Of a stretch of DNA of 64,000 nt, positions 1-64,000 are shown piece by piece (the first letter of the stretch is position 1; the number at the start of each line of letters is the position of its first letter). This DNA comes from Sphingobium arseniciresistens (GTDB taxonomy: Bacteria > Pseudomonadota > Alphaproteobacteria > Sphingomonadales > Sphingomonadaceae). Made by a program: the position numbers and the translations under genes. The stretch covers positions 1 through 64,000 of the forward strand of contig JARFNK010000001.1 in assembly GCA_029167225.1 (NCBI GenBank). Direction: 5' to 3'. A model generated the notes under the pieces. The model was not told the origin of the DNA. It ran no database searches and saw only the letters and a list, made by a program, of their open reading frames with translations.

Positions 1-281
1 ATCGCGGTAGCAACCTGAGTGAACGACCACTCTTGAGTGAGTCAAGTTATCGTTGGAACGACAGAAACTGGTCGATGAGCGATAGGCAGCTATTTCCGCC
101 CACGGTCGTGCCGCCTGCCCTAAAGACGACCGGCGGTTATCCCTTCTTACCCGCCGGTAAGCCGACATTCCGAAATCGGCCCAGGCCCGACATTCCTGCG
201 AACCGCGTTCGTCGAATTTTCAAGGAGACCGGGATGATCTGCAATGTCGGCTTGATTTACCGCGCCGCCGAAACGCCGTTG

Positions 282-310
282 TTGACAGCGGCACGTTCAC
301 GCGCATTATT
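282..310 (+). promoter_or_regulatory. Putative sigma70-type promoter of the chromate operon
   Basis: TTGACA at 282-287 and ATTATT at 305-310 are separated by 17 nt, a good housekeeping-type match, and lie about 80 nt before the ChrB-like start. The rest of 1-388 holds no gene I can support. Confidence 0.5.
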
Positions 311-388
311 CATGCCATGGGGATCGCGATCACCCCATGAGGCGACAGGCTGAAGTATCGCGTCCTGCTTGAAACCCGAGGACGCGTC

Positions 389-1240
389 ATGCCTGCCCTA
401 AACACGATATCCGTAGACAAGCTCGTGCGCCTGATCGGCACGCCCACCGCGCCAATCATCATCGACGTGCGTACGCATGAAGATTTTGCTGCCGATGCCC
501 GGCTGATTCCGGGCGCAGTTCACCGGCCCTGGGCCGACATCGTCAGCTGGGCCGCCGATTATCGGGGCAAGCCGGTGGTCGTCATATGCTCGAACGGCAA
601 TCAGCTCAGTCAAGGAGCAGCGGCCTGGCTCCGGCAGGAAGGCGCCGATGCCGAAGCACTGGACGGGGGCCTCAAGGCCTGGAGCGATGGGGGCCATCCT
701 CTCGTTCCGGAAAGCGCGCTTCCCAAGCGCGATGCAAAGGGGCGAACGGTTTGGGTGACGCGGGCTCGGCCCAAGGTCGATCGCATTGCCTGTCCATGGC
801 TGATTCGACGCTTCGTCGATCCCAACGCGGTTTTCCTGTTCGTGGCGCCCGGCGATGTTGTCGGCGTTGCCGAGCGATATGACGCTGCGCCATTCGACAT
901 TGAAGCAGACGGCATCACCTGGAGCCATGAAGGCGAACGCTGCACATTCGATGTCATGCTCGACGGCCTAGGCCTCTCGAGCGTGAAGCCGCTTGCACAT
1001 CTGGCGATGATCGTGCGTGGTGCCGACACCGGGCGCCCCGATATCAGCCCCGAAGCGGCGGGCCTGGTCGCCATGTCGCTCGGCCTCTCGCGCATGTACG
1101 CCGACGATCTCGAACAACTCGACGCCGGCATGCTGTTATATGATGCCCTGTATCGCTGGTGCCGGGACGCGACCGGCGAGACCCATGATTGGGTGTCGCA
1201 TCAACCGAAAGGCGCCCGCGCGAAGCCGGTGGCAGCATGA
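389..1240 (+). CDS. Rhodanese-ChrB fusion, chromate resistance protein
   Basis: The protein has 283 residues. Residues 1-105 form a rhodanese-like domain (IIIDVRTHEDF, then VVICSNGNQLS with Cys in the active-site loop). Residues about 115-270 match the ChrB-type chromate resistance domain (RPKVDRIACPWLIRRFVDP, then a WSHEGERCTFDVML segment). ChrB-type proteins accompany the ChrA chromate exporter and are reported as chromate-responsive regulators or accessory resistance proteins; the rhodanese fusion could add sulfur or redox chemistry (inference). Its stop overlaps the chrA start by ATGA, so the two are translationally coupled. The start is supported by a GAGGA-type sequence upstream. Confidence 0.85.
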   Translation: MPALNTISVDKLVRLIGTPTAPIIIDVRTHEDFAADARLIPGAVHRPWADIVSWAADYRGKPVVVICSNGNQLSQGAAAWLRQEGADAEALDGGLKAWSDGGHPLVPESALPKRDAKGRTVWVTRARPKVDRIACPWLIRRFVDPNAVFLFVAPGDVVGVAERYDAAPFDIEADGITWSHEGERCTFDVMLDGLGLSSVKPLAHLAMIVRGADTGRPDISPEAAGLVAMSLGLSRMYADDLEQLDAGMLLYDALYRWCRDATGETHDWVSHQPKGARAKPVAA

Positions 1241-2649
1241 GTACGGTGCCTGTGGACGCGATCTCCGTGTCAGTGCCAGGGCCTGATCGCCCCCCGCCCG
1301 TCTCGCTCGGCGAGGCCTTCTGGGTCTGGCTAAGGATCGCTGCACTGTCTTTTGGTGGCCCGGCCGGACAGATCGCGGTGATGCATCGCATTCTCGTCGA
1401 CGAGAAGCGCTGGATTGGCGAGCATCGGTTCCTGCACGCGCTCAACTATTGCATGCTGCTTCCCGGGCCGGAGGCGCAGCAGCTAGCGACCTATATCGGC
1501 TGGCTGATGCACAAGACGCGAGGCGGCATAGTGGCGGGCACGCTGTTCGTGCTACCCGGCGCCATCTCGATCATGGCCTTGAGCTGGATCTATGCGCTCT
1601 ATGGCCGCGTCGGCATCATATCTGCGCTGTTCTTCGGCCTAAAATCCGCTGTGCTCGCCGTGGTGCTGCAGGCGGTAGTCCGGATCGGGAGCCGGTCGCT
1701 CAAGAACAACGTCATGCGCGGCCTGGCCGTGGCCGCCTTCCTGTTGATCTTCTTCGTCGGCGTGCCCTTTCCCATCATCGTGCTGGGCGCCGGGCTGATC
1801 GGTTTTTTCGGTGGCCGAGCGGGCGTTGACGCATTTCAGGTGGGGGGCGGACACGCTGCCGCAAAAGGGAGGATTGTCGCGGATGCGGACACGCTGCTCG
1901 GCGAAGAGCTCCCCGCCCATGCTGTCCCCACAATCGGCCAGTCTCTGGGCCAGGCATGTCTATGGCTCCTACTCTGGCTTATGCCAGTCGGCGCCCTGAC
2001 ATTGCTGGGTCAAGGCAATGTCTTCACCCAGATCGCGACATTTTTCTCGACGATGGCGGTCGTGACCTTTGGCGGCGCCTATGCGGTGCTCGCCTATGTC
2101 GCGCAACAGGCAGTCGAGGGCTATCACTGGCTGGCTCCCACCGAGATGCTGGATGGGCTCGGCATGGCGGAGACGACACCTGGGCCACTCATCATGGTGC
2201 TGCAATTCGTCGGTTTCATGGGTGCCTTTCGCAACCCCGGCACGCTCTCGCCGCTGCTTGCAGGCACTTTGGGCGGGTTGCTCGCGACCTGGGTGACGTT
2301 CATCCCCTGCTTCTTATGGATATTCCTTGGTGCGCCCTTCATCGAGCGCATGCGTGGCAACAAGGCTTTGTCGGGAGCGCTGTCGGCCATCACGGCTGCG
2401 GTTGTCGGTGTCGTGCTGAACCTTGCCATCTGGTTCGCGATCCATACTCTTTTCCGAAAGGTTGCGCCGCTGCGCGCCGGTCCGCTTCACTTTGACATGC
2501 CGATCCTGGCCAGCATTGACCCGTGGGCACTGACGATATCGGTGGCTGCGATCTTCGCCATGTTTCGGCTCAAGCTCGGCATCTTCACCACGTTGGGCGG
2601 CGCTTCGGCCGCCGGAATCGCGCTTCATCTCTCCGGTCTCGTTGCGTGA
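1237..2649 (+). CDS. chrA: Chromate transporter ChrA (CHR family, long form)
   Basis: An integral membrane protein of 470 residues with the two homologous halves of long CHR transporters. The first half carries FGGPAGQIAVMH and LLPGPEAQQLATYIG near residues 35-85; the second carries FGGAYAVLAYVAQQ and ETTPGPLIMVLQFVG. About ten hydrophobic segments are visible. CHR proteins export chromate from the cytoplasm. I chose the ATG at 1237 because it overlaps the upstream stop (ATGA); a longer upstream reading only adds a non-conserved tail. Confidence 0.92.
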   Translation: MSTVPVDAISVSVPGPDRPPPVSLGEAFWVWLRIAALSFGGPAGQIAVMHRILVDEKRWIGEHRFLHALNYCMLLPGPEAQQLATYIGWLMHKTRGGIVAGTLFVLPGAISIMALSWIYALYGRVGIISALFFGLKSAVLAVVLQAVVRIGSRSLKNNVMRGLAVAAFLLIFFVGVPFPIIVLGAGLIGFFGGRAGVDAFQVGGGHAAAKGRIVADADTLLGEELPAHAVPTIGQSLGQACLWLLLWLMPVGALTLLGQGNVFTQIATFFSTMAVVTFGGAYAVLAYVAQQAVEGYHWLAPTEMLDGLGMAETTPGPLIMVLQFVGFMGAFRNPGTLSPLLAGTLGGLLATWVTFIPCFLWIFLGAPFIERMRGNKALSGALSAITAAVVGVVLNLAIWFAIHTLFRKVAPLRAGPLHFDMPILASIDPWALTISVAAIFAMFRLKLGIFTTLGGASAAGIALHLSGLVA

Positions 2650-2678
2650 CCAGCCGGGCATTTCAGCAGGAGCGCCCC

Positions 2679-3393
2679 ATGACCGATCCGATGATCGACC
2701 GCCGCAATCTGCTGACAGCCGGCGCCATGATGACCGTCGGTTCATCCGCCCTCCTCTCCACCGGGGCGCCGCGCAGGCGCAGGCGCCGACCGCGCTGCCC
2801 GGGCGGCCTTTCTCACCGCAGCCCCTGACGCTGCCGTTCGATCCGAAGACGATCACCGGCATGTCCAAGCGCCTCCTGCTGAGCCATCACGACAACAATT
2901 ATGTTGGTGCCGTGAAGCGATTGGCCGCGATCAGCGCCCAATTTGCCGGCTCGATGCCGCAAAGGTGCCTTGGGTTCACGATCAACGGCCTCAAGCGGGA
3001 AGAACTGATCGCGTGGAACTCGATGATCCTGCACGAGCTGTACTTCGCCGGGCTCGGCGCGGCTTCGCAGCCCGGGCGCCGACTTGCCCAGTTGATCGAG
3101 CGGGACTTCGGAAGCCACGATCGCGGGGCTGCGGCGTTTGCTGGCATGGGCAAGGCGCTCGGCGGCGGATCGGGCTGGGTCCTGCTGCAATGGAGCCATA
3201 GAGACGATCGCCTGACCAACCAGTGGGCAGCCGACCACACCGCGACGCTCGCCGGATCGACTCCGATCCTCGCGCTCGACATGTACGAGCACGCTTATGC
3301 TCTGGATTACAGCGCGAAGGCAGGTGACTATGTCGACACTACGGAAGCAAAAATGCCACGAAGCGCTTCCACGCCCGTTCCGGTCGCCCTTGA
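2679..3393 (+). pseudogene. Broken exported Fe/Mn superoxide dismutase
   Basis: The start (ATG 2679, after AGCAGGAG) gives a twin-arginine-like signal, DRRNLLTAGAMM, up to about 2764. The SOD body then continues in another frame: LPFDPKTITGMSKRLLLSHHDNNYVGAV, HELYFAGLG, and the metal-site stretch LDMYEHAYALDY. Near 3345 the frame changes again, and the plausible end (NATKRFHARSGRP) stops at 3391-3393. Both changes are equivalent to loss of one base, in a GC-rich run and near an A run. Either the gene is inactivated or the assembly has errors here. The SOD family call is firm; the functional state is not. Confidence 0.75.
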
Positions 3394-3573
3394 CTCGGTG
3401 GCGAGGGAGGAGCAATCGCCGCCCGTCGGCACGAGATTCACCGACGATCAGGAAAGCCCATCAACCATGCCAAGCGACAGTAGTCGATTGTCCTCGCCGT
3501 TGACGGCCACCAGCCGAGCCTGATCCTTCAGTCTCGCCCGGTTGCTGCCCAACGGCGACCAAAGAGGTGAGAC

Positions 3574-3693
3574 ATGACCACAATTCCCGTTTTTCGGGAT
3601 GTGAGCGTTCTTCGGTGCCTTGCACGCGGGGACAGCCACATCATGAAGATGTTCGCCCATCCACTCCTCCATGTCGGGGAGGACGGCGCATGA
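3574..3693 (+). CDS. Short leader ORF coupled to mgtC
   Basis: A 39-residue ORF starts at ATG 3574 after a strong GAGGTGAG ribosome site and ends in an ATGA overlap with the mgtC start. The peptide (starting MTTIPVFRDVSVL, ending GEDGA) has no family I recognise and no signal peptide. The coupling suggests that its translation sets mgtC translation. In enteric bacteria mgtC has regulatory leader ORFs; a parallel here is inference only. Confidence 0.5.
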   Translation: MTTIPVFRDVSVLRCLARGDSHIMKMFAHPLLHVGEDGA

Positions 3694-4409
3694 ACCAATC
3701 CCTATTCGCGCTGGATTTCGCGGCGCTGGCGACCAGTTTCGCCTGTCTCACCACGGCGTTCATACTCGGAGCGGTCATTGGGCTGGAGCGTCAGTGGCGC
3801 CAGCGGACAGCAGGACTGCGCACCAACGTACTGGTTGCGGTGGGCGCGGCGGCGTTCGTCGATCTGGGTCTTCGTACAGCAGGGGCCGATGGTGGGGTGC
3901 GAGTGGTATCCTATGTCGTTTCCGGCATCGGTTTCCTGGGCGCGGGCGTCATCATGAAAGAGGGCACGCAAGTGCGTGGCCTCAATACGGCGGCGACGCT
4001 CTGGGCATCAGCGGCGGTCGGCTGTTTTGCCGGTGGCCGGCAACTGGCCGAAGCCGTCCTCGTTGCCGGCTTTGTCCTTGCTGGCAACACATTGCTCCGC
4101 CCGCTGGTGGAATTCGTGAACCGCCGCCCCATTGAACATGAGCACACCGAGGCACTGTACCGTGTCCACCTCATCTGCGCGCCCGGTGGCGTAACGGATG
4201 CCCGCGATCTGCTCTTCGACGAACTGGGGCAACTGCACTACCCGATCCGGGAGATAGAGACCCTGTCGGATGGAGACGATGCCGTCGAACTGGCGGCCGT
4301 CCTGGTTCCCAGCAGCGCAAATCCCGTCGATCTCGACGCCATCGTCGATCATCTCTCACGACATGCCGGCGTCAAGAGCGCGACATGGACCGTGAGTACG
4401 ACCAACTGA
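3690..4409 (+). CDS. mgtC: MgtC/SapB family inner-membrane protein
   Basis: The protein has 239 residues. The N-terminal membrane domain contains the family signatures GAVIGLERQWRQRTAGLRTN, SGIGFLGAGVIMKE and GLNTAATLWASAAVG (residues about 20-120, four or five membrane segments). A soluble ACT-like C-terminal region follows (residues about 150-235). Family members are linked to low-magnesium survival and modulation of membrane ATP synthase; they are not established magnesium pumps. The ATG at 3690 is preceded by GGGGAGGAC and overlaps the leader ORF. The ABC transporter genes follow after 48 nt, and corA is nearby. Confidence 0.88.
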   Translation: MNQSLFALDFAALATSFACLTTAFILGAVIGLERQWRQRTAGLRTNVLVAVGAAAFVDLGLRTAGADGGVRVVSYVVSGIGFLGAGVIMKEGTQVRGLNTAATLWASAAVGCFAGGRQLAEAVLVAGFVLAGNTLLRPLVEFVNRRPIEHEHTEALYRVHLICAPGGVTDARDLLFDELGQLHYPIREIETLSDGDDAVELAAVLVPSSANPVDLDAIVDHLSRHAGVKSATWTVSTTN

Positions 4410-4457
4410 CGGCCCTGCCCCTTCATCATTCCTGCCAATTGCCAAGCGAGACGAGCC

Positions 4458-6203
4458 ATGAGCATCGCCAAGCCCCGGTTCCAAAGACTTCCGACCTTTT
4501 CGCGCATGCTCAGCCTCGCGGCCCCGAACGGAGCCGATGCCATTGCGTTCCTGTTACTCGCCGGCTCGGCGATCATGGTCCTGCGCGGTGCGGAGGGCAT
4601 GGTCGAACCGCTTTCGCGGCTGCGCATCGCGCCCGTATCGCTCGATCCTATCAATCTGCCCGCCTATGCACTGCGGACGACGCTCCGCATGTTTGCCGCC
4701 TTGTTCGCGAGCCTCGTCTTCACGCTGGTCGTTGCGACGCTGGCCGCGCGTAGTCGCCGCGCCGAGCAGATCATCGTACCCGCGCTCGACATCCTGCAAT
4801 CGGTCCCGATCCTCGGGTTCCTGACCTTCACCGTCACCTTCTTCATGGGCCTGTTCCCGGGGCAACAGCTTGGCGTCGAACTGGCGGCGATCTTTGCCAT
4901 CTTCACCAGTCAGGCGTGGAACATGGCGTTCAGCTTCTATCAGTCCCTACGCTCCATCCCGTCCGACCTTGAGGAGGTATCCCGTGGGTTCAGTCTTTCG
5001 CCCCTGCGCCGTTTCCTGAAGCTGGAATTGCCCTTCGCAACGCCGGGATTGGTCTGGAACGCCATGATGTCCATGTCGGGCGGCTGGTTCTTCATTGTGG
5101 CATCGGAGGCGATCACGGTCGGCAACACGACGGTGGCCTTGCCCGGTATCGGATCGTGGCTCGCCCTCGCCATCCACGCGCGGGATTTCGCAGCGGTCGG
5201 CTGGGCAGTCGCGACAATGGCGCTGGTCATCCTCGCCTATGACCAACTCGTCTTCCGGCCCGTCGTGGCTTGGGCCGACCGCTTCCGGTTCGAGCAAACG
5301 GCGAGCAGCGAGCGTCCCCGCTCCTGGGTCTACGACCTGCTGCGCAGAACCCGGCTGCTCCAGCTGACCTTCCGTCCGGCTTCGACACTGGTCCGTTGCC
5401 TCCTGTGGTTGGAGGGGACCGGGCGACGGCAGCGGGTTGGCGCTTCGCAGACGAATGGCCGTATCGGGGATCTCCTGTGGAAGATCGCCGTTGGCACCGC
5501 GCTGCTCCTCGCCGCCTGGACGATCTTTGAATATGTCAACCGGACGCTCAACTGGGCCGATGCGCGGACGGTTCTTGGCGCGGCCTGCCTGACGATGCTG
5601 CGGGTGCTGGTACTCATCGCGCTGGCGAGTTGCATCTGGGTTCCAGTGGGCGTCTGGATCGGGCTCCGCCCCCAATGGGCGGAACGGCTCCAGCCTATCG
5701 CCCAATTCCTCGCAGCCTTTCCAGCCAACGTGCTTTTTCCGTTCGTGGTGATCGCCATCGTACACTGGCGGCTTAATGCCGACATCTGGCTGTCGCCCCT
5801 GATGATCCTGGGCACGCAATGGTACATATTGTTCAACGTCATTGCCGGGGCCAGCGCAATCCCGACAGACCTTCGTGAGGCGGCGGGGCTGTTCCATGTC
5901 CATGGCTGGCAATGGTGGCGGCAAGTCGCCCTGCCCGGCATATTCCCCTATTATGTGACAGGCGCGCTGACGGCATCCGGTGGCTCGTGGAATGCCAGCA
6001 TTGTGGCGGAAGCGGTGTCCTGGGGCGACCGCCATCTGCGCGCGTCCGGCCTTGGCTCCTACATTGCGGATGCCACGACGGCGGGCGACTTTCCCCGCGT
6101 AGCGCTGGGCATTGCCGTCATGTCCCTCTTCGTCATTGCCTTCAACCGGCTGCTCTGGCGGCCTCTCTATCGCTTCTCAGAACGACGCCTGCGCCTCGCC
6201 TGA
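4458..6203 (+). CDS. ABC transporter permease, NitT/TauT type, two fused permease domains
   Basis: A membrane protein of 581 residues with two BPD_transp_1-like halves, residues about 70-270 and 365-570. Each half carries an EAA-like loop (SDLEEVSRGFSLSPLRRFLKLELPFATPG and TDLREAAGLFHVHGWQWWRQVALPGIFPYY). It forms the channel of an importer of the nitrate/sulfonate/taurine class. No periplasmic binding protein gene lies nearby, so the substrate is unknown. The ATPase starts 18 nt downstream. Confidence 0.85.
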   Translation: MSIAKPRFQRLPTFSRMLSLAAPNGADAIAFLLLAGSAIMVLRGAEGMVEPLSRLRIAPVSLDPINLPAYALRTTLRMFAALFASLVFTLVVATLAARSRRAEQIIVPALDILQSVPILGFLTFTVTFFMGLFPGQQLGVELAAIFAIFTSQAWNMAFSFYQSLRSIPSDLEEVSRGFSLSPLRRFLKLELPFATPGLVWNAMMSMSGGWFFIVASEAITVGNTTVALPGIGSWLALAIHARDFAAVGWAVATMALVILAYDQLVFRPVVAWADRFRFEQTASSERPRSWVYDLLRRTRLLQLTFRPASTLVRCLLWLEGTGRRQRVGASQTNGRIGDLLWKIAVGTALLLAAWTIFEYVNRTLNWADARTVLGAACLTMLRVLVLIALASCIWVPVGVWIGLRPQWAERLQPIAQFLAAFPANVLFPFVVIAIVHWRLNADIWLSPLMILGTQWYILFNVIAGASAIPTDLREAAGLFHVHGWQWWRQVALPGIFPYYVTGALTASGGSWNASIVAEAVSWGDRHLRASGLGSYIADATTAGDFPRVALGIAVMSLFVIAFNRLLWRPLYRFSERRLRLA

Positions 6204-6221
6204 CCGTCAAGGAGACCCATT

Positions 6222-7529
6222 ATGGCAACCATTTTCTCCCGCAAGACGCTCGTCCAGGTAGAGGGACTGCGCCACTATTTCGGTTCGGCAGCAAGGCGAG
6301 GCACGCCCGTCATCGACGGCGTGGACCTCACGCTCCATGAAGGCGAGATCGTCGGTTTGCTGGGGCGTTCCGGCTCCGGCAAATCCACCCTGCTGCGGTC
6401 CATCGCCGGATTGATACAGCCAGACGAGGGACAGGTGCATTTTGCGCCAGATCCCGAACGCCGCACACCCGATATCGCCATGGTGTTCCAGACCTTCGCG
6501 CTTTTTCCGTGGCTGACGGTGCTCCAGAATGTCGAACTGGGCCTGGAAGCGCTCAAGGTTCCCGCGCAGGAACGCCGCACGCGCGCACTTTCTGCTATCG
6601 ACCTTATCGGTCTTGACGGGTTCGAGAATGCCTACCCCAAAGAACTGTCGGGCGGCATGCGCCAGCGCGTCGGCCTTGCCCGCGCGATCGTGGTGGACCC
6701 GGCGCTGTTGCTCCTCGACGAGCCTTTCTCCGCGCTCGATGTCCTGACGGCGGAGACGCTTCGGACCGATCTTCTCGATCTCTGGTTCGAAGGACGCATG
6801 GCGATCCGTTCGATGCTGATCGTCACCCATAATATCGAGGAGGCTGTGCTGATGTGCGATCGCATCCTCGTCTTCTCTTCCAATCCGGGGAGGATCGCCG
6901 CGGAGATCCTGGTGGATCTGCCGCAGCCGCGTGACCGGCTCGACCCGGCGTTCCGCGCGCTGGTGGAGCAGATCTATGCCCGCATGACCGCTCGCGCGCC
7001 AACGCAGTCACCAAGCGAAGGCCTCTTCCCCGGCATGGGTATCGCGATGATATTGCCACGGGTGTCGACCAACAGCCTTGCTGGTCTGATCGAGGAAGTC
7101 GATGGCGCGCCCTTTGATGGACGTGCCAGTCTTGCCGAACTGGCAGACTCCCTCCAACTTGAGGTGGACGCCTTGCTGCCCATGGCAGAGACCCTCCAAC
7201 TCTTGCGCTTTGCCGAGTTGACGGGCGCCGACATTCTGCTGACGGCAGAGGCGCGGCGCTACGCCGTTGCAGAGGTCGATGCCCGCAAGGCTCAATTCGC
7301 ACAGGCTCTTCTGGCCCATGTGCCACTTGCCGGACATATCCGGCGCATCCTCGACGATCGCTCCAGCCATATCGCCCCCGCCCGTCGTTTTCGCGACGAG
7401 CTGGAGGACTATATGTCCCCTGCGTCGGCCGCAGAAACGCTCGCGACAGTCACGCTTTGGGGGCGATATGCAGAAATCTTCGCTTATGATGAGGATGCAG
7501 ATCTCTTCACGCTTGAAGATCCCCGCTGA
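6222..7529 (+). CDS. ABC transporter ATPase with C-terminal AAA-associated domain
   Basis: The protein has 435 residues. The nucleotide-binding domain (residues about 1-250) shows Walker A GRSGSGKS, Q-loop VFQTFALFPW, signature LSGGMRQR, Walker B ALLLLDEPFSALD and switch VTHN. The remaining 170 residues, from about 270, match the AAA-associated C-terminal domain found on some NitT/TauT-type ATPases, whose role is probably regulatory. It energises the two-domain permease encoded just upstream. Its stop overlaps the next start (TGATG), so the four genes mgtC to 8206 look like one operon. Confidence 0.88.
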   Translation: MATIFSRKTLVQVEGLRHYFGSAARRGTPVIDGVDLTLHEGEIVGLLGRSGSGKSTLLRSIAGLIQPDEGQVHFAPDPERRTPDIAMVFQTFALFPWLTVLQNVELGLEALKVPAQERRTRALSAIDLIGLDGFENAYPKELSGGMRQRVGLARAIVVDPALLLLDEPFSALDVLTAETLRTDLLDLWFEGRMAIRSMLIVTHNIEEAVLMCDRILVFSSNPGRIAAEILVDLPQPRDRLDPAFRALVEQIYARMTARAPTQSPSEGLFPGMGIAMILPRVSTNSLAGLIEEVDGAPFDGRASLAELADSLQLEVDALLPMAETLQLLRFAELTGADILLTAEARRYAVAEVDARKAQFAQALLAHVPLAGHIRRILDDRSSHIAPARRFRDELEDYMSPASAAETLATVTLWGRYAEIFAYDEDADLFTLEDPR

Positions 7530-8206
7530 TGCGCGGCTTCCGTCTGGCGATGACGGCCCTGCTGGTGCTTCTGCCCGCTCCGGCCCTCGCGGCGGGCGGG
7601 GCGCATATCGTCGATGACGCGGCGGTTGAAGAACCCGGCCAATGCCATTTCGAGAACTGGGCGACCCTGGCAAGCGGCCATGCCGGTCTCGCCAATGTGT
7701 CGCCTGCCTGTACGCTCCGCTCTTTGCCGATGGTCGAACTGGGTGGATTCATTGCCCATGGCTGGACGCTCGACAACGATGACACACTGATAGGCCTGTC
7801 GCCCAAGCTGATGTTGCGGTCGGAAGACAGGGGGATCGGCGTCGGGATCGCTACGAGCCTGGCCTATGGGATTGACCGCCGCCGACTTGAGACAGCGTCA
7901 GCCATCGCTGCGCTGACCGTGCCCGCATCGATGGGCCTGCGCATCAACCTGAATGGCGGGTGGCAGTGGTCGCGGATTGGGACGAAGCACGACCTGTTCG
8001 TCGGCGCACAGGCCGAGGTCGCGCTGACGGACAACCTCATATGGATGGGAGAGGCCTTCGCGCGCGCGCAAGGCAAGATGGGCGAACAGGTCGGCCTGCG
8101 ATGGACCAGCGCTGGTGGCGGGATGGACATAGACTTGCTGGCCGGACGCTATCTGGATGGCGCCACTCCCAATGCCGTTACCCTGGGGATCACCCTGCGC
8201 CCTTGA
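7529..8206 (+). CDS. Exported protein, probably outer-membrane or periplasmic
   Basis: The protein has 225 residues. A signal peptide (MRGFRLAMTALLVLLPAPALA, cleavage after residue 21-22) is followed by alternating polar/hydrophobic strands ending in GITLRP, which suggests a beta-rich, possibly barrel, structure. Two Cys residues (about 37 and 58) could form a disulfide. It is the last gene of the transport operon, so it may help the substrate cross the outer envelope (inference). I do not recognise the family. Confidence 0.6.
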   Translation: MRGFRLAMTALLVLLPAPALAAGGAHIVDDAAVEEPGQCHFENWATLASGHAGLANVSPACTLRSLPMVELGGFIAHGWTLDNDDTLIGLSPKLMLRSEDRGIGVGIATSLAYGIDRRRLETASAIAALTVPASMGLRINLNGGWQWSRIGTKHDLFVGAQAEVALTDNLIWMGEAFARAQGKMGEQVGLRWTSAGGGMDIDLLAGRYLDGATPNAVTLGITLRP

Positions 8207-8229
8207 ACAGGGCTCGATCGCTTATCGGA

Positions 8230-9198
8230 TCATAGCCATCTGACCCGCTTGAACTGAATATAGAGAAGCGTGCAGGCGCAAAGGATGACTCCCAGCACGA
8301 CGAAATAGCCATATGTCGTCTTCAACTCGGGCATGTGCTCGAAATTCATGCCATATATCCCCGCGATGGCGGTAGGCACCGCCAGGATCGCCGCCCAGGC
8401 GGCAAGCTGGCGGGTGATAACGCCGGTCCGCTGTTGCTCCAGCAAATTGCTGAACTCGAACACCGAATTGAGGATTTCGCGCAGGTCATCGACCATCGTC
8501 TGCACGCGGCGCACATGATCGCGCACGTCGCTGAAATAGGGCCGCGCTTCTTTGTCGATGCATGGCAGGTCCATCTTCACGAATTTGGTCGCGACCTCGT
8601 TCATCGGTGCGAGGATCCGTTGGAACCGGATCAGTTGGCGCCGCAAATTGAAAATGCGGGTTATCTCGTCGCGGCCAAGGAAACTGTCGATCGTGCGCTG
8701 TTCCATGGCGAGCACCTCTTCTTCTATCCCTTCGACGATCGGCAGGAAGCCATCGACGATGAAGTCCAGAATGGCATGGAGCACATAATCGACGCCATGA
8801 ACGAGCTGGGTCGGCATCGCCTCCAGTTCATGCCGGAGCAGGCTATGCGCGCGGGCTGACCCATGCCGCACGCTGATGATATGGCTATGGCCGACGAAAA
8901 TTGCGGTTTCGCCATAGGCGATTACGCCGTCTTCCACATGGGCCGTGCGGGCAACGACGAAAAGCTGGTCGCCATAAATGTCGACCTTGGGCAGTTGATC
9001 CGCCTTGATCGCATCCTCCACGGCAAGGGGATGCAGGTTATAGCTCTGCTGGAGAGTCCGCATTTCCTCCAGCGTGGGATCGGCAACGCCGATCCAGACA
9101 AACTCCGATTTTTCCTGCGCACAGTCGATCTTCTCTTCGATCGGCACTTCGCGGACACGTTTGCCGTCGCGATAGAGAAAGGCAGCAATCACTGTCAT
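8230..9198 (-). CDS. corA: Magnesium/cobalt transporter CorA
   Basis: The protein has 322 residues. A large cytoplasmic N-terminal domain (1-260) is followed by two membrane helices. The diagnostic YGMNF motif sits at residues 282-286 at the end of the first helix, followed by the loop EHMPELKTTYGY. CorA pentamers conduct Mg2+ and other divalent cations. A GAGG ribosome site precedes the start. It converges with the mgtC/ABC operon, and the two may share a metal-homeostasis context. Confidence 0.93.
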   Translation of the reverse strand: MTVIAAFLYRDGKRVREVPIEEKIDCAQEKSEFVWIGVADPTLEEMRTLQQSYNLHPLAVEDAIKADQLPKVDIYGDQLFVVARTAHVEDGVIAYGETAIFVGHSHIISVRHGSARAHSLLRHELEAMPTQLVHGVDYVLHAILDFIVDGFLPIVEGIEEEVLAMEQRTIDSFLGRDEITRIFNLRRQLIRFQRILAPMNEVATKFVKMDLPCIDKEARPYFSDVRDHVRRVQTMVDDLREILNSVFEFSNLLEQQRTGVITRQLAAWAAILAVPTAIAGIYGMNFEHMPELKTTYGYFVVLGVILCACTLLYIQFKRVRWL

Positions 9199-9272
9199 AG
9201 GAACCTCGAAACCTCATCGAACCCGCCGCTGGGCGAAATGATCCTTATGGCCGTTATCGGCTGCTTGCCAGC

Positions 9273-10721
9273 TTAGGCCGCTGTCGCCTTCTGCGATGCC
9301 GTGCGGGCCGACTTGTTCTTCACGCGGCGCATGGGCAGGTTGCGGGTGTGTCGCTTGAAATAGACGATCTCGAGCAGCGTCGGCCAGATTTCGAGCGAGG
9401 AGCGGATAAGGCCGACCTCATCATCCACCATGCGACTGACATTCTGCTGAAAGAAGTCAGGCTCAAAATCATAGAAGGTCCGCGACAGGCCCGCAGCAAA
9501 ATGACCCAGCGCATCGCGGCGCTCCGACGATGTGGCATCGTCCATTCGGGCGAGCACGCGCGCGTGCAGTGACCGCGCGCTGTCGAGTATTTCCTGGCTG
9601 TCTTCCAGCGAAACCGCGCCATCATAGTCAAAGGCGATCGACCATTCGTCGGTCTTGCGGAGGCTGGTGCGGATCTTGCGCTTGAGTAGCCCGCAGATCG
9701 CCTCGTTAAAGACTTCGGAGGCCAAGGGATTGCGCATGTAGTTGTTCTTGATGTGCGTCTGGGCGGAATCGACATGCGCCGCGACCATGTTGGGCTGCTG
9801 TATCCAGAGGCGATAGATATAATCCTCGAACCGCAGCCGGGTCGGGAAGAAGGGCGGCAGGCCGGTGCGATTGTCATATCCGGCGACGCCGCAATCCATC
9901 CGCCAGTTCAGGTTGGTTAGGCAGGGCCGGAAGTTCACAAGGACATAGGTGTCATTCTGGCGCTCGACATCAATCTCGTCGGGATTGTCGAGGAACATGT
10001 CCACGAAATCGACCGCGTCGATATCGTTGGTTCCTGTGCGGAAGGTCTGGGCCATCTTGACCACGGCGCTGCGCGGCAAGCGCCCTTCCCGCAGGGTAAG
10101 CGCATTGTCGCGCGCGAACCCGAGCGAATTGTTGGATTCAAGGTCCATCGCGCTGTCGACCACCAGTTCGCCCTGATCGTAATTCGCCGGAGCGGCGGCG
10201 ACTGTCTTGCCCAATATGTCGTGAAAGGATTCAAGGATGTCATAGGATTTGCGCGTGTGGCCATTCGCGCCGCGTGGGATCAGCTTGCCCCGACTGACCT
10301 CTCCGTCGCCCAGTGCCTCCGGACTGTCCTCGATCAGCGCATAGGGCCGCATGTCGTCGTCCGCGCTGACCATGAGGTCGCCCAGAGTATACATGAGCGT
10401 GAAATTGCGATTGCCGCCATAGCTGGGCCGAAACAGGTTGCGGACAAGGACATCCAGTTTCCGGTCGCGAAGCCGCTTGCAGATATAGGAGACGAACTGC
10501 TCTTTCTCCGCCGGGCCCACATACCAGAGTTCATTGGTCGTGCGCGTCGCCTCCAGCGAAGCGAAATATTTGTCGTAATTGGCGACGGAACTATCATCGA
10601 ACACGGTGATGGGTGCGGTCTGGCCGCTGCGCGCGAAATTATCGTCATAGGCCTCTACGGTCTCGCCCACGTCGCGCAGGCGATAGGTCGGGATGACAAA
10701 ATGCATGTCGGGATCGGTCAC
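9273..10721 (-). CDS. Glycosyltransferase-like protein of unknown substrate
   Basis: The protein has 482 residues and starts like a GT-A fold enzyme (MHFVIPTYRLRDVGETV, then ITVFDDSS). An acidic cluster in MVSADDDMRPY near residue 125 is a candidate DxD metal/nucleotide-sugar site. The C-terminal third is helical and basic at its end. There is no signal peptide or membrane segment, so it is probably cytosolic. No other sugar genes surround it, so pathway and acceptor are unknown. Confidence 0.5.
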   Translation of the reverse strand: MTDPDMHFVIPTYRLRDVGETVEAYDDNFARSGQTAPITVFDDSSVANYDKYFASLEATRTTNELWYVGPAEKEQFVSYICKRLRDRKLDVLVRNLFRPSYGGNRNFTLMYTLGDLMVSADDDMRPYALIEDSPEALGDGEVSRGKLIPRGANGHTRKSYDILESFHDILGKTVAAAPANYDQGELVVDSAMDLESNNSLGFARDNALTLREGRLPRSAVVKMAQTFRTGTNDIDAVDFVDMFLDNPDEIDVERQNDTYVLVNFRPCLTNLNWRMDCGVAGYDNRTGLPPFFPTRLRFEDYIYRLWIQQPNMVAAHVDSAQTHIKNNYMRNPLASEVFNEAICGLLKRKIRTSLRKTDEWSIAFDYDGAVSLEDSQEILDSARSLHARVLARMDDATSSERRDALGHFAAGLSRTFYDFEPDFFQQNVSRMVDDEVGLIRSSLEIWPTLLEIVYFKRHTRNLPMRRVKNKSARTASQKATAA

Positions 10722-10766
10722 GATGGATTGTCCTTGTGGAAACTTGGATTGGTTCGGGGCCCTGGA

Positions 10767-11177
10767 TCAACGATGTGGGTGGCGTCGATCCTGGTCGCGG
10801 CGCTGCCGATTGACGACATGCCAGGCCATCAGGTCGGCGATAGGCATGCGGCCCTCCAGCGGGGCTGGGGGCGTCGTCCGGTCTGTCAGATGGGAATGCC
10901 GCAGGCGCTTGCGCGCATTGCGGTCAAGGTGGTCCCGCCAGCGGTCGTGCAACCGCGCTCCGTTGATCAGGAGCAGCAGCCCGATACCCATGAGCATGAA
11001 GCCGGCCAGCATGAGGGCCATTTCCAAGGGCAAAGCGGATTGGGGCCAGGGACCGCCCAGTACCCTTCGGAGGATCAGGCTGCTGCCATATGGTGCAAGG
11101 ACGAGAAACAGCCCGACAAGGCGCCAGCGAAGATTGCGGCCTCTCACGCCGCGCGTCCCGGCCCGGCTTTGGCGCAT
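10767..11177 (-). CDS. Small inner-membrane protein
   Basis: The protein has 136 residues with two hydrophobic segments (about 20-35 and 50-72). A basic, Arg/His-rich cytoplasmic tail follows. It lies 45 nt upstream of the glycosyltransferase-like gene on the same strand and could be co-transcribed with it. I recognise no family. The assignment rests on the membrane pattern and strand agreement only. Confidence 0.4.
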   Translation of the reverse strand: MRQSRAGTRGVRGRNLRWRLVGLFLVLAPYGSSLILRRVLGGPWPQSALPLEMALMLAGFMLMGIGLLLLINGARLHDRWRDHLDRNARKRLRHSHLTDRTTPPAPLEGRMPIADLMAWHVVNRQRRDQDRRHPHR

Positions 11178-11353
11178 GCCTTCACCTGGGCTATCCCATC
11201 ATGAGCAAAGCGGGGTGCCAGGCGTCCCACCAGCCTGCCCCGCACTGCATCGGGTCGTGATAACGCGGGTTCGGGGACACCCGCCATCGCAGGGGAGGAA
11301 GCCCCGTCGGCTAGGGGCAGGTTAGGCCGGCACAGGAAAGTCTGTTCGTTCAT

Positions 11354-11818
11354 CGCAAGGCGGAAATAGGCGTCGGCGAAGAGGGAAATCGAGATCGATA
11401 ACGTCGGATCGGCATAGTGTTTTCATAGTGATGCAACGTCTGCCAACGCCTGCCTCACGCGCCGCCCTCGGCCCCGGTCGGACGTTCAGCGACCACTCCG
11501 GCGTGAGCTGGACATCCTCGCAGTCGCATCGAACGACCCGCTCTGGCCGGCAGCCGCCGCAATCCTAGGCCGTCAGGACCTTCGTCGGGAAAAGGTGCAG
11601 CTAAGCGGTGGATGCGGGTCGAGTGAAGCCAGGATCAACGGCAGGCCAGGCAATATCGAACGTTTCTTGAATGCGCTGATTCCGGCGCCGAGTGATTTGT
11701 CTGGCGGCAGGATGTTTCCGCATCTGAGAATCGAACCTGCATTTATTGTGCATTGATGGCCTGATTGATGGATGGCGTCCGCCGTCCTGCATTGTTTCCC
11801 CAGCGCCCCTCATTGCTG
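11354..11818 (+). other. Intergenic stretch without a supported gene
   Basis: About 460 bp between the small membrane gene and the enoyl-CoA hydratase. I see no convincing reading frame, RNA gene or repeat, only scattered AT-richer patches. Confidence 0.4.
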
Positions 11819-12601
11819 TCAGTCGCTGAATCGCGGCGGGCGCTTTTCCTGTGCGGCGCGCAGCGTTTCGCGATGACCTTCCGATGAGAGCAACGCCTGT
11901 TGTTCTTGGGATTCGGCGAGCAGCAGCGCGGCATCCTCTACCTGTGACGAAAGGTTGAGCAGCCGCTTGGCCGCGCGCACCGCTTGCGGGCAATTGCCCG
12001 CGATCCTGCGCGCGAGCGCCAGTGCCTCGCTCAGCGGCTCCGCCGTGTTGCGGGTCACGATGCCGAGCGCGGCCGCTTCGTCGCCGCAGAACCGGCGCCC
12101 GGTATAGACAAGCTCCCGCGCGATGTCGTCGCGTACCAAGCCGCGCAGCAGCGCCATCGCCCCCATGTCTGGCACCAGGCCCCAGCGCATTTCCATCAGC
12201 GAAATCTGCGAATCGAACGTCGCCATGCGGATGTCGGCGCCCAGCGCGATCTGCGCGCCCGCGCCGAAGGCGACGCCATGCATCGCGGCGATGACCGGCA
12301 CGGGCAGTTGCCGCCATCCGATCGCCAGATGCTGGAACAGATTGGCGATGCCGTGGCTGCGCGGCACCAGGTCGGTCAGTTCCGGGTGCCCCGCGACCTC
12401 CGCGATGTCGAGTCCGGCGCAGAAGCCCCGCCCCTGCCCCGACAGCACCACGCAGCGCAGTCCAGCCATCGTCCCCAGCCGATCGATGGCATCGGCGATC
12501 GCCATAATCTGCGGCACGTCAAGCGCGTTCAGCTTTTCGGGCCGGTTGAAACGGACGTCGGCCACGCCTTCGTCCAGGTGGATCGTCACACGCTCGCTCA
12601 T
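11819..12601 (-). CDS. Enoyl-CoA hydratase/isomerase (crotonase superfamily)
   Basis: The protein has 260 residues, the usual length. The crotonase oxyanion-hole segments are visible: GQGRGFCAGLDI (residues about 55-66) and HGVAFGAGAQIALGADIR (about 103-120). These bind acyl-CoA in beta-oxidation-type hydration or isomerisation. The exact substrate cannot be read. A GGAGAGGG ribosome site precedes the ATG. It lies 76 nt downstream of glcB on the same strand, so fatty-acid degradation feeding acetyl-CoA into glyoxylate metabolism is a plausible link. Confidence 0.85.
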   Translation of the reverse strand: MSERVTIHLDEGVADVRFNRPEKLNALDVPQIMAIADAIDRLGTMAGLRCVVLSGQGRGFCAGLDIAEVAGHPELTDLVPRSHGIANLFQHLAIGWRQLPVPVIAAMHGVAFGAGAQIALGADIRMATFDSQISLMEMRWGLVPDMGAMALLRGLVRDDIARELVYTGRRFCGDEAAALGIVTRNTAEPLSEALALARRIAGNCPQAVRAAKRLLNLSSQVEDAALLLAESQEQQALLSSEGHRETLRAAQEKRPPRFSD

Positions 12602-12677
12602 CTGCCCTCTCCGGCCTTGTTATGCATCAGGCATGACATGAGCCGGAGAGCGCTTCAATAAGGAGAAGATGAAACAG

Positions 12678-14777
12678 TCAGGCCGCCGCCTTCACCCTCG
12701 CCCGGAAGGCGTGGAGCAAGGGCTCGGTATAGCCATTGGGCTGCTCCACCCCTTCGAAAACGAGCGCGCGGGCGGCCTGATAGGCAAGGCTGGTATCTTC
12801 ATGCCCGCTCATCGGCCGGTATAGCGGATCGCCCGCATTCTGGCCGTCCACCTTCGCCGCCATCCGGGCAAAGGCCGCGTCGACCTCCTCCGGCGTGCAG
12901 ACGCCATGCAGCAGCCAGTTCGCCATGTGCTGGGAGGATATGCGCAGGGTCGCGCGATCCTCCATCAGGCCGATGTCATGGATGTCGGGCACCTTGGAGC
13001 AACCAACGCCTTGGTCGACCCAGCGGACGACATAGCCAAGGATGCCCTGAGCATTATTGTCCAGCTCGTCGCGGATATCCTGTTCAGACCAGTTGCGCCC
13101 GGCGGCCACGGGAATGGAGAGCAGCGCGTCGAGGCTGGCGACAGGCTCGGCGGCGCGCTCCGCCTGGCGAGCGAAGACGTCGACCGCGTGATAATGGGTC
13201 GCGTGCAGCGTCGCGGCGGTGGGCGATGGCACCCATGCGGTGTTAGCGCCGGTCATGGGATGGCCGATCTTCTGCTCCAGCATGTCCGCCATACGATCCG
13301 GCGCGGCCCACATGCCCTTGCCGATCTGCGCCTTGCCCGACAGGCCGCAGGCAAGACCGATCTGGACGTTGCGATCCTCATAGGCCTTGATCCAGTCGGT
13401 CGCCTTCATGTCGCCCTTGCGCAGCATCGCGCCGGCACGCATCGACGTGTGCATCTCGTCGCCGGTGCGATCGAGGAAGCCGGTGTTGATGAACATGACC
13501 CGGCCCTGGACGGCGGCGATGCAGGCGGCGAGATTGGCCGATGTGCGACGCTCCTCGTCCATGACGCCGACCTTCAGCGTATGGCGGGAAAGGCCCAGCA
13601 GATCCTCGATCGCGTCGAACAGCGCATTGGTGAAGGCGGCTTCTTCCGGCCCGTGCATCTTGGGCTTCACGATATAGATGGAGCCCGCGCGGCTGTTTTT
13701 GAACGGACCGCCGCCCTTGAGGTCATGCAGCGCGATCAGGCTGGTGACGATGCCGTCCAATATGCCCTCGGGCGCCTCTCGGCCATCGGCAAGCAGGACG
13801 GCGGGCGTTGTCATAAGATGGCCGACATTGCGGACGAACAGCAGGCTGCGCCCCGGCAGCGCGAAGGTGGAGCCATCGGGCGCGGTATAGCTGCGGTCGC
13901 CGTTCAGCCGCCGCGTCATCAGCGCGCCGTTCTTCTCGAACGTGTCCTCCAGATCGCCCTTCATCAGGCCGAGCCAGTTGGCATAGGCTGCGACCTTGTC
14001 CTGCGCGTCGACGGCGGCGACCGAATCCTCCAGGTCGCAGATGGTCGAGAGCGCGGATTCGAGGATGACGTCCGCCAGATGCGCCAGATCGGTCGCGCCG
14101 ATCGGATGCCCGGCGTCGATCACCAGTTCGATATGCAGCCCGTTATGGCGCAGCAGGATGTTGTCGCCGGCATGACCGACCAGTTGGGTGGGATCGCGCA
14201 AGGCGGGCGTGCCGCCGGCCCAGTCGCTCCAGCTGCCCGAAGCGAGCGGAACCGCGCGGTCCAGAAAGGCCTTCGCCCATGCGATGACCTGCGCGCCGCG
14301 CGCCGCGTCATAGCCCTTGCCCGACGGCGCGCCGGGAATGGCGTCCGTCCCGTACAGCGCATCATAAAGGCTGCCCCAGCGGGCATTGGCCGCGTTGAGC
14401 AGGAAGCGGGCATTGAGGATCGGCACGACCAGCTGCGGCCCCGCCAGCGTCGCCAGCTCATCATCGACGCCGGTGGACGTGACGGCAAAGGGCGCTGGCT
14501 CGGGAACCAGATAGCCGATCTCGGTCAGGAATGCCTTGTAGGCCTCCATGTCGATCGGCTGCCCTGCCCTCTGGCTGTGCCAGGCATCAATGGCTGCCTG
14601 CAGCGTGTCGCGCTTTTCCAGCAGCGCGGCGTTCAGCGGCGCGAAGCGGGCGAAGATGGCGGCAGCGCCGGCCCAGAAGGCGTCGGGCGCGATGCCGGTA
14701 CCCGGCAGCGCCTGCGTTTCGATGAAGTCGGCCAGTTCGGATGCGACGCTCAGGCCCGCCTTTTCGATCATGCTCAT
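12678..14777 (-). CDS. glcB: Malate synthase G
   Basis: The protein has 699 residues, slightly shorter than the usual 720 or so. It condenses glyoxylate and acetyl-CoA to malate. Visible family segments include [42 protein letters not shown], the catalytic-region stretch [15 protein letters not shown], and [26 protein letters not shown] ribosome site precedes MSMIEKAG. A LysR-type gene is divergent across 111 bp and is the obvious candidate regulator. Confidence 0.95.
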
Positions 14778-14888
14778 GTCCAGCTCCCATATCGGCGCAC
14801 TGCGCCTCTTGCCGCCTTGCTAGACGGGTCCGGCATCTTCCGGTAGATAGAAATAATTCAATCAGGTTTTTCCTGCAGGGAAACAATA

Positions 14889-15782
14889 ATGGACCCCGAC
14901 TACGACCTGTTCGTCGCCATCGTCGCGGCAGGGAGCCTGTCGGCGGCGGCTCGCACTCTCGGCATGTCGACTGCCAGTATCTCCAAGCGGCTGGTCAGGC
15001 TGGAGGAACGACTGGGTGTGCGGCTGCTCCATCGCACCACGCGCCGCATGGCCCTGACGCCGGAGGGGCATCAACTGCATGGCGACCTGCAGGCGATCAT
15101 ACTGGCGCTGAAAGCCGCGGAAGACCGGATCACCGGCCGCGCCGACACCCCCACAGGCCCGCTGCGCGTGACCGCACCGACCTCCTTCGGCCGGTTGCAT
15201 GTCGCGCCCTATCTGGGCGCATTCCTGCAGCGCTACCCGCTGGTCCAGTTGGACCTCGACCTGTCCGACGGCTTCACCGACCTCACCGAGAGCCGGCATG
15301 ATCTCGCCATTCGCATCACGGCGCAGGTCACAGGCGGCCTTGTTGCGCATCGGCTGGCGACGAGCCGGCGCCTGCTCTGCGCGGCGCCCACCTATATCGC
15401 GCAGCACGGCGCGCCGAATGATCTGGTGGCGCTGCGCCAGCACCGGCTGCTGGCGGCGGATGGCCAGTTGCCGTGGAAGCTGGACGGCCCTGACGGCCTG
15501 ATCATCCACAATGGCCGCAGCGTCGTCCGGACCAATTCCAGCGAAGTCGTCCGCGAACTGGCGCTCAGCGGCGTTGGCATCGCGCTGCGTTCGTTGTGGG
15601 ATGTCGGCCCTGCGCTCGCCAGCGGCGATCTTGTCCGCATCCTGCCGGACTATGAAGGGTCGCAGGACGTCGCGATCTTCATCGTCCACACGCCGATGCC
15701 CCGGCTGCCCGCGGCGGCGCAGGCGCTGATCGACTTTCTCCAGCAATGCTACCAGCCATGCGCGCCGTGGGGACGGGAATAG
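14889..15782 (+). CDS. LysR-family transcriptional regulator
   Basis: The protein has 297 residues. The N-terminal winged HTH is clear (DLFVAIVAAGSLSAAARTLGMS, then SISKRLVRLEERLGVRLLHRTTR, residues 4-50). The effector-binding domain follows (about 90-290). It is divergent from glcB with a 111-bp shared regulatory region, so it probably controls glcB and itself; the inducer is unknown. GGGA precedes the ATG. Confidence 0.88.
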   Translation: MDPDYDLFVAIVAAGSLSAAARTLGMSTASISKRLVRLEERLGVRLLHRTTRRMALTPEGHQLHGDLQAIILALKAAEDRITGRADTPTGPLRVTAPTSFGRLHVAPYLGAFLQRYPLVQLDLDLSDGFTDLTESRHDLAIRITAQVTGGLVAHRLATSRRLLCAAPTYIAQHGAPNDLVALRQHRLLAADGQLPWKLDGPDGLIIHNGRSVVRTNSSEVVRELALSGVGIALRSLWDVGPALASGDLVRILPDYEGSQDVAIFIVHTPMPRLPAAAQALIDFLQQCYQPCAPWGRE

Positions 15783-15823
15783 CCGGGCTTGCCCATCGCC
15801 TCACAGGCGACTAGCCCCATGGC

Positions 15824-16990
15824 ATGACCGCGCAGATCGACCCCTTCCACGCCATCGCCATCAGCCGCCTCGCCCATCAATTATCGACACAGGGGCGCTC
15901 AATCATCCATATGGAATTCGGCCAGCCTTCCACCGGCGCACCCGCCGAAGCCATCGCGGCTGCACACCGGATCCTCGACAATGACGCGATGGGCTATTGG
16001 GAAAGCCCTGCGCTGAAAGCCCGGATCGCCGCCTATTATGGCGAAAGCTACGGGGTTCCGGTCGATCCCGAGCAGATCATCCTGACCTGCGGCGCCTCGC
16101 CCGCCTTCGTGCTTGCGCTGTCCTGCCTGTTCGCACCCGGCGCGCGTGTCGCGCTCGCGCGGCCCGGCTATGTCGCCTATCGCAATACGCTCAAAGCCCT
16201 GCATCTCACCCCGGTCGAACTGCCCTGCGGCGAGGCGGAGCGCTTCCAGGTCACGGCCGAGGCGATCGAGCGGCTGGAACCGGCGCCGGACGGCCTCATC
16301 ATCGCCAGCCCGGCCAATCCCACCGGCACGATCATCCCGGCGGACGAGATGGCGCGCATCGCCGAAATCTGTGCCCGTCGCGGCATCGCCCTCGTCTCTG
16401 ACGAAATCTATCATGGGCTGAGCTACACCGGCCCGGCGGAGTCGATCCTCCAGCACGCGCCGGACGCACTGGTGGTGAACAGCTTCTCCAAATATTTCAG
16501 CATGGCCGGGTGGCGACTGGGCTGGCTGGTGGTGCCGCCGTCGCTGATCGCGGCGGCGCGGGCGCGGATGGGCAATCTGTTCCTGACCCCGCCCTCCCTC
16601 GCCCAGCATGCCGGGCTGATCGCCTTCGACTGCCGCGAGGAACTGGACGGCCATGTGCAGACCTATGCCCGCAACCGGCAATTGCTGCTGGAGGCGCTCC
16701 CTGCATTGGGCCTGCGCAGGATCGCCCCGCCCGATGGCGCCTTCTATATCTATGCCGATGTCAGCCATCTGACGGACGACAGCATGGCCTTCTGCCGCGA
16801 CCTCCTGATGGACACGGGCGTCGCGACCGCACCGGGCATCGATTTCGATCCGATCGGCGGACATGGTTTCATGCGGTTCAGCTTCGCCGTTTCAACGGAC
16901 AGGATCGAGGATGCCATCGGGCGGATGGCACCATGGTTCGCGGCGCGCGCGGCGACTGAGGCAAGCGAGATGCGTTCCACCCCTTCCTGA
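15824..16990 (+). CDS. PLP-dependent aminotransferase, class I/II
   Basis: The protein has 388 residues of fold-type I. Conserved elements are the ASPANPTG loop, SDEIYHGL (Asp and Tyr contacting PLP), SFSKYFSMAGWRLGW with the Schiff-base Lys at residue 223, and a C-terminal FMRFSFA strand carrying the carboxylate-binding Arg. It resembles aspartate/aromatic aminotransferases, but specificity cannot be assigned. It starts 41 nt after the LysR gene. Confidence 0.85.
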   Translation: MTAQIDPFHAIAISRLAHQLSTQGRSIIHMEFGQPSTGAPAEAIAAAHRILDNDAMGYWESPALKARIAAYYGESYGVPVDPEQIILTCGASPAFVLALSCLFAPGARVALARPGYVAYRNTLKALHLTPVELPCGEAERFQVTAEAIERLEPAPDGLIIASPANPTGTIIPADEMARIAEICARRGIALVSDEIYHGLSYTGPAESILQHAPDALVVNSFSKYFSMAGWRLGWLVVPPSLIAAARARMGNLFLTPPSLAQHAGLIAFDCREELDGHVQTYARNRQLLLEALPALGLRRIAPPDGAFYIYADVSHLTDDSMAFCRDLLMDTGVATAPGIDFDPIGGHGFMRFSFAVSTDRIEDAIGRMAPWFAARAATEASEMRSTPS

Positions 16991-17086
16991 CTCCACCGGC
17001 AATCCGCCGCTTGATGGGTTTCGGCTCGTCGCGCTGCGGCGATATTCTCATCGACAGGCATGGACGAGCGGTCATCTCCCACCTAT

Positions 17087-17100
17087 ATACCGATCGGTAT
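17087..17100. promoter_or_regulatory. Palindromic TetR operator O1
   Basis: ATACCGATCGGTAT is a perfect 14-bp palindrome that runs into the TetR start codon (ATG 17099). Near-copies occur at 17826-17839 and 17874-17887 in front of the efflux genes. This indicates autoregulation plus control of the downstream pump. Confidence 0.65.
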
Positions 17101-17707
17101 GGAAAGCAGTGCAACCGTAACGCGAGGCCGTCCGAGGGAATTTGATCCCGAGGTGGCACTGACCGCAGCGCTCGAGATTTTCTGGCGCCGCGGCTATGAA
17201 GGCGCGTCCATCTCCGAATTGACCGAAGCAATGGGCATTACCCGCCCAAGCCTCTACGCATGTTTCGGCAACAAGGAAACGCTGTTCCGCAAGGCGCTTG
17301 ACCTCTATGAGCGCGACAAGCTGTGCTATATGAAAAGCGGGCTGGATGCGCCGACCGCACGCGGTGTCGCCGAGAAGCTGCTGCGTGGCGGCCTGGCGCT
17401 TCAGTGCAGTGAGAGCGATCCCCACGGATGCCTCGGCGTCATCAGCACGGTCGCCTGCGGGGTCGAGGCCGAATCGATCCGCAGCGAAGTCATCGCCCGG
17501 CGCGTATCCTCAAACGCGGCGCTCATCGAGCGATTGCAGCAGGCCCAGGACGATGGAGACTTTCCCGCGACGATAAAGCCAGCAGCTCTCGCCAGCTATC
17601 TGACCGCCGTGTTGCAGGGCATGTCGGTACAGGCGGCCAGCGGCGCCAGCCGGGAGACGCTGGAGCAGTTGGTCGAAACAACGCTGATGATCTGGCCCGG
17701 CAAATAA
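17099..17707 (+). CDS. TetR-family regulator of the RND efflux locus
   Basis: The protein has 202 residues. The N-terminal TetR HTH reads RGRPREFDPEVALTAALEIF followed by GYEGASISELTEAMGITRPSLYACFGNKETLF (residues about 8-60). The C-terminal ligand/dimer domain carries Cys residues near 101-120. I chose ATG 17099 because the preceding codons lie inside the operator palindrome; a start at 17060 is possible but less likely. Operator copies here and before the RND genes make it the likely repressor of both. Confidence 0.85.
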   Translation: MESSATVTRGRPREFDPEVALTAALEIFWRRGYEGASISELTEAMGITRPSLYACFGNKETLFRKALDLYERDKLCYMKSGLDAPTARGVAEKLLRGGLALQCSESDPHGCLGVISTVACGVEAESIRSEVIARRVSSNAALIERLQQAQDDGDFPATIKPAALASYLTAVLQGMSVQAASGASRETLEQLVETTLMIWPGK

Positions 17708-17825
17708 TCGGCCGTTTCGGACGCGCTTTCGACGTGCGTTTCATGCCGATACCGTTCGCCAGGACACGAACGATGCCCCACAGGCGCACCTCTCCATCAG
17801 CTAGACACGCCGCCTGAAAATAAAT

Positions 17826-17839
17826 ATACCGATTGGTAT
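17826..17839. promoter_or_regulatory. TetR operator O2
   Basis: ATACCGATTGGTAT differs from O1 by one base and lies 10 bp upstream of the -35 element of the efflux promoter. Confidence 0.6.
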
Positions 17840-17848
17840 GAAATGCCG

Positions 17849-17887
17849 TTGACGACATGCTGCATTGCATTATATACCGCAAAGTAT
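17849..17887 (+). promoter_or_regulatory. Efflux operon promoter overlapped by degenerate operator O3
   Basis: TTGACG (17849-17854) and TATATA (17871-17876) are 16 nt apart. A third operator-like sequence, ATACCGCAAAGTAT (17874-17887), overlaps the -10 and start region. Repressor bound at O2 and O3 would bracket the promoter. Confidence 0.55.
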
Positions 17888-17927
17888 GAAATGAATCAAC
17901 TGGGGCGCACGGCAACGGGAGGTCCAC

Positions 17928-17960
17928 ATGACCAAATGCAGTTACAGGCTTTGTCGCTGA
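17928..17960 (+). CDS. Putative leader peptide of the efflux operon
   Basis: A 10-codon ORF, MTKCSYRLCR, with a near-ideal ribosome site (GGGAGG 7 nt before ATG). It lies between the efflux promoter and an intrinsic terminator. The position and strong ribosome site suggest a translated attenuator peptide; this is inference from layout. Confidence 0.45.
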   Translation: MTKCSYRLCR

Positions 17961-18002
17961 CGAGCTGACCTCGCGGTAACCCAAAACGGGGCCGCGATTT
18001 TT
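17961..18002 (+). terminator. Attenuator-like terminator with competing hairpin
   Basis: The terminator stem pairs TCGCGG (17971-17976) with CCGCGA (17992-17997), plus inner CCC/GGG, and is followed by a run of five T. An alternative stem, CGAG (17961-17964) with CTCG (17970-17973), uses part of the terminator's 5' arm. The two structures are mutually exclusive. It sits before the first structural gene, not after a gene. Confidence 0.5.
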
Positions 18003-18136
18003 CACATCATCAGGCTTTCAGGCGGCATGCGCAGGCGTGCGCCAAGGGCTTCTTATACTTTGAACGGGATGCACGTCGTCGACCGCAATGCGGACGGCTG
18101 CGCGTGCTGTCGCATCTATGCAGGGAGGGCTTCGTC

Positions 18137-18580
18137 ATGGCCTTTATCGACTTTTCTCAGCCGGCAGCAGGGCCGGCCATCACGGCAAATCCCTCGCTTG
18201 CGACCGGCAAGCACAAGGGCGCTTGGCAAGACTTCGGCGCGGATACCGAAGCAGCATCGGCCCAGGCGGCTTTCGACGATCTGGAATGGCAGGTTGTTGC
18301 CCTCGCCCGCCGCGATCGGCTGTCCAGCCTGCGCGGTCCCAGCAGATGGTCGCGCCTTGTGGACATCATCTTCGGCCAGCGCCCCAATGCGGCGCTGGCC
18401 GACGGCCGGCTGGAGGCCCTGCGGCGCCTCGCCGTCGAGGCATGGCACCATGGCTATGCCGTCCGGCCCTCCGCCCTTTCCGCTTTCGAAGCCGCCGGCT
18501 TCTCCATCGCGCAGCTCGAACTGCTGCTCGCCACCATCAGCGCGGGCCGCAGCGCCCCTGGACGAAAGACTTTCGCATGA
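18137..18580 (+). CDS. Hypothetical protein at the head of the RND operon
   Basis: The protein has 147 residues starting MAFIDFSQPAAGPAI, after GGGAGGG. It is soluble, with an Arg-rich middle (RRDRLSSLRGPSRWSRLVDIIFGQRP) and a helical C-terminal half. No domain recognised. Its stop overlaps the adaptor gene start by ATGA, so it belongs to the efflux operon. Confidence 0.65.
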   Translation: MAFIDFSQPAAGPAITANPSLATGKHKGAWQDFGADTEAASAQAAFDDLEWQVVALARRDRLSSLRGPSRWSRLVDIIFGQRPNAALADGRLEALRRLAVEAWHHGYAVRPSALSAFEAAGFSIAQLELLLATISAGRSAPGRKTFA

Positions 18581-19854
18581 ACATGCTCACCCCCATCCAG
18601 TCCGAAACCGTGACTGGAGATAATGGCAATGCCGTTCGCCGCCGATCCATCCCCAAGCGCCACGGCGCCGTCGCCGCGATCGCCCTGGTCGTGGTGCTCG
18701 GCATCGGCTGGAAGCTGGTCGACAGGCCGCAGGCAGTGGCCGCCGCGCCGACCATGGCCACGGTCGGAATCTCCGCGCCGCTGATGCGGGAGGTGACGCA
18801 GTGGGACGATTATGTCGGCCGCTTCACCCCCAGCCAGACCGTGGACGTGCGCCCGCGCGTGTCGGGCGCCGTCACCGCCATCCACTTCCATGACGGCGAC
18901 ATCGTGCGCCAGGGCCAGCTGCTCTTCACGATCGACCAGCGCCCCTTCCAGGCGGCACTGGCCGAAGCCCATGCCAATGTCGCCAGCGCCCGCAGCGCGC
19001 TCGCCCTCGCCCAGTCGGACTATTCCCGCGTACAGCGCCTGACCGGCGACGAAGCCGTATCGGCCAGCGAAGTCGACTCCCTGCGTGCCCGCCTCCAAGC
19101 CGCGCAGGCTGGCCTTGCCGGCGCCCTCGCCCGCGAACGTCAGCGCGCGCTGGACGTCGAGTTCAGCCAGGTCCGCGCCCCCATTTCCGGCCGCATCTCC
19201 GATCGCCGGGTCGACAAGGGCAATCTGGTGTCCGGCGCTGATGGCAACAGCGCCACGCTGCTCACCACCATCAACGCGCTCAGCCCCATCTATTTCAACT
19301 TCGACGCCTCCGAAGCGCTGTTCCTGAAATCGCAGCGCGACCGTGCGGGCAATGGCCAAAGCACCGATGTCGAGGTTCGCCTGCAGGACGAGGCCGACTA
19401 TCGCTGGAAGGGGAAGCTCGACTTCACCGACAACGGCCTTGATCCGCGTTCCGGCACCATCCGCGTGCGCGCGACCTTCGCCAACCCGGACATGTTCCTC
19501 GCCCCCGGGATGTTCGGCAACATGCGCCTCGCCACCAGCGGCAAGAGCCGCGCATTGCTGGTGCCCGATACCGTCATCCAGTCGGACCAGGCCCGCAAGA
19601 CGGTGCTGGTCGTCGGCAAGGACGATACCGTCACGGCGAAGCCGGTCGAGCTTGGCCCGGTGGTCGATGGCCTGCGGATCATCCGCTCCGGCCTCGCCCC
19701 CAACGACCGCGTGATCGTTGCCAACGTCCAGGCGGCGGCGCCCGGCGCCAAGGTCGCGGTCCGCAGCGCCAGCATCACGCCGGAAGCCGCCCCCGCGACC
19801 GCAGCGCCGGAGGCTTCTGCCCCGGCCGCATCGCAGGCGACCTTCTCGCAATGA
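18577..19854 (+). CDS. RND efflux periplasmic adaptor (membrane fusion protein)
   Basis: The protein has 425 residues. After a short cytoplasmic stretch there is one membrane anchor (AAIALVVVLGIGWKLV, about 30-45). The lipoyl and hairpin region contains VRPRVSGAVTAIHFHDGDIVRQGQLLFTIDQRPF and FSQVRAPISGRISDRRVDKGNLVS, typical of HlyD/AcrA-type adaptors. A low-complexity Ala/Pro tail ends the protein. It couples the inner-membrane pump to the outer-membrane channel encoded downstream. Confidence 0.9.
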   Translation: MNMLTPIQSETVTGDNGNAVRRRSIPKRHGAVAAIALVVVLGIGWKLVDRPQAVAAAPTMATVGISAPLMREVTQWDDYVGRFTPSQTVDVRPRVSGAVTAIHFHDGDIVRQGQLLFTIDQRPFQAALAEAHANVASARSALALAQSDYSRVQRLTGDEAVSASEVDSLRARLQAAQAGLAGALARERQRALDVEFSQVRAPISGRISDRRVDKGNLVSGADGNSATLLTTINALSPIYFNFDASEALFLKSQRDRAGNGQSTDVEVRLQDEADYRWKGKLDFTDNGLDPRSGTIRVRATFANPDMFLAPGMFGNMRLATSGKSRALLVPDTVIQSDQARKTVLVVGKDDTVTAKPVELGPVVDGLRIIRSGLAPNDRVIVANVQAAAPGAKVAVRSASITPEAAPATAAPEASAPAASQATFSQ

Positions 19855-19997
19855 TCGTCACGCAATAGCGCACGCCACCGCGTCGACCCGACGCGGGGCC
19901 TGCGCCCCGATGTTCTGTTCTTGCACCGTCTCGTTCGGAAAGCCGGCCCGCCGCTTTCCGCGCGATGCCCTGCACCCATGTCCCAAGGATAACGCCC

Positions 19998-22900
19998 ATG
20001 CGTTTCTCCCGCTTCTTCATTGACCGGCCGATCTTCGCGGCCGTGATCGCGGTGATCATCACCGTCGTCGGCGCGCTGGCCTTCATCGGCCTGCCCGTCA
20101 CCCAATATCCCGACATCGTGCCGCCGACCGTCACGGTCTCGGCGCAATATCCAGGCGCATCGGCCGAGACGGTCGCACAGACCATCGCCGCGCCGATCGA
20201 GCAGGAAATCAACGGCGTCGACAACATGCTCTACATGAGCAGCCAGTCGACCGGCGACGGCAAGGTGACGATCACCGTCACCTTCAAGATCGGCACGGAC
20301 CTCGACGCCGCGCAGGTGCTGGTGCAGAACCGCGTCGCAGTCGCCACTCCGCGCCTGCCCGAGGAAGTGCAGCGCCTTGGCGTCGTCACCCGCAAGACCT
20401 CGCCGGACTTCCTAATGGTCGTCAACCTGCAGTCGCCCGACGGCACGTTCGACCGCAATTACCTGTCCAACTATGCGCTGACGCAGGTGCGCGATCGCCT
20501 GGCCCGCATCGACGGGGTCGGCGACGTGCAGCTTTTCGGCTCACGCGACTATGCCATGCGGGTGTGGATCGATCCCGGCCGCGCTGCCGCGCTCGACCTG
20601 ACCGCCGGCGAGATCGTCGCGGCCCTGCGCGCGCAGAATGTCCAGGTGTCGGCCGGCGCCATCGGCCAGCCCCCCTATGACAGCGGCGAGGCCTTTCAGG
20701 TCGGCGTCGAGATGCAGGGACGCCTCACCGATCCCAAGCAATTTTCCGATATCGTCATCCGCACCGATCCCGACGGCCATCAGGTGCGCGTGGCGGACGT
20801 CGCCCGCGTCGAGCTGGGCGCGCAGGATTATGCGATCAACACCTATCTCAGCGGCAAGCCGACGGTCGTGATCGCGGTATTGCAGCGCCCCGGCTCCAAT
20901 GCGCTCGACGCGGCGGACAAGGTGAAGGCGGAGATGGACACGCTGTCCCAGCGCTTCCCCAAGGGGCTGGAATACAGCGTCATCTACAACCCCACCGAGT
21001 TCATCAGCCAGTCGATCGACGCCGTGTATCACACGCTGTTCGAAGCGGTGGTGCTGGTTGTCCTCGTCATCCTGATCTTCCTGCAGAACTGGCGTGCGGC
21101 GGTCATCCCGATCATCGCGATCCCGGTCTCGCTGATCGGCACCTTCACGATGCTGGCGGGCGTTGGCTATTCGCTCAACAACCTGTCGCTCTTCGGCCTG
21201 GTGCTGGCCATCGGCATCGTGGTGGACGACGCCATCGTCGTGGTCGAGAATGTCGAGCGCAACATTGCGCAGGGCATGAGCCCGCTGCAGGCGGCGCGCG
21301 TCTCCATGGACGAGGTTGCCGGCGCGCTGGTTGCCATCGTGCTGGTGCTGTGCGCGGTGTTCATCCCCACGCTGTTCCTCACCGGCATCTCGGGCGCCTT
21401 CTACCAGCAGTTCGCCGTTACCATCTCGACGGCGACCGTCATCTCGCTGGTGCTTTCGCTCACCCTGTCGCCCGCAGCCGCCGCGCTGCTGCTGCGCGGC
21501 CATCATGGCACACCGCATGACGAGAACACGCCCCGCTGGAAGCGTGGGCTGAGCAACGCCGCGGACAAGTTCAATCGTGGCTTCGAGCGGCTGAGCGAGG
21601 GCTATGCCAACCTCACCCGCTTCCTCATCGCCCGCCCGAAGAAGATGCTGCTGACCTATGCCGGCCTGATCGCCGCGACCATCGCCCTGTTCTGGGTGAC
21701 GCCCGCAGGCTTCATCCCGCAGCAGGACCAGGGCTATTTCCTCGCGGTCGTGCAGCTGCCCTCGGGCGCCTCGCTCGAACGCACGGACAAGGTGACGCGG
21801 GAGGTCGCGCAGAAGATCCTGCCGATCAAGGGCCTGCGCGGCGCGGTGATGTTCGCCGGCTTCCATGGCCCCTCGCAGACGGCGGCGCCCAATTCCGCCG
21901 CCATCTACTTCCCCTTCAACAGCTTCGCCGAGCGCAAGGCGGAGGGCGTGACCTATGCCGGCATCATGGATCAGGCGAACAAGGCTGTCGCCGGCTATGA
22001 CAAGGCGCGCATCATCCTCGTACCGCCGCCCATCATCCAGGGCATCGGCTCGGCTGGTGGCTACCGCACGATGCTGGAAGACCGCGAGGGCCGCGGCTAT
22101 GCCGAGCTGAACAAGGTCGCGGGCGACTTCATCGCCAAGGCCAACCAGACGCCGGGCCTCGCCCAGATCTACACGCTGTTCGACATCGGCACGCCGCGCA
22201 TCTTCGCGGACGTCGATCGCCGCAAGGCCGATCTGCTGGGTGTCCCGCCGGAGCGCGTGTTCGAAGCGATGCAGGTCTATCTGGGCTCTGCCTTCGTCAA
22301 CGACTTCAACCTGCTCGGCCGTACCTATCGCGTGACCGCACAGGCTGACGCGCCCTATCGCGGCACCGTCGCCGACATCGCCAACCTCAAGACCCGCTCC
22401 AATTCGGGCGAGATGGTGCCGATCGGATCGGTATCGACCTTCAAGGACAAGACCGGTCCGTATCGCGTCGTGCGCTACAACCTGATGCCTGCGGTCGAGA
22501 TCGACGGCGACACGGCGCTCGGCTATTCCTCCGGCCAGTCGCTGTCGACCATCGAGAAGATGACCGACACCCTGCCTGCAGGCTATGCGCAGGAGTGGAC
22601 GGGCATCGCTTTCCAGCAGGAAGCGGCCGGGAATACCGCCGGTATCGTGTTCGGCATGGCGGTGTTCTTCGTCTTCCTCGTGCTCGCAGCGCAATATGAG
22701 AGCCTCACCCTGCCGCTGGCGATCATCCTGATCGTGCCGATGTGCCTGTTCGCGGCCATGCTGGGCGTGAACCTGCGCGGCATGGACAACAACATCCTGA
22801 CGCAGATCGGTCTCGTCGTGCTGATCGCGCTCGCCGCCAAGAACGCCATTCTGGTGGTCGAGTTCGCCAAGCAGGCCGAGGAGGAACAGGGGCTCTCGCC

Positions 22901-23189
22901 GGTCGAGGCCGCGGTGCAGGCCGCCCGCGTCCGCCTGCGTCCGATCCTGATGACCAGCTTTGCCTTCATCCTGGGCGCCGTGCCCCTGGTGATCGCGCAA
23001 GGCGCCGGTGCCGAGCTTCGGCAGGCGCTGGGGACGGCGGTGTTCTTCGGCATGGCCGGCGTGACCGCTTTCGGGCTGCTCTTCACCCCTACCTTCTATG
23101 TCGTCTGCCGCGCGCTGGGCGATCGCTTCTCCCGCCGTCGCAAGGCCGACGACCAGGGCGACGCCACGGCGCTGCAGCCGGCCGAATAG
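19998..23189 (+). CDS. RND multidrug efflux pump, HAE-1 family (AcrB-like)
   Basis: The protein has 1063 residues, full length for the family. It starts MRFSRFFIDRPIFAAVIA, with 12 membrane segments expected. The proton-relay region LAIGIVVDDAIVVVENVERN holds the two adjacent Asp of membrane segment 4, and a second-half Lys lies in LVVLIALAAKNAILVVEFA. It exports hydrophobic or amphiphilic drugs in exchange for protons. The start is ATG 19998 after AAGGA. The 143-nt gap after the adaptor gene contains a GC hairpin but no gene. Confidence 0.93.
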   Translation: MRFSRFFIDRPIFAAVIAVIITVVGALAFIGLPVTQYPDIVPPTVTVSAQYPGASAETVAQTIAAPIEQEINGVDNMLYMSSQSTGDGKVTITVTFKIGTDLDAAQVLVQNRVAVATPRLPEEVQRLGVVTRKTSPDFLMVVNLQSPDGTFDRNYLSNYALTQVRDRLARIDGVGDVQLFGSRDYAMRVWIDPGRAAALDLTAGEIVAALRAQNVQVSAGAIGQPPYDSGEAFQVGVEMQGRLTDPKQFSDIVIRTDPDGHQVRVADVARVELGAQDYAINTYLSGKPTVVIAVLQRPGSNALDAADKVKAEMDTLSQRFPKGLEYSVIYNPTEFISQSIDAVYHTLFEAVVLVVLVILIFLQNWRAAVIPIIAIPVSLIGTFTMLAGVGYSLNNLSLFGLVLAIGIVVDDAIVVVENVERNIAQGMSPLQAARVSMDEVAGALVAIVLVLCAVFIPTLFLTGISGAFYQQFAVTISTATVISLVLSLTLSPAAAALLLRGHHGTPHDENTPRWKRGLSNAADKFNRGFERLSEGYANLTRFLIARPKKMLLTYAGLIAATIALFWVTPAGFIPQQDQGYFLAVVQLPSGASLERTDKVTREVAQKILPIKGLRGAVMFAGFHGPSQTAAPNSAAIYFPFNSFAERKAEGVTYAGIMDQANKAVAGYDKARIILVPPPIIQGIGSAGGYRTMLEDREGRGYAELNKVAGDFIAKANQTPGLAQIYTLFDIGTPRIFADVDRRKADLLGVPPERVFEAMQVYLGSAFVNDFNLLGRTYRVTAQADAPYRGTVADIANLKTRSNSGEMVPIGSVSTFKDKTGPYRVVRYNLMPAVEIDGDTALGYSSGQSLSTIEKMTDTLPAGYAQEWTGIAFQQEAAGNTAGIVFGMAVFFVFLVLAAQYESLTLPLAIILIVPMCLFAAMLGVNLRGMDNNILTQIGLVVLIALAAKNAILVVEFAKQAEEEQGLSPVEAAVQAARVRLRPILMTSFAFILGAVPLVIAQGAGAELRQALGTAVFFGMAGVTAFGLLFTPTFYVVCRALGDRFSRRRKADDQGDATALQPAE

Positions 23190-23194
23190 GACAT

Positions 23195-24634
23195 ATGGAC
23201 ATGACCAAGACCATCCTTACCCTGCTGCTGAGTGCCAGCACGCTCTCCGCCTGCGCTGTCGGACCGGATTACCGGCCCCCGGCAACGCCGGCGGCGGCCG
23301 CCACTCCCTTCATCGGCAGCGCCACGCCGCTGGTGAGCACGGCGCAGGCCGACGACCACTGGTGGCAGCTTTATCGCGACCCGATGCTCGACCGGCTGGT
23401 AGGCGACGCGCTGACCGCCAACACCGACATCCGCGTCGCGGTGGCGCGGCTCGAAAAGGCCCGCGCGCAACTGCGCGGCGCCCGCTCCGACCGCCTGCCG
23501 CAGACCAGCATCGACGGATCGGGCCAATATGGCCGCGCCTCCGCATCACAGTCCCTGCCGGGCATGGACCGGGAGAACTGGACCGTCGATGGCGGGCTGA
23601 GCGTCGCCTATGAGGTCGACCTGTTCGGCCGGGTGAAGCGCAGCATCGAGGCCGCGCGCGGCGGCCTGGGCGCGGCGCAGGGCGATACCGATGCGGTGCG
23701 CGTGGCGGTGGTGAGCGACACGGTGCAGGCCTATGTCGATGCCACCTCCGCCGCCGAGCAGATCGCCGTGGCCCAGCGCACCGTCGGCCTGCTGGACAAT
23801 TCCATCCGCATCACCACCGCCCGGTTCGAGGCTGGTCGTTCCGACCGCCTGGACGTCATCCGCACCACGACCCTGCGCGACCAGCAGAAGGCGCTGATCC
23901 CCACCCTTTCGGCGCAGCGCGATGCCGCGCTGTTCAGGCTGGCGACGCTGACGGGCCGCACGCCGCAGGATCTGCCCGCCGACGTCAGTACGCGCACGAC
24001 CATCCCCACGCTCGACCAGCCCATTCCGGTCGGTGACGGCCGCATGCTCCTGGCTCGCCGGCCCGACGTGCGCGCGGCCGAACAGCGGCTGGCGGCCGAC
24101 ACCGCGCGGATCGGCGTCGCGACGGCCGATCTCTACCCGCGCATCTCACTGGGCGGGGCGATCGGCACGACCCAGATCGGCGGCGGCGACATTCTGGGCG
24201 GCGGCCCGTTCCGCTGGCTGCTGGGGCCGCTCATCAGCTGGGCCTTCCCGAACCAGGAAGCCATCCGCTCCCGCATCGCAGGCGCAAAGGCGGACAGCGC
24301 CGCATCGCTCGCCAGCTTCGACGGCACGGTGCTGCGCGCGCTGGAGGAAACGGAAACCGCCCTCTCCTCCTATCGCAATACGCTGCAGCGCCGGGAGACA
24401 TTACAGGCGGCCCGTGACGAGGCCGAGAAAGCCGCCCGCATCAGCCTCGCCCGTCAGCGCGAGGGGCGGATCGACTTCCTGACCGTGCTGGACGCGCAGC
24501 GCACGCTGGCACAGACGGAAGCAGACCTTGCCGCCGCCAATCGCTCTGTCGCCTTCGCGCAGGTCAGCCTGTTCCGGGCGCTGGGTGGCGGGTGGCAGAA
24601 TGCGCCCCAGACCGTCTCCGCCTCCGCACGGTAA
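23195..24634 (+). CDS. Outer-membrane efflux lipoprotein, NodT type
   Basis: The protein has 479 residues. A lipoprotein signal with lipobox LSAC (Cys near residue 20) is followed by GPDYRPP, the usual start of NodT/OprM proteins. Two OEP repeats of long helices follow (about 65-250 and 270-460). It is the TolC-like exit duct for the adaptor and pump encoded just upstream; its start is 5 nt after the pump stop. An alternative start two codons in (23201) is possible. Confidence 0.92.
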   Translation: MDMTKTILTLLLSASTLSACAVGPDYRPPATPAAAATPFIGSATPLVSTAQADDHWWQLYRDPMLDRLVGDALTANTDIRVAVARLEKARAQLRGARSDRLPQTSIDGSGQYGRASASQSLPGMDRENWTVDGGLSVAYEVDLFGRVKRSIEAARGGLGAAQGDTDAVRVAVVSDTVQAYVDATSAAEQIAVAQRTVGLLDNSIRITTARFEAGRSDRLDVIRTTTLRDQQKALIPTLSAQRDAALFRLATLTGRTPQDLPADVSTRTTIPTLDQPIPVGDGRMLLARRPDVRAAEQRLAADTARIGVATADLYPRISLGGAIGTTQIGGGDILGGGPFRWLLGPLISWAFPNQEAIRSRIAGAKADSAASLASFDGTVLRALEETETALSSYRNTLQRRETLQAARDEAEKAARISLARQREGRIDFLTVLDAQRTLAQTEADLAAANRSVAFAQVSLFRALGGGWQNAPQTVSASAR

Positions 24635-24642
24635 AGCACCAT

Positions 24643-24673
24643 CGAAGGGCGGGAAACGCTCCCCCGCCCTTCG
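24643..24673 (+). terminator. GC-rich hairpin ending the RND operon
   Basis: CGAAGGGCGGG (24643-24653) pairs perfectly with CCCGCCCTTCG (24663-24673), 9 nt after the operon's last stop. It lacks a clear T run, so termination efficiency is uncertain. Confidence 0.55.
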
Positions 24674-24896
24674 AGCGGTCATGATTTGCAACCGATATGG
24701 TTCAGCGCCCTGGGCCCGGCATGGAGCGGAACGGCACGCCCGGGCGTGCATGATCGAACCTCCACGCAAAAAATATGCGTGATAGTTCAATGCGAAAATC
24801 CCGGCGTTGGTAAATCAGGTATCCAGGCCCCGGTGTCCCTCCCCAGCCGACAATCACCCCTTCCTATAATGCGGATATTCGCAACTGGAGGGTTAA

Positions 24897-26753
24897 ATGC
24901 ACTATTTGAAGATCGGTGGCCGCCTGAACCTGGTCAGCCTGGCAGCGCTCACCGGCCTGCTGGTAGTGCTTGCCCTCTCGCTGCTCCGCCTCAACACCGT
25001 GATGAACAACGACATCGCGGATCGCACGAAGAAGACCGTCGAGGTCGCCTACAGCGTGCTCGAGCATTATCAGTCGCTCGAAGCCCAGGGCAAGATGTCG
25101 CGTGCCCATGCACAGGACGCCGCCCTGCAGGCGATCCGCGCGATGCGCTATGGCGGCACCGAATATTTCTGGGTGAACGACATGCAGCCGCGCATGATCA
25201 TGCACCCGATGAAGCCCGAACTGGACGGCAAGGATGTGTCCGCCAACACCGACGCGGACGGCAATTTCATGTTCCGCGAGATGGTGCAGGTCGTGAACGC
25301 GTCCGGCGAGGGCTTCGTATCCTATAACTGGGACAAGCCTGGCGCCGATGGTGCGCAGCCCAAGATCTCCTTTGTGAAGGGCTTCAAGCCATGGGGCTGG
25401 ATCGTCGGATCCGGCGTCTATGTCGATGAAATCCGTGCGGCGGTCATGAACGCGGCCAAGCTGCTTGGGCTTGCGGTGCTCGTCGTGATCCTGCTGGTCG
25501 GCGGTCTCAACTGGTTCCTCAGCCGATCGATCACCCGCCCGATCGTGGCACTGACGGGCCGTATGCGCACGCTCGCCGGCGGCAACACCGACACCGATAT
25601 TCCGGGGCTGACACGCCGGGACGAAGTGGGCGAAATGGCCCAGGCGCTTGCCGTGTTCCGCGATGCCGCGCTCGCCAAGTCCGTCGCCGAAGCGGAAAAG
25701 GCACGCGCCGACGCCGACCAGAAATTCGTCGTGGACGTAGTGTCCGATCACCTGGCCGACCTGTCCGATGGCGACCTAACGGCGGAAATCACCGAGGACT
25801 TCCCTCACATCTACGGCGCGCTGAAGGGACATTACAACAAGGCCGTCAATAACCTGCGCGAGATGATGTCCGCATTGGTCACGTCGGCCGAGGCGATCCG
25901 CACCGGATCGAGCGAAATCGCGCACGCATCGGAAGACCTTGCGCGCCGTACCGAGGCGAACGCCGCCAGCCTTGAGGAAACCTCCGCCGCGCTGGTGCAG
26001 ATGGAACAGCGCCTGCTCTCCACCGCATCGGCGGCCGTCCACACCGTCGGCCGGGCGAACGAGGCGATGGAGATCGTCGGCTCCGGCCGCTCCACCGCCG
26101 ATCAGGCCGTAAGCGCCATGGGCCGCGTCGCCGACAGCGCACAGGGCATCGACAGCGTGATCGAGGGTCTCGACAAGATCGCCTTCCAGACGCGCGTCCT
26201 GGCAATGAACGCCGCCGTCGAAGCAGGCCGCGCCGGCGATGCCGGCCGGGGTTTCGCCGTGGTCGCCGATCTGGTGTCCGCCCTCGCCATGCGCTCGGAA
26301 GAGGAAGCCAAGCGCGCGCGCGAACAGCTCACCACCACGCAGGGCGACATCGTGATCGCCGTGGGCGCGGTGCAGCAGGTCGACGGCGCGCTCGCCAACA
26401 TCTCGGGCAGCGTGGGCGAAGTGCATAAGCTGGTCGCGACGATGGCCGACGACAATCAGGCGCAGTCCGCCACGATCAGCCAGATCACGGTGGCGGTCGG
26501 CACGATGGACCAGTCGACCCAGCAAAATGCGGCTATGGTGGAGGAGACCTCCGCCGCCGCGCGCAACCTGACCAGCGAAGTCCATGCACTCGCCGAACGC
26601 TCCTCGCGCTTCAGGACGGGGACAGCCGCAACGCCCACACAAAGCACCGGACGCCGTCCACAGGCCGTAGCCTCCCGTCCCGCAAGGACCAAGCCCGTGG
26701 CACCCATTGCAAAGGTTCACGTCAATGCCGACGCTGACTGGACGGCCTTCTGA
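24897..26753 (+). CDS. Methyl-accepting chemotaxis protein with single-Cache sensor
   Basis: The protein has 618 residues. Membrane segment 1 (about 12-35) is followed by a periplasmic sCache_2-like sensor (about 40-185, with YFWVNDMQPRMIMHPMKPEL and PWGWIVGSGVYVDE). Membrane segment 2 is at about 190-212 and HAMP starts after SRSITRPIVALTGRM. The C-terminal signalling domain holds the hairpin-tip region IAFQTRVLAMNAAVEAGRAG. It would relay a small-molecule signal to CheA/CheW; no che genes are nearby. GGAGGG precedes the ATG. Confidence 0.9.
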   Translation: MHYLKIGGRLNLVSLAALTGLLVVLALSLLRLNTVMNNDIADRTKKTVEVAYSVLEHYQSLEAQGKMSRAHAQDAALQAIRAMRYGGTEYFWVNDMQPRMIMHPMKPELDGKDVSANTDADGNFMFREMVQVVNASGEGFVSYNWDKPGADGAQPKISFVKGFKPWGWIVGSGVYVDEIRAAVMNAAKLLGLAVLVVILLVGGLNWFLSRSITRPIVALTGRMRTLAGGNTDTDIPGLTRRDEVGEMAQALAVFRDAALAKSVAEAEKARADADQKFVVDVVSDHLADLSDGDLTAEITEDFPHIYGALKGHYNKAVNNLREMMSALVTSAEAIRTGSSEIAHASEDLARRTEANAASLEETSAALVQMEQRLLSTASAAVHTVGRANEAMEIVGSGRSTADQAVSAMGRVADSAQGIDSVIEGLDKIAFQTRVLAMNAAVEAGRAGDAGRGFAVVADLVSALAMRSEEEAKRAREQLTTTQGDIVIAVGAVQQVDGALANISGSVGEVHKLVATMADDNQAQSATISQITVAVGTMDQSTQQNAAMVEETSAAARNLTSEVHALAERSSRFRTGTAATPTQSTGRRPQAVASRPARTKPVAPIAKVHVNADADWTAF

Positions 26754-26804
26754 CCCCGCGCGCCAGATTAAGAATGTGGGGAAACGCAGAGTCGATTGGA
26801 GAAA

Positions 26805-26851
26805 TGGTGCACCCGACGGGATTCGAACCCATGGCCCTCAGATTAGGAATC
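26805..26851. repeat. attL core of prophage 1 (47-bp direct repeat)
   Basis: These 47 bp are identical to 57488-57534, the 3' part of the tRNA-Arg gene from nucleotide 31 through CCA. The 5' half of a tRNA is missing here, so this is the displaced host 3' fragment marking the left prophage boundary. Confidence 0.9.
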
Positions 26852-26969
26852 AGAAAAATCCCGGTTTCCGGGCGTTTCTGCCAATTCCCTATTCCCCAAA
26901 AATCGGCAGAAATCCGCCAGTCTTGGTTTCTAGCAGTTTCCCAAAGTAGCCCCTAATGGGCTAAGTTTG

Positions 26970-26987
26970 TATGCTAGATGTATGCTA
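26970..26987. repeat. Left integrase arm-type sites
   Basis: GTATGCTA occurs at 26970-26977 and 26980-26987, with an inverted relative (AGCATAC) at about 26998. The same pair occurs near the right end (57402-57421). Matched short repeats inside both ends of an integrated element are typical integrase arm-binding sites. Confidence 0.5.
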
Positions 26988-27061
26988 CTTTATGGTCAGC
27001 ATACAATTCAGTCAATATCCGCCATGGTCCTCAGATACCGAGGTCAACCATAAATATCATC

Positions 27062-27427
27062 ATGAGCGACACAACCTTCACCGACACATCCTACTCCGAC
27101 GATTTCGCCGACAATCTTCTGACGAACCTTGGCGACGATCCCGCGACGATCGACCTGACGATTGACCCCATCGCCATCGCCCGAATGGTCGCCGACTGTC
27201 CCGCCGACGATTGGCATGATTTTGGGTTGGATCGTCCTCGCGCATTCGACCCTGCCGATGGTTATATCGATCGTCGGCCATCATCGTCCGCGACTGTGGC
27301 ACGCCGGATGTTGAAGCTCATGAATCTCGATCGTGGGATGGACGTTCAGTTGGACGATGACTCAAAGGTTTTCCCGCATCCTGTGGACGATCGGCTTATG
27401 AGCGTCAGGGATTTTGAGGCGATGTGA
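27062..27427 (+). CDS. Acidic hypothetical protein at the left prophage end
   Basis: The protein has 121 residues, strongly acidic (about the first 60 residues rich in Asp), with no membrane segment and no recognised domain. I chose ATG 27062 because TAAATA (27051-27056) lies exactly 5 nt before it, as at the late genes on the other strand. It is a plus-strand gene, and the motif is on the plus strand too. Confidence 0.55.
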   Translation: MSDTTFTDTSYSDDFADNLLTNLGDDPATIDLTIDPIAIARMVADCPADDWHDFGLDRPRAFDPADGYIDRRPSSSATVARRMLKLMNLDRGMDVQLDDDSKVFPHPVDDRLMSVRDFEAM

Positions 27428-27512
27428 ACGGCGCTGACGGATTTGGGTGGGAAGCGGAATGTCGAGCTTTGGCCGCGAGTGGGCAAAAAGCAGACAAAGG
27501 TCAGGCCAAATT

Positions 27513-28022
27513 TCAGAGACGTAGAAGTAACGCAGCGGCAAAATGTAGCATGAGTTCTCGCGCTAGGTCGTGCTCCTGATCGGTAATGAGTGCGTCAGGA
27601 TGCGGCACCACTGCTAACAACGGTCGATCCGAAAGTGTCTCGATAACGCCAAATGGACGATCGCTCGAAGCATAAAAGCCTATGCAAATTTTTGCCATAG
27701 ATGCAGCAAACATTGAAAGAATGTCTGCATCAGCCTCAATTGATTTTCCAGAGGCAAAGGCTGCCGACGATGCCGGGCGACCGTGGACTAAAATCGTTAT
27801 TAGAGCGGCACCCTTCACCAAGGTGCATTTGATACACAACTTGCTAAGTGGCCCGGCCAATGTGTGATCGAGCACCGCATCGCCTGCATCAATTATGCCA
27901 CTGCAAAGACCAATCCACTTTGGCGACAGGTCAGCGAAGCTCCATGTTCCTTGTCCTTCCAAAACGCCATCGACGGCAAAGGGCGCAATGGTGAAGGATG
28001 TTGGAACCGATATTGAAGTCAT
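27513..28022 (-). CDS. Hypothetical phage protein
   Basis: The protein has 169 residues starting MTSISVPTSFTIAPFAV. It is mixed alpha/beta in appearance with a hydrophobic C-terminus (HFAAALLLRL) and no domain I recognise. Neither a good ribosome site nor the ATAAATA motif precedes it, so the start is uncertain; TTG 28058 is an alternative. It lies 93 nt downstream of the lysozyme. Confidence 0.45.
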   Translation of the reverse strand: MTSISVPTSFTIAPFAVDGVLEGQGTWSFADLSPKWIGLCSGIIDAGDAVLDHTLAGPLSKLCIKCTLVKGAALITILVHGRPASSAAFASGKSIEADADILSMFAASMAKICIGFYASSDRPFGVIETLSDRPLLAVVPHPDALITDQEHDLARELMLHFAAALLLRL

Positions 28023-28114
28023 GTGTCTGCTTGTGGCAACGTGTCCGCCGCCACGCAATGTCTATATCTGGTCGTTTGCGCCCGGTCCGCTTTAGCCAGC
28101 GCAATTATGGTCGT

Positions 28115-28548
28115 TCACGACAAATACAGCGCAGCTTCAGCCGCCCGGCGCTTGACCAATCCCGCGAGCACCTTGCCCACTGCCTTATTCCATCGCGAAA
28201 ATTGCGCGGCTGCGCCTTCGAAATCCCCCGCCAAATGCTTCTTCAGCAGTGTCGATTTTCGGAATGCTTCGGAGCCAATGTTGAAAGCCAGGCTGACCAT
28301 CGCGTCGAACTGGCTTTGGGTCATCGTCCCGCCGTGCTGGTTCACCGCTTTCTCGAATCGCCGGAGATCGTTGGCCAGAAGCTGCTGCGATTGATCGCGG
28401 GTGATCGTCATTCCACGCTTCACATGAGCGCCCGTCGATCCAACACCGATCGTCCAGACATTCGCGGGGCAAAGGTAAGCGGTGAGTTTCTCACCCTCAA
28501 AACGGGTGATGAGAGCCCGGCCAGCGAGCGATGTTTTTAGCGATTCAT
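28115..28548 (-). CDS. Phage lysozyme (GH24, T4-type) with a start-codon frame problem
   Basis: A muramidase that cleaves peptidoglycan at lysis. The sequence LAGRALITRFEGEKLTAYLC followed by PANVWTIGVGST carries the canonical E-8-C-5-T catalytic spacing, and QFDAMVSLAFNIGSEAF follows. In the lysozyme frame there is no ATG, GTG or TTG between the upstream stop and this catalytic region. The ATG at 28548, exactly 5 nt after a TAAATA motif (28554-28559 on the complement), opens a frame that hits TAA after three codons. A one-base frame change at about 28538 is needed. Either a mutation/error or an unusual start. Confidence 0.7.
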
Positions 28549-28572
28549 TCTGATATTTATGACGACTGACAT

Positions 28573-28761
28573 TTACTCGTCAGTCCGGCCGAACCAGCCC
28601 TGCACGGTCTTAGTCTCGAAAATACGAATGGCCGTCCAAGCGATCGTGAAAAGCGCGGCGACGCTTGGGAGCCATTGCGCCAGGGTCGCTACGACAACAG
28701 TGACGCTCAGCGCGTCAACAACACGCGCGGCGATCGTCAGAAAATCATCGGGCTCGATCAC
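28573..28761 (-). CDS. Phage holin-like membrane protein
   Basis: The protein has 62 residues with GTG start. It has two hydrophobic segments (about 15-28 and 33-48) and ends with the IRIFETKTVQGWFG stretch seen in many small phage holins. It would open the inner membrane at lysis. Its start overlaps the stop of the upstream 54-residue gene (GTGA), and the lysozyme follows directly. The true gene starts at GTG 28761. Confidence 0.7.
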   Translation of the reverse strand: MIEPDDFLTIAARVVDALSVTVVVATLAQWLPSVAALFTIAWTAIRIFETKTVQGWFGRTDE

Positions 28762-28922
28762 TGTGCAAGCCCGTCCACAATCGCGACGATGATCGCGGTG
28801 ACGGTCGAGCCGAGACCGATCCTGGCGATATTCGTCAGGATGATCGAACGGATGGGAGGAAGGTGCCAGAGCCAGAGCGCCGCGCTCCCAGCCTTTTTCG
28901 CGATTTTCGTGAGATTTTTCAT
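28758..28922 (-). CDS. 54-residue membrane peptide in the lysis cassette
   Basis: The peptide starts MKNLTKIAKKAGSAALWLW and has one long hydrophobic segment (about 36-52), with a basic N-terminus. A TAAATA motif lies 5 nt before the ATG (28928-28933, complement). It is coupled by overlap to the holin gene and may be a second holin or antiholin (inference). Confidence 0.6.
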   Translation of the reverse strand: MKNLTKIAKKAGSAALWLWHLPPIRSIILTNIARIGLGSTVTAIIVAIVDGLAQ

Positions 28923-29075
28923 AACGATATTTATGCAGACGGCGATTTCCCGCCCTCAGCGTGATGTCGATCACGCGCAATTCCTTAACGGCGTTTTACT
29001 TCCGCATCGGATGTTTTACGCTCATGACAAGAGCGAGTCGCATCGCTTTGTTTCCAAAGAATTTCGGGGGCTGTC

Positions 29076-29333
29076 GTGTCTGTTCTGACTTTCGATTTCG
29101 TTGGCTCGCCTTGGTCGCGAATTTCAGCCGCAATGACCGAAGTCGCCTGCGACTTGGCATTCTCCCCGACGGCAGTGAAAATCAATGTCAGCCGCCATTT
29201 TCAGGCGCAGGTGGCGCGACTTGCATGCGACCTTGGCATAGAGGATTTTGTCGAAATCGTGGTGGCTCACGATCAACCAAGCCGCGCGAAAATGCTGCAA
29301 GAGCGCATTTTCAGACAGCGCGTCATGCAATGA
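29076..29333 (+). CDS. Small plus-strand hypothetical protein in the late region
   Basis: The protein has 85 residues, GTG start at 29076 after GGGGG. No recognised domain. It is opposite in strand to the surrounding late genes and uses a Shine-Dalgarno-type site rather than ATAAATA. Its stop overlaps the next small gene by ATGA, which supports both as real. Confidence 0.45.
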   Translation: MSVLTFDFVGSPWSRISAAMTEVACDLAFSPTAVKINVSRHFQAQVARLACDLGIEDFVEIVVAHDQPSRAKMLQERIFRQRVMQ

Positions 29334-29434
29334 AACGCGCAGACCTCCTGTTATACGTGGAAGCGACGGTCTTGAGCGCCATCATGGTCGTCATGCTTGT
29401 CGTGACGATCGCACCGAGTCTGGCGCTTACGTGA
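29330..29434 (+). CDS. 34-residue single-span membrane peptide
   Basis: MKRADLLLYVEATVL is followed by a hydrophobic span (SAIMVVMLVVTIAPSLAL). It is translationally coupled (ATGA) to the preceding gene and converges with the 29427-29891 gene by 8 bp. Function unknown; small membrane peptides of this type can act in lysis timing or superinfection exclusion. Confidence 0.4.
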   Translation: MKRADLLLYVEATVLSAIMVVMLVVTIAPSLALT

Positions 29435-29891
29435 GCGTCCAAAGTCGAGACATGGAGCATGTCCCCCGGATCGTGGCGCCGCCCGCCACCGTCACGTCGC
29501 AATAGAAGGTCACGAGCGCCACTTCATCCTGCGACGTCGCCGTGACGCGGAGTGAAACATTCGCCGTCCCCTGGCCTGTCACGACCGCGCCCAAGCCCAT
29601 GTCGGTCGAAAGCACGCCCCACGAATACGATGTCGCCGACGCTCCGGAAACATTCGCCGTGAAGGTCGTCGTGAAGCTGTCTGACCGTCCTGTCGTCGAA
29701 GAGGAATTCGGGCTGACCGTGACGGTGGCAAAGGATTTGCCGCGCAGGCTGGCCATGCTGATCGCGCCAGAACCAATCCCGGCCAGTCCGCGCACGGCGC
29801 CTTCACCAAGGCTGATCGGCGAGGTCGGTGACCGCCCAAGCTCGCTATTGACCTGGGACATACTGATCGTCCCGGATGATGGCAGTGTCAT
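29427..29891 (-). CDS. Phage virion-associated protein with Ig-like region
   Basis: The protein has 154 residues. Its N-terminus (MTLPSSGTISMSQVNSELGR, then SPTSPISLGEGAVRGLAG) is a pattern common in tail-associated proteins of many phages. The remainder is Ser/Thr-rich beta strand with an Ig-like character. It overlaps the upstream gene stop by ATGA and is the last gene of the fibre unit, so a role in the fibre or adsorption apparatus is likely. Confidence 0.6.
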   Translation of the reverse strand: MTLPSSGTISMSQVNSELGRSPTSPISLGEGAVRGLAGIGSGAISMASLRGKSFATVTVSPNSSSTTGRSDSFTTTFTANVSGASATSYSWGVLSTDMGLGAVVTGQGTANVSLRVTATSQDEVALVTFYCDVTVAGGATIRGTCSMSRLWTLT

Positions 29892-30178
29892 TCCGCGTCC
29901 CCGTCAGAAGGCGGCGGGGTATAATCGTGGGCTTCGACAACCGGCGGCGACACGATCATGCCCGCGTCGATCTGATCGGCAATCATCGTTTCCAGCCGCG
30001 TGATGGCAAGGTCTTGATGTTCTTCATCAAAGGCCATACCCATCTGCTCGAAAACATAACGCGTGCCAGGAACGACATCGATGAGGCTATAATCCTGCTC
30101 GATCGTGATATCCTGATGTTCAAAGCGAATGCGCGCTGTTGCGGCACCGACATCGCGGGTGATGATGGTCTTGATCAT
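29888..30178 (-). CDS. Hypothetical protein of the tail-fibre unit
   Basis: The protein has 96 acidic residues with no recognised domain. It overlaps the fibre gene stop upstream and the next gene downstream, both by ATGA. That tight coupling suggests a chaperone or accessory of the fibre (inference). Confidence 0.5.
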   Translation of the reverse strand: MIKTIITRDVGAATARIRFEHQDITIEQDYSLIDVVPGTRYVFEQMGMAFDEEHQDLAITRLETMIADQIDAGMIVSPPVVEAHDYTPPPSDGDAE

Positions 30179-32559
30179 TTCTTCGCCTCCAGGGCTTCGA
30201 GTTTTGCGGTAAGTTCGGCGACCTTCACAGCCAGGACGGCAACGAGATCACTGTAGTTGACCGATTTTGTGCCAGCGAGATCATCGGCCGTTCTGACCAC
30301 TTCAGGAACGCTCTGTTCGAGCGTCTGGGCACCAAAGCCGATACGGGTTTCGCCATCACGCTCATAGAGCATCGCAGCCTGTGCCATGCCCGCAATTCGC
30401 GCATCGATATTATCGATCGGCCGCTTGTTCTGCTTCAGGCGCTCATCGGAATATGCGGTGACATTGGCCGGGAATGTTGCATTGCCCGACTGATCCCACT
30501 GCACGCACCAGTGGCCAGCGCTCTGATTGTAGATGCCGCGCGTATCGGAATTCGCCATGAACGTGGCAGAATTGTTGATCGAATATCCCTGCCAGCCGTT
30601 CAAGCCGTTGCCATAGATGTTCACGTTTCCGTAGTTGGCACCATTGTCAGCGACGGTCAGGCCGCGCCCGCGACCTTCCCAATAGAGACCGGTATCAGTG
30701 AGCGAACGGAACCAACCGCTGGCATAATGATCGCTTGCAAAGATTGGACGATAGGCGGCGGCATCATTGCCCTGCGCTTGCACACGCAGGCTGGCATCAT
30801 TGTACATTTTGAGCGCCGTCGCGGCGACCGATGAATGATGAAACACAATGCCTGGCGCGCGCGAGGTCGAAATATCAGCATTGCCGACCAGGCCGACTTC
30901 TCGGATTTCGATCGGACACGACCAGACTTCGTTGGTGTTGTCGTTACCGGCCACGACAATCTGGCGCGACCATGCGCCGTTGAGCGATGCGTCCTGCGAC
31001 CGTTTGATGAGATTGCCCTGAACGATGCCGCCGACCGTGTTCGCATTTCCGGCGCTGGTGGCGTAATTGACGCTGAAATTGCTGGGATTGTAGACATACA
31101 TGTTGTTGCCATCATTGCCGCCCCACAGCCAGCTTGGCTGGCCGGATTGACCGGACCAGTAGAAATTGAGGGCGCCCCCATCGGCCTTTTTGGGAAATGC
31201 GCGACCGTTGAGGTTGGATTCCCCCGATGGTGAAAGCCGCAGAGCTTCAAAGAAATTGCTCGCAAAATTGTCAGAGCTAAATTGAAACACCATGTCGCCA
31301 GCGCCTGAACCGGCGGGGCCGATCATGCGCCATGCCGGGCTACCGTTACCGCGCAAGCGTACTTCGCCGCCGCCACCGACCTTGTTCACATAGAGGTTGC
31401 CGTCATTGGCGTAGAGATGGCCGCCGAAGTTGATGTCATTGCTGGTCAGATTGATCGAGAGCGGCCACTGGCCGTTAACCTGCGTCCAGACATTCGTATC
31501 GCTGCCGCCACGCAGGACATAAAAGAAATTGGAATTGGTGTGCAGCATGGCGGAATTGCCATCGGTGTCGCGCATATAGACGGTCGGCGACGATGTCCGA
31601 AGCTCCAGCGTTCCGGTCATCTGGCCGCCGGAGAGACTGAGTTTGCCATCAAGGGTTGATTGCAGGTTGGTGACGTCAGCGATCGCATGGGTATGGACGC
31701 TGGCAGCCTTGCCGTTGAGTGCTGTCTGCGTCGCCGTGCTGATCGGCTTTGCAAGATCGCTCGTGTTGTCGACATTGGCAAGGCCGACGTCGCTCTTCGT
31801 GAGAAGGACCGCGCCTGATCGTCCGGCCACGGTGGAGACGCCAGACCGCGCATCGACATATGCCTTGGTTGTGGCATGAAGACTGGCGCTCGGAGCGCCC
31901 GACAGCGTAAGGGCGCCGGTCATTGTTGAACCAGCTTTCAGGACGAAGTTGGCAGGGTCAGAAGCTGTCGCTTCAGCGGCAGATGCCGCCGCCGCGTCAG
32001 CAAAGTCGCTCGCTGCGATGGCCGAATTCGCCGCATCGTCCGCCTTCGCGACCGCCAAATCTTTCGCCGCGACGGTGGTGTCGCGGGCAGCAACCGCCTC
32101 CCCCGCCTTCGTGGTCGCGATGGTGGCCTGAGCGACGCTCGTGTCGCGTGCAGCTACAGCCTGGTCACGCGCCGTCGTGACGGTGGACGCGATGGCAACC
32201 GCCGTGTCGCGCGCGGCCAGGGTTTCGTCAGCCCGTTCGTCAATCAGCGAGGAAAACTCAGCCGCCGACGTGCGTAATGGCCCAAAGCTGTCGACAAGGT
32301 CCGCGACATTGGCCAGCAAATCGAGCGCTACACTTTCGGTCGGATGAGCATCGTATGAGACGCCAGATTCAGTCGCGGACGGCCATGGCGCAGCCAGAGT
32401 GAAGTGCGTGGCATCCTGCACGCTTTCTATTTCATACGATAAACCGCCGACGATGAGTGCGTACCCCGGCGCTATGTAATTGGGAAAGTTCGTCCCGATA
32501 CCAACGACGGCTTTTGAATTCTGTGTGAGGGTCAGTGTGCCCGTTTTGTACCATGCCAT
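30175..32559 (-). CDS. Tail fibre with C-terminal S74 intramolecular chaperone
   Basis: The protein has 794 residues. The N-terminal 90 residues (MAWYKTGTLTLTQNSKAVVG) resemble virion-attachment regions. Residues about 115-200 form an Ala-rich coiled coil with repeats of the AARDTxVA type. The middle is beta-rich. The C-terminus (YSDERLKQNKRPIDNIDARI) is the Peptidase_S74 chaperone, which trimerises fibres and then cleaves itself off. It would bind the host surface. TAAATA (32564-32569, complement) lies 4 nt before the ATG. Confidence 0.85.
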   Translation of the reverse strand: MAWYKTGTLTLTQNSKAVVGIGTNFPNYIAPGYALIVGGLSYEIESVQDATHFTLAAPWPSATESGVSYDAHPTESVALDLLANVADLVDSFGPLRTSAAEFSSLIDERADETLAARDTAVAIASTVTTARDQAVAARDTSVAQATIATTKAGEAVAARDTTVAAKDLAVAKADDAANSAIAASDFADAAAASAAEATASDPANFVLKAGSTMTGALTLSGAPSASLHATTKAYVDARSGVSTVAGRSGAVLLTKSDVGLANVDNTSDLAKPISTATQTALNGKAASVHTHAIADVTNLQSTLDGKLSLSGGQMTGTLELRTSSPTVYMRDTDGNSAMLHTNSNFFYVLRGGSDTNVWTQVNGQWPLSINLTSNDINFGGHLYANDGNLYVNKVGGGGEVRLRGNGSPAWRMIGPAGSGAGDMVFQFSSDNFASNFFEALRLSPSGESNLNGRAFPKKADGGALNFYWSGQSGQPSWLWGGNDGNNMYVYNPSNFSVNYATSAGNANTVGGIVQGNLIKRSQDASLNGAWSRQIVVAGNDNTNEVWSCPIEIREVGLVGNADISTSRAPGIVFHHSSVAATALKMYNDASLRVQAQGNDAAAYRPIFASDHYASGWFRSLTDTGLYWEGRGRGLTVADNGANYGNVNIYGNGLNGWQGYSINNSATFMANSDTRGIYNQSAGHWCVQWDQSGNATFPANVTAYSDERLKQNKRPIDNIDARIAGMAQAAMLYERDGETRIGFGAQTLEQSVPEVVRTADDLAGTKSVNYSDLVAVLAVKVAELTAKLEALEAKK

Positions 32560-32562
32560 GCA

Positions 32563-32715
32563 TTATTTAGGCTTGGGGATGGCTTCCTTGATTTGATCGA
32601 TCATGGTCTTCCACGCGTCGTAACCGCCATGGTAGAGCAGGTCCAACTGATCTTCGATGCTCGGATATGCGGCCTTTCTCGCCTGCGCGTAACCCTTTTT
32701 GATGTCGATCTTCAT
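32563..32715 (-). CDS. 50-residue phage protein, XkdW-like
   Basis: The sequence (MKIDIKKGYAQARKAAYPSI, then EDQLDLLYHGGYDAWKTMI) resembles the short conserved segment found in XkdW-like and many tail-associated phage proteins. TAAATA (32721-32726, complement) lies 5 nt before the ATG, and its stop is part of the next gene's motif (CCTAAATAATGC). It is too short for routine gene finding but well supported by context. Confidence 0.6.
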   Translation of the reverse strand: MKIDIKKGYAQARKAAYPSIEDQLDLLYHGGYDAWKTMIDQIKEAIPKPK

Positions 32716-32723
32716 GGCTTTAT

Positions 32724-33071
32724 TTATGGCCCGGTCTGGACCACAACCACGGTTGGATGATGCGCAGGATGCATCACCGTCACCCGCATCGCCTGCTCGA
32801 CATCCGCGTCGAATTCCAGGTCGCCATCATCGATGATCGCCTCTCCATCGCTCCATACAACGATCGCACCAACTGGAAGTCCGCCAATCATGTTACGCGA
32901 GATCGTCAGAGTCATGTGCGTGCGCAGGCGGACCGCGCCATCCTTGAAATAGACATCGTTCGCACTAGCTCCGGCCGGAAATTCAGCCTCAAAAACCGTC
33001 TTTTCCGGTGGCATCATGTCCGTTTCCGTCGCACAGATAAGAGCGCCGTTTTCGTCGAAAAATCCTTTCAT
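32724..33071 (-). CDS. Hypothetical tail-associated protein
   Basis: The protein has 115 residues starting MKGFFDENGALICATETDMM. It is beta-rich and acidic, with no recognised domain. It overlaps the large central tail protein's stop by ATGA, so it is translationally coupled; an upstream extension would lie inside that gene. Probably a small baseplate or fibre partner. Confidence 0.55.
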   Translation of the reverse strand: MKGFFDENGALICATETDMMPPEKTVFEAEFPAGASANDVYFKDGAVRLRTHMTLTISRNMIGGLPVGAIVVWSDGEAIIDDGDLEFDADVEQAMRVTVMHPAHHPTVVVVQTGP

Positions 33072-35839
33072 CGCTTTGCTCCCATTAGCGTCATTACGAT
33101 ATCGCGCACCCACATCGCGCGAGCCACCGATTCAGGCAGCGCATTGGTCGAAGTGCAGTCTGCGCGCACCCGCACCTGTGAGCCGGTCGCCAGCGTTTTG
33201 AGAATGTTGGCCATACGCCAATAGGTGTCACCAGAGTTGGTCGATGCGCCAACGGTCTGCTGGCGCACGAGCGTCCAACCACCGCCGGTATCGACATAGA
33301 GGCTGACGCGCGCGGCGGCGTCGAACTGGCCATCGACACTCACATCGATCGTGCAACTGACATCGACCAGGCCATTGCCATAGCTGCCATCGCCGATGGT
33401 CATCCATCCGCTTTCGAAATAGGTCACGGTGGCGCCTGCGCTGACATATGTATCGCCGGATGTGGCGACCTGGTTGGCCGTGATGGCGCCACCGGCCACC
33501 TTGAGGGTGTCGATGGCCGCTGTCTGAATGGCCGCATTCTTTATGTATGTCGTCCCACCCGAGACGATAAACGGCGCTGTCCCGGCATTGCTCGACGGAT
33601 CGATAACAAAGAAATTGTCGGCCAGGACCGCGAAATTGGAGGTTTGGCCATTCGATGCCAGACCAAACCCGCTGGCCCGCCCATTGGCGTTCATGGTCAC
33701 GGTCCAGCGATTTTCGACGCCACCAACCCGGTTGATCGTCGATGTCAGACTTTGCTGAACGCCAGCAATCTGACCGCCGAGCGTCGTATTGACACTCTGG
33801 ATGGACGATGCCGTTGCATTGTCTCCATCCACGATGGCCTGCGACAGTCCAGCGACCCTGGCCTCGACGGTCTGGCCACTGCCCGCGAGATTGTTTAGCC
33901 TTGCGCTGACATTATTGATCGCCGACGCATTCGCTGAATCGCCATCGACCCGCGCCTGATCGACGCTTGAAATCCGCGCCTCAATCGTCTGACCGCTGAC
34001 ATTATTGAGCCTCGCCTGAAGACCGTCTATGCGCGATGCTTCGGCCGATATGGCGGTCGACCTCGCCGAGCGCTCGTTCACAATATCCGTTTCAGCCTGA
34101 CCCATCCGCGTCGACAAACCATTATATGAAGTGGTCTGCGCAGAATCAGCGTTCGTCCGCGCGGTCTGTTCAGCCACGACCAGTGCTCGAATGTCGGAAT
34201 CGGTCTGCGCGACCAAACTGGTCATGGTCGATGACAGACTTTCGAAATCGTCCGTTCGAGCCAATCGCTCTTCCACGATCGCGGCTTCATTGTCCCCAAC
34301 GCGTGCGGTCAGTTCGGTGACGGTCGTCGAGATTGCCGCGTCAGCATTCGCCCGCGCAGATTCTTCAGTTGCGATGCGCGCGACAGTCTGGCCGACCGTC
34401 GCCTCCAGGGTCTCCCGCGCTGTTGCTTCCTGATCGAAATGAACATTGGCGTAATCCTGAACAGACCGTGCGTAGCGATCGACAGCCGTCATCCCAGCCA
34501 GTGATTGCTCAGCGATTTCGGTCAGTTCGGCACGAAGATTCGGGCCAAGACTGGTGGCCGGGAGACCGCCAGTTGCCAAGAGATCGTCCACCTGATCTTT
34601 CGTCTCATTGGCCAGCGCTTCGGCTGCCTGAGCCGCTGCTTGTGCCGCCGCCGCCGCCGCCAGTGCGTCGCTCGCGTCGAGCAAAATCGGCGCAATGTCG
34701 CTATCGCTATGGACTGTCCAGCTATGGTCATACCCGACTTTCACCCGGTAGACCGGGCTCGCCGCATTCAACTGTTGATACGATTCCACCAACGGAAGTG
34801 TCGATCGATCGCCGTCCAGATTGCCGATCGGACCATCGGCGAAAAAGTCACCGGCAAAGAATTTGCCCGCCCCATCGGCGAGAAGGTAGCCGCCGACCTG
34901 GCAAAGCGCGTCACGGCAAACCTCGCCGACGTCGACCTGATCGGCTGAATAGAAAGACCATGGCTGGTCGAATTCAGAGAGCGTCGCGAGGTCGATTTCG
35001 GCACTCGACACGCATGTCGAAAGCATATGTTGGACAATCTGACCGACCGTCAGTGCTGACTGTCCAGCGACCGTGGCGCCGACCACGTCAGCGGTGATGA
35101 GACCGCTTGGCTGACCACCAAGGCGATACATGCCGACCGATGGTGCGGCGGCCCATTGGCCGGGAAGAAGTGCGAGACCGCGTAGTGCTTCATAGCTCGA
35201 AACTATCGCTGACGGTCCGCTCGCCACGGGATAGGCCCTTTCATAGACCATCTCGACCGCCTGCGTCGGGCCATAGGCGTGATACTCGTAAATCCAGTAG
35301 GCGGAATCGATCAGCACACCGCTGACATTCTGAGCCCGACCGCTGCACCATGGCCGCTCGATGCCCTTGATTTCGGCGATGCCTTCGGCGCCGCCGGTTC
35401 CTGCGTAGGTTTTGCTGAGCAGATTTTTCGCTAGACGGGATTCGGGACCGGCCAGACCGATCGTGCAGACAGCACCTTCGCGGCTCAACGCGCCGCAATT
35501 TCCAGAGAAGATTTGCTCATATTGAGAGAATTCCGCGCCATCTTCGCCGGACCAGATTTCACAGTGACGACCGTCAAACGAATATGTCGCCCAAGCCGTG
35601 TTCTCGAAGTTCGAAGTGACCAGGAATTGAAGGTTGCCCCAGCTTGTCGCCGCCGGTTGCAACGCACCGTTCGAGAAAATCTCGATGCTGCCGGGGTCGA
35701 GACTTTGCAGACACGGTAGCCACAATTGATCATCGACGACGGTCCCCGCCGCAGTAGCGCCGACACGGCTCATCCTGATTGTCTTGATGCTATCCGAGAC
35801 AGGATCGCGAGCTTCGATTTTTACGATAATATTGCGCAC
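33068..35839 (-). CDS. Central tail tip/fibre protein with DUF1983-like C-terminus
   Basis: The protein has 923 residues. Residues 1-390 are a beta-rich tail-hub-like region; about 390-710 is a long Ala-rich helical coiled coil with repeats of the ARxxADSA/IVDGDxA type. The C-terminal part (GVENRWTVTMNANGRASGFG, ADNFFVIDPS, TYIKNAAIQTAAI) matches the DUF1983 region of lambda J-like tail tip proteins. It starts with GTG at 35839, with TAAATA (35845-35850, complement) 5 nt upstream. It probably forms the tail tip involved in adsorption. Confidence 0.8.
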   Translation of the reverse strand: MRNIIVKIEARDPVSDSIKTIRMSRVGATAAGTVVDDQLWLPCLQSLDPGSIEIFSNGALQPAATSWGNLQFLVTSNFENTAWATYSFDGRHCEIWSGEDGAEFSQYEQIFSGNCGALSREGAVCTIGLAGPESRLAKNLLSKTYAGTGGAEGIAEIKGIERPWCSGRAQNVSGVLIDSAYWIYEYHAYGPTQAVEMVYERAYPVASGPSAIVSSYEALRGLALLPGQWAAAPSVGMYRLGGQPSGLITADVVGATVAGQSALTVGQIVQHMLSTCVSSAEIDLATLSEFDQPWSFYSADQVDVGEVCRDALCQVGGYLLADGAGKFFAGDFFADGPIGNLDGDRSTLPLVESYQQLNAASPVYRVKVGYDHSWTVHSDSDIAPILLDASDALAAAAAAQAAAQAAEALANETKDQVDDLLATGGLPATSLGPNLRAELTEIAEQSLAGMTAVDRYARSVQDYANVHFDQEATARETLEATVGQTVARIATEESARANADAAISTTVTELTARVGDNEAAIVEERLARTDDFESLSSTMTSLVAQTDSDIRALVVAEQTARTNADSAQTTSYNGLSTRMGQAETDIVNERSARSTAISAEASRIDGLQARLNNVSGQTIEARISSVDQARVDGDSANASAINNVSARLNNLAGSGQTVEARVAGLSQAIVDGDNATASSIQSVNTTLGGQIAGVQQSLTSTINRVGGVENRWTVTMNANGRASGFGLASNGQTSNFAVLADNFFVIDPSSNAGTAPFIVSGGTTYIKNAAIQTAAIDTLKVAGGAITANQVATSGDTYVSAGATVTYFESGWMTIGDGSYGNGLVDVSCTIDVSVDGQFDAAARVSLYVDTGGGWTLVRQQTVGASTNSGDTYWRMANILKTLATGSQVRVRADCTSTNALPESVARAMWVRDIVMTLMGAKR

Positions 35840-35867
35840 GCGAGTATTTATGTGCGCATCGTGATCA

Positions 35868-36644
35868 TCACGGCGCGAGCGCCCTTTGCGTGAATTCGAT
35901 GTTCCAAAGATTGAAGCTAGGATGCTTCGGCGCCACCGATGCAGTCATAGAACCGAACACAGCTTCGACCTGATACCTGGCAGTATCACCCATAACAGGC
36001 ACGAAAAGAAACGGCTTCGTTACCCCGATTCCCTGCAAAAAAGGTTGCCAGATTGTGATAAAATCGGCCTGGCTGATCCAATCGATTTTGACCTTCCACT
36101 GACTAAGTGGCGGATATTCGTCGTAGGCGATCCAGTTCGGACCTGAGTAGCTGGGCGATTGATCGACAATCGTGAATTCGGCGTCGACATTGATGCCTTC
36201 GTGGCGCAGCGCCTGCCCAATGATGAGCCGCTGAGCTTGTGCAAATCCGTCCGGATGACCGGCGACCTGAAAGTCAATGCGGATGAACTGGCCAGCGCGG
36301 ACCTGACCGGCATCGACCACCGTTTTCGCCGTGGCATTATCCGCCTTCACGCCAGACCAAGCGGCGATTTGCCCACTATCATAGGACGGCGAAAGCACCG
36401 TGTTGTCAGCGGTCGAGCCAGACCGAATTCGGATCGTGTCCGACGACCGGAGATTGCTACCAATGAGCGCGATCGTGTCCCACGGCTGAGCGACCTGAAC
36501 CACGATGTAGACATTCGTCAGTCCTACCGATCGCCAGACCATGCCGGATTCATTCCGATTGAGATTCGAGATCGGACGCAAAGGCGTGGACTCATTTCCA
36601 GCAATGGCCGTCAAAGGCGCAGGGAGACAGAAGAGCGCGGTCAT
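35868..36644 (-). CDS. Tail-associated protein of unknown fold
   Basis: The protein has 258 residues, beta-rich, starting MTALFCLPAPLTAIAGNEST. Its position between a small tail gene and the tail tip, with ATGA coupling to the former, suggests a baseplate/hub component. I recognise the type from other alphaproteobacterial prophages but not a named domain. Confidence 0.55.
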   Translation of the reverse strand: MTALFCLPAPLTAIAGNESTPLRPISNLNRNESGMVWRSVGLTNVYIVVQVAQPWDTIALIGSNLRSSDTIRIRSGSTADNTVLSPSYDSGQIAAWSGVKADNATAKTVVDAGQVRAGQFIRIDFQVAGHPDGFAQAQRLIIGQALRHEGINVDAEFTIVDQSPSYSGPNWIAYDEYPPLSQWKVKIDWISQADFITIWQPFLQGIGVTKPFLFVPVMGDTARYQVEAVFGSMTASVAPKHPSFNLWNIEFTQRALAP

Positions 36645-36997
36645 GCGCGCACCCGAATGGTCGTCCGACCGGACATATAGTCAGGACTGACATAGACAGC
36701 CCGAAAGACCCGAAATGTCGGGATATTGTGGTTAGGAAGAGTGACGCGAAAAAGCGGGGGATGACCGGCGAAATCCTTGGCAGAAATGATGCCCTCGATC
36801 GACAACTCGAAGGCCATCCCGAAAATTTCTGTTTCATTCAGGTAAGCATCAGCCAACGCCTGCGCAGATTCTTCATCGAGACTGGCATCAATGATGATTT
36901 CACGAGCATTCGGCTCATCCGCCAGCACCGCAGCATTTTCGGCGATGCCATAGCGAAATTCATTTTTGACGAAAGCGGCTCTATTTTCGAGTTCCAT
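36641..36997 (-). CDS. Small tail-associated protein
   Basis: The protein has 118 residues starting MELENRAAFVKNEFRYGI. No domain recognised. TAAATA (37003-37008, complement) lies 5 nt before the ATG, and its TAA is also the stop of the upstream chimera. It directly follows the tape-measure C-terminus, where distal-tail proteins usually lie. Confidence 0.6.
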   Translation of the reverse strand: MELENRAAFVKNEFRYGIAENAAVLADEPNAREIIIDASLDEESAQALADAYLNETEIFGMAFELSIEGIISAKDFAGHPPLFRVTLPNHNIPTFRVFRAVYVSPDYMSGRTTIRVRA

Positions 36998-37005
36998 GCA
37001 GGTAT

Positions 37006-39675
37006 TTAGACCGTTGGGGCGGTCGCCTTACCGTTGAGGTAAGCGTTGCCACGAAGGCTTTGGCTCAGAACCTGAACGTTCTGCTCGACCAGCATCGCGA
37101 GATACGAGTTCGTCTTCGACTGTTCGACAACCTGCTGCTGAGCAGCATCGACGGCCGCTTGTTGAGCAGCGAGCGCCGCGTCCTGAGCAGCCGTCACGCG
37201 GTCAGTCGTCGTCCCGATCGCCGCCGCCGTGTCCGATGACAGCATGGAGCGGATGTCCTGAAACTGGCTCGTGGAGGTGCCATAAGCGTCCCCCGCGAGG
37301 CCGAAAATCTCGTTCGCGAGCTTCGCATAGGCGTCATTATCAACGGCGTTTCCAGCTTCGATGTTCGCCTGATACCCAGCATATTCAGCCAGGTCGGCAT
37401 TCAACCGCTGCATGACGGTCGCGCCTGACCCTTCCCCGTTCAGCGTTTTCTGAAGGTCACGAAGGCTGGAGGTCTGTTCTTCAACGAGCTTCGCAAGCTG
37501 AACACTCCGATAGCGCTCGACATCGGCGAGGTCAGAAGCGCTGGCGCCAGCGGCGACCATCTGCTTGACCATGCTATCCAGACTGGAATTGATGTTGTCG
37601 ATCGACGCGCCCAATGGATCATCGAGCGCAGCAAGATCGCTCTGAAGCGTCTCGAATTTCGTCGCCAGGTCGAGGACAGATGCGAAAGTGTCTTCGGTCG
37701 CCGACTTCAGAATTTTGGTCGAGAAAGCGCTGATTCCTGACAGAATGCCCTGCTGAATGCTGGCAAATGTCGCGTAGGCGATAGCGGAATCGGAATCATC
37801 ACCGAAATCTTTGACATCTGCGTATTTGCCCTTGAGCTTTCCGGTGCGGCCGGTGTTGCTGACCCGCCATTTTCCTTTGTATTGGCCGATCGTGACGCTT
37901 GGATCGCCGGAGATGGTCGCGCCAAGTGCAGCGGCTATTTCCGCGATGCTGGACCCAACGCCTCCCACAGCCGTGCTGGCGTTGTCCTTGTAAGCCTGCT
38001 TGTTGCCGTTCGTGCTGCCGACCACGACCTGACCGTCCGAGACATTAATCTCCGACGTCCCCCAGCGCGTTTTTTTGAGAAGACCGCCGAGCGCAGAACC
38101 TACAAATCCGCCGACCAAGGCGCCGAGCGGGCCGCCAATCATAGAGCCCGCCGCACCACCAAGCTGCGCGCCAGTCTTGCTGCCCTTCATGCCCAACAGT
38201 GAGGTAAGCTGGCCGCTCATGCTGCCAAGCTCAGCACCCGCACTGATCTGCCCCATTGTCTTCCCGAGAGTTTTCCCGAATTCGCCCTTCAAGCCAAAGG
38301 TTTTTCCAAGCTGGTCACTCAGCTTTCCGAGGACTTCCCGGTTCGCTTCTTTGAAACCGTCTGCGACCGACCCGCCGAGCATGTCAGCGACATTTCCGAG
38401 CACGCCAGCGCCACGAAGATCGCCGGTCGATGCTGCCGTGATGCGATCCAAGGCTTTGCCGATATTGTTGATAGCCTTGCCAAAACGGCCTTCGAAGGCA
38501 TCGCCGATGTTTTTGATGGCGTCGCTGAATTCATAGATCGTTTCGGCTTTGATGCTCGCGATGGCGTCATCCATCCCAGACAGGACGCTCTTTTGAACGG
38601 CCTTCGACAGACCGGCCGCATCAGCACCTTCGAGAAATTCAGAACGGTCACGGCCGATGTTCGCGAGACGATTGTTGCGATCGACCGATGGCGAATAATG
38701 AGCGGCAATGTCTTTGGCTTTCGCAATCGCGGCGGCCTGACCTTCGAAAGCGGCCTTCGTGCGCAGCGCTGTCGCAAGGCGCTCTTCTTCAGTTTTCCAA
38801 GCCGCCGTCGCCAGGTCATTGAGCGTCGCGCCAGCATTCAATGCATCGAGACGATATTTCGCAAGCTGGTCCTGAACGCTGGCTTCAGATTCAGTAAGGC
38901 CGAGCTTTTCCCCCGCATTTACGAGGTTTTCGTTCTCCGTCTGACCGTCACGAGACTGGCAGACTGGCGATGTCCGACTATCGAGCGTGCTGAGCCATTT
39001 GAGGCTTTTGATGAGGTTGCCGTTACGCTTGTAAACTTCGCCACGAGCATTGCTCGCGACGGTCGAAGACGCCGTCAGCACAAGCGTTTGTGCCGATTTT
39101 CGCGAAATATTGAGGACACCGTCAGAGTATTGCGCGGCCTTCGTGCCCGCGATCCGGCGAACGATTTCGTCGCTGGTCTGTCCTTGCACCAGCCCGAGCC
39201 GGATTGCCTGCTCGACGCGGCCCTGACGATTGGCCGACATGTGGTCGGTCCAAGATGTCAGCAAGTGGCCGTCGATCGGAGATTTTTCGACCAGAGTCCG
39301 CAGATAGGTCGCTGGCGGGAGATTGATTTCATGGTCAATCGCGAGGGCGGACGACAAGCCTTTCGCAGCCCATTCCGCCTCATATTCGGCATAGTCACCG
39401 AGATCGGCGCTCAGACCGGCGCCGACCTTCTTATAAACGCTGTCGTTTATCGTGCGGGTTTCTTCGAGCAGCGTTTCGAGACGCTTTGTTGTAGCTGGAC
39501 CAAGGTCGAAGCCGCGTTCTTCGAATTTCGCTAACCGCTTCGCGATCGTCTCGACAAGTTCATCATCGCTTGCGTTGAGCAGGCGAACGATCTTGTTCGC
39601 CAGACCGCGCGCATACTTCTCCGCCTGCAAGGCGTGGCGGATCGCTTCGTCACGAAGCGTCTCATTAACACTCAT
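37006..39675 (-). CDS. Chimeric MuF minor head protein / tape-measure protein
   Basis: The protein has 889 residues. Residues 1 to about 244 are a Mu F-like head morphogenesis domain, including TASSTVASNARGEVYKRNGN and LDSRTSPVCQSRDG. That domain normally continues with a conserved His/Cys segment (HPNCRS-like), which is absent. From about 246 the sequence changes to a tape-measure C-terminal region: helices, the Gly-rich hydrophobic stretch IGGPLGALVGGFVGSALGGLL at about 530, then a KKTRWGTSEI segment and long helices. The two parts belong to proteins several kilobases apart in complete phages. ATG 39675 is preceded by the portal stop (TTG 39681 possible); no ATAAATA motif here. Confidence 0.75.
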   Translation of the reverse strand: MSVNETLRDEAIRHALQAEKYARGLANKIVRLLNASDDELVETIAKRLAKFEERGFDLGPATTKRLETLLEETRTINDSVYKKVGAGLSADLGDYAEYEAEWAAKGLSSALAIDHEINLPPATYLRTLVEKSPIDGHLLTSWTDHMSANRQGRVEQAIRLGLVQGQTSDEIVRRIAGTKAAQYSDGVLNISRKSAQTLVLTASSTVASNARGEVYKRNGNLIKSLKWLSTLDSRTSPVCQSRDGQTENENLVNAGEKLGLTESEASVQDQLAKYRLDALNAGATLNDLATAAWKTEEERLATALRTKAAFEGQAAAIAKAKDIAAHYSPSVDRNNRLANIGRDRSEFLEGADAAGLSKAVQKSVLSGMDDAIASIKAETIYEFSDAIKNIGDAFEGRFGKAINNIGKALDRITAASTGDLRGAGVLGNVADMLGGSVADGFKEANREVLGKLSDQLGKTFGLKGEFGKTLGKTMGQISAGAELGSMSGQLTSLLGMKGSKTGAQLGGAAGSMIGGPLGALVGGFVGSALGGLLKKTRWGTSEINVSDGQVVVGSTNGNKQAYKDNASTAVGGVGSSIAEIAAALGATISGDPSVTIGQYKGKWRVSNTGRTGKLKGKYADVKDFGDDSDSAIAYATFASIQQGILSGISAFSTKILKSATEDTFASVLDLATKFETLQSDLAALDDPLGASIDNINSSLDSMVKQMVAAGASASDLADVERYRSVQLAKLVEEQTSSLRDLQKTLNGEGSGATVMQRLNADLAEYAGYQANIEAGNAVDNDAYAKLANEIFGLAGDAYGTSTSQFQDIRSMLSSDTAAAIGTTTDRVTAAQDAALAAQQAAVDAAQQQVVEQSKTNSYLAMLVEQNVQVLSQSLRGNAYLNGKATAPTV

Positions 39676-39677
39676 GA

Positions 39678-41033
39678 TCAAATGCCGGTCGGCGGCGCGT
39701 CTACCGTGTCTTGGTCAATGCGCGCCTTTTCGGTCTCATAATCGAGACCATCATCGACCACCTCACCGGCCTTCAAAATCGAGAAGAACGTCTCACTGGA
39801 CATGCGGCCAGCCTGCACGACGGCGAGTAGCGCCGTGATGTCTTGAGCAGTCATCGCGATCGGCATGAAGTCGGTATTGAGCGAGTATGAAATCGGCGCA
39901 GCGCGCATCCAGTCCATCGCCAGATTGACCATGGTTTCAAGCTGAGTGGCCACCGTCTTCGCCATCGCGGCCAGGATGCTGCCTTCCGCCGCCCTGCGAA
40001 TGGCCAGCGTTTCAGCGGCTTCAGCAGCAGCTTTTTCAGTCTGAAGGACACGGTCGCCGATGGCGGCCATCTGGTCGATGAGGCTATCGCAGTGCTCTTT
40101 CAGCGCGGCCACGCCAGCACCGGAATGTTCGGAAATGTTGACCTTCGTGGCTTCACTTTCGAACAACCAGACTGAGTCCGGCGAGACGACAAAAGGTGCT
40201 TCGCCGCCGTCAGTTGCGATGCCGGTGATGTTGCGGATTGGCGATGCGATGTGGCGGAGAACATTGCTGTGCTGCGCCTGCGCGCGAAAGTGAGCGAGAT
40301 TCATGAGCGCCAAATCATCAATCGGCGCTTTTGGTGGGCTGATCGCGCCTGCAACCGTCGAGACGACTTTGAATGGAATTTCGCCGAGTGGCTGGCCGCC
40401 TTTTGTCGGGATGATCGGCGCATCTTCGACCCAATCCGATCCGATTTTGCGGTGCATGATGACCTGATAGACACCATCGATGAGGATCAATTCGCGAACG
40501 GTAACGGCATCGTCGAGCAAGCGAACGCGGGTCAGCGCGAAGCGATTGCGGATGACTTCTCGCGTGACTTCAAGGATCGATTCAGCCCGATAAAGCTCAA
40601 CGAATGGGCGATAGCCGTCCGCGATTGCCTGCGCGGCTGACAGGCCAGATGGCTGGGCTGGGCTGTCTACAAGGACGCCTGTGAAATTCGTGACGAGTGT
40701 CTCAGACGCCAGTTCGCGAGCGAGTTCGTCGAGACTGTAGCGACGCGAGATCGTCGCCAGAACATCCTCATAGCCTTCGCCGCCGATGGCGACGGGGTCT
40801 TTGCGGAAGATGAGACCGAGGCGGCTTTCATGAACACGCTGAGCAGCCGGGAAAAAATCGACGCTGGCGTTATAGGCGAGGTAATCGGCGGACGATTGGG
40901 ACGGCAGCTTCGGGAGGTAAGACTGGCCTGCGGCCTTCACCGCGTCCTCGCCAGCGAGAACATCGCGGTTGCGCTTCCAACGCTTGAAATGACAGGAAAT
41001 TTCTGGTGTCGGAGTGCTGATATCGGAGGTCAT
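39678..41033 (-). CDS. Phage portal protein (DUF4055-like)
   Basis: The protein has 451 residues. It resembles DUF4055 portal proteins, which form the dodecameric ring for DNA entry into the capsid (segments RVHESRLGLIFRKDP and GEIPFKVVSTVAG). The ATG at 41033 is chosen because TAAATA (41038-41043, complement) lies 4 nt upstream; a 52-residue upstream extension runs through the intergenic and plus-strand gene region and is not conserved-looking. The downstream gene is the MuF chimera; no capsid gene intervenes. Confidence 0.8.
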   Translation of the reverse strand: MTSDISTPTPEISCHFKRWKRNRDVLAGEDAVKAAGQSYLPKLPSQSSADYLAYNASVDFFPAAQRVHESRLGLIFRKDPVAIGGEGYEDVLATISRRYSLDELARELASETLVTNFTGVLVDSPAQPSGLSAAQAIADGYRPFVELYRAESILEVTREVIRNRFALTRVRLLDDAVTVRELILIDGVYQVIMHRKIGSDWVEDAPIIPTKGGQPLGEIPFKVVSTVAGAISPPKAPIDDLALMNLAHFRAQAQHSNVLRHIASPIRNITGIATDGGEAPFVVSPDSVWLFESEATKVNISEHSGAGVAALKEHCDSLIDQMAAIGDRVLQTEKAAAEAAETLAIRRAAEGSILAAMAKTVATQLETMVNLAMDWMRAAPISYSLNTDFMPIAMTAQDITALLAVVQAGRMSSETFFSILKAGEVVDDGLDYETEKARIDQDTVDAPPTGI

Positions 41034-41062
41034 CCGATATTTAGCTGATTCAAGGGGGCAGG

Positions 41063-41383
41063 ATGTTCTTCGCAGTTGCGCTCGTCGCGGCTTTTCAAAT
41101 CGGTTCGACTTTGCCCGAGCCGCTTCAATCAGCGGGGAGCGGCTATGTCGCGTGCCTGATCTACGAGGCCATCCGGGCAGACAACACAAGGATGTCGCCG
41201 GAAGCTCTTATCGCTGCTTCACAAAAAAGGTGCGAAATCCACCACGCGGCATATCACCACATTATGGCCGTCGATAACACACCAGTAAAAACGCTACCTA
41301 TCGACGACGAAAAATGGCTCGACGAGCAGGTCGAGCGCGCAGCACTGAAGGTCGTTGCAAGTGTACTGACCGAGCTACGCTGA
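41063..41383 (+). CDS. Exported plus-strand moron between terminase and portal
   Basis: The protein has 106 residues. The N-terminus (MFFAVALVAAFQIGSTLP) looks like a short signal or membrane anchor, followed by a soluble helical part with three Cys. It has a good ribosome site (GGGGGCAGG) and is opposite in strand to the late genes, which do not use such sites. It overlaps the terminase 3' end by 9 bp. Function unknown; the pattern is that of a lysogenic-conversion gene. Confidence 0.55.
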   Translation: MFFAVALVAAFQIGSTLPEPLQSAGSGYVACLIYEAIRADNTRMSPEALIAASQKRCEIHHAAYHHIMAVDNTPVKTLPIDDEKWLDEQVERAALKVVASVLTELR

Positions 41384-42703
41384 CCAAAAGCCGGTCAGTT
41401 GTAGCGACCGACCGCGCTTCGGCTGCTCGACCTCACCGGTCAGTTCACTCAACCCCCAGACCAGCGCGTCGAGGCGGTCGGGGGAGCCATCTTTTCGGCG
41501 ATCGTAGTCCACATGAAACTTATACATTTGCTGCTCAAGTGCCGAGAATTCACCGACATGGTGGACACGGCCTTTCGAGTAGAGCGTGGAAATCGGTTCA
41601 GCCCGGATGACCTTGCCCTTCGAAGCATGAACCAGCTTGATCGGCAAATATGGCGCTTCGACGGCCATGTTTCGCTCGACCATGTCGCCGCCGTTGTTCT
41701 TTTCAGCGACCACCAAGTCTGCTGAGAAATCGGTGTAGGCGCTGACCACCGCCTTCGCCCACGTCTCTGGCGAGCCCCTGGTGCTATAATCGGCGAGAAC
41801 ATAAAGCTCGCCATCGGCGCCCTGACCTACCACGGCGATGCCGGTTTCATCTGAATTCTCGTTCGAAGAAGCGGCCGGGTCGACCGAAACGACAACGCGA
41901 ACCAGGTTGTCGGGGGCTGAAACAACTCGATGTGCGTTGACATCGCTTGGCTTGAACATGGAGTATTCGCGCTCGTCACGCCAATAGCCGTGGACATAGC
42001 GCTGAACATCGGCCTCAGAGCCATCCATCAAATCTTCGAGGTAATCACTCCCAAGATGCGTGTCAGTATTGCTGACATTCATTTGCAAGCTTACCCAATC
42101 CTCCGGGCTACGGAGTGGAACATTGCGTGCAGGATTATTCTTCAGGATGAAACACTGATACGAAAAATGCGACTTTAGGTCTGGGTTGAGGTCATAGAAC
42201 ATGCGAAGCGGTAGTTCTCTACCTGACACCGTTTTCTTGACATCACGAAGTCGCGATTTGAGTTTAGTTACCTCACCATAGTCGAATTCATCGCACTCAT
42301 TCAGCCAAATCGTAGCGAATTTATCGCCCATGATCCGGGTGATATTGTGACTGTCCAGACCTGCGAAGAAGAAAATCGAGCCATTGCCAAGCTCGATCGT
42401 CATTTCAGTTTCATTTATCTTCGTACGAGTATCGGCAAGAATACCTGGAAAAGTCATCTCCATCGCGTCGCGAAACGCGAGGTCAAACAGCGTGCGACGA
42501 CAAGAAGTTGCAGTCTTTCTGAATATTCCGTGCCTTGACCCTGGCGCGTTCATACCCCGCATCAAAATGATGTGGCTGATTGCAATGGACTTTCCTGAGC
42601 CACCACCGCCGAAATAAAGAATATTTTTCGCAGTCGTCGACCTCGCGAGGTCGAGCGCTTTTTGCTGAATCGGAATAGGAGAGAATTGGCTTTCGAGCTT
42701 CAC
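41375..42703 (-). CDS. terL: Large terminase (DNA-packaging ATPase/nuclease)
   Basis: The protein has 442 residues. The ATPase half shows Walker A GGGGSGKS at residues 32-39 and a Walker B-like FATIWLNECDEFD. The nuclease half has VVSVDPAASSNEN, VVAEKNNGGDMV and DRLDALVWGL, giving the acidic RNase-H-like residues. It packages DNA through the portal encoded downstream. It starts with GTG at 42703, with TAAATA (42709-42714, complement) 5 nt before it. Confidence 0.9.
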   Translation of the reverse strand: MKLESQFSPIPIQQKALDLARSTTAKNILYFGGGGSGKSIAISHIILMRGMNAPGSRHGIFRKTATSCRRTLFDLAFRDAMEMTFPGILADTRTKINETEMTIELGNGSIFFFAGLDSHNITRIMGDKFATIWLNECDEFDYGEVTKLKSRLRDVKKTVSGRELPLRMFYDLNPDLKSHFSYQCFILKNNPARNVPLRSPEDWVSLQMNVSNTDTHLGSDYLEDLMDGSEADVQRYVHGYWRDEREYSMFKPSDVNAHRVVSAPDNLVRVVVSVDPAASSNENSDETGIAVVGQGADGELYVLADYSTRGSPETWAKAVVSAYTDFSADLVVAEKNNGGDMVERNMAVEAPYLPIKLVHASKGKVIRAEPISTLYSKGRVHHVGEFSALEQQMYKFHVDYDRRKDGSPDRLDALVWGLSELTGEVEQPKRGRSLQLTGFWSA

Positions 42704-42744
42704 GCCGATATTTATCAGCGTGAAGCACTATTCATGATTGGCGG

Positions 42745-43932
42745 TCAAAGAGCCTTTTGGACAGCCGAGACCACGGCGTCGGCAAGCCGCTGCCCAAGGT
42801 ACAGATGACCGGCCTGGTTGGGGTGCGTGTTGTCGCCAGGGCCGATGTAAATGTCTGAATTACCAGTGTTATTGGTAGCACCAACCCGGCCGGTGCCGAA
42901 AAGCCACGGGCGATTTTCATCGATCGTCGTCGAGATCGGAATGAACAGGATCGCGGAATCGCACATCGCCATGACTGCCGAGCGAATCGACAGTTCGACC
43001 TCAGTGATCGAATTCGCGCCAGTGCTTGGGCCGGTAGCGGCACCAAACGCGCCAAGGACGATGATCAACGCTTCAGGTTGAGCATCCCGGATAGCGCGAA
43101 GATGCTCCAAAACATTCGCATAGACCGATCCGGCCATCGAGCCGAGCGAGTCATTGAGACCACCGCCGAGAAGGACGACATCGTAGGGCTGCGCGGTCAC
43201 GTAGCGCATGCGGTCTTCTGAACCGAAGCGGCTGAAACCAGCCGTAGCGCTTGGATTTACATGGCCGGTGCCACCCTGGATTTGCGCGACCAACGACCAT
43301 CCCATGAAATGGGATGCGATACGATACAGGCTATCATGCTCAAAATTGAGCGTCGTGTTACCGTAGCTGTCTGTGAGCGCGAGCGCTTTGAGAGGCGCTT
43401 CACGAGGCTTCCAAAGTTGGGTCGTCGTCGGCTTGAGAATCGCTTCGATCGCGCCATTGGTCTGACGCTCGATGACCACCGTATGCAGACCCCCAACGGC
43501 GAAATTCACTGTGATGTAGGTGCCATTCGCGAGCGAGAAGACGGTCGGCGTGTCGCTGCCGATGTAGTAGTCATCGCAAATGACGCGGAAGCCAGAACCA
43601 GAATTCTCGACCTTCACGCAGATCGTGGTGCCATCGAATGTCAGGCCGAAGGTGGACATGGCGAAACCGCCACCGCCACCAGACTTTGGAATCTGGCTTC
43701 GAACAACAGTGCCGTAGGGCGTTTGCGGGACACCATTGAGCGCCAATGGAAGCGTATTCGTCGCGATCATACCGGCGAGATTGCCGATGTCGGTAAGTCC
43801 CGCAGGCGCTGTTGCGGACTGTGTGACAGTCAGACCGCCACCATTTCCGGCTGCGGTCGGGTTGATCATCGGATTATAGTCCTGCACGGACCTGAAGCGA
43901 TTCAGCACATTTTCGAGAGATTTCTGGGTCAT
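42745..43932 (-). CDS. SGNH-family hydrolase, phage-borne (copy 1)
   Basis: The protein has 395 residues. SGNH features: LALTDSYGNTT in block I (Thr in place of the usual Gly of GDS), LLGGGLND in block III (Gly-Asn), and GDNTHPNQAGH in block V (Asp and His). Such phage proteins are often sugar O-deacetylases or surface-polymer depolymerases. It is related in layout to the next gene upstream. TAAATA (43938-43943, complement) lies 5 nt before the ATG. Confidence 0.75.
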   Translation of the reverse strand: MTQKSLENVLNRFRSVQDYNPMINPTAAGNGGGLTVTQSATAPAGLTDIGNLAGMIATNTLPLALNGVPQTPYGTVVRSQIPKSGGGGGFAMSTFGLTFDGTTICVKVENSGSGFRVICDDYYIGSDTPTVFSLANGTYITVNFAVGGLHTVVIERQTNGAIEAILKPTTTQLWKPREAPLKALALTDSYGNTTLNFEHDSLYRIASHFMGWSLVAQIQGGTGHVNPSATAGFSRFGSEDRMRYVTAQPYDVVLLGGGLNDSLGSMAGSVYANVLEHLRAIRDAQPEALIIVLGAFGAATGPSTGANSITEVELSIRSAVMAMCDSAILFIPISTTIDENRPWLFGTGRVGATNNTGNSDIYIGPGDNTHPNQAGHLYLGQRLADAVVSAVQKAL

Positions 43933-43960
43933 GCTTCTATTTATTCATGACCCAGAAAAT

Positions 43961-45199
43961 TCAACGTGGCGCTTTCACGATCGCATTTGCGTGTCGGATG
44001 ACGCAGTTGGCGACATAGCGACCAAGGTAGTCATCGCCCTCGACCACGGGGTGAATGTTGTCGGCGCCAATATAGACGTTCGAGTTACCAGCACCGCTCA
44101 CAGCGCCAACACGACCAGCGATTTGCTGAACATTCTCAGCCAGCGTATCGAAATACATAATGCGACGGGCGGCAACAGCACTGGTCTGCGCGGCGACCGC
44201 GTTCCTCATGGCGTCAAAAATTCCCTGGGAGGGGTTCAGGCCAGGGGCGCGCCATGGCCCAACAACCGTGACGATCGCATTTGGCAGCGCAGCCAGCATA
44301 TTCTGATAGTATGCAGTGGCGAGTGTCTGGACAGTCGTCGCATTCTGACCAGCATCGGTGATGCCAGCACAAACGACGATCCAATCGGGGTTGTAGGGCT
44401 GAACATCAGTTGCGAATTTCTCCTGATATTTTTTACCAGATTGGTTTCCATTGGTCATGAAACCAGTGCTGCCTTCCCCGACATTCCAATAGTCCTTCAC
44501 GCCAAGATAGGCCGCTGCCTGACCAGCGCAGGTCTGCAATGCGTTGTTGCCATTATTGCCGCCTTCACTGAAGCTGTCGCCGATATGCGCGACACGGAGA
44601 CCACGATTTTCGACAGTCCACAGGTTGTAGTCGCGTTCGCGCTTCACACCACCGAAATTGATCTGACCACCCACTTCGACCTCGATCGTCCGGCGAGCAT
44701 ATGTGGCAAAATCAAGGATATACTGACGAGGTGAGAAACCGGTCAAGTCTGTGCGGGGAGCGACAGCCAAGGGACGACCGTCGACCCAAATTCTGACGAC
44801 ACCAGAGCCCATCAAATTCACATCCAGGTAACGACCACCATAGCCGAACACGACTCGGTATGGTCCGCCGAAACCGCCCGTGTAGGACTTTCTCGACCAA
44901 CCCTTCAACGTCGTCATGGCGCCAACATAGCTGTTCCAACTGGCGCCGGTCGTGAAGACATCACCCGGCTCCATTTGTGATCCCAAATAGGTAAAAACAG
45001 AATCTTGGGGCGCGACTAAAACACCGTTCGCGATCGTGCTGGCGGTTGATCCGGCCGATAGCGTGATGGCTACTGAAGCGGTGCTTGCAACCGGGTCAGA
45101 GCCGGTCGCTGCGCTGGTGAGCATCGAGGCAGCTTTGTCCCGGAGAATGGTGTCCTGACTCGTTGGGACACGGCGGACAAATGGACTGAAGAAAGCCAT
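43961..45199 (-). CDS. SGNH-family hydrolase, phage-borne (copy 2)
   Basis: The protein has 412 residues. Block I is RVAHIGDSFSEGG (nucleophile Ser), an oxyanion Gly lies in NVGEGSTGFM, and the C-terminal catalytic pair is in GADNIHPVVEGDDYLG. It probably acts on host surface carbohydrate esters. Translation appears coupled to a 13-residue leader ORF whose TGA overlaps this ATG (TGATG); the late motif precedes the leader, not this gene. Confidence 0.78.
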   Translation of the reverse strand: MAFFSPFVRRVPTSQDTILRDKAASMLTSAATGSDPVASTASVAITLSAGSTASTIANGVLVAPQDSVFTYLGSQMEPGDVFTTGASWNSYVGAMTTLKGWSRKSYTGGFGGPYRVVFGYGGRYLDVNLMGSGVVRIWVDGRPLAVAPRTDLTGFSPRQYILDFATYARRTIEVEVGGQINFGGVKRERDYNLWTVENRGLRVAHIGDSFSEGGNNGNNALQTCAGQAAAYLGVKDYWNVGEGSTGFMTNGNQSGKKYQEKFATDVQPYNPDWIVVCAGITDAGQNATTVQTLATAYYQNMLAALPNAIVTVVGPWRAPGLNPSQGIFDAMRNAVAAQTSAVAARRIMYFDTLAENVQQIAGRVGAVSGAGNSNVYIGADNIHPVVEGDDYLGRYVANCVIRHANAIVKAPR

Positions 45200-45240
45200 C
45201 AGATTGTGGCCTCGCGAATAGTGTGAAGGTGATCGTTCAT
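45199..45240 (-). CDS. 13-residue leader ORF coupled to SGNH copy 2
   Basis: MNDHLHTIREATI starts exactly 5 nt after TAAATA (45246-45251, complement) and ends in a TGATG overlap with the hydrolase start. Either a true leader peptide or the original start of a longer N-terminus; the motif spacing favours real initiation here. Confidence 0.4.
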   Translation of the reverse strand: MNDHLHTIREATI

Positions 45241-45275
45241 GCGACTATTTATTCAGCGCGATGCGTCACTATAGG

Positions 45276-45692
45276 TCATCGTCCAAAGACCGTCCCAGCG
45301 GCTCTGAGACGGCTCAAGAGGGCCTTGCCACGGTCAGGCCACGATGAGGTAAGGTGAAGAAGCTCGTGAAACTGAGAACCGCTCATCGACCCCTTCGCCC
45401 TGTTCGCTTCAGGACTCGCCAAGCACAGATTTTCGAGATCGTGAGAGCCACCTTGGTCGAGTGCGATGATGTGATCGATGTGAAGACTGTCGATCGACAG
45501 TTCATTACCGTAGTATGAACAGTGAAGTGGCTGTTTTCTCAGCCACATTTCGAGATCGTCGATCGACGGCAAAGGATGATCCGGCGATCGTTTCTTGACA
45601 TTCGCCCGAAAATTTCTCGCTTTATAGCGATATAGGTTCTCTCTGGACTTTTTGGTGGCGGCGCTGACTGCCCTTTTACTCTTTCCTCGCAT
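45276..45692 (-). CDS. HNH endonuclease
   Basis: The protein has 138 residues, very basic at the N-terminus. The HNH core is LHIDHIIALDQGGSHDLENL (residues about 71-90). HNH nucleases next to terminases commonly help in DNA packaging; homing activity is the alternative. TAAATA (45698-45703, complement) lies 5 nt before the ATG, in the same 13-bp context (CATAAATATCATC) as the 27062 gene. Confidence 0.82.
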   Translation of the reverse strand: MRGKSKRAVSAATKKSRENLYRYKARNFRANVKKRSPDHPLPSIDDLEMWLRKQPLHCSYYGNELSIDSLHIDHIIALDQGGSHDLENLCLASPEANRAKGSMSGSQFHELLHLTSSWPDRGKALLSRLRAAGTVFGR

Positions 45693-45899
45693 GATGATAT
45701 TTATGCAGGGACGATTTCAGACTGTTTCCAGACCGTTTATGCGGACGATCGTGCAGTCATATGGCTATTTCGACGATGCCCTGAGAAGGGCTTAAAACGG
45801 CTTACAGGGGCATTCCACAGAGCATCGGCGGGACGCACTCCTACCCTTTCCTTACACCACCCAAGCCCCTAGAATCGGCTAGATTTTGAGGGGGATGAT

Positions 45900-46562
45900 A
45901 TGCGGAAATGGGTAGCAGGATTGACCGGAGCGACTGCCCTGATTGGCTTCGCGATATGGGGACTGGATAAACTCGGCATCATCAACCGATATGCTTTTGA
46001 GTGGGGCGATTTCGCCACCCTAGCAACCGGCGCTCTGGCCGTGGCAGGCGCGATATACGTCGGGCATAGGCAGATTGCCATAATCACCGAGCAGACTGCC
46101 ATTTCCAAAAAGCAGGCCGCAATCTCCGAAAGGCAAGTTCAGCTACAACAGGCCAACATGCTGGCAGACCTGTTCGATAGGCGTATGGATGCGTACAATT
46201 CGGTAATTGACCTTCTCCGGCGGTTTGATGATCCAACAACCATCGAATCAAAACGAACGTGGATGGATGACTTCAATACCGCCGCTAACAAATGTCGCTT
46301 TCTATTCCGTAAAGACGTTCACAACGAAGTACACAAAATATTTACAAAATGGAACTCATTTCAGCAACACAAAGAACAAAATAAACTAAAAATCGATGAA
46401 AAATTTATCGATACAGAAATTCAAAAAAAAGAAATGGAATTTATAGTTTGGCAAATGGGCATGATTTCTAGCATGTACAAAGTGTTCTATCCAGAAATGA
46501 ATTTATCTGGTCAGTTTTTTAGCCCACCTTTTGACAATACCGCTTCACCGTCGCCACACTGA
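45900..46562 (+). CDS. AT-rich membrane protein with coiled coil, moron-like
   Basis: The protein has 220 residues. Two membrane segments (about 5-25 and 38-55) are followed by a Gln-rich coiled coil (QTAISKKQAAISERQVQLQQA) and a helical C-terminus rich in Lys, Asn and Ile. The second half is far more AT-rich than its neighbours, suggesting recent transfer. It has a strong ribosome site (AGGGGGAT) and its 3' end overlaps the serine recombinase by 44 bp. A superinfection-exclusion or defence role is conceivable but not shown. Confidence 0.65.
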   Translation: MRKWVAGLTGATALIGFAIWGLDKLGIINRYAFEWGDFATLATGALAVAGAIYVGHRQIAIITEQTAISKKQAAISERQVQLQQANMLADLFDRRMDAYNSVIDLLRRFDDPTTIESKRTWMDDFNTAANKCRFLFRKDVHNEVHKIFTKWNSFQQHKEQNKLKIDEKFIDTEIQKKEMEFIVWQMGMISSMYKVFYPEMNLSGQFFSPPFDNTASPSPH

Positions 46563-47115
46563 CGCCAAAATGTTCAGCCGTCTTCTTTATGCTGGCGGCA
46601 TTATCCTGGCGCCATTTAACCACCATAGAAGCATCATGCGTCGGAGACCGGCCCAATGACACCTTGCCACGGTGGGTCTTTCCAGTGGCCTTTAGAGAGG
46701 CTCTAGCGGCCTCTCTCCCAGCCTGTGTGCGGGACGTAATTTTATTGCGCTCCATCTGCGCCAACTGCGCGAGCAAGGCCAAAACAAACTCGCCCATTTC
46801 GCCATCAATAAGACCGAGACCATTCACATAAAGGCGCACGCCCTTGGCTTTGAAATGGTCCCGGAAGGTCATCTGAATGTCGATGGAATCGCGGCCTAGA
46901 CGGTCGATCGCGGTGACATATACGGTGTCACCTTCACGCATGTAGTCGAGCAGCTTCGCGAAGCCCGGCCGCTTTGCTGCAATGACCGCACCGCTGACAG
47001 CGTGGTCCTGGAATTCCTTGTCAAAATGATCACCAAGCTGATGACGCTGGCTTTCAATGGACTGGTCGAGAGTGCTGACGCGGTAGTATGCAATTTTGGT
47101 CATGGTATAGCTCAT
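46519..47115 (-). CDS. Serine recombinase, resolvase/invertase type
   Basis: The protein has 198 residues. The catalytic domain starts KIAYYRVSTLDQSIESQ (Ser in YRVS), with VYVTAIDRLGRDSIDI, and the C-terminal HTH reads SIKKTAEHFGVSVATVKRYC. It could resolve or invert DNA; no inverted segment is obvious. A TATAAATA motif lies further upstream than usual (about 14 nt before this ATG), where a promoter reading fits better. M at 47103 is an alternative start. Confidence 0.82.
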   Translation of the reverse strand: MSYTMTKIAYYRVSTLDQSIESQRHQLGDHFDKEFQDHAVSGAVIAAKRPGFAKLLDYMREGDTVYVTAIDRLGRDSIDIQMTFRDHFKAKGVRLYVNGLGLIDGEMGEFVLALLAQLAQMERNKITSRTQAGREAARASLKATGKTHRGKVSLGRSPTHDASMVVKWRQDNAASIKKTAEHFGVSVATVKRYCQKVG

Positions 47116-47220
47116 TTGTTACAAGGCTATTTATACACCATGGCGCATAATCGCGTCTATATGTTTTAAGCCATAGCGAGCATGTGATTTCGCTATGGCT
47201 TATTAGTGTGAAGTTTCGAG

Positions 47221-47460
47221 CTAATCAGCGGGAGCGTTCCCAAAATCGAATTCAGGAGTCGGCGGGCCACCCAAAGCGGCACTTCCATCCGAACGCATAG
47301 CCACATGATACCTTTCCGCGCCAGGTTGCGCCGCCAAGGCAACTTCAAGGCCATCTTTCACTGTCATCCCAGCGCCGGTAGGCCCCATAGCCGAAATTGC
47401 ATCAGCGATAACCAGCGCTTCAGCATCAGTAACATCTAAAAGCATCAAAACACGGCGCAT
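47221..47460 (-). CDS. Small hypothetical protein
   Basis: The protein has 79 residues starting MRRVLMLLDVTDAEALVIAD. It is preceded by a good ribosome site (GGAGAG), unlike the late genes with the ATAAATA motif. No domain recognised. Confidence 0.5.
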   Translation of the reverse strand: MRRVLMLLDVTDAEALVIADAISAMGPTGAGMTVKDGLEVALAAQPGAERYHVAMRSDGSAALGGPPTPEFDFGNAPAD

Positions 47461-47519
47461 AATACTCTCCAGACAAACGGAATCACGTCATACACAGCCA
47501 GGCACGTCCATGAAACAGT

Positions 47520-48044
47520 TCAATACTTGTCCGCGTCGTTGGGTAGAACGTACTGAACAGCCTGACGAACATCGACTTGCTGACGCTCGCCAAATTCTGG
47601 CCGGTTGCGTTGTGCAATATTCGCATTAATGGCCTTTATGAGAAGCTCATCACGACGAGCGTCGCCAGTCGAAAATTCACCACCCATCGCGATGTTCATC
47701 CGCATGTCAGCAAGCGCGCGCTGACCGATCGCCTGCGCCTCTTTCACATCACGATCCAGCGCAGCATCTCCTTTGCACCAATTCCAAATCGTCGAAGACG
47801 ATGGCATGCGAGGGTCGGTCGTAATGCTGGTCATCGTCTCACCACCCATCAGCCGCTCGATTATTTCGTCGATCATCACAGAAGTTCTGATCGACGATGA
47901 ACCAGGCTTCAGCGCAGCCATCTGCCTTAGTCGTGACCCCAGATCTTGAATGGCCGTTTTTCCAATCGCGGCCAGTTTCAGCGGGTTTGCAGAAACGATT
48001 TCCGCGACTGTGAGCGAACCGTTAAGTGTAGTGTCGTCTTCCAT
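47520..48044 (-). CDS. Small terminase-like protein
   Basis: The protein has 174 residues. The segment TSITTDPRMPSSSTIWNWCK followed by DVKEAQAIGQRALADM is typical of small-terminase-like proteins that recognise packaging DNA. ATG 48044 is chosen because TAAATA (48050-48055, complement) lies 5 nt upstream. It is separated from the large terminase by about 5 kb of recombinase, HNH and SGNH genes, an unusual arrangement. Confidence 0.65.
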   Translation of the reverse strand: MEDDTTLNGSLTVAEIVSANPLKLAAIGKTAIQDLGSRLRQMAALKPGSSSIRTSVMIDEIIERLMGGETMTSITTDPRMPSSSTIWNWCKGDAALDRDVKEAQAIGQRALADMRMNIAMGGEFSTGDARRDELLIKAINANIAQRNRPEFGERQQVDVRQAVQYVLPNDADKY

Positions 48045-48332
48045 ATCTCTATTTAGTGCCGTGCGATGATTGCAAGCACTATATGTAGTATGTCGACCGG
48101 GATTTCGGTGGCTCCGCTTACTATAGCGACCAGCGTCAAAGAAATGGGGCTGATGTGAGAGAATTCGGGATTTCACTTAAATATGCGACATGAAAATCAT
48201 GCACATATTAACATGGTCTTGAATAAACCCAGATGCATTTAAACAGTATGATGCGATAAATCAGCAGATTATTCGCAATCTACTTCACAGAATCCGCTTA
48301 CTAGACCACACGATGACGCTTGGAGATCGCAC

Positions 48333-48542
48333 ATGCCTAGCTGCACCGGCAACGCTTGCTCTGTTTTAATGGCACAAAAGCGCAACAATTGCATAGTTCT
48401 GGTTAACAGCAGTGATAGAACTGTCACCGCAAAAATCGGCATATACGTCTATGAGGTCTATCCACATTCTGAGGAAACACCAAAGAATATGAACGGCGAA
48501 TGCTGGACCTCAATAAATTCATATGAGGCAAACTATTCTTGA
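48333..48542 (+). CDS. Possible small plus-strand protein
   Basis: The ORF has 69 codons (MPSCTGNACSVLMAQKRNN) with GGAG 9 nt upstream. It is AT-rich and not similar to anything I recognise. It lies in the divergent region between the small terminase and the plus-strand early genes. The 48045-48332 stretch before it holds no other gene; a repeated CCGCTTACTA occurs at about 48115 and 48294. Confidence 0.3.
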   Translation: MPSCTGNACSVLMAQKRNNCIVLVNSSDRTVTAKIGIYVYEVYPHSEETPKNMNGECWTSINSYEANYS

Positions 48543-48785
48543 AACGGCGACCGCGACGATAGTGAAGTGTGACCTGACCACGGGTCGCGATTCCTAACAG
48601 CCAGGCCACGGTCACTCGATAGTCGGGCAAAGACGATCACGGAAATTGTTTTCGCGCCATCATGGCGCTGTAAACTTCCAACCAGTATCGCCTCCTACTT
48701 TCCCCTCCCCTTTTATCTGCCTACCCGCGCGCGCGCGAACTGTTTCATAATGAGACGCCATTCGAAGCAAGCGGAGGAGAAGGAC

Positions 48786-49211
48786 GTGAAGAACAAGGTA
48801 ACAATGGCAATTGTTTCCGCAATGCTGATTTCGACAGGTGCAATGGCAGCGAACTATAAAGAAAACAGCAAAACTAAAACAGCAAATTTCGCAGAAGGTA
48901 CGCTCGTCGTTGACAAACCAGCTACTATCGAAATTACCATGAAACTGCTCATACATGGTAACGGCGCGGAGGAATGGCCGACCAGTTCTTCCGCCATATA
49001 TGTTAACAACAAAGAATGCGCGAGTCGCGACTTCGGATGGCACAACGGAGCCGGTAGCTATGCGCTATCGTGCACGGTGGTTTTCAAACCAGGCACCTAC
49101 AAAATTGTCGGCAAAGAACTGAGAAACCAGCGAGCGACGGCGGACGCGGTGCTACTGACAGCCACAGAGATCGGCGCAGACGGTGACGATTTCACGATCG
49201 TTTCTCAATAG
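48786..49211 (+). CDS. Secreted or periplasmic hypothetical protein
   Basis: The protein has 141 residues, GTG start at 48786 after GGAGAAGG. The signal peptide MKNKVTMAIVSAMLISTGAMA is clear. The mature part is beta-rich, with two Cys (NKECASRD and ALSCTV) likely to form a disulfide. Its export and plus-strand location in the early region make it a candidate lysogenic-conversion protein. Confidence 0.65.
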   Translation: MKNKVTMAIVSAMLISTGAMAANYKENSKTKTANFAEGTLVVDKPATIEITMKLLIHGNGAEEWPTSSSAIYVNNKECASRDFGWHNGAGSYALSCTVVFKPGTYKIVGKELRNQRATADAVLLTATEIGADGDDFTIVSQ

Positions 49212-49282
49212 GTCGACACAACCGCTTGACCACTTCGATCGCTGACATCAAAGAACGCGCGAATAATTTCGCAGGATTTTTG

Positions 49283-50170
49283 ATGAATTTGGGGGACATG
49301 GTCCGCACCGCGCGTAAAGCGGTCGGACTCACACAATCTGAAGCCGCCGAACGAGCAGGAGTTTCAGCGCGCTCTCTTTGGTCACTTGAGAAAAATGGTG
49401 GCCACATGGACACGCTCGCAAAAGTTTCGGCCGTGATCGAATTCCGAATCGCTGGGCTGCCAGCACGTGGGACGCTTGGCGAACGCCTGCGCGCTGCCAG
49501 AGTCAAACGCGGATGGTCGCAAGCCAAGCTGGCAGAGAAAGTCGGACTGTCCATTCCGACGATTTCCAGCATCGAGAACGATCGCGCTCAAATCGGATGC
49601 TTGGTGAAAGTCCTCGCCGTGCTGGCGCCACAAGTTCGCGCGCGAAAGCATGAAAAGGCTGCATGGAGCGGTGGCACACGAGACGAGCGCTTCACACCCG
49701 TCAGTTTTCTCGAAAGCATCGAATCAGCGTTCGGCCGAATTTCCATCGATCCATGTGGACATCGATCGTCGAACGTCCGCGCAGACCGTTACCTATTCAT
49801 TGAAGACGACGGCCTTTCGACGAAATGGTCAGGCAGACTGGCCTTCGTCAACCCGCCCTATAGCGCAGGGACAGCATGGTTGGAACGATGTCACAGAGCT
49901 TGGAAAGATGGCGAGGTCGAGACCGTCGTCTGCCTCATCCCCGCACGGACGCATATCAGCGCACACTTCAAATTCGTCCATAGCATCGCGGACACCATTT
50001 TTTTGAAAGGTCGGATGCAGTTTGATAACGCTGTGAAAAATGGTGGTTTTCCGATGGGCTTGATGCTGGCGATCTGGGGCGCGGATGATGACCAAATTGC
50101 GGCCATGATGGCGCTCGTCGATAGCGCGCTCGTGCCCGGCAATTCGCGACGGACCCTCAAGGCAGCTTGA
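49283..50170 (+). CDS. Double-HTH / Dam-type N6-adenine methyltransferase fusion
   Basis: The protein has 295 residues. Two Cro/C1-type HTH domains occur in tandem: VRTARKAVGLTQSEAAERAG (about 5-55) and LRAARVKRGWSQAKLAEKVG (about 73-125). The C-terminal half resembles phage Dam methylases, with SIDPCGHRSSNVRADRYL and the catalytic VNPPYS motif. It would methylate adenine in a specific site, and its HTH domains could act as repressor or targeting modules. ATG 49283 has AGGA upstream; TTG 49226 is an alternative. It is the only Cro/C1-like protein in the prophage. Confidence 0.8.
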   Translation: MNLGDMVRTARKAVGLTQSEAAERAGVSARSLWSLEKNGGHMDTLAKVSAVIEFRIAGLPARGTLGERLRAARVKRGWSQAKLAEKVGLSIPTISSIENDRAQIGCLVKVLAVLAPQVRARKHEKAAWSGGTRDERFTPVSFLESIESAFGRISIDPCGHRSSNVRADRYLFIEDDGLSTKWSGRLAFVNPPYSAGTAWLERCHRAWKDGEVETVVCLIPARTHISAHFKFVHSIADTIFLKGRMQFDNAVKNGGFPMGLMLAIWGADDDQIAAMMALVDSALVPGNSRRTLKAA

Positions 50171-50228
50171 TCGCCCCGCGATCGTGTCGCAGTGGTAACG
50201 ATCCAACAATCTGCAAAAGGACCAACAT

Positions 50229-50390
50229 ATGGCAACAGAACCGCTTAAAGGTGGCGACTATCCAGACATGCGGAGATTGATCGACATCGTCGCACCACTG
50301 AAACCAGAAGACCTTACAGAATCTCAAAAGAATGACCTCACGGAATTAATGGTACTGCTTGAAAAACTTCTCAATCCGCCAGAAGACTAA
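50229..50390 (+). CDS. Small acidic protein upstream of the origin
   Basis: The protein has 53 residues starting MATEPLKGGDYPDMRRLIDI and is mostly helical. It has a good ribosome site (AAAGGA). It lies between the methylase fusion and the iteron region and may be a small regulator. No family recognised. Confidence 0.5.
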   Translation: MATEPLKGGDYPDMRRLIDIVAPLKPEDLTESQKNDLTELMVLLEKLLNPPED

Positions 50391-50408
50391 TATTCGCCAA
50401 ATAAAAGC

Positions 50409-50797
50409 GGTGTCACGGTGTCACCATGTCACCACTAATACTTTATGATTTAGACGCCTTGACTCCAATAAATGGCTGATTTCCATATATATATATAAAA
50501 AAGAATCTCTCAGTTTGCTTATGTCTTTTTCATTTCTATAAGTCCGGCGGTGACAGCGGTGACAGCGGTGACACCCGCATCAAGAATGGCGGTTTTCTGC
50601 CGTTTTTTGCCTCCTAGGTGTCACTTTTTGGGGGCTGGGGTGTCACCGGGTGTCACTTTTTTGGTGACACCCCAAGGTGACACCCGGTGACAGCGCGGTG
50701 ACACCCCAATCTTCATAAAACCACGGTTTTCCGCCATTTTTTATAATTCAGTCATCTAGGCTGTCACCATATGGCGGTGTCACCAAATGGTGACACC
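50409..50797. other. Iteron-rich putative replication origin
   Basis: Sixteen copies of GGTGTCAC/GGTGACA(CC) in both orientations lie at about 50409, 50417, 50427, 50549, 50558, 50567, 50617, 50639, 50649, 50663, 50676, 50686, 50697, 50762, 50776 and 50789. A very AT-rich block with an ATATATATATA run (about 50486-50497) lies among them and could be the unwinding element. Immediately downstream are a primase-like and a helicase-like gene. P4-type satellites carry comparable TGTTCACC iterons bound by their primase-helicase, so a phage-specific origin is the best reading. Confidence 0.7.
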
Positions 50798-50871
50798 GCG
50801 CGATCCCATGTGCCAAAAATCAGGTCATCGCCGACAATTTTAAGAAAATCGTCTTTAACATCATTTCAATT

Positions 50872-50901
50872 TCGACATCCGCGCCACGAATTTGGTATAG
50901 T
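50872..50901 (+). promoter_or_regulatory. Putative promoter of the replication operon
   Basis: TCGACA (50872-50877) and TATAGT (50896-50901) are 18 nt apart. Transcription would start near 50908, leaving a leader of about 140 nt before the primase-like gene. Confidence 0.4.
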
Positions 50902-50995
50902 TGACTAAATAATAATGACGGCTGTGGCGGCATGTCAAGTCAAAACGAGTTTCACCCGGAGCTTATGCTTATTGCATCGGCACCATGATCGTAAA

Positions 50996-51029
50996 GACCG
51001 ACACTTCCGCCAGAGTGTCGGTCTTTTTT
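50996..51029 (+). terminator. Attenuator-type intrinsic terminator in the replication leader
   Basis: GACCGACACT pairs perfectly with AGTGTCGGTC across an 8-nt loop, followed by six T. It ends 20 nt before the primase-like start codon, so it must be read through for replication genes to be expressed. Confidence 0.7.
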
Positions 51030-51049
51030 GTTCAACGATCAGGTGAAAC

Positions 51050-52054
51050 ATGATTACTATACTGACTACCGCATGGATTGGTGACGGCGAAAAGCTGCAT
51101 CAGCCCATCTTGACCAAGCAGTTCTATCGCGACGAAAATGGCGATATCGCAAAAACCGACTATGACAACGCGACTTTTTTCAACGCTACCGAGGTAGACG
51201 CGGAAAATATCGAAGACCTTTCCGCGATACTGACGGAAATTGAAGCATGGCCGCATAGCTGCCTTGTCCGCGCTCAACCGACCGGCGCTACCACAAATAT
51301 CCGGCGCAAGATCGCGTCTGATAATGGCGAAACCCCTCCCCTTCGCGACAATCCGAAGGGCGTTTCGTGGCTGATGCTCGACTTCGACAAGCTGCCGGTT
51401 TCGAGTCTTGGCTTGACGACGAATGACGAGCGTCTCGCCTACTTGGTTTCCGTGCTTCCGAAAGAATTCGCCGATGTCACCTACCACTATCAGTGGAGCA
51501 GCAGCGCTGGCCTTGATGGCTGGCAGACACTGTCAGCCCATCTGTTTTTTTGGCTCGACCAACCTTGGTTCTGCCGGACGCTCTATGAGCGCTTCTATGA
51601 AGGTGACTTCAAGAATGTGCCGGTCGACCCGGCGCCGTTCACGTCAAATCAGATTCACTATACCGCCGCCCCAATTTTTGAAGGCGTAGCCTATCCGGTC
51701 GTCCAGCGTTCGGGTCTCGTGCGCGGAAAGTCAGACGTCGTTCGTCTCAGTGACTATCGCAAGCCGGTGCCGCCGAAGCCCGCCCTATCTCCGGTTCAGC
51801 ACTACCAGACATATGGTCTCAAGCGGTTTGAAGAACTGCTCGCCGAAATCGGCCAGCATGTTCACCGCCCTGTGCTGCGCGCGATTGCCCACTATTGCGC
51901 GGTCGTACCACTCAACGACTTTGACGAGCATTTTTTGTTCAGCAGCGTGAAAAACGCCATGTTCGCCGCTGGCGCATCGCGCGACTACATTGACGACAAG
52001 CATTTGAGACGCGTCACCAAAACAGCGCTGGCGCGCTACGGGAGGGCATTCTGA
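51050..52054 (+). CDS. Primase-like replication protein
   Basis: The protein has 334 residues. It has features of archaeo-eukaryotic-type primases: an acidic pair in SWLMLDFDK (about 106-114), then TLSAHLFFWLD with the conserved Ser-x-His type motif. The assignment is from motif pattern and its place beside a helicase-like gene. The C-terminal region is helical. AGGTGA precedes ATG 51050, and the gene overlaps the next start. Confidence 0.55.
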   Translation: MITILTTAWIGDGEKLHQPILTKQFYRDENGDIAKTDYDNATFFNATEVDAENIEDLSAILTEIEAWPHSCLVRAQPTGATTNIRRKIASDNGETPPLRDNPKGVSWLMLDFDKLPVSSLGLTTNDERLAYLVSVLPKEFADVTYHYQWSSSAGLDGWQTLSAHLFFWLDQPWFCRTLYERFYEGDFKNVPVDPAPFTSNQIHYTAAPIFEGVAYPVVQRSGLVRGKSDVVRLSDYRKPVPPKPALSPVQHYQTYGLKRFEELLAEIGQHVHRPVLRAIAHYCAVVPLNDFDEHFLFSSVKNAMFAAGASRDYIDDKHLRRVTKTALARYGRAF

Positions 52055-53490
52055 TGCGCTTTCCGCTCGAAAAATTGCCCGCCCGTGCGCGTGACGCGAT
52101 TGAGTCCCAAGCCGCTCTTGGCAACTACCCGGTGGAAGGCGTCGGGTCTGCGGCCCTCGCTGTCATGAGCCATGCAGCCCAAGGTCTATATAACGTCGAC
52201 AGTCTCCAGCGTCCTGGCGTCACATACCCGCTGTCTCAGCTTTTCATGGTGCTCTCGCAGTCCGGTGACGCAAAATCTTCGATTTTTTCGCGCCTGATGA
52301 CGGGTGTCGGCCGGTTCCAGCGTGATGCTGGACTGCTGCACGAAGCTAATATGGCCGCTTATCAGGTCGATATGCGCGCGTGGGAAAAAGAGCGCATAGC
52401 ACTGGATAAGGACAAAGACGCTACTCGCGACAGTCGCGTTGCACATGAAAATTCAAAACCTAGCCTCCCCCGCTCGCCTTTCAATACACACTCCAAAATA
52501 ACGACAAACGGCATCTACCAGAAACTGCAAACAGGCCTGCCAACCTTTGGCCTCTTTACGGGTGAAGGTGGTTCAATGCTAGCCGGTCACTCGTTGAGAA
52601 AGGAGAACAGCCCTGCTGAATTCGCGAGTGCAATCACCACGCTTTGGGACGGTGAAGCCATCGACCGGACAACAGGGGATGTGACCATGCTTCTTCGCGG
52701 TCGCCGTCTCTCCGGCCTGATTATGGTCCAATCGGAGGTCGCCGCTGGCTTTCTGAACGACCCTGTTTTGAAGGTTCACGGCATTCACGCGCGGTTCTGC
52801 ATAGTGACGACACCAGGATGGGAGATGCTGGACACGGATTTCACCGACCCGGCCGTGCGCCTGAAGCAGGAACGCCTTGTTGAACGTTTGTCTGCTTTCA
52901 ACGATCGCATCGAAGAGCTTCTCAATGAGGTGCTGCCGGTGAGCCAATATGACGACCGCGAATTGACTCCGCCGACCATCGGCTGGTCCGCCGCCGCCGC
53001 ACAGCACATGCGCCAATTTCAGACACGCGCGATCGAGATGCGCCGCGAGGAAGAAACGTTCTTCAAACGCACGTTCGAACATGCTTGTCGCATGGCTGGC
53101 GTCCTGGCCGTCTTCGAAGGCCGCCATAAGGCCGCGCCGCGCTTGATGCCGTTCGACCAAGGCAATCCGGTCACGCTCGAAATCGGTTTGGCTGAAGCGG
53201 AAGCCGCCACCGCGTTGGTCGAGTTTTATGCGGAGCAGTGGCGCAAGCTGGACGTCGCGTGCGGCGATGAGCGTGACAGCCGACTTGCTGGTTATATCGC
53301 CCGCGTTCAGAAATTCATGTCCGGAAAAGCGAGCGTTACCGCCCGCGATATTTCGCGGGCTCCGATGAAAGGCATCGACCTCAAGGTCAGACACCAAGTC
53401 ATCGACAGCATGAAAAGCGATGGTCTGATCGTCGAGGAAGAGGCGGTCAGCGGCACCAACAAAATCACGATTTATCGGCTGGCAGCATGA
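52054..53490 (+). CDS. DUF3987-type helicase/primase-associated protein
   Basis: The protein has 478 residues. It resembles DUF3987 proteins of plasmids and phages, with a P-loop-like SQSGDAKSS at residues about 70-78 and LIMVQSEVAAGFLND, RFCIVTTPGWEML further on. These act with primases at replication origins, probably as an ATPase. It shares one base with the primase-like stop (TGATG) and overlaps the next gene by ATGA, forming one operon. Confidence 0.7.
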   Translation: MRFPLEKLPARARDAIESQAALGNYPVEGVGSAALAVMSHAAQGLYNVDSLQRPGVTYPLSQLFMVLSQSGDAKSSIFSRLMTGVGRFQRDAGLLHEANMAAYQVDMRAWEKERIALDKDKDATRDSRVAHENSKPSLPRSPFNTHSKITTNGIYQKLQTGLPTFGLFTGEGGSMLAGHSLRKENSPAEFASAITTLWDGEAIDRTTGDVTMLLRGRRLSGLIMVQSEVAAGFLNDPVLKVHGIHARFCIVTTPGWEMLDTDFTDPAVRLKQERLVERLSAFNDRIEELLNEVLPVSQYDDRELTPPTIGWSAAAAQHMRQFQTRAIEMRREEETFFKRTFEHACRMAGVLAVFEGRHKAAPRLMPFDQGNPVTLEIGLAEAEAATALVEFYAEQWRKLDVACGDERDSRLAGYIARVQKFMSGKASVTARDISRAPMKGIDLKVRHQVIDSMKSDGLIVEEEAVSGTNKITIYRLAA

Positions 53491-53813
53491 CCGCCGAATA
53501 CCCCTATCGTTCTTTTCAGGAGATTTCCTCGACCCATTTCATCGATAGGTCGAGGATCACCCCTCATCCCCCGGCCATCGCCCGGCTGGCGCGGTCTGAC
53601 TGTGATTTTTTCTTTGAAGGCTTTGACGACTACCCGCATCTCAAGCGGCCCGATTGTTCGCCGGAAGCGGCTGAGTGGACAGCATGGTCACGCGAGCAGT
53701 TCGGTTACATCCCGATCGGCTACCTGATCCCGGTCCCTCAAAATCCGACAAAAATGGTCCTGCGCTTTCAATCTGTCGCCGACGCCATCCATTTCAAACT
53801 GCGGTTTGGATGA
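53487..53813 (+). CDS. Hypothetical protein of the replication operon
   Basis: The protein has 108 residues, aromatic-rich (CDFFFEGFDDYPHL), with no recognised domain. It overlaps the DUF3987 gene stop by ATGA. Confidence 0.6.
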   Translation: MTAEYPYRSFQEISSTHFIDRSRITPHPPAIARLARSDCDFFFEGFDDYPHLKRPDCSPEAAEWTAWSREQFGYIPIGYLIPVPQNPTKMVLRFQSVADAIHFKLRFG

Positions 53814-53849
53814 TCGCCCCCATCACATAAAGGAAATAAAACGACTCAA

Positions 53850-54329
53850 ATGACCTATAACGACATCATCACCGACATCATCACCCGTTACCCTGACCTC
53901 GACACGGCCGGATTCGACCGCCTTGAACGGAATTCGTCTTCCGACTGGTCAATCCATGAAGGCGCCTTTTGGGCGGCGCTGGACTATGTGAAGTCCCTGC
54001 GCGTCCTGACAGTCTACCCTGCTCATCCGAGCACCTCATATGGCTTCAAACATGACGTGGAAGAGCTAGTCCGCGACCTGAACGACTATGTCTACTGCCC
54101 AAATGGCGTTTTCATCGCCGCACTGATCTGTGCCAAAATCCCCTTCAGACGAGCGGACATCAACGCGGTGCCACGGGTGTCGCGGGGTAGTCGCTATACG
54201 CGCTACGACCGTCGCGGGCGTTTCCGGATACCACCTATGCCAGCCATGGTCGCCTTCCGAAAAATCCGCGCAGATGTAGATGACCTTCATCGCCGCATCG
54301 ATCCGACGTCACTGATAAAGACAACCTAA
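53850..54329 (+). CDS. Hypothetical protein ending the replication operon
   Basis: The protein has 159 residues starting MTYNDIITDIITRYPDLDTA, with a basic stretch near residue 112 (RGSRYTRYDRRGRFR). No domain recognised. AAAGGA lies about 18 nt before the ATG. A strong terminator follows within 10 nt. Confidence 0.6.
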   Translation: MTYNDIITDIITRYPDLDTAGFDRLERNSSSDWSIHEGAFWAALDYVKSLRVLTVYPAHPSTSYGFKHDVEELVRDLNDYVYCPNGVFIAALICAKIPFRRADINAVPRVSRGSRYTRYDRRGRFRIPPMPAMVAFRKIRADVDDLHRRIDPTSLIKTT

Positions 54330-54337
54330 AACAAAAA

Positions 54338-54365
54338 GACCCCCGGATGTCGAAGCCGGGGGTCT
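54338..54365 (+). terminator. Intrinsic terminator of the replication operon
   Basis: GACCCCCGG (54338-54346) pairs with CCGGGGGTC (54355-54363); an A run precedes it, and only two T follow. Confidence 0.65.
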
Positions 54366-54548
54366 TGAGGTAATTAGGAGTGCCAGAGAAGCGGAGAATG
54401 TTGAGCAACCACTACTTCTCTGACTGTGTATTTAGTATAACTCAAACATCATCAATAACAAAAAATAAAAACGCGAATTTTGGCCTTATTGGCACAAAAA
54501 ATCACAAACGAAGTAAATAGACATGAGCACCACATAGGAGATATACTC

Positions 54549-54695
54549 ATGTCTAACAAAGACCTCATTCGCGTTTTGCGCAAATTTTACACGAACATCA
54601 CGCCAAGATCAGAAAAATTATTGGCACACCTTCGCACACGCTATTTAAGTGTCGATGAAGCGATCCAGCTTTCGATGATGGAGGCCATGGCATGA
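54549..54695 (+). CDS. Small early protein
   Basis: The protein has 48 residues starting MSNKDLIRVLRKFYTNITPR, basic and helical. The ribosome site GGAG supports ATG 54549. A short motif-headed start (TAAATA then ATG 54521, four codons) lies just upstream. It overlaps the next gene by ATGA. Confidence 0.5.
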   Translation: MSNKDLIRVLRKFYTNITPRSEKLLAHLRTRYLSVDEAIQLSMMEAMA

Positions 54696-54931
54696 GCGAC
54701 CTTCTCTCTCACTACCCCATTGCGATCATGGTCGTCGGCCCGAGCTTCATCGAAGTCATCGAATTCTTGCGATCGATTGGCGCAGAATATTTCGTCGCAC
54801 AGACGCGCATATACAAAAATAACAAACCTTTTCATGAGGTTAGATTCTCAAGGGAGGACGATGCGTTGCTCGTCTATCTCCGATTTGTGGACGATGCTGA
54901 AACGATTTCCATGAAGGAGGTCGCGCTATGA
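54692..54931 (+). CDS. Small early protein
   Basis: The protein has 79 residues starting MSDLLSHYPIAIMVVGPSFI, mixed alpha/beta. No domain recognised. It is coupled by ATGA overlaps to both neighbours. Confidence 0.5.
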   Translation: MSDLLSHYPIAIMVVGPSFIEVIEFLRSIGAEYFVAQTRIYKNNKPFHEVRFSREDDALLVYLRFVDDAETISMKEVAL

Positions 54932-55083
54932 CTGTCATAGCCATCATCGCGACCATCATTTTCATGTCATGGCGACACCATCATCAAAGCGATCGTGCGC
55001 AGCAAAATCGCTTTGAGAGAGCGCGGGCGCCGATGCTCGAACTTGAAAACGATGTTCGAGAAATTCGCTGTGATGCTGCTTGA
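54928..55083 (+). CDS. 51-residue membrane peptide
   Basis: An N-terminal membrane segment (MTVIAIIATIIFMSW) is followed by a charged helix (RFERARAPMLELENDVREIR). It starts in an ATGA overlap after GGAGG. Function unknown. Confidence 0.5.
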   Translation: MTVIAIIATIIFMSWRHHHQSDRAQQNRFERARAPMLELENDVREIRCDAA

Positions 55084-55429
55084 GATAGTCGCCGGGATGG
55101 TTGCGGCTGTAGTCCTAGCTGCAACCGCAGCTTTTGCTTGGCTATGCTGGCCATGGCGGCCAGCAACCTTGCAGCGCCTAGAAGCTGAGAAACAGCGACA
55201 TGCGAGAAAGCTGGCAGAATTCGAAGCGGTGGCCAACAGACCGCGAACGTTCGACCTCGAAAGCTGCGAGCGCGGCCGACACTGCCAAAACCGCGCTTGG
55301 GCTTGGTTGAACGCAGAAGACGTTGATTTTTTTGTATCCGACGCCTGGCACCCCGACACGGGGTGCCATGAATTCGTGACCATGGCGGACGAAGCGGACA
55401 CGGTGATGTTCAAGCTCCGCTGGCTGTGA
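55052..55429 (+). CDS. Membrane-anchored hypothetical protein
   Basis: The protein has 125 residues. A hydrophobic segment (about 8-32) is followed by a charged helix (RLEAEKQRHARKLAEFEAVA) and a soluble part with three Cys and Trp-rich segments. It overlaps the preceding gene in another frame; M at 55073 is an alternative start nearer the overlap end. Confidence 0.5.
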   Translation: MFEKFAVMLLEIVAGMVAAVVLAATAAFAWLCWPWRPATLQRLEAEKQRHARKLAEFEAVANRPRTFDLESCERGRHCQNRAWAWLNAEDVDFFVSDAWHPDTGCHEFVTMADEADTVMFKLRWL

Positions 55430-55500
55430 ACGACCGTTTTTGACAAGCTTTTCGCAAACTCGCCGATTTTGCGCATTTTACACAAAAGAGCAAAAAAAAT

Positions 55501-55525
55501 TGGCGTGACATAATTGTCTCCGCCA
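55501..55525. promoter_or_regulatory. Interrupted palindrome, operator candidate
   Basis: Arms TGGCG and GACA are mirrored by TGTC and CGCCA around TAAT. It sits about 30 bp upstream of a TATAAT element and between the early genes and the ncRNA candidate. Confidence 0.45.
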
Positions 55526-55568
55526 GTTTTCAATCACAAATCGATCATTTTATAACTATAATACGCAC

Positions 55569-55667
55569 AAAATAAGTAGTATTGCTCTCGAAGCGACCCG
55601 AGGGTTTGTCGTTGCAACGTCATCCCTCTCCTAGACCTGGCATTTTTCGATGCCAGGTCTTTTTTTA
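55569..55667 (+). ncRNA. Candidate small RNA with intrinsic terminator
   Basis: TATAAT (55557-55562) could start an RNA of about 100 nt that ends in a perfect terminator: GACCTGGCA (55634-55642), loop, TGCCAGGTC (55651-55659), then eight T. An internal ACCC-GA-GGGT hairpin and a CGTTGCAACG palindrome add structure. No reading frame of note is inside. A weak -35 is the main doubt. Confidence 0.4.
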
Positions 55668-55759
55668 TAGGATTAGATGATTTTGTGAAATTTACTTATG
55701 CCATCATGAATCAGCGATTAACATACTGGCAAAGAGGGCGGGGAATTTCCCGCCCTCTT

Positions 55760-55954
55760 TCATGTCAAAGCGGCAAGCCACCGATCGACATCACTCAACC
55801 GCCACCGGTTCGCGGTCCCGATTTTAAGGGGCGCCGGGAAACGCCCCTCCTTGCAAGCCTGCCATACCCATTTTCGGCCGAAGCCGATCTTTTCGCGCAC
55901 TTGCTTCTCAGTAATCAGCCTCTCTCCCAAATCATCATAAAAACATGCGGACAT
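55760..55954 (-). CDS. AlpA-family HTH regulator / excisionase-like protein
   Basis: The protein has 64 residues with a MerR/AlpA-type HTH: LITEKQVREKIGFGRKWVWQ followed by FPAPLKIGTANRWRLSDVDRWLAAL. AlpA proteins activate integrase or act as excisionases in P4-like elements. It is 32 nt downstream of the integrase on the same strand. Confidence 0.82.
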   Translation of the reverse strand: MSACFYDDLGERLITEKQVREKIGFGRKWVWQACKEGRFPAPLKIGTANRWRLSDVDRWLAALT

Positions 55955-55986
55955 AAATCATAAGGTCTTTCAAGCGTTATGCCTCA

Positions 55987-57291
55987 CTATGCCGCATTTG
56001 AATTGTGATTCTCAATATTAATCGATTGTTCTAGATCAACTATTCGCGAAATTTCCGCCTCCCACAACCCGAGAACGCGACGTTTTTCTGCCAGATAATC
56101 GTTCCTATCATATACGCCTTCGACACCCTTCATGACATGACTCAAAGACCGTTCGATGTGGTCTTTCGCCACCAGACGGTTGCCTTCAATATTGGTCATC
56201 GCGTTCATTATGGACGAAAAGGTCCGTCGAAAATCGTGCATGGTCCAGCGCTGGACCGTGCGCCCCTCTTTCTTGGCCAGCACATCGACCTTATCGCGGA
56301 TGCGTGCCGCCGCCTTTGAAAAGCCCGTGACCGCCTTCTTTCCGTCTGTCGTGGGAAACAAGAATTTGGAGGTCGTCGCCTTCAGCCGTCGCTCGACAAT
56401 CGCGGCTGCCAACGTTCCAAGGCCGACACGAAAATCAACGCCGTTCTTCATTCGAACAGCCGCGATATCGAGGGTTTGGTCTACAAGGTTGAACTCCCCT
56501 CGCTCAAGGCCAAAGACTTCCTGGCGCCGGAGCGCCGTCAGCAGGTCGAGCCGATATGCATCGCGCCAAATTGGGCTTTCGCTTTCGAGCGCGCGCCAAA
56601 TCCAGCGAATTTCATCCTTAGATAACACCCGCGTCCGCGCCGCTACCTTACCCTTTGGCAGGTCTTCGGCCGGATTGACCATGAGGCCTGTCAGCCGCTT
56701 GTTGGCCTTTGCCCATTTGAAGAACGCTTTCATGTATGCGGTGATAGTGTCCGCGCCTGCTTCGGACTCTTCGCGATATGGTTCGATGACATCGAGGAGG
56801 GCGTCTTCGGTAACATCGGCAATGTGAACGCCTCCGAGCAAATTCGCAAAATACTTCGTCCAAATGCGCTTCTTTTCAGCCAGCGTGGACGCCTTGTTTG
56901 AGCGTTTGCCGTGGAGGTTGGTCCCCGTTTCGAGCTTGCCGATATATGCATCGAATGCATCCTGACATGTCATTCCCGACCGCTCCGCTGGCTCTGCTAC
57001 GACAGCGTCACCCGCTCCATGCTCGACATAGACATCAACGCCTTCGTCGCGATCCGTCTGAATGACCGCCGCTTTCGCCCTTGCTTCGCTCAGCCCGACA
57101 TTTGGAAAACTGCCGATGGTGAGGGTCTTCACTGTGCCGTTTTGACGGACCTGACAGACCCAAGTTTTCGATTTCTTCGTAACCTTCAAAACCAGGCTGT
57201 TGCCAGCCGGGTCTTTCAGTCGAAGCGGCTTCTCGCCCTTATATTTTAGCCCCAGAATAGCCTTGTGGTTCCACGTTTTAAGCACCTTCAT
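55987..57291 (-). CDS. int: Tyrosine integrase, P4-type (DUF4102 arm-binding domain)
   Basis: The protein has 434 residues. The N-terminal arm-binding domain reads GEKPLRLKDPAGNSLVLKVT. Catalytic residues are Arg in LLTALRRQEVFGL, His-x-x-Arg in MHDFRRTFSS, a later His in LSHVMKGVEG and Tyr in GVYDRNDYL. It integrates prophage 1 at the adjacent tRNA-Arg 3' end. The 57292-57487 stretch between gene and attR holds the right arm sites and no gene. Confidence 0.93.
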   Translation of the reverse strand: MKVLKTWNHKAILGLKYKGEKPLRLKDPAGNSLVLKVTKKSKTWVCQVRQNGTVKTLTIGSFPNVGLSEARAKAAVIQTDRDEGVDVYVEHGAGDAVVAEPAERSGMTCQDAFDAYIGKLETGTNLHGKRSNKASTLAEKKRIWTKYFANLLGGVHIADVTEDALLDVIEPYREESEAGADTITAYMKAFFKWAKANKRLTGLMVNPAEDLPKGKVAARTRVLSKDEIRWIWRALESESPIWRDAYRLDLLTALRRQEVFGLERGEFNLVDQTLDIAAVRMKNGVDFRVGLGTLAAAIVERRLKATTSKFLFPTTDGKKAVTGFSKAAARIRDKVDVLAKKEGRTVQRWTMHDFRRTFSSIMNAMTNIEGNRLVAKDHIERSLSHVMKGVEGVYDRNDYLAEKRRVLGLWEAEISRIVDLEQSINIENHNSNAA

Positions 57292-57401
57292 CGTCCCATT
57301 GGTGATGAAGCCAGCATACAGGAGAGGCTATGCGCATTGCATTATTCATGTGCACAGCCCGCCCATTTTGTGTCTGGTTGTGACCTGCTGTGACTGCATT
57401 T

Positions 57402-57421
57402 GTATGCTAGAATGTATGCTA
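57402..57421. repeat. Right integrase arm-type sites
   Basis: GTATGCTA at 57402-57409 and 57414-57421 repeats the pair seen at the left end (26970-26987). It lies about 70 bp from the attR core. Confidence 0.5.
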
Positions 57422-57487
57422 CGCGCAAAAATCTCCCTAAGCTCGCTTCGCGACCTTTGGATAACCTACTGATTTTATGGGAAAATC

Positions 57488-57534
57488 TGGTGCACCCGAC
57501 GGGATTCGAACCCATGGCCCTCAGATTAGGAATC
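57488..57534. repeat. attR core of prophage 1 (47-bp direct repeat)
   Basis: Identical to 26805-26851. It forms nucleotides 31-77 of the intact tRNA-Arg gene, so integration restored a functional tRNA. Confidence 0.9.
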
Positions 57535-57564
57535 TGATGCTCTATCCTGCTGAGCTACGGGTGC
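57488..57564 (-). tRNA. tRNA-Arg (anticodon CCT)
   Basis: A 77-nt cloverleaf including encoded CCA. The acceptor arms GCACCCG/CGGGTGC pair perfectly, the anticodon stem is TCAGA/TCTGA with loop TTCCTAA (anticodon CCT), and the T loop is TTCGAAT. It reads AGG codons. Its 3' half is supplied by prophage 1. Confidence 0.95.
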
Positions 57565-57595
57565 TCCGATGAAAGTCCAGGACTTCTGGGCATTT

Positions 57596-57624
57596 CCGAT
57601 AAGGGGCGGCGCGATGCACGTCAA
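57596..57624 (-). promoter_or_regulatory. Putative tRNA-Arg promoter
   Basis: On the minus strand TTGACG (57619-57624) and TATCGG (57596-57601) are 17 nt apart, placing transcription start about 25 nt before the tRNA. Confidence 0.45.
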
Positions 57625-57700
57625 CCAACATCGGAACAGAGCGGCAACCTCAGGCACATTCGGGCACACTGCGGTCACAATCCCCGGCACATTGACGGCA

Positions 57701-57740
57701 GCGTTCAATGCGGCGAATCACCCTTCCCCGCATTGAACGC
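57701..57740. repeat. 13-bp perfect inverted repeat at the end of prophage 2 lysis genes
   Basis: GCGTTCAATGCGG and CCGCATTGAACGC flank a 14-nt loop that contains the spanin stop codon. It probably stabilises or terminates the lysis transcript; no T run is present. Confidence 0.5.
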
Positions 57741-58001
57741 CTCCACCTTCGCCCGCGCAGCGTTGTAGGCATTCACCACGCCGGCATGGCGCACCTGGCA
57801 TTCCAGATAGTCAGGGATGTCCTGCGTCATCGCCGTCACCAGCTGGCCCAGAGCCGGCCCCGGTATCGGCTGCAGATTTGGGCAGGGTGCAGACAATTCC
57901 GCCGGCAGCGGTGGCGGCACAGGCGCTTGCCGCTCTGGCGGCATTGATGGCGTCGAGCAGCTGCACAGACACGCCAGCAGCAGGATCGGAATAGCGCGCA
58001 T
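57705..58001 (-). CDS. Outer-membrane spanin lipoprotein (Rz1-like)
   Basis: The protein has 98 residues. The lipoprotein signal MRAIPILLLACLCSC carries the lipidated Cys, followed by a Pro-rich linker (PSMPPERQAPVPPPLPAEL). It overlaps the Rz-like gene in another frame, the classic nested spanin arrangement. It fuses inner and outer membranes at the last lysis step. Confidence 0.75.
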   Translation of the reverse strand: MRAIPILLLACLCSCSTPSMPPERQAPVPPPLPAELSAPCPNLQPIPGPALGQLVTAMTQDIPDYLECQVRHAGVVNAYNAARAKVEAFNAGKGDSPH

Positions 58002-58287
58002 TGCTTGCGATCTCCTTCGTCAATGTGGGTTGCACGATGGTGCGATTGATCTGCCTGATGCCGGCGACCTGGTCGCCGACGGTCCGGCCGATCGCCGCGA
58101 TCTCCGCCGCCATCGCCGCCTCGCTGTCCCGGCGCGCACGCACGATCATGGTGGCCGTCACCATGCGCTCATAGGCAGCATCCTTCCTCGCCCGCGCATA
58201 GCCACGATGGTCGATCCACCAGATCGCACCCAGCACGGCCGCGACGACCAGGACGTGCGGCAGGATACGGATAAGCCATGCCGGCAT
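57811..58287 (-). CDS. Inner-membrane spanin (Rz-like)
   Basis: The protein has 158 residues. One N-terminal membrane anchor (ILPHVLVVAAVLGAIWWI) is followed by a long charged/Ala-rich coiled coil (ARARKDAAYERMVTATMIVR). Rz1 is nested in its 3' half. The start overlaps the preceding stop (TGATG). Confidence 0.72.
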   Translation of the reverse strand: MPAWLIRILPHVLVVAAVLGAIWWIDHRGYARARKDAAYERMVTATMIVRARRDSEAAMAAEIAAIGRTVGDQVAGIRQINRTIVQPTLTKEIASNARYSDPAAGVSVQLLDAINAARAASACAATAAGGIVCTLPKSAADTGAGSGPAGDGDDAGHP

Positions 58288-58598
58288 CAGTCGAACTCCT
58301 CATCCCAGCGGGGTATCGGCACGGTCCTGCCGGCGAATGCATGGGTACAGTCGCCCAGGAATTCGATCTGGCCGGATCGCACGAATGAATGGCATGTGGG
58401 AAACGCCGGCACATGATACGGCCCAGGGCCATTGGCGAGGACCGAAGGGCTAAAGGTAGGCGCTTCGGCATTGCCATCCCAGCTCCACTGTGGGCGCTCA
58501 GCCACATCGACATTAATAATGTGCCAGTTCCTGCAACCTGGACAGCCGAATACCAAACTGCCTTCACTGCGCGCGAGCACCGGTGAAAGTTCTTTCAT
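58287..58598 (-). CDS. Small phage protein with CxxC motif
   Basis: The protein has 103 residues. VFGCPGCRNWHII carries a CxxC pair, and the middle has WSWDGNAEAPTFSPS and CHSFVRSGQIEFLGDCTH. Proteins of this pattern are common beside phage lysis genes and are often misnamed ammonia monooxygenase. A metal site is likely; function unknown. ATGA overlap with the upstream gene. Confidence 0.6.
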   Translation of the reverse strand: MKELSPVLARSEGSLVFGCPGCRNWHIINVDVAERPQWSWDGNAEAPTFSPSVLANGPGPYHVPAFPTCHSFVRSGQIEFLGDCTHAFAGRTVPIPRWDEEFD

Positions 58599-58939
58599 GT
58601 CGGATCCTTCGTCACTGTCACCTGATCACCGTCGCGAATCGGCGCGGGCGCGTCATCCCCGCCGCCGGTCGCGCCGAAGCCCGATCCGCCGGGCAGGTCG
58701 ACCCGAAAGCTCTTAAGCGCCACCACCATCGCAAAGCCCAGCGACGGCACGCCCAGCAGCAACAGCGCCCCATAGGCGAAATAGGCGAGCGGCCAGATCT
58801 GCATCAGCCGTTCGGACATCCGCACCAGATAGGTCAGGCTGCGCCAGCTCAGGATGAAGGCGCCCGCCCCGGCCACCGCCAGCAGGCACAGCGCCACCAT
58901 CATCCGCCAGTCCCGCGGCGGCCAGCCGGGCGGGATCAT
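58595..58939 (-). CDS. Two-span membrane protein, holin candidate
   Basis: The protein has 114 residues starting MIPPGWPPRDWRMMVALCLL, with membrane segments at about 12-30 and 52-75. It lies between endolysin and spanins, so a holin or lysis accessory is likely. ATG 58939 overlaps the endolysin stop by ATGA. Confidence 0.6.
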   Translation of the reverse strand: MIPPGWPPRDWRMMVALCLLAVAGAGAFILSWRSLTYLVRMSERLMQIWPLAYFAYGALLLLGVPSLGFAMVVALKSFRVDLPGGSGFGATGGGDDAPAPIRDGDQVTVTKDPT

Positions 58940-59451
58940 GCCTCGTTCCGCGACACCGGCACGCCACCGGCCGTCAGTTGCACGGGCTTGCCGTAGACCG
59001 GCCACCCGATCGGCCAGCGCCGCGCGATGCAGCGGCCTTTCTCGATCCGCATGATGGTGACGGCGTCGCCCTGGTTGCCGCCCAGCACATGGTAGCAGCT
59101 GGCGTCCTCACCCACATAGAAGGCGACATGCCCGCCGCCGGCACGCTCGAACACCAGGATCGCGCCGGGCGAAAGCCGTTCGGCCGCAAGATTGGCGCCC
59201 CACGTCGCCCAGGCCGATGCCCGCACGCCCACCTTCATCAAGCCCAGGTCGACGCCGGCTTCCTTCAGGCACGCACAGACGAACAGCCCGCACCACGGTA
59301 CGCTGTCCGCATTGTAGAGAATGCCCAGTATCCTGACGCCGATCGCCTTCGCCCACCCCATGATGGTCGCGCTGTTGCCGGCGCCGGGCACTTCGCGCGT
59401 GCCCACCTTCTTCCGCGCGGCCATCAGCCACGCAGGTTCGATCATGTTCAT
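58936..59451 (-). CDS. Endolysin-like peptidase, TIGR02594 type
   Basis: The protein has 171 residues, NlpC/P60-like. Cys lies in SVPWCGLFVCACLKEAG, His in GGGHVAFYVGE, and a polar partner in GGNQGDAVT, giving a cysteine-protease-like triad that would cut peptidoglycan peptides or amides. The start at 59451 follows GGAG; a terminator lies just upstream, so it has its own transcript or depends on read-through. Confidence 0.75.
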   Translation of the reverse strand: MNMIEPAWLMAARKKVGTREVPGAGNSATIMGWAKAIGVRILGILYNADSVPWCGLFVCACLKEAGVDLGLMKVGVRASAWATWGANLAAERLSPGAILVFERAGGGHVAFYVGEDASCYHVLGGNQGDAVTIMRIEKGRCIARRWPIGWPVYGKPVQLTAGGVPVSRNEA

Positions 59452-59464
59452 GATGCACTCCATG

Positions 59465-59488
59465 AAAAAGGGGCGCCGAAGCGCCCCC
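59465..59488 (-). terminator. Intrinsic terminator downstream of SGNH copy 3
   Basis: On the minus strand GGGGCGC-TTCG-GCGCCCC is followed by TTTTT. It nearly matches the hairpin at 60800-60820 on the other side of the gene. Confidence 0.7.
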
Positions 59489-59495
59489 ATGTTAT

Positions 59496-60785
59496 TCAGA
59501 TCCCAAACCCGGAAGGCCGAACATTTCCGCTATCCTGAATGAGCTTGTTTCCGGCATAGCCCGCATGCGTCCCATCAGGCGTCAATGCGGAACCAGACGC
59601 ACCGATAATGCCGGATGCCGTCAAGCAGCCCCAATACCCGCCACCGCGAGTAAGAGCGCCCGCCGCATTCGTCTCAACCAGGTCCGCGATTTCCCAGCAC
59701 GTCGCAACCCCGGCGATACCCGCACGACGACGCGTGTTCTCCGTGATGCGATCCGCGTTACGGGTGGCGTCCGAAATGGTCTGGTTGGCAGTCGTCACCC
59801 ATGAGTCCGTAGAAGTCGTCTGCGGCTCCATGGTGGCCGTAATGACGGTCTTTCCCGCCGGGAGGGAAGCGAGCGCGGTGCCAAAGATCGTAGCAACGTT
59901 CGCCGCGCCGGTACTCAGGTCGTTGAACCCAAGCTCAAGAACGATATGCGAGCATAGGCCAGCGAGGTATCTCCGCTGCGCACTGGACGTATTGAAATCC
60001 AGCAGGCGGGCCGAGCTTACCGAAAGGTTGAGCACCGCATGGCGATCTCCGATAGACCGCACGATATTGCCAGTGTCTCGGTCCTTGCTGGACAAGCGGT
60101 CGGCCGCACCAAAGCTGCGGCTATCCCCGATCACGGCATAGGTGGCCCGCTTCGTGGGGCCAAGGATAGCGCAGGGACCGTACCAGATGTTCGTTGCGCC
60201 AGCAGAATTATACACCGGCGCGGCAGTCTGTGTCAGGTCGGTAGCGAGTGCAGTGGTGTAGAAATGGCTCTTGCCGGGAGACATCTGCGCGCCATCCAGC
60301 GTCAGCGACTGAGTATAGATCGTGCCTGCGCTGCACTCCCGGTAGATCCGAACGAAGATCTGTGCGCCTCGCGGGGCCGTTACGTTCAGCCGGTCGGATC
60401 GCAGCGTTCCGCCATCTGGCACGGTGCCCTGCACGTTCCCACCGAAAGTCGCGATAGCGGCTATCGTTCCTTCAGGGTATTCGATCGATGCGGTGACGGT
60501 AGCCGCCGCGCCAGGGCCGGTGTCGCCAAGCGGCGCGCCGACATTGACCACCCAGTTAGGGATTTCAATGTACATTTCGCCATTGACGTTCTCGCGCAAA
60601 AAATGGCCCGTGCGAGACATCTGCTTGGTCTGACCGGCATTTTTTGTGCTGGGGATAAAGCATCCGTTTGAGACCGGCCCGATATATGATTGGCTCCGTC
60701 CAGCCAAGCCAAGACCGGCCATCAGGTCGTCAAAGTCCTCACCGACATCGTCGCTCGCGACCGTCACATATGTCTTCTGTGCCAT
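59496..60785 (-). CDS. SGNH-family hydrolase of prophage 2 (copy 3)
   Basis: The protein has 429 residues. The N-terminal 190 residues are beta-rich. Block I is YAVIGDSRSFGAADRL, block III LELGFNDLSTG, and block V TPDGTHAG (Asp and His). It is probably a surface carbohydrate esterase. Two near-identical terminators flank it, which isolates its expression and suggests a self-contained cassette. Confidence 0.75.
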   Translation of the reverse strand: MAQKTYVTVASDDVGEDFDDLMAGLGLAGRSQSYIGPVSNGCFIPSTKNAGQTKQMSRTGHFLRENVNGEMYIEIPNWVVNVGAPLGDTGPGAAATVTASIEYPEGTIAAIATFGGNVQGTVPDGGTLRSDRLNVTAPRGAQIFVRIYRECSAGTIYTQSLTLDGAQMSPGKSHFYTTALATDLTQTAAPVYNSAGATNIWYGPCAILGPTKRATYAVIGDSRSFGAADRLSSKDRDTGNIVRSIGDRHAVLNLSVSSARLLDFNTSSAQRRYLAGLCSHIVLELGFNDLSTGAANVATIFGTALASLPAGKTVITATMEPQTTSTDSWVTTANQTISDATRNADRITENTRRRAGIAGVATCWEIADLVETNAAGALTRGGGYWGCLTASGIIGASGSALTPDGTHAGYAGNKLIQDSGNVRPSGFGI

Positions 60786-60799
60786 CTTACACTCCCACG

Positions 60800-60820
60800 A
60801 AAAAGGGCGCCGAAGCGCCC
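60800..60820 (-). terminator. Intrinsic terminator upstream of SGNH copy 3
   Basis: On the minus strand GGGCGC-TTCG-GCGCCC is followed by TTTTT, ending about 15 nt before the SGNH start codon. Confidence 0.68.
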
Positions 60821-60860
60821 GCCATTGTCACCAATCGAACTTCACTCTCGCGCCGGGCGG

Positions 60861-61289
60861 CTACCCGCCGGCCTGCTGCGCCCGATCCAGGGCCGCCTCC
60901 GCCCTTGCCGCGGCGATCTCGAAATCATCGGGGAAGGCCAGCGCCAATATGCGGTCGGCCTCCGCCAGCGCCCTGTGCTGCGGATCGATGCGGATCAGCG
61001 CGGCGGCCAGGTGATTGAAGGCCCTGCGCATCGCCATGTTTTGCTGCTCCACCTTCTCCAGGCGGCTCTGCGCATCGGCCAGCTGGCGCCGGATCGTCTC
61101 GCGGATCTCCTTCCATTGCTGGTCGGCCCGCTCCTCCTGTACGTCCAGGCGGGCCGCCCGCCGCTCCGACCATTGCGTCAGCCAATTGATCAGCCAGCGC
61201 AGCCCATACAGCCCGCCGCCAAGCCCGGTCGCCCCCGCCGCCACCTGCACCGCGTCTTCGAACAGTTTTCCTTCAGGCATCGGCCGCAC
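60861..61289 (-). CDS. Small phage membrane protein with coiled coil
   Basis: The protein has up to 142 residues; the likely start is MPEGKLFED at 61280. One N-terminal hydrophobic segment (GATGLGGGLYGLRWLINWL) is followed by an Arg/Glu-rich coiled coil (about 40-90). No named domain. Its place before the hydrolase and lysis genes fits an accessory membrane role. Confidence 0.5.
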   Translation of the reverse strand: MRPMPEGKLFEDAVQVAAGATGLGGGLYGLRWLINWLTQWSERRAARLDVQEERADQQWKEIRETIRRQLADAQSRLEKVEQQNMAMRRAFNHLAAALIRIDPQHRALAEADRILALAFPDDFEIAAARAEAALDRAQQAGG

Positions 61290-61308
61290 CTATGTTCAAG
61301 TCTTTGGA

Positions 61309-61629
61309 TCAGGCGGCGCCCTTAAGGTTCGCAAGCACCGTGATCGCCGCATTGACGTGCGCGAAGATCCGGTCGTCGCTGGGCACCTGCAGCGCCTTCA
61401 GGCCGTCCAGCACTTCGGCATAAGCGTCGCCATTCACCAGTGCCCGCACGGGCGCCCGCTTGGCTTCCTCGTCGGCCTGTTTCTGCGCCAGCTGCGCGCT
61501 GCGATAGGCCGCCAGCTGGCGCTCCATCGCGGCGGCCCGATCCTCGGTAAGGGGTTGCTCTGCAATGATCAGGTCGCCGTCGACCTTATGGCTGCCGGAG
61601 ATGGTGGTGGTGATGATTTCATCGGCCAT
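61309..61629 (-). CDS. Hypothetical phage protein
   Basis: The protein has 106 residues starting MADEIITTTISGSHKVDGDL, soluble and helical. AAAGGACC precedes ATG 61629. No domain recognised. Confidence 0.5.
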   Translation of the reverse strand: MADEIITTTISGSHKVDGDLIIAEQPLTEDRAAAMERQLAAYRSAQLAQKQADEEAKRAPVRALVNGDAYAEVLDGLKALQVPSDDRIFAHVNAAITVLANLKGAA

Positions 61630-61640
61630 GATCGGTCCTT

Positions 61641-61949
61641 TCAGCAAAGCGGCGTGAAGACGGGGATGGACGTGGGCAGACCCTCGCTGGTCCGCAGGTT
61701 GCCGCGATAGGGCTCCATCGGCTGCTCGGTAACGATGCGGACCTTGTACCCCTCCCGACGCGCCTTCCGCGCTGCCTTCTGCGCCTCGAACTGCGCAATC
61801 TTCACACGCGCCCGCCCGAAGGCGTCGTTCGGACAGATCGTGTCCGGCATGACATAGATGGTCAGCGTCTTGGGTGCGTCGGCCAGTGCCGGCATGGCAA
61901 ACAGGAACGGCAAGGCGCCCAGCAGTATAGCCAGGTGTCGCATAGTCAT
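61641..61949 (-). CDS. Exported hypothetical phage protein
   Basis: The protein has 102 residues. The signal peptide (RHLAILLGALPFLFAMPALA) is clear; the mature part is basic, with two Cys (one at the C-terminus). It lies 31 nt downstream of the 61981-62466 gene. Function unknown. Confidence 0.55.
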   Translation of the reverse strand: MTMRHLAILLGALPFLFAMPALADAPKTLTIYVMPDTICPNDAFGRARVKIAQFEAQKAARKARREGYKVRIVTEQPMEPYRGNLRTSEGLPTSIPVFTPLC

Positions 61950-61980
61950 TCTCCCTTGATGTCAGGTGGTGCTGCCCGCC

Positions 61981-62466
61981 CTATGCGGACCAGTTCACTT
62001 GCGCTGCGGCCAGGATCGCTGCGAACCCTTCGGCGGCGCGGATGCCGGCCTTGGTCGCCTGCCGCTTGCCCTCGATGCTGGCGAAGGCGGCCGCCCATGC
62101 CGCATGCTGCTCGGCCACGGCGGCGCGGATAATGGCTTCATCGACGCCCGTGGCGGCGGCTTCGGCCCCGATCAGATTGGTACCGGTGGATCCTTCCAGC
62201 TCCGCCGCCTTCAGTGCCTGCGCCTCTGTTCGTACCGGATAATGTATCACCGCCTCCGCATCGATGCGGGCGCAATAAGAATCCCGAATAGCAGACCAGT
62301 TTACCGCGCCGCCATCATAGGCCTCCTGCGGCACGATAATGATACCCGTGCCCTCCATAAGCACTTGCGCCGCCGCATGCCCTTCCGGGCCTGAACCGGG
62401 CCAGCGGATCATTCCGGTCTCAAGATCGTAGATCAGATGATATTCGGTCATCGCCATACCCATCAT
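61981..62466 (-). CDS. Tail-fibre-associated hypothetical protein
   Basis: The protein has 161 residues; the start may be MTEYHLIYDLETGM rather than the first ATG. The N-terminal part is like small fibre-accessory proteins, and the C-terminal half is an Ala-rich helix. It overlaps the fibre gene stop by ATGA, so it is probably a fibre chaperone or cap. Confidence 0.5.
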   Translation of the reverse strand: MMGMAMTEYHLIYDLETGMIRWPGSGPEGHAAAQVLMEGTGIIIVPQEAYDGGAVNWSAIRDSYCARIDAEAVIHYPVRTEAQALKAAELEGSTGTNLIGAEAAATGVDEAIIRAAVAEQHAAWAAAFASIEGKRQATKAGIRAAEGFAAILAAAQVNWSA

Positions 62467-64000
62467 GCAGATTGTTTAAGCTCAAGAATGACGAAGACGA
62501 GACCCGCATAGCTTGCCGGGTCCGCACCGCCGGTAGCATTCAACGTTGCGGCTAGATCGACGTCCCATGTGTGAGATCCGGTCAATCCGCTATCCAACGC
62601 CATGATCGATATCGTTCCTGGAATGGCACTGCCCGATTGCGAGCGCCCGAAGATTTGCGAGGGATAGACGTCGGTTGCGCCGTCCCTCCGAATGCGTGCC
62701 ATATAAAACGCTCCAGACGGGCTGGTGGCGCCGGTCAGCGTGCCCCCGACTAACAACAGCAGCTTGGAATTCGCGTCATATGGTGTGTGCGTAATCGACA
62801 GCTTCGTAAGATAGGTGGCGGTGATCGTTCCCGATGACGGCCCGGCAGCAGGTGCACTGGTGAGAGCGCCCGGTGTGATCTTACCTGTGCCGACAGTCAG
62901 GTTCGCGATTTTGGCGCTATCGACCTGAAGGTTTCCGATTTTCGCATTGATAATCACGCCATCGCCAATGAAGGCGGAGCTTGCGATCAGATCTTGAGCA
63001 GACAGCGCCCCCAATATCCGATCCCAGGCCGAACCGGTCCACCGATAAAGCTCTTTCGATGACGGACGATACCATGTCTGGCTGACAAACTGGCCGGTCG
63101 GCGTGGGCGAGTCCTGCACGAAGCCAAAGGCTGGATCTCCCTGTGGCCCTGCCGGACCGGGCGATCCAGTAGCTCCATCATTGCCCGCACTTCCCACCGG
63201 TGAAAATTTGACGTCTGAAATTCGAGAACCAATTTCGGGCAATGAACTATCAAAATAAAGGCGGAGACCTGAAGGAACAGAAATCTGTCGAACTATTTCT
63301 CCGCTTCTATAATATGTAACCGTCTTGTTGTTATATACGATTTGGAGGGCATGCTGATCGTTATACGCGCCAATGGTGATTATTGACCCATTTTCTACGA
63401 CATGAAGGTCTCCGTCATTTTCAAGGTAGAACCCATAATCGATAGACGTCCAGTCAGCATTTGAAGTGGGGTCCGCATTTAAGCCAAACATGTAATAGTC
63501 GCCACTTTGTGCGGTTGCTCCCGCCATGGCGCCACCAACGTATCCCTCGGAAGAATATGCCGAGGCATTCCATGCAGACCCCCCCGATGTCTTCAAAACA
63601 TAGTCCTGGCCCACAACGACATTGGCGTGAGGCACGAGGCCAAACAAGGCAGGACCACGATATGGCGCCCAGGTGTAATCGGTCGGGTTCGTGCTTTCGA
63701 TCGCCGACGTCTTGTTGACCGCCAGCCCCTGATAGCCACGTCCACCGGGCGCGCCGGTGGCAAAGTTTACCGTGCCGTCCGCGCTGTCGGCATAGGCGAC
63801 CCAGCTATAAAGCGTCAGGCCGTCTGCCCCGGGTGCGCCAGGCGCGCCATCCTGCCCGTCTGCCGGCCCTGGCACGAAACTCGGAAACCCGGTCTGAATC
63901 TCCGTCGCCGAAGACACCATCGGCTCTGCGATGATCGCAGTCATGTGCCCGGCCGCGTTGGCCCTGACATAGAGCACCAGATGCATCGCGACCGCTGTAG
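62463..64000 (-). CDS. Tail fibre/tip protein with collagen-like repeats (partial at window edge)
   Basis: At least 507 residues; the frame is open to the window edge, so the N-terminus may lie outside (first ATG 63986). Two collagen-like Gly-x-y stretches occur (GPADGQDGAPGAPGADG near 40 and a second near 270). The C-terminal region (SALSAQDLIASSAFIGD, INAKIGNLQVDSAKI) resembles tail tip C-termini that pack fibres. It probably mediates receptor binding. Confidence 0.7.
   Translation of the reverse strand, partial: TAVAMHLVLYVRANAAGHMTAIIAEPMVSSATEIQTGFPSFVPGPADGQDGAPGAPGADGLTLYSWVAYADSADGTVNFATGAPGGRGYQGLAVNKTSAIESTNPTDYTWAPYRGPALFGLVPHANVVVGQDYVLKTSGGSAWNASAYSSEGYVGGAMAGATAQSGDYYMFGLNADPTSNADWTSIDYGFYLENDGDLHVVENGSIITIGAYNDQHALQIVYNNKTVTYYRSGEIVRQISVPSGLRLYFDSSLPEIGSRISDVKFSPVGSAGNDGATGSPGPAGPQGDPAFGFVQDSPTPTGQFVSQTWYRPSSKELYRWTGSAWDRILGALSAQDLIASSAFIGDGVIINAKIGNLQVDSAKIANLTVGTGKITPGALTSAPAAGPSSGTITATYLTKLSITHTPYDANSKLLLLVGGTLTGATSPSGAFYMARIRRDGATDVYPSQIFGRSQSGSAIPGTISIMALDSGLTGSHTWDVDLAATLNATGGADPASYAGLVFVILELKQSA

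Follow-up and report, generated by a model that had tools for sequence, protein, structure and literature searches.

Introduction

Late promoters of phage T4 (TATAAATA; gp55, gp33 and gp45) and a variant in cyanophage S-PM2 (NATAAATA) carry, likewise on late genes, nearly the same word as the element described here (PMC2988020; PMC2984593). The T4 late box is 8 bp long, starts at -13 and has no conserved -35 element (PMC2988020). Hairpins at the T4 genes e, soc, 49 and I-TevI have been reported to prevent translation of read-through RNA made early; they hide the start region only in longer transcripts, and the 5′ strand of the stem contains or adjoins the late promoter (PMC3014915). In leaderless mRNAs of Deinococcus-Thermus, a -10-type element likewise stands immediately before the start codon, with no Shine-Dalgarno (SD) sequence (PMC12340547). 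In addition, cluster K mycobacteriophages have the SAS/ESAS elements, which are conserved, short, placed before many genes mostly in one orientation and accompanied by inverted repeats in about half of the cases; the SAS word, GGGATAGGAGCCC, holds an SD-like core (PMC3203893).

Here, we describe the word TAAATA in late genes of one phage lineage. It shares with T4 late promoters the lack of a -35 element and a single TATA-type box, at about one helix turn from what would be the start (PMC2988020). Unlike T4, the carriers are sphingomonad prophages, temperate and siphovirus-like; the variant TAAGTA is common, and very many sites abut start codons. In Deinococcus-Thermus the arrangement is a common host expression pattern, whereas here it belongs to a phage lineage and involves another word. 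No description of the element was found in titles and abstract openings of open-licence papers, nor did any emerge for late promoters of Sphingomonas prophages, which is weak evidence given the restriction to such papers.

The TAAATA box in the prophage

The window (the whole 64-kb stretch of DNA analysed) contains 21 TAAATA words, compared with 4.8 expected and a maximum of 12 in 100 dinucleotide shuffles. A 47-bp direct repeat at 26805-26851 and 57488-57534 indicates that 26.8-57.5 kb is one element, a prophage from which head genes have been lost. A sequence-only reading of the window had listed 13 starts of late units preceded by the word. Indeed, it was found on the coding strand before all 13 (Table 1), with a spacing of 5 bases at 11 and of 4 at the other two (32559 and 41033), but two of these starts open no normal gene: the frame of ATG 28548 differs from that of the endolysin and has 3 codons only, and ATG 45240 opens a mini-ORF of 13 codons, with a TGA that shares bases with the following gene's ATG (45199). 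The same reading had noted a copy further away at the serine recombinase; there the word is 12 bases from ATG 47115.

When ATG and GTG frames of at least 40 codons between 26.9 and 50.0 kb were considered, 11 of 16 TAAATA words had a spacing of 4 or 5, and other adjacent spacing pairs in the same frames and region averaged 0.27 and never exceeded 1. Of the hexamers composed of the same letters, the runner-up (4 of 15) was a one-base shift of TAAATA itself. For rightward genes of the element, the word occurred at spacing 4 or 5 only at 27062; other rightward copies were 3 bases from the ATGs at 50915 (43 codons) and 54523 (4 codons) and 6 bases from ATG 48190 (10 codons). The 6.6-Mb host genome has 15 occurrences of TAAATA-N5-ATG (reversed control, 3), 9 of which are inside this prophage; the remaining 6 are scattered and chance-like, and the host shows little sign of using this arrangement. 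Chance or compositional AT-richness before starts has nothing in its favour beyond the general AT-richness of starts; it is contradicted by the shuffles, the other spacings, the permuted hexamers and the relatives described below, and we consider it hardly credible.

Table 1. Box words and inverted repeats at late gene starts (window coordinates)
Feature	Position	Strand
TAAATA, 5 nt before ATG 27062 (lone + strand gene, 121 codons)	27051..27056	+
TAAATA, 5 nt before ATG 28548 (3 codons; endolysin in other frame)	28554..28559	-
TAAATA, 5 nt before ATG 28922 (54-codon gene)	28928..28933	-
TAAATA, 4 nt before ATG 32559 (tail fibre, 794 codons)	32564..32569	-
TAAATA, 5 nt before ATG 32715 (50-codon gene)	32721..32726	-
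TAAATA, 5 nt before GTG 35839 (tail tip, 923 codons)	35845..35850	-
7-bp inverted repeat, TAAATA in 12-nt loop, 3′ arm over GTG 35839	35833..35858	-
TAAATA, 5 nt before ATG 36997 (118 codons, unknown function, beside tail genes)	37003..37008	-
TAAATA, 4 nt before ATG 41033 (portal, 451 codons)	41038..41043	-
8-bp inverted repeat around ATG 41033; 5′ arm upstream of start codon bar last base	41020..41040	-
TAAATA, 5 nt before GTG 42703 (large terminase, 442 codons)	42709..42714	-
9-bp inverted repeat, TAAATA in 12-nt loop, 3′ arm over GTG 42703	42697..42726	-
TAAATA, 5 nt before ATG 43932 (395 codons, "head decoration" PHROG)	43938..43943	-
13-bp inverted repeat, TAAATA in 12-nt loop, 3′ arm over ATG 43932	43921..43958	-
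TAAATA, 5 nt before ATG 45240 (13-codon mini-ORF, TGATG at next start 45199)	45246..45251	-
TAAATA, 5 nt before ATG 45692 (HNH endonuclease, 138 codons)	45698..45703	-
TATAAATA, 12 nt before ATG 47115 (serine recombinase; spacing not 4 or 5)	47128..47133	-
TAAATA, 5 nt before ATG 48044 (small terminase, first recognised gene of leftward late block)	48050..48055	-

Occurrence in related prophages and viral contigs

Of 30 prophages and viral contigs that form one clade by portal protein, 27 had TAAATA or TAAGTA at spacing 4 or 5, and the pattern was absent from 12 other sampled rows; L158-L163 had been set box-negative by hand before the tree was made (five of the six had one or two chance-level hits), and G005, L157 and L153 are negative by spacing yet have the box on the late strand. 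The tree does not include G015, L164 and L165, whose portal was too short, or G043, in which no portal was found. The box is not private to this prophage and is confined to one phage lineage. Orthologous starts in relatives had been named in advance as the place where the proposal could fail, and the word is present there.

Strand bias was pronounced, with 128 of 139 TAAATA words on the late strand in 11 prophages and 153 of 159 in 20 clade contigs; eight viral records had 13-19 late-strand copies each. With regard to spacing, the 11 prophages had 16 words at 4 and 27 at 5 bases, versus a mean of 2.03 for spacings of 8-40. Viral contigs, which were deduplicated against the prophages and not chosen for the word, had 24 and 15, respectively, versus 2.85, and spacing 3 was likewise raised (10 versus 2.85). 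Prophage counts (strand, spacing, upstream bases, SD, hairpins, accessibility and terminators) exclude the box-negative G286, G166 and G043. Earlier contig sets, used for SD, hairpin, accessibility and terminator counts, exclude box-negative contigs and include 4 of 28 loci picked for several sites (L112, L114 and L126) or for a one-sided strand (L106). A recount of all 32 loci and extra pieces, deduplicated against the prophages, supplied the main contig counts and required no change in our assessment of the explanations.

No spacing peak was observed for terminase relatives from viral contigs (55 loci). The nearest named isolates showed 28.5% identity in the portal protein, and one of them, Dinoroseobacter phage R5C, had no TAAATA in the 31.9 kb examined.

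Box position, Shine-Dalgarno sequences and predicted RNA start

Across 88 sites, which were picked by the box core itself, the core is TAA[A/G]TA and the preceding base is A or C at 80% of sites, not T as in T4, which has T or A two bases further on at the left end of the box. Of the 45 positions upstream, the one adjoining the word had 0.39 bits and none other exceeded 0.20, and no -35 element was found in this region. A TATAAATA-type box lacking a conserved -35 is what characterizes T4-type late promoters, and the box described here agrees with this.

Given that the 8-bp T4 box starts at -13, +1 would fall on the sixth base past the box, that is, the A of ATG at spacing 5. At this spacing, the base before ATG was a pyrimidine in 26 of 28 prophage and 17 of 19 contig sites (43 of 47 in total), compared with 37 of 72 SD-start controls. 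This combination of an A at the T4-type +1 and a preceding pyrimidine suggests that spacing-5 genes likely have leaderless mRNAs. At spacing 4, G preceded ATG in 15 of 20 (prophages) and 19 of 25 (contigs) sites, suggesting that transcripts of such genes may be longer by one or two bases. GTG serves as the start codon at some boxes (3 of 23 at spacing 4 and 5 of 30 at spacing 5); it is poor for leaderless initiation in E. coli, and these starts count against leaderless translation.

In orthologous genes, the word was either 4-5 bases from a start without SD or approximately 18-60 bases upstream, followed by a strong SD. The genes that switch between these forms include small terminase, portal, the gene after the major head gene, tape measure and a small gene beside the tail genes. 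In two sets, SD energy was -2.2 and -2.1 kcal/mol for box-at-start genes (random sequence, -2.5) and -6.7 and -7.5 kcal/mol for genes with the box 15-60 nt upstream, whose starts were picked by ORF length alone. The box adjoined the start codon (spacing 3-6) at 52 of 94 gene-linked sites, or about half.

These data bear on the possibility that UAAAUA is a non-SD ribosome signal that, 4-5 nt before the start, pairs with rRNA or is bound by a ribosomal protein. The fixed spacing at the usual place of the SD and the lack of SD in box-at-start genes would fit such a signal; however, the same word also occurs 18-60 bases upstream of a normal SD at orthologues, in-unit genes (h4, h5 and t10) of the same phages do without the box, and TAAATA is, by inspection, not complementary to the anti-SD. 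We regard this signal as very improbable. Terminator-like hairpins preceded the box, within 80 nt, at 10 of 184 sites (one in L106, the locus picked for its one-sided strand), compared with a mean of 1.27 (maximum 4) in shuffles and 2.57 (maximum 7) at random positions; they lie 7-36 nt before the box at nine sites and 55 nt before it at the tenth. The switch in position and SD, the terminators before some boxes and the absence of a -35 argue for a late promoter rather than a ribosome signal. Thus, of the two possibilities raised by the sequence-only reading, the T4-like late promoter giving leaderless mRNAs is better supported, and the ribosome signal is disfavoured.

Hairpins at start codons

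Hairpins that include the start codon, in either stem or loop, were found at 13 of 56 leaderless-type sites in the 11 prophages (shuffled, 0.32; maximum 3) and at 5 of 53 in viral contigs (0.47; maximum 3), whereas SD-start controls had 0 of 34 and 0 of 39. These counts required hairpin onset upstream of the start codon, which the survey behind the inverted repeats of Table 1 did not; shuffles were mononucleotide for that survey and the main prophage and contig counts, and dinucleotide for the comparison with SD-start controls. The hairpins here, putative counterparts of the T4 gene e type, concern this minority of sites. Hairpins after the box were also enriched (16 sites versus 0.74 in prophages and 17 versus 1.10 in contigs), and they begin 0-2 bases past the box in 11 of 16 and 15 of 17 cases, respectively. 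Such positions would fit an RNA end nearer the box, which counts against a +1 at the start codon. Mean start-codon accessibility in read-through RNA was 0.38, compared with 0.43 for SD genes (p 0.21) and 0.47 for shuffles (p 0.03), a weak difference; because the mean barely differs from controls, a read-through lock can hold for a subset only.

In a different scenario, an endonuclease would cut polycistronic late mRNA at or just after UAAAUA, leaving leaderless or short-leader 5′ ends that neighbouring hairpins protect. The box often lies in the loop of a hairpin or is immediately followed by one, as processing sites can look, and would be an AU-rich single strand within GC-richer RNA. However, the position of the hairpin varies relative to the box while that of the box is fixed relative to the start codon, the box is present on the first recognised late gene (48044) and on the lone opposite-strand gene (27062), where there is little to process, and the terminator-like hairpins precede the box closely. 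RNA processing is unlikely in our assessment.

SAS stays a few nucleotides before starts, whereas the box has no SD character and is also found far from starts, 18-60 nt upstream. A site for a repressor or other protein overlapping late gene starts (operator, stoperator or SAS-like element) would explain a short asymmetric repeat in one orientation with nearby inverted repeats, as in mycobacteriophage SAS/ESAS (PMC3203893). However, the bimodal link between box position and the presence of SD needs an RNA 5′ end near the box, and the sequence of the inverted-repeat arms varies among genes, unlike that of an operator; such a protein site has little probability.

Search for a specificity factor

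The earlier remark that no T4 late sigma was in view held in 16 genomes or records, some of which, as virus records, may be fragments: no gp55-family match was better than E 0.1 (phrog_234, 0 of 16; phrog_12791, 1 of 16 at E 0.11, at a chromosomal place in G278). As a positive control, T4 gp55 itself matched phrog_234 at 2.9e-69. Its match to Pfam Sigma70_r2 was at E 0.087 only, so that searches for Sigma70_r2 and Sigma70_r4 families alone would be weak. Such searches in the records gave nothing above cut-off and, below it, Sigma70_r2 in 1 and Sigma70_r4 in 2 of 14; no sigma factor was above cut-off in 20 single proteins searched against Pfam and PHROGs. Among the matches listed for the 25 commonest families, 114 early or accessory ORFs of 7 prophages (Pfam and PHROGs) yielded two weak Sigma70_r4 hits, the best at E 2.8e-4.

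The ORF at 53850-54329 was rejected as a clade-wide factor, as it matched only itself and one other protein among 29 scored candidates. A serine recombinase is located near the terminase genes in 18 of 26 box-bearing groups. As a factor, it is retained as no more than an idea, being absent in G069a, G539 and G544, which have a small terminase in the set. The serine recombinase of the window has weak similarity to Sigma70_r4. An early gene cluster common to all box-bearing phages, some of which are fragments, was not found.

Discussion

Considering the box, its spacing and strand, the switching among orthologues, the SD contrast, the hairpins and the restriction to one clade, we infer a T4-like late promoter with many leaderless genes and, in a subset, a read-through hairpin lock; this is the best explanation and in our judgement a probable one. 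(A/C)TAA[A/G]TA would be the core of the promoter, a lone TATA-type box at -10 with no -35, recognised by a putative phage-encoded factor, and most late transcription units would have their own copy. Where the box adjoins the start codon, the RNA would begin at or 1-2 bases before this codon, giving a leaderless mRNA; where it is approximately 18-60 nt upstream, a short leader with a normal SD would result. In the hairpin subset, the inverted repeat over the start codon may form fully only in read-through RNA, hiding the start codon, and the protein would then be made mainly from late-promoter RNA.

In a broader interpretation, whose chances we consider evenly balanced, a temperate sphingomonad lineage unrelated to T4 would have converged on both halves of the T4 late strategy: late promoters of T4 geometry, served by a factor other than gp55 and giving, for most virion proteins, separate and often leaderless mRNAs, and hairpins that silence read-through RNA.

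In most temperate siphoviruses, late genes are transcribed from one or few promoters with an antiterminator or activator. This lineage appears to rely on numerous tiny promoters in each genome, which lack a -35 and often fuse promoter and start codon. Our analysis predicts an unrecognised specificity factor for RNA polymerase, and the hairpin-locked read-through RNA would be the second case of its kind. In addition, gene callers that depend on SD may misplace starts in these phages. Occurrence of the same gene in leaderless and leadered form would offer a natural series for weighing, gene by gene, what leaderless translation costs and what it brings.

The TAAATA word in a defective prophage

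The window contains a single prophage of about 30.7 kb, bounded by a direct repeat (see table). Besides a tyrosine integrase, it has an early block read rightward and a late block read leftward. The late block holds small terminase, a serine recombinase, an HNH endonuclease, two related "head decoration" proteins, large terminase, portal, tail genes and an endolysin frame. Judged from its gene content, this prophage is defective: one of its genes is a fusion and, unlike relatives (e.g., the prophage G014), it lacks the major head gene along with further head and tail genes. The serine recombinase (46519-47115), near the terminase genes, is shared by many box-bearing groups (see below), although this prophage has a tyrosine integrase. 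The head decoration pair occupies 42745-45199, and a 49% identical copy was found on another contig of the same genome (L105:13716-14831), 7.5 kb from a large-terminase relative.

Features of the window prophage
Feature	Position	Length	Remark
Direct repeat	26805-26851 and 57488-57534	47 bp	flanks prophage; overlaps tRNA-Arg gene
Fused gene	37006-39681		start of head-morphogenesis protein joined to end of tape-measure protein
Start-codon inverted repeat	43932	13 bp	
Start-codon inverted repeat	42703	9 bp	
Start-codon inverted repeat	41033	8 bp	
Start-codon inverted repeat	35839	7 bp	

TAAATA precedes all 13 start codons for which the sequence-only reading had reported it, always on the coding strand and at a spacing of 5 nt (11 sites) or 4 nt (2 sites), far above chance when compared with other spacings, permuted words and shuffles. 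Among these sites are the start of the lone opposite-strand gene (27062) and that of the first gene recognised in the late block (48044). However, two of them are not ordinary gene starts: ATG 28548 opens only three codons, and 45240 begins a 13-codon mini-ORF closing in TGATG at the start of the next gene (45199). Within 28115-28548, the endolysin is in another frame than ATG 28548, and the first ATG/GTG/TTG listed for its ORF is at 28423. At 45199-45240, the overlap with the next ATG could reflect a leaderless mini-ORF coupled to the full gene.

Conservation among relatives

The word is conserved at starts in related prophages and viral contigs. The comparison set comprised ten word-bearing regions from prophages of this bacterial family that have a homologous large terminase or portal; three word-negative regions (G286, G166 and G043) were also fetched. 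When hexamers were counted without a preset word in 11 stretches, TAAATA at 5 nt (18 vs 1.5 expected from other distances) and at 4 nt (14 vs 1.6) ranked among the strongest signals, along with the classical Shine-Dalgarno (SD) word AAGGAG (11 vs 0.8). Among 32 portal relatives from viral contigs, 18 clade members had the word at spacing 4 or 5. In a midpoint-rooted portal tree of 42 rows, some with long branches, the word fell in one 30-row clade (support 97/91), 27 rows of which had at least one copy at these spacings; in the remaining three (G005, L157 and L153) it was on the late strand but farther from the start. The pattern was absent in the other 12 rows, save for chance-level matches in five contigs, which were set negative by hand. 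The late strand carried 128 of 139 TAAATA words in the 11 prophages and 153 of 159 in 20 clade contigs. By the spacing criterion TAAGTA acts as a variant, with 7 occurrences at each of spacings 4 and 5 both in prophages (mean 0.6) and in contigs (0.8). Thus, the word is a real, clade-wide signal.

Promoter or ribosome signal

Two explanations had been proposed for this signal, a T4-like late promoter producing leaderless mRNA and a non-SD translation signal. Five orthologue groups (small terminase, portal, the gene after the major head gene, tape measure and one small gene beside tail genes; labels checked for two of the phages) switch type: in some phages the word lies 4-5 nt before the start with no SD, and in others about 18-60 nt upstream with an intervening SD. 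Predicted anti-SD pairing of near-class starts was -2.2 (43 prophage starts) and -2.1 kcal/mol (38 contig starts), compared to -2.5 at random, whereas far-class starts, picked by ORF length with no SD required, gave -6.7 and -7.5 kcal/mol (48 starts in each set). Pairing reached -5 in 83% and 88% of far-class starts vs 14% and 8% of near-class starts. A promoter accounts for both classes at once: the word would fix where the RNA begins, and only transcripts with a leader would need an SD. This contrast favors the promoter and disfavors the ribosome signal. In addition, at 10 of 184 sites the 80 nt preceding the word contain an intrinsic-terminator-like hairpin (shuffles, mean 1.27, max 4 in 60 sets; random positions, mean 2.57, max 7 in 30 sets). 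Four of these hairpins separate the major head gene from the gene that follows it (G014, G021b, G036 and G076). On sequence evidence, the word most likely represents a class of late promoters with T4 geometry that often produce leaderless mRNA.

According to PMC2988020, T4 late promoters consist of an 8-bp box that begins at -13 and show no conserved -35, so that the sixth base downstream of the box is the first of the RNA. In the case of the word, at spacing 5, this position falls on the A of the start codon. A pyrimidine precedes ATG at this spacing in 26 of 28 prophage and 17 of 19 contig sites (37 of 72 SD-led starts), which fits a presumptive pyrimidine-purine transcription start. At spacing 4, the preceding base is G (15/20 and 19/25), so that transcripts from such sites may carry a leader of one or two bases; spacing 3 was also raised in contigs (10 vs 2.85). 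No -35-like element was found in 45 upstream positions of 88 sites, where the adjoining base carried 0.39 bits and every other position at most 0.20.

Hairpins around the word

Inverted repeats containing the start codon were present at 13 of 56 near-class prophage sites (0.32 in 200 shuffles, max 3; with dinucleotide shuffles, 13/54 vs 0.58) and at 5 of 53 in the independent contig set (0.47, max 3), compared to 0/34 and 0/39 SD-led controls. These counts required hairpins to begin upstream of the start codon; without this requirement, the 18 near-class hairpins listed likewise begin before it, one of them (G014) being a head-gene leader with probably no real start. Arm sequences differ from gene to gene. 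Because these hairpins begin upstream, the full stem is impossible in mRNA starting at the start codon; the codon would be hidden in read-through RNA and free in RNA from the word. The same arrangement is described in PMC3014915 for T4 gene e, whose start is hidden in longer early RNAs and free in RNAs from late promoters around the stem's 5' strand. Against this reading, the accessibility of the start codon in read-through RNA averaged 0.38 across the 95 near-class sites, not different from SD genes (0.43) and only weakly below shuffles (0.47); such a lock would therefore apply to a subset of sites at most.

A second hairpin class begins after the word (16 sites vs 0.74 in prophages; 17 vs 1.10 in contigs), 0-2 nt from it in 11/16 and 15/17 cases. 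Full pairing would need an RNA end nearer the word, which counts against a single fixed start point. Seven of the prophage hairpins, from seven prophages (L074, L082, L080, L075, L077, L085 and L094), lie in the major head gene's leader, are 7-10 bp long and begin one base after the box. Some of these leaders have, by eye, a second possible hairpin with the SD in its 3' arm, and they may be regulatory leader RNAs.

Recognition of the word

As the sequence-only reading had noted, no T4 late sigma is in view: across 10 viral records and 6 genomes, no gp55-family match was better than E 0.1 (phrog_234, 0/16; phrog_12791, one match at E 0.11 on the chromosome of genome G278). Sigma region 2 or 4 gave nothing above the cut-off in 14 records, although T4 gp55 itself would barely register in Pfam. 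Apart from virion and packaging genes, the only widespread cluster among those common to at least 6 groups was that of the serine recombinase, present in 18 of 26 box-bearing groups but missing from some whose small terminase was available. Use of the word by the host finds little support: in the 6.6-Mb host genome, TAAATA-N5-ATG occurs 15 times, 9 of them inside this prophage, and the reversed pattern 3 times. A phage factor is therefore likely to recognise it. Bases preceding the word vary by phage (L073-L098), with GG frequent in G005 and G278, C predominant in G076, and A or C in the window prophage, as if the recognising factor differed between phages.

The word would work like T4 late promoters, with similar box geometry and no -35 element in either; however, membership of these phages in the T4 system is not supported because gp55 was not found. 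More surprising would be the predicted phage factor and a convergence with T4 on two counts.
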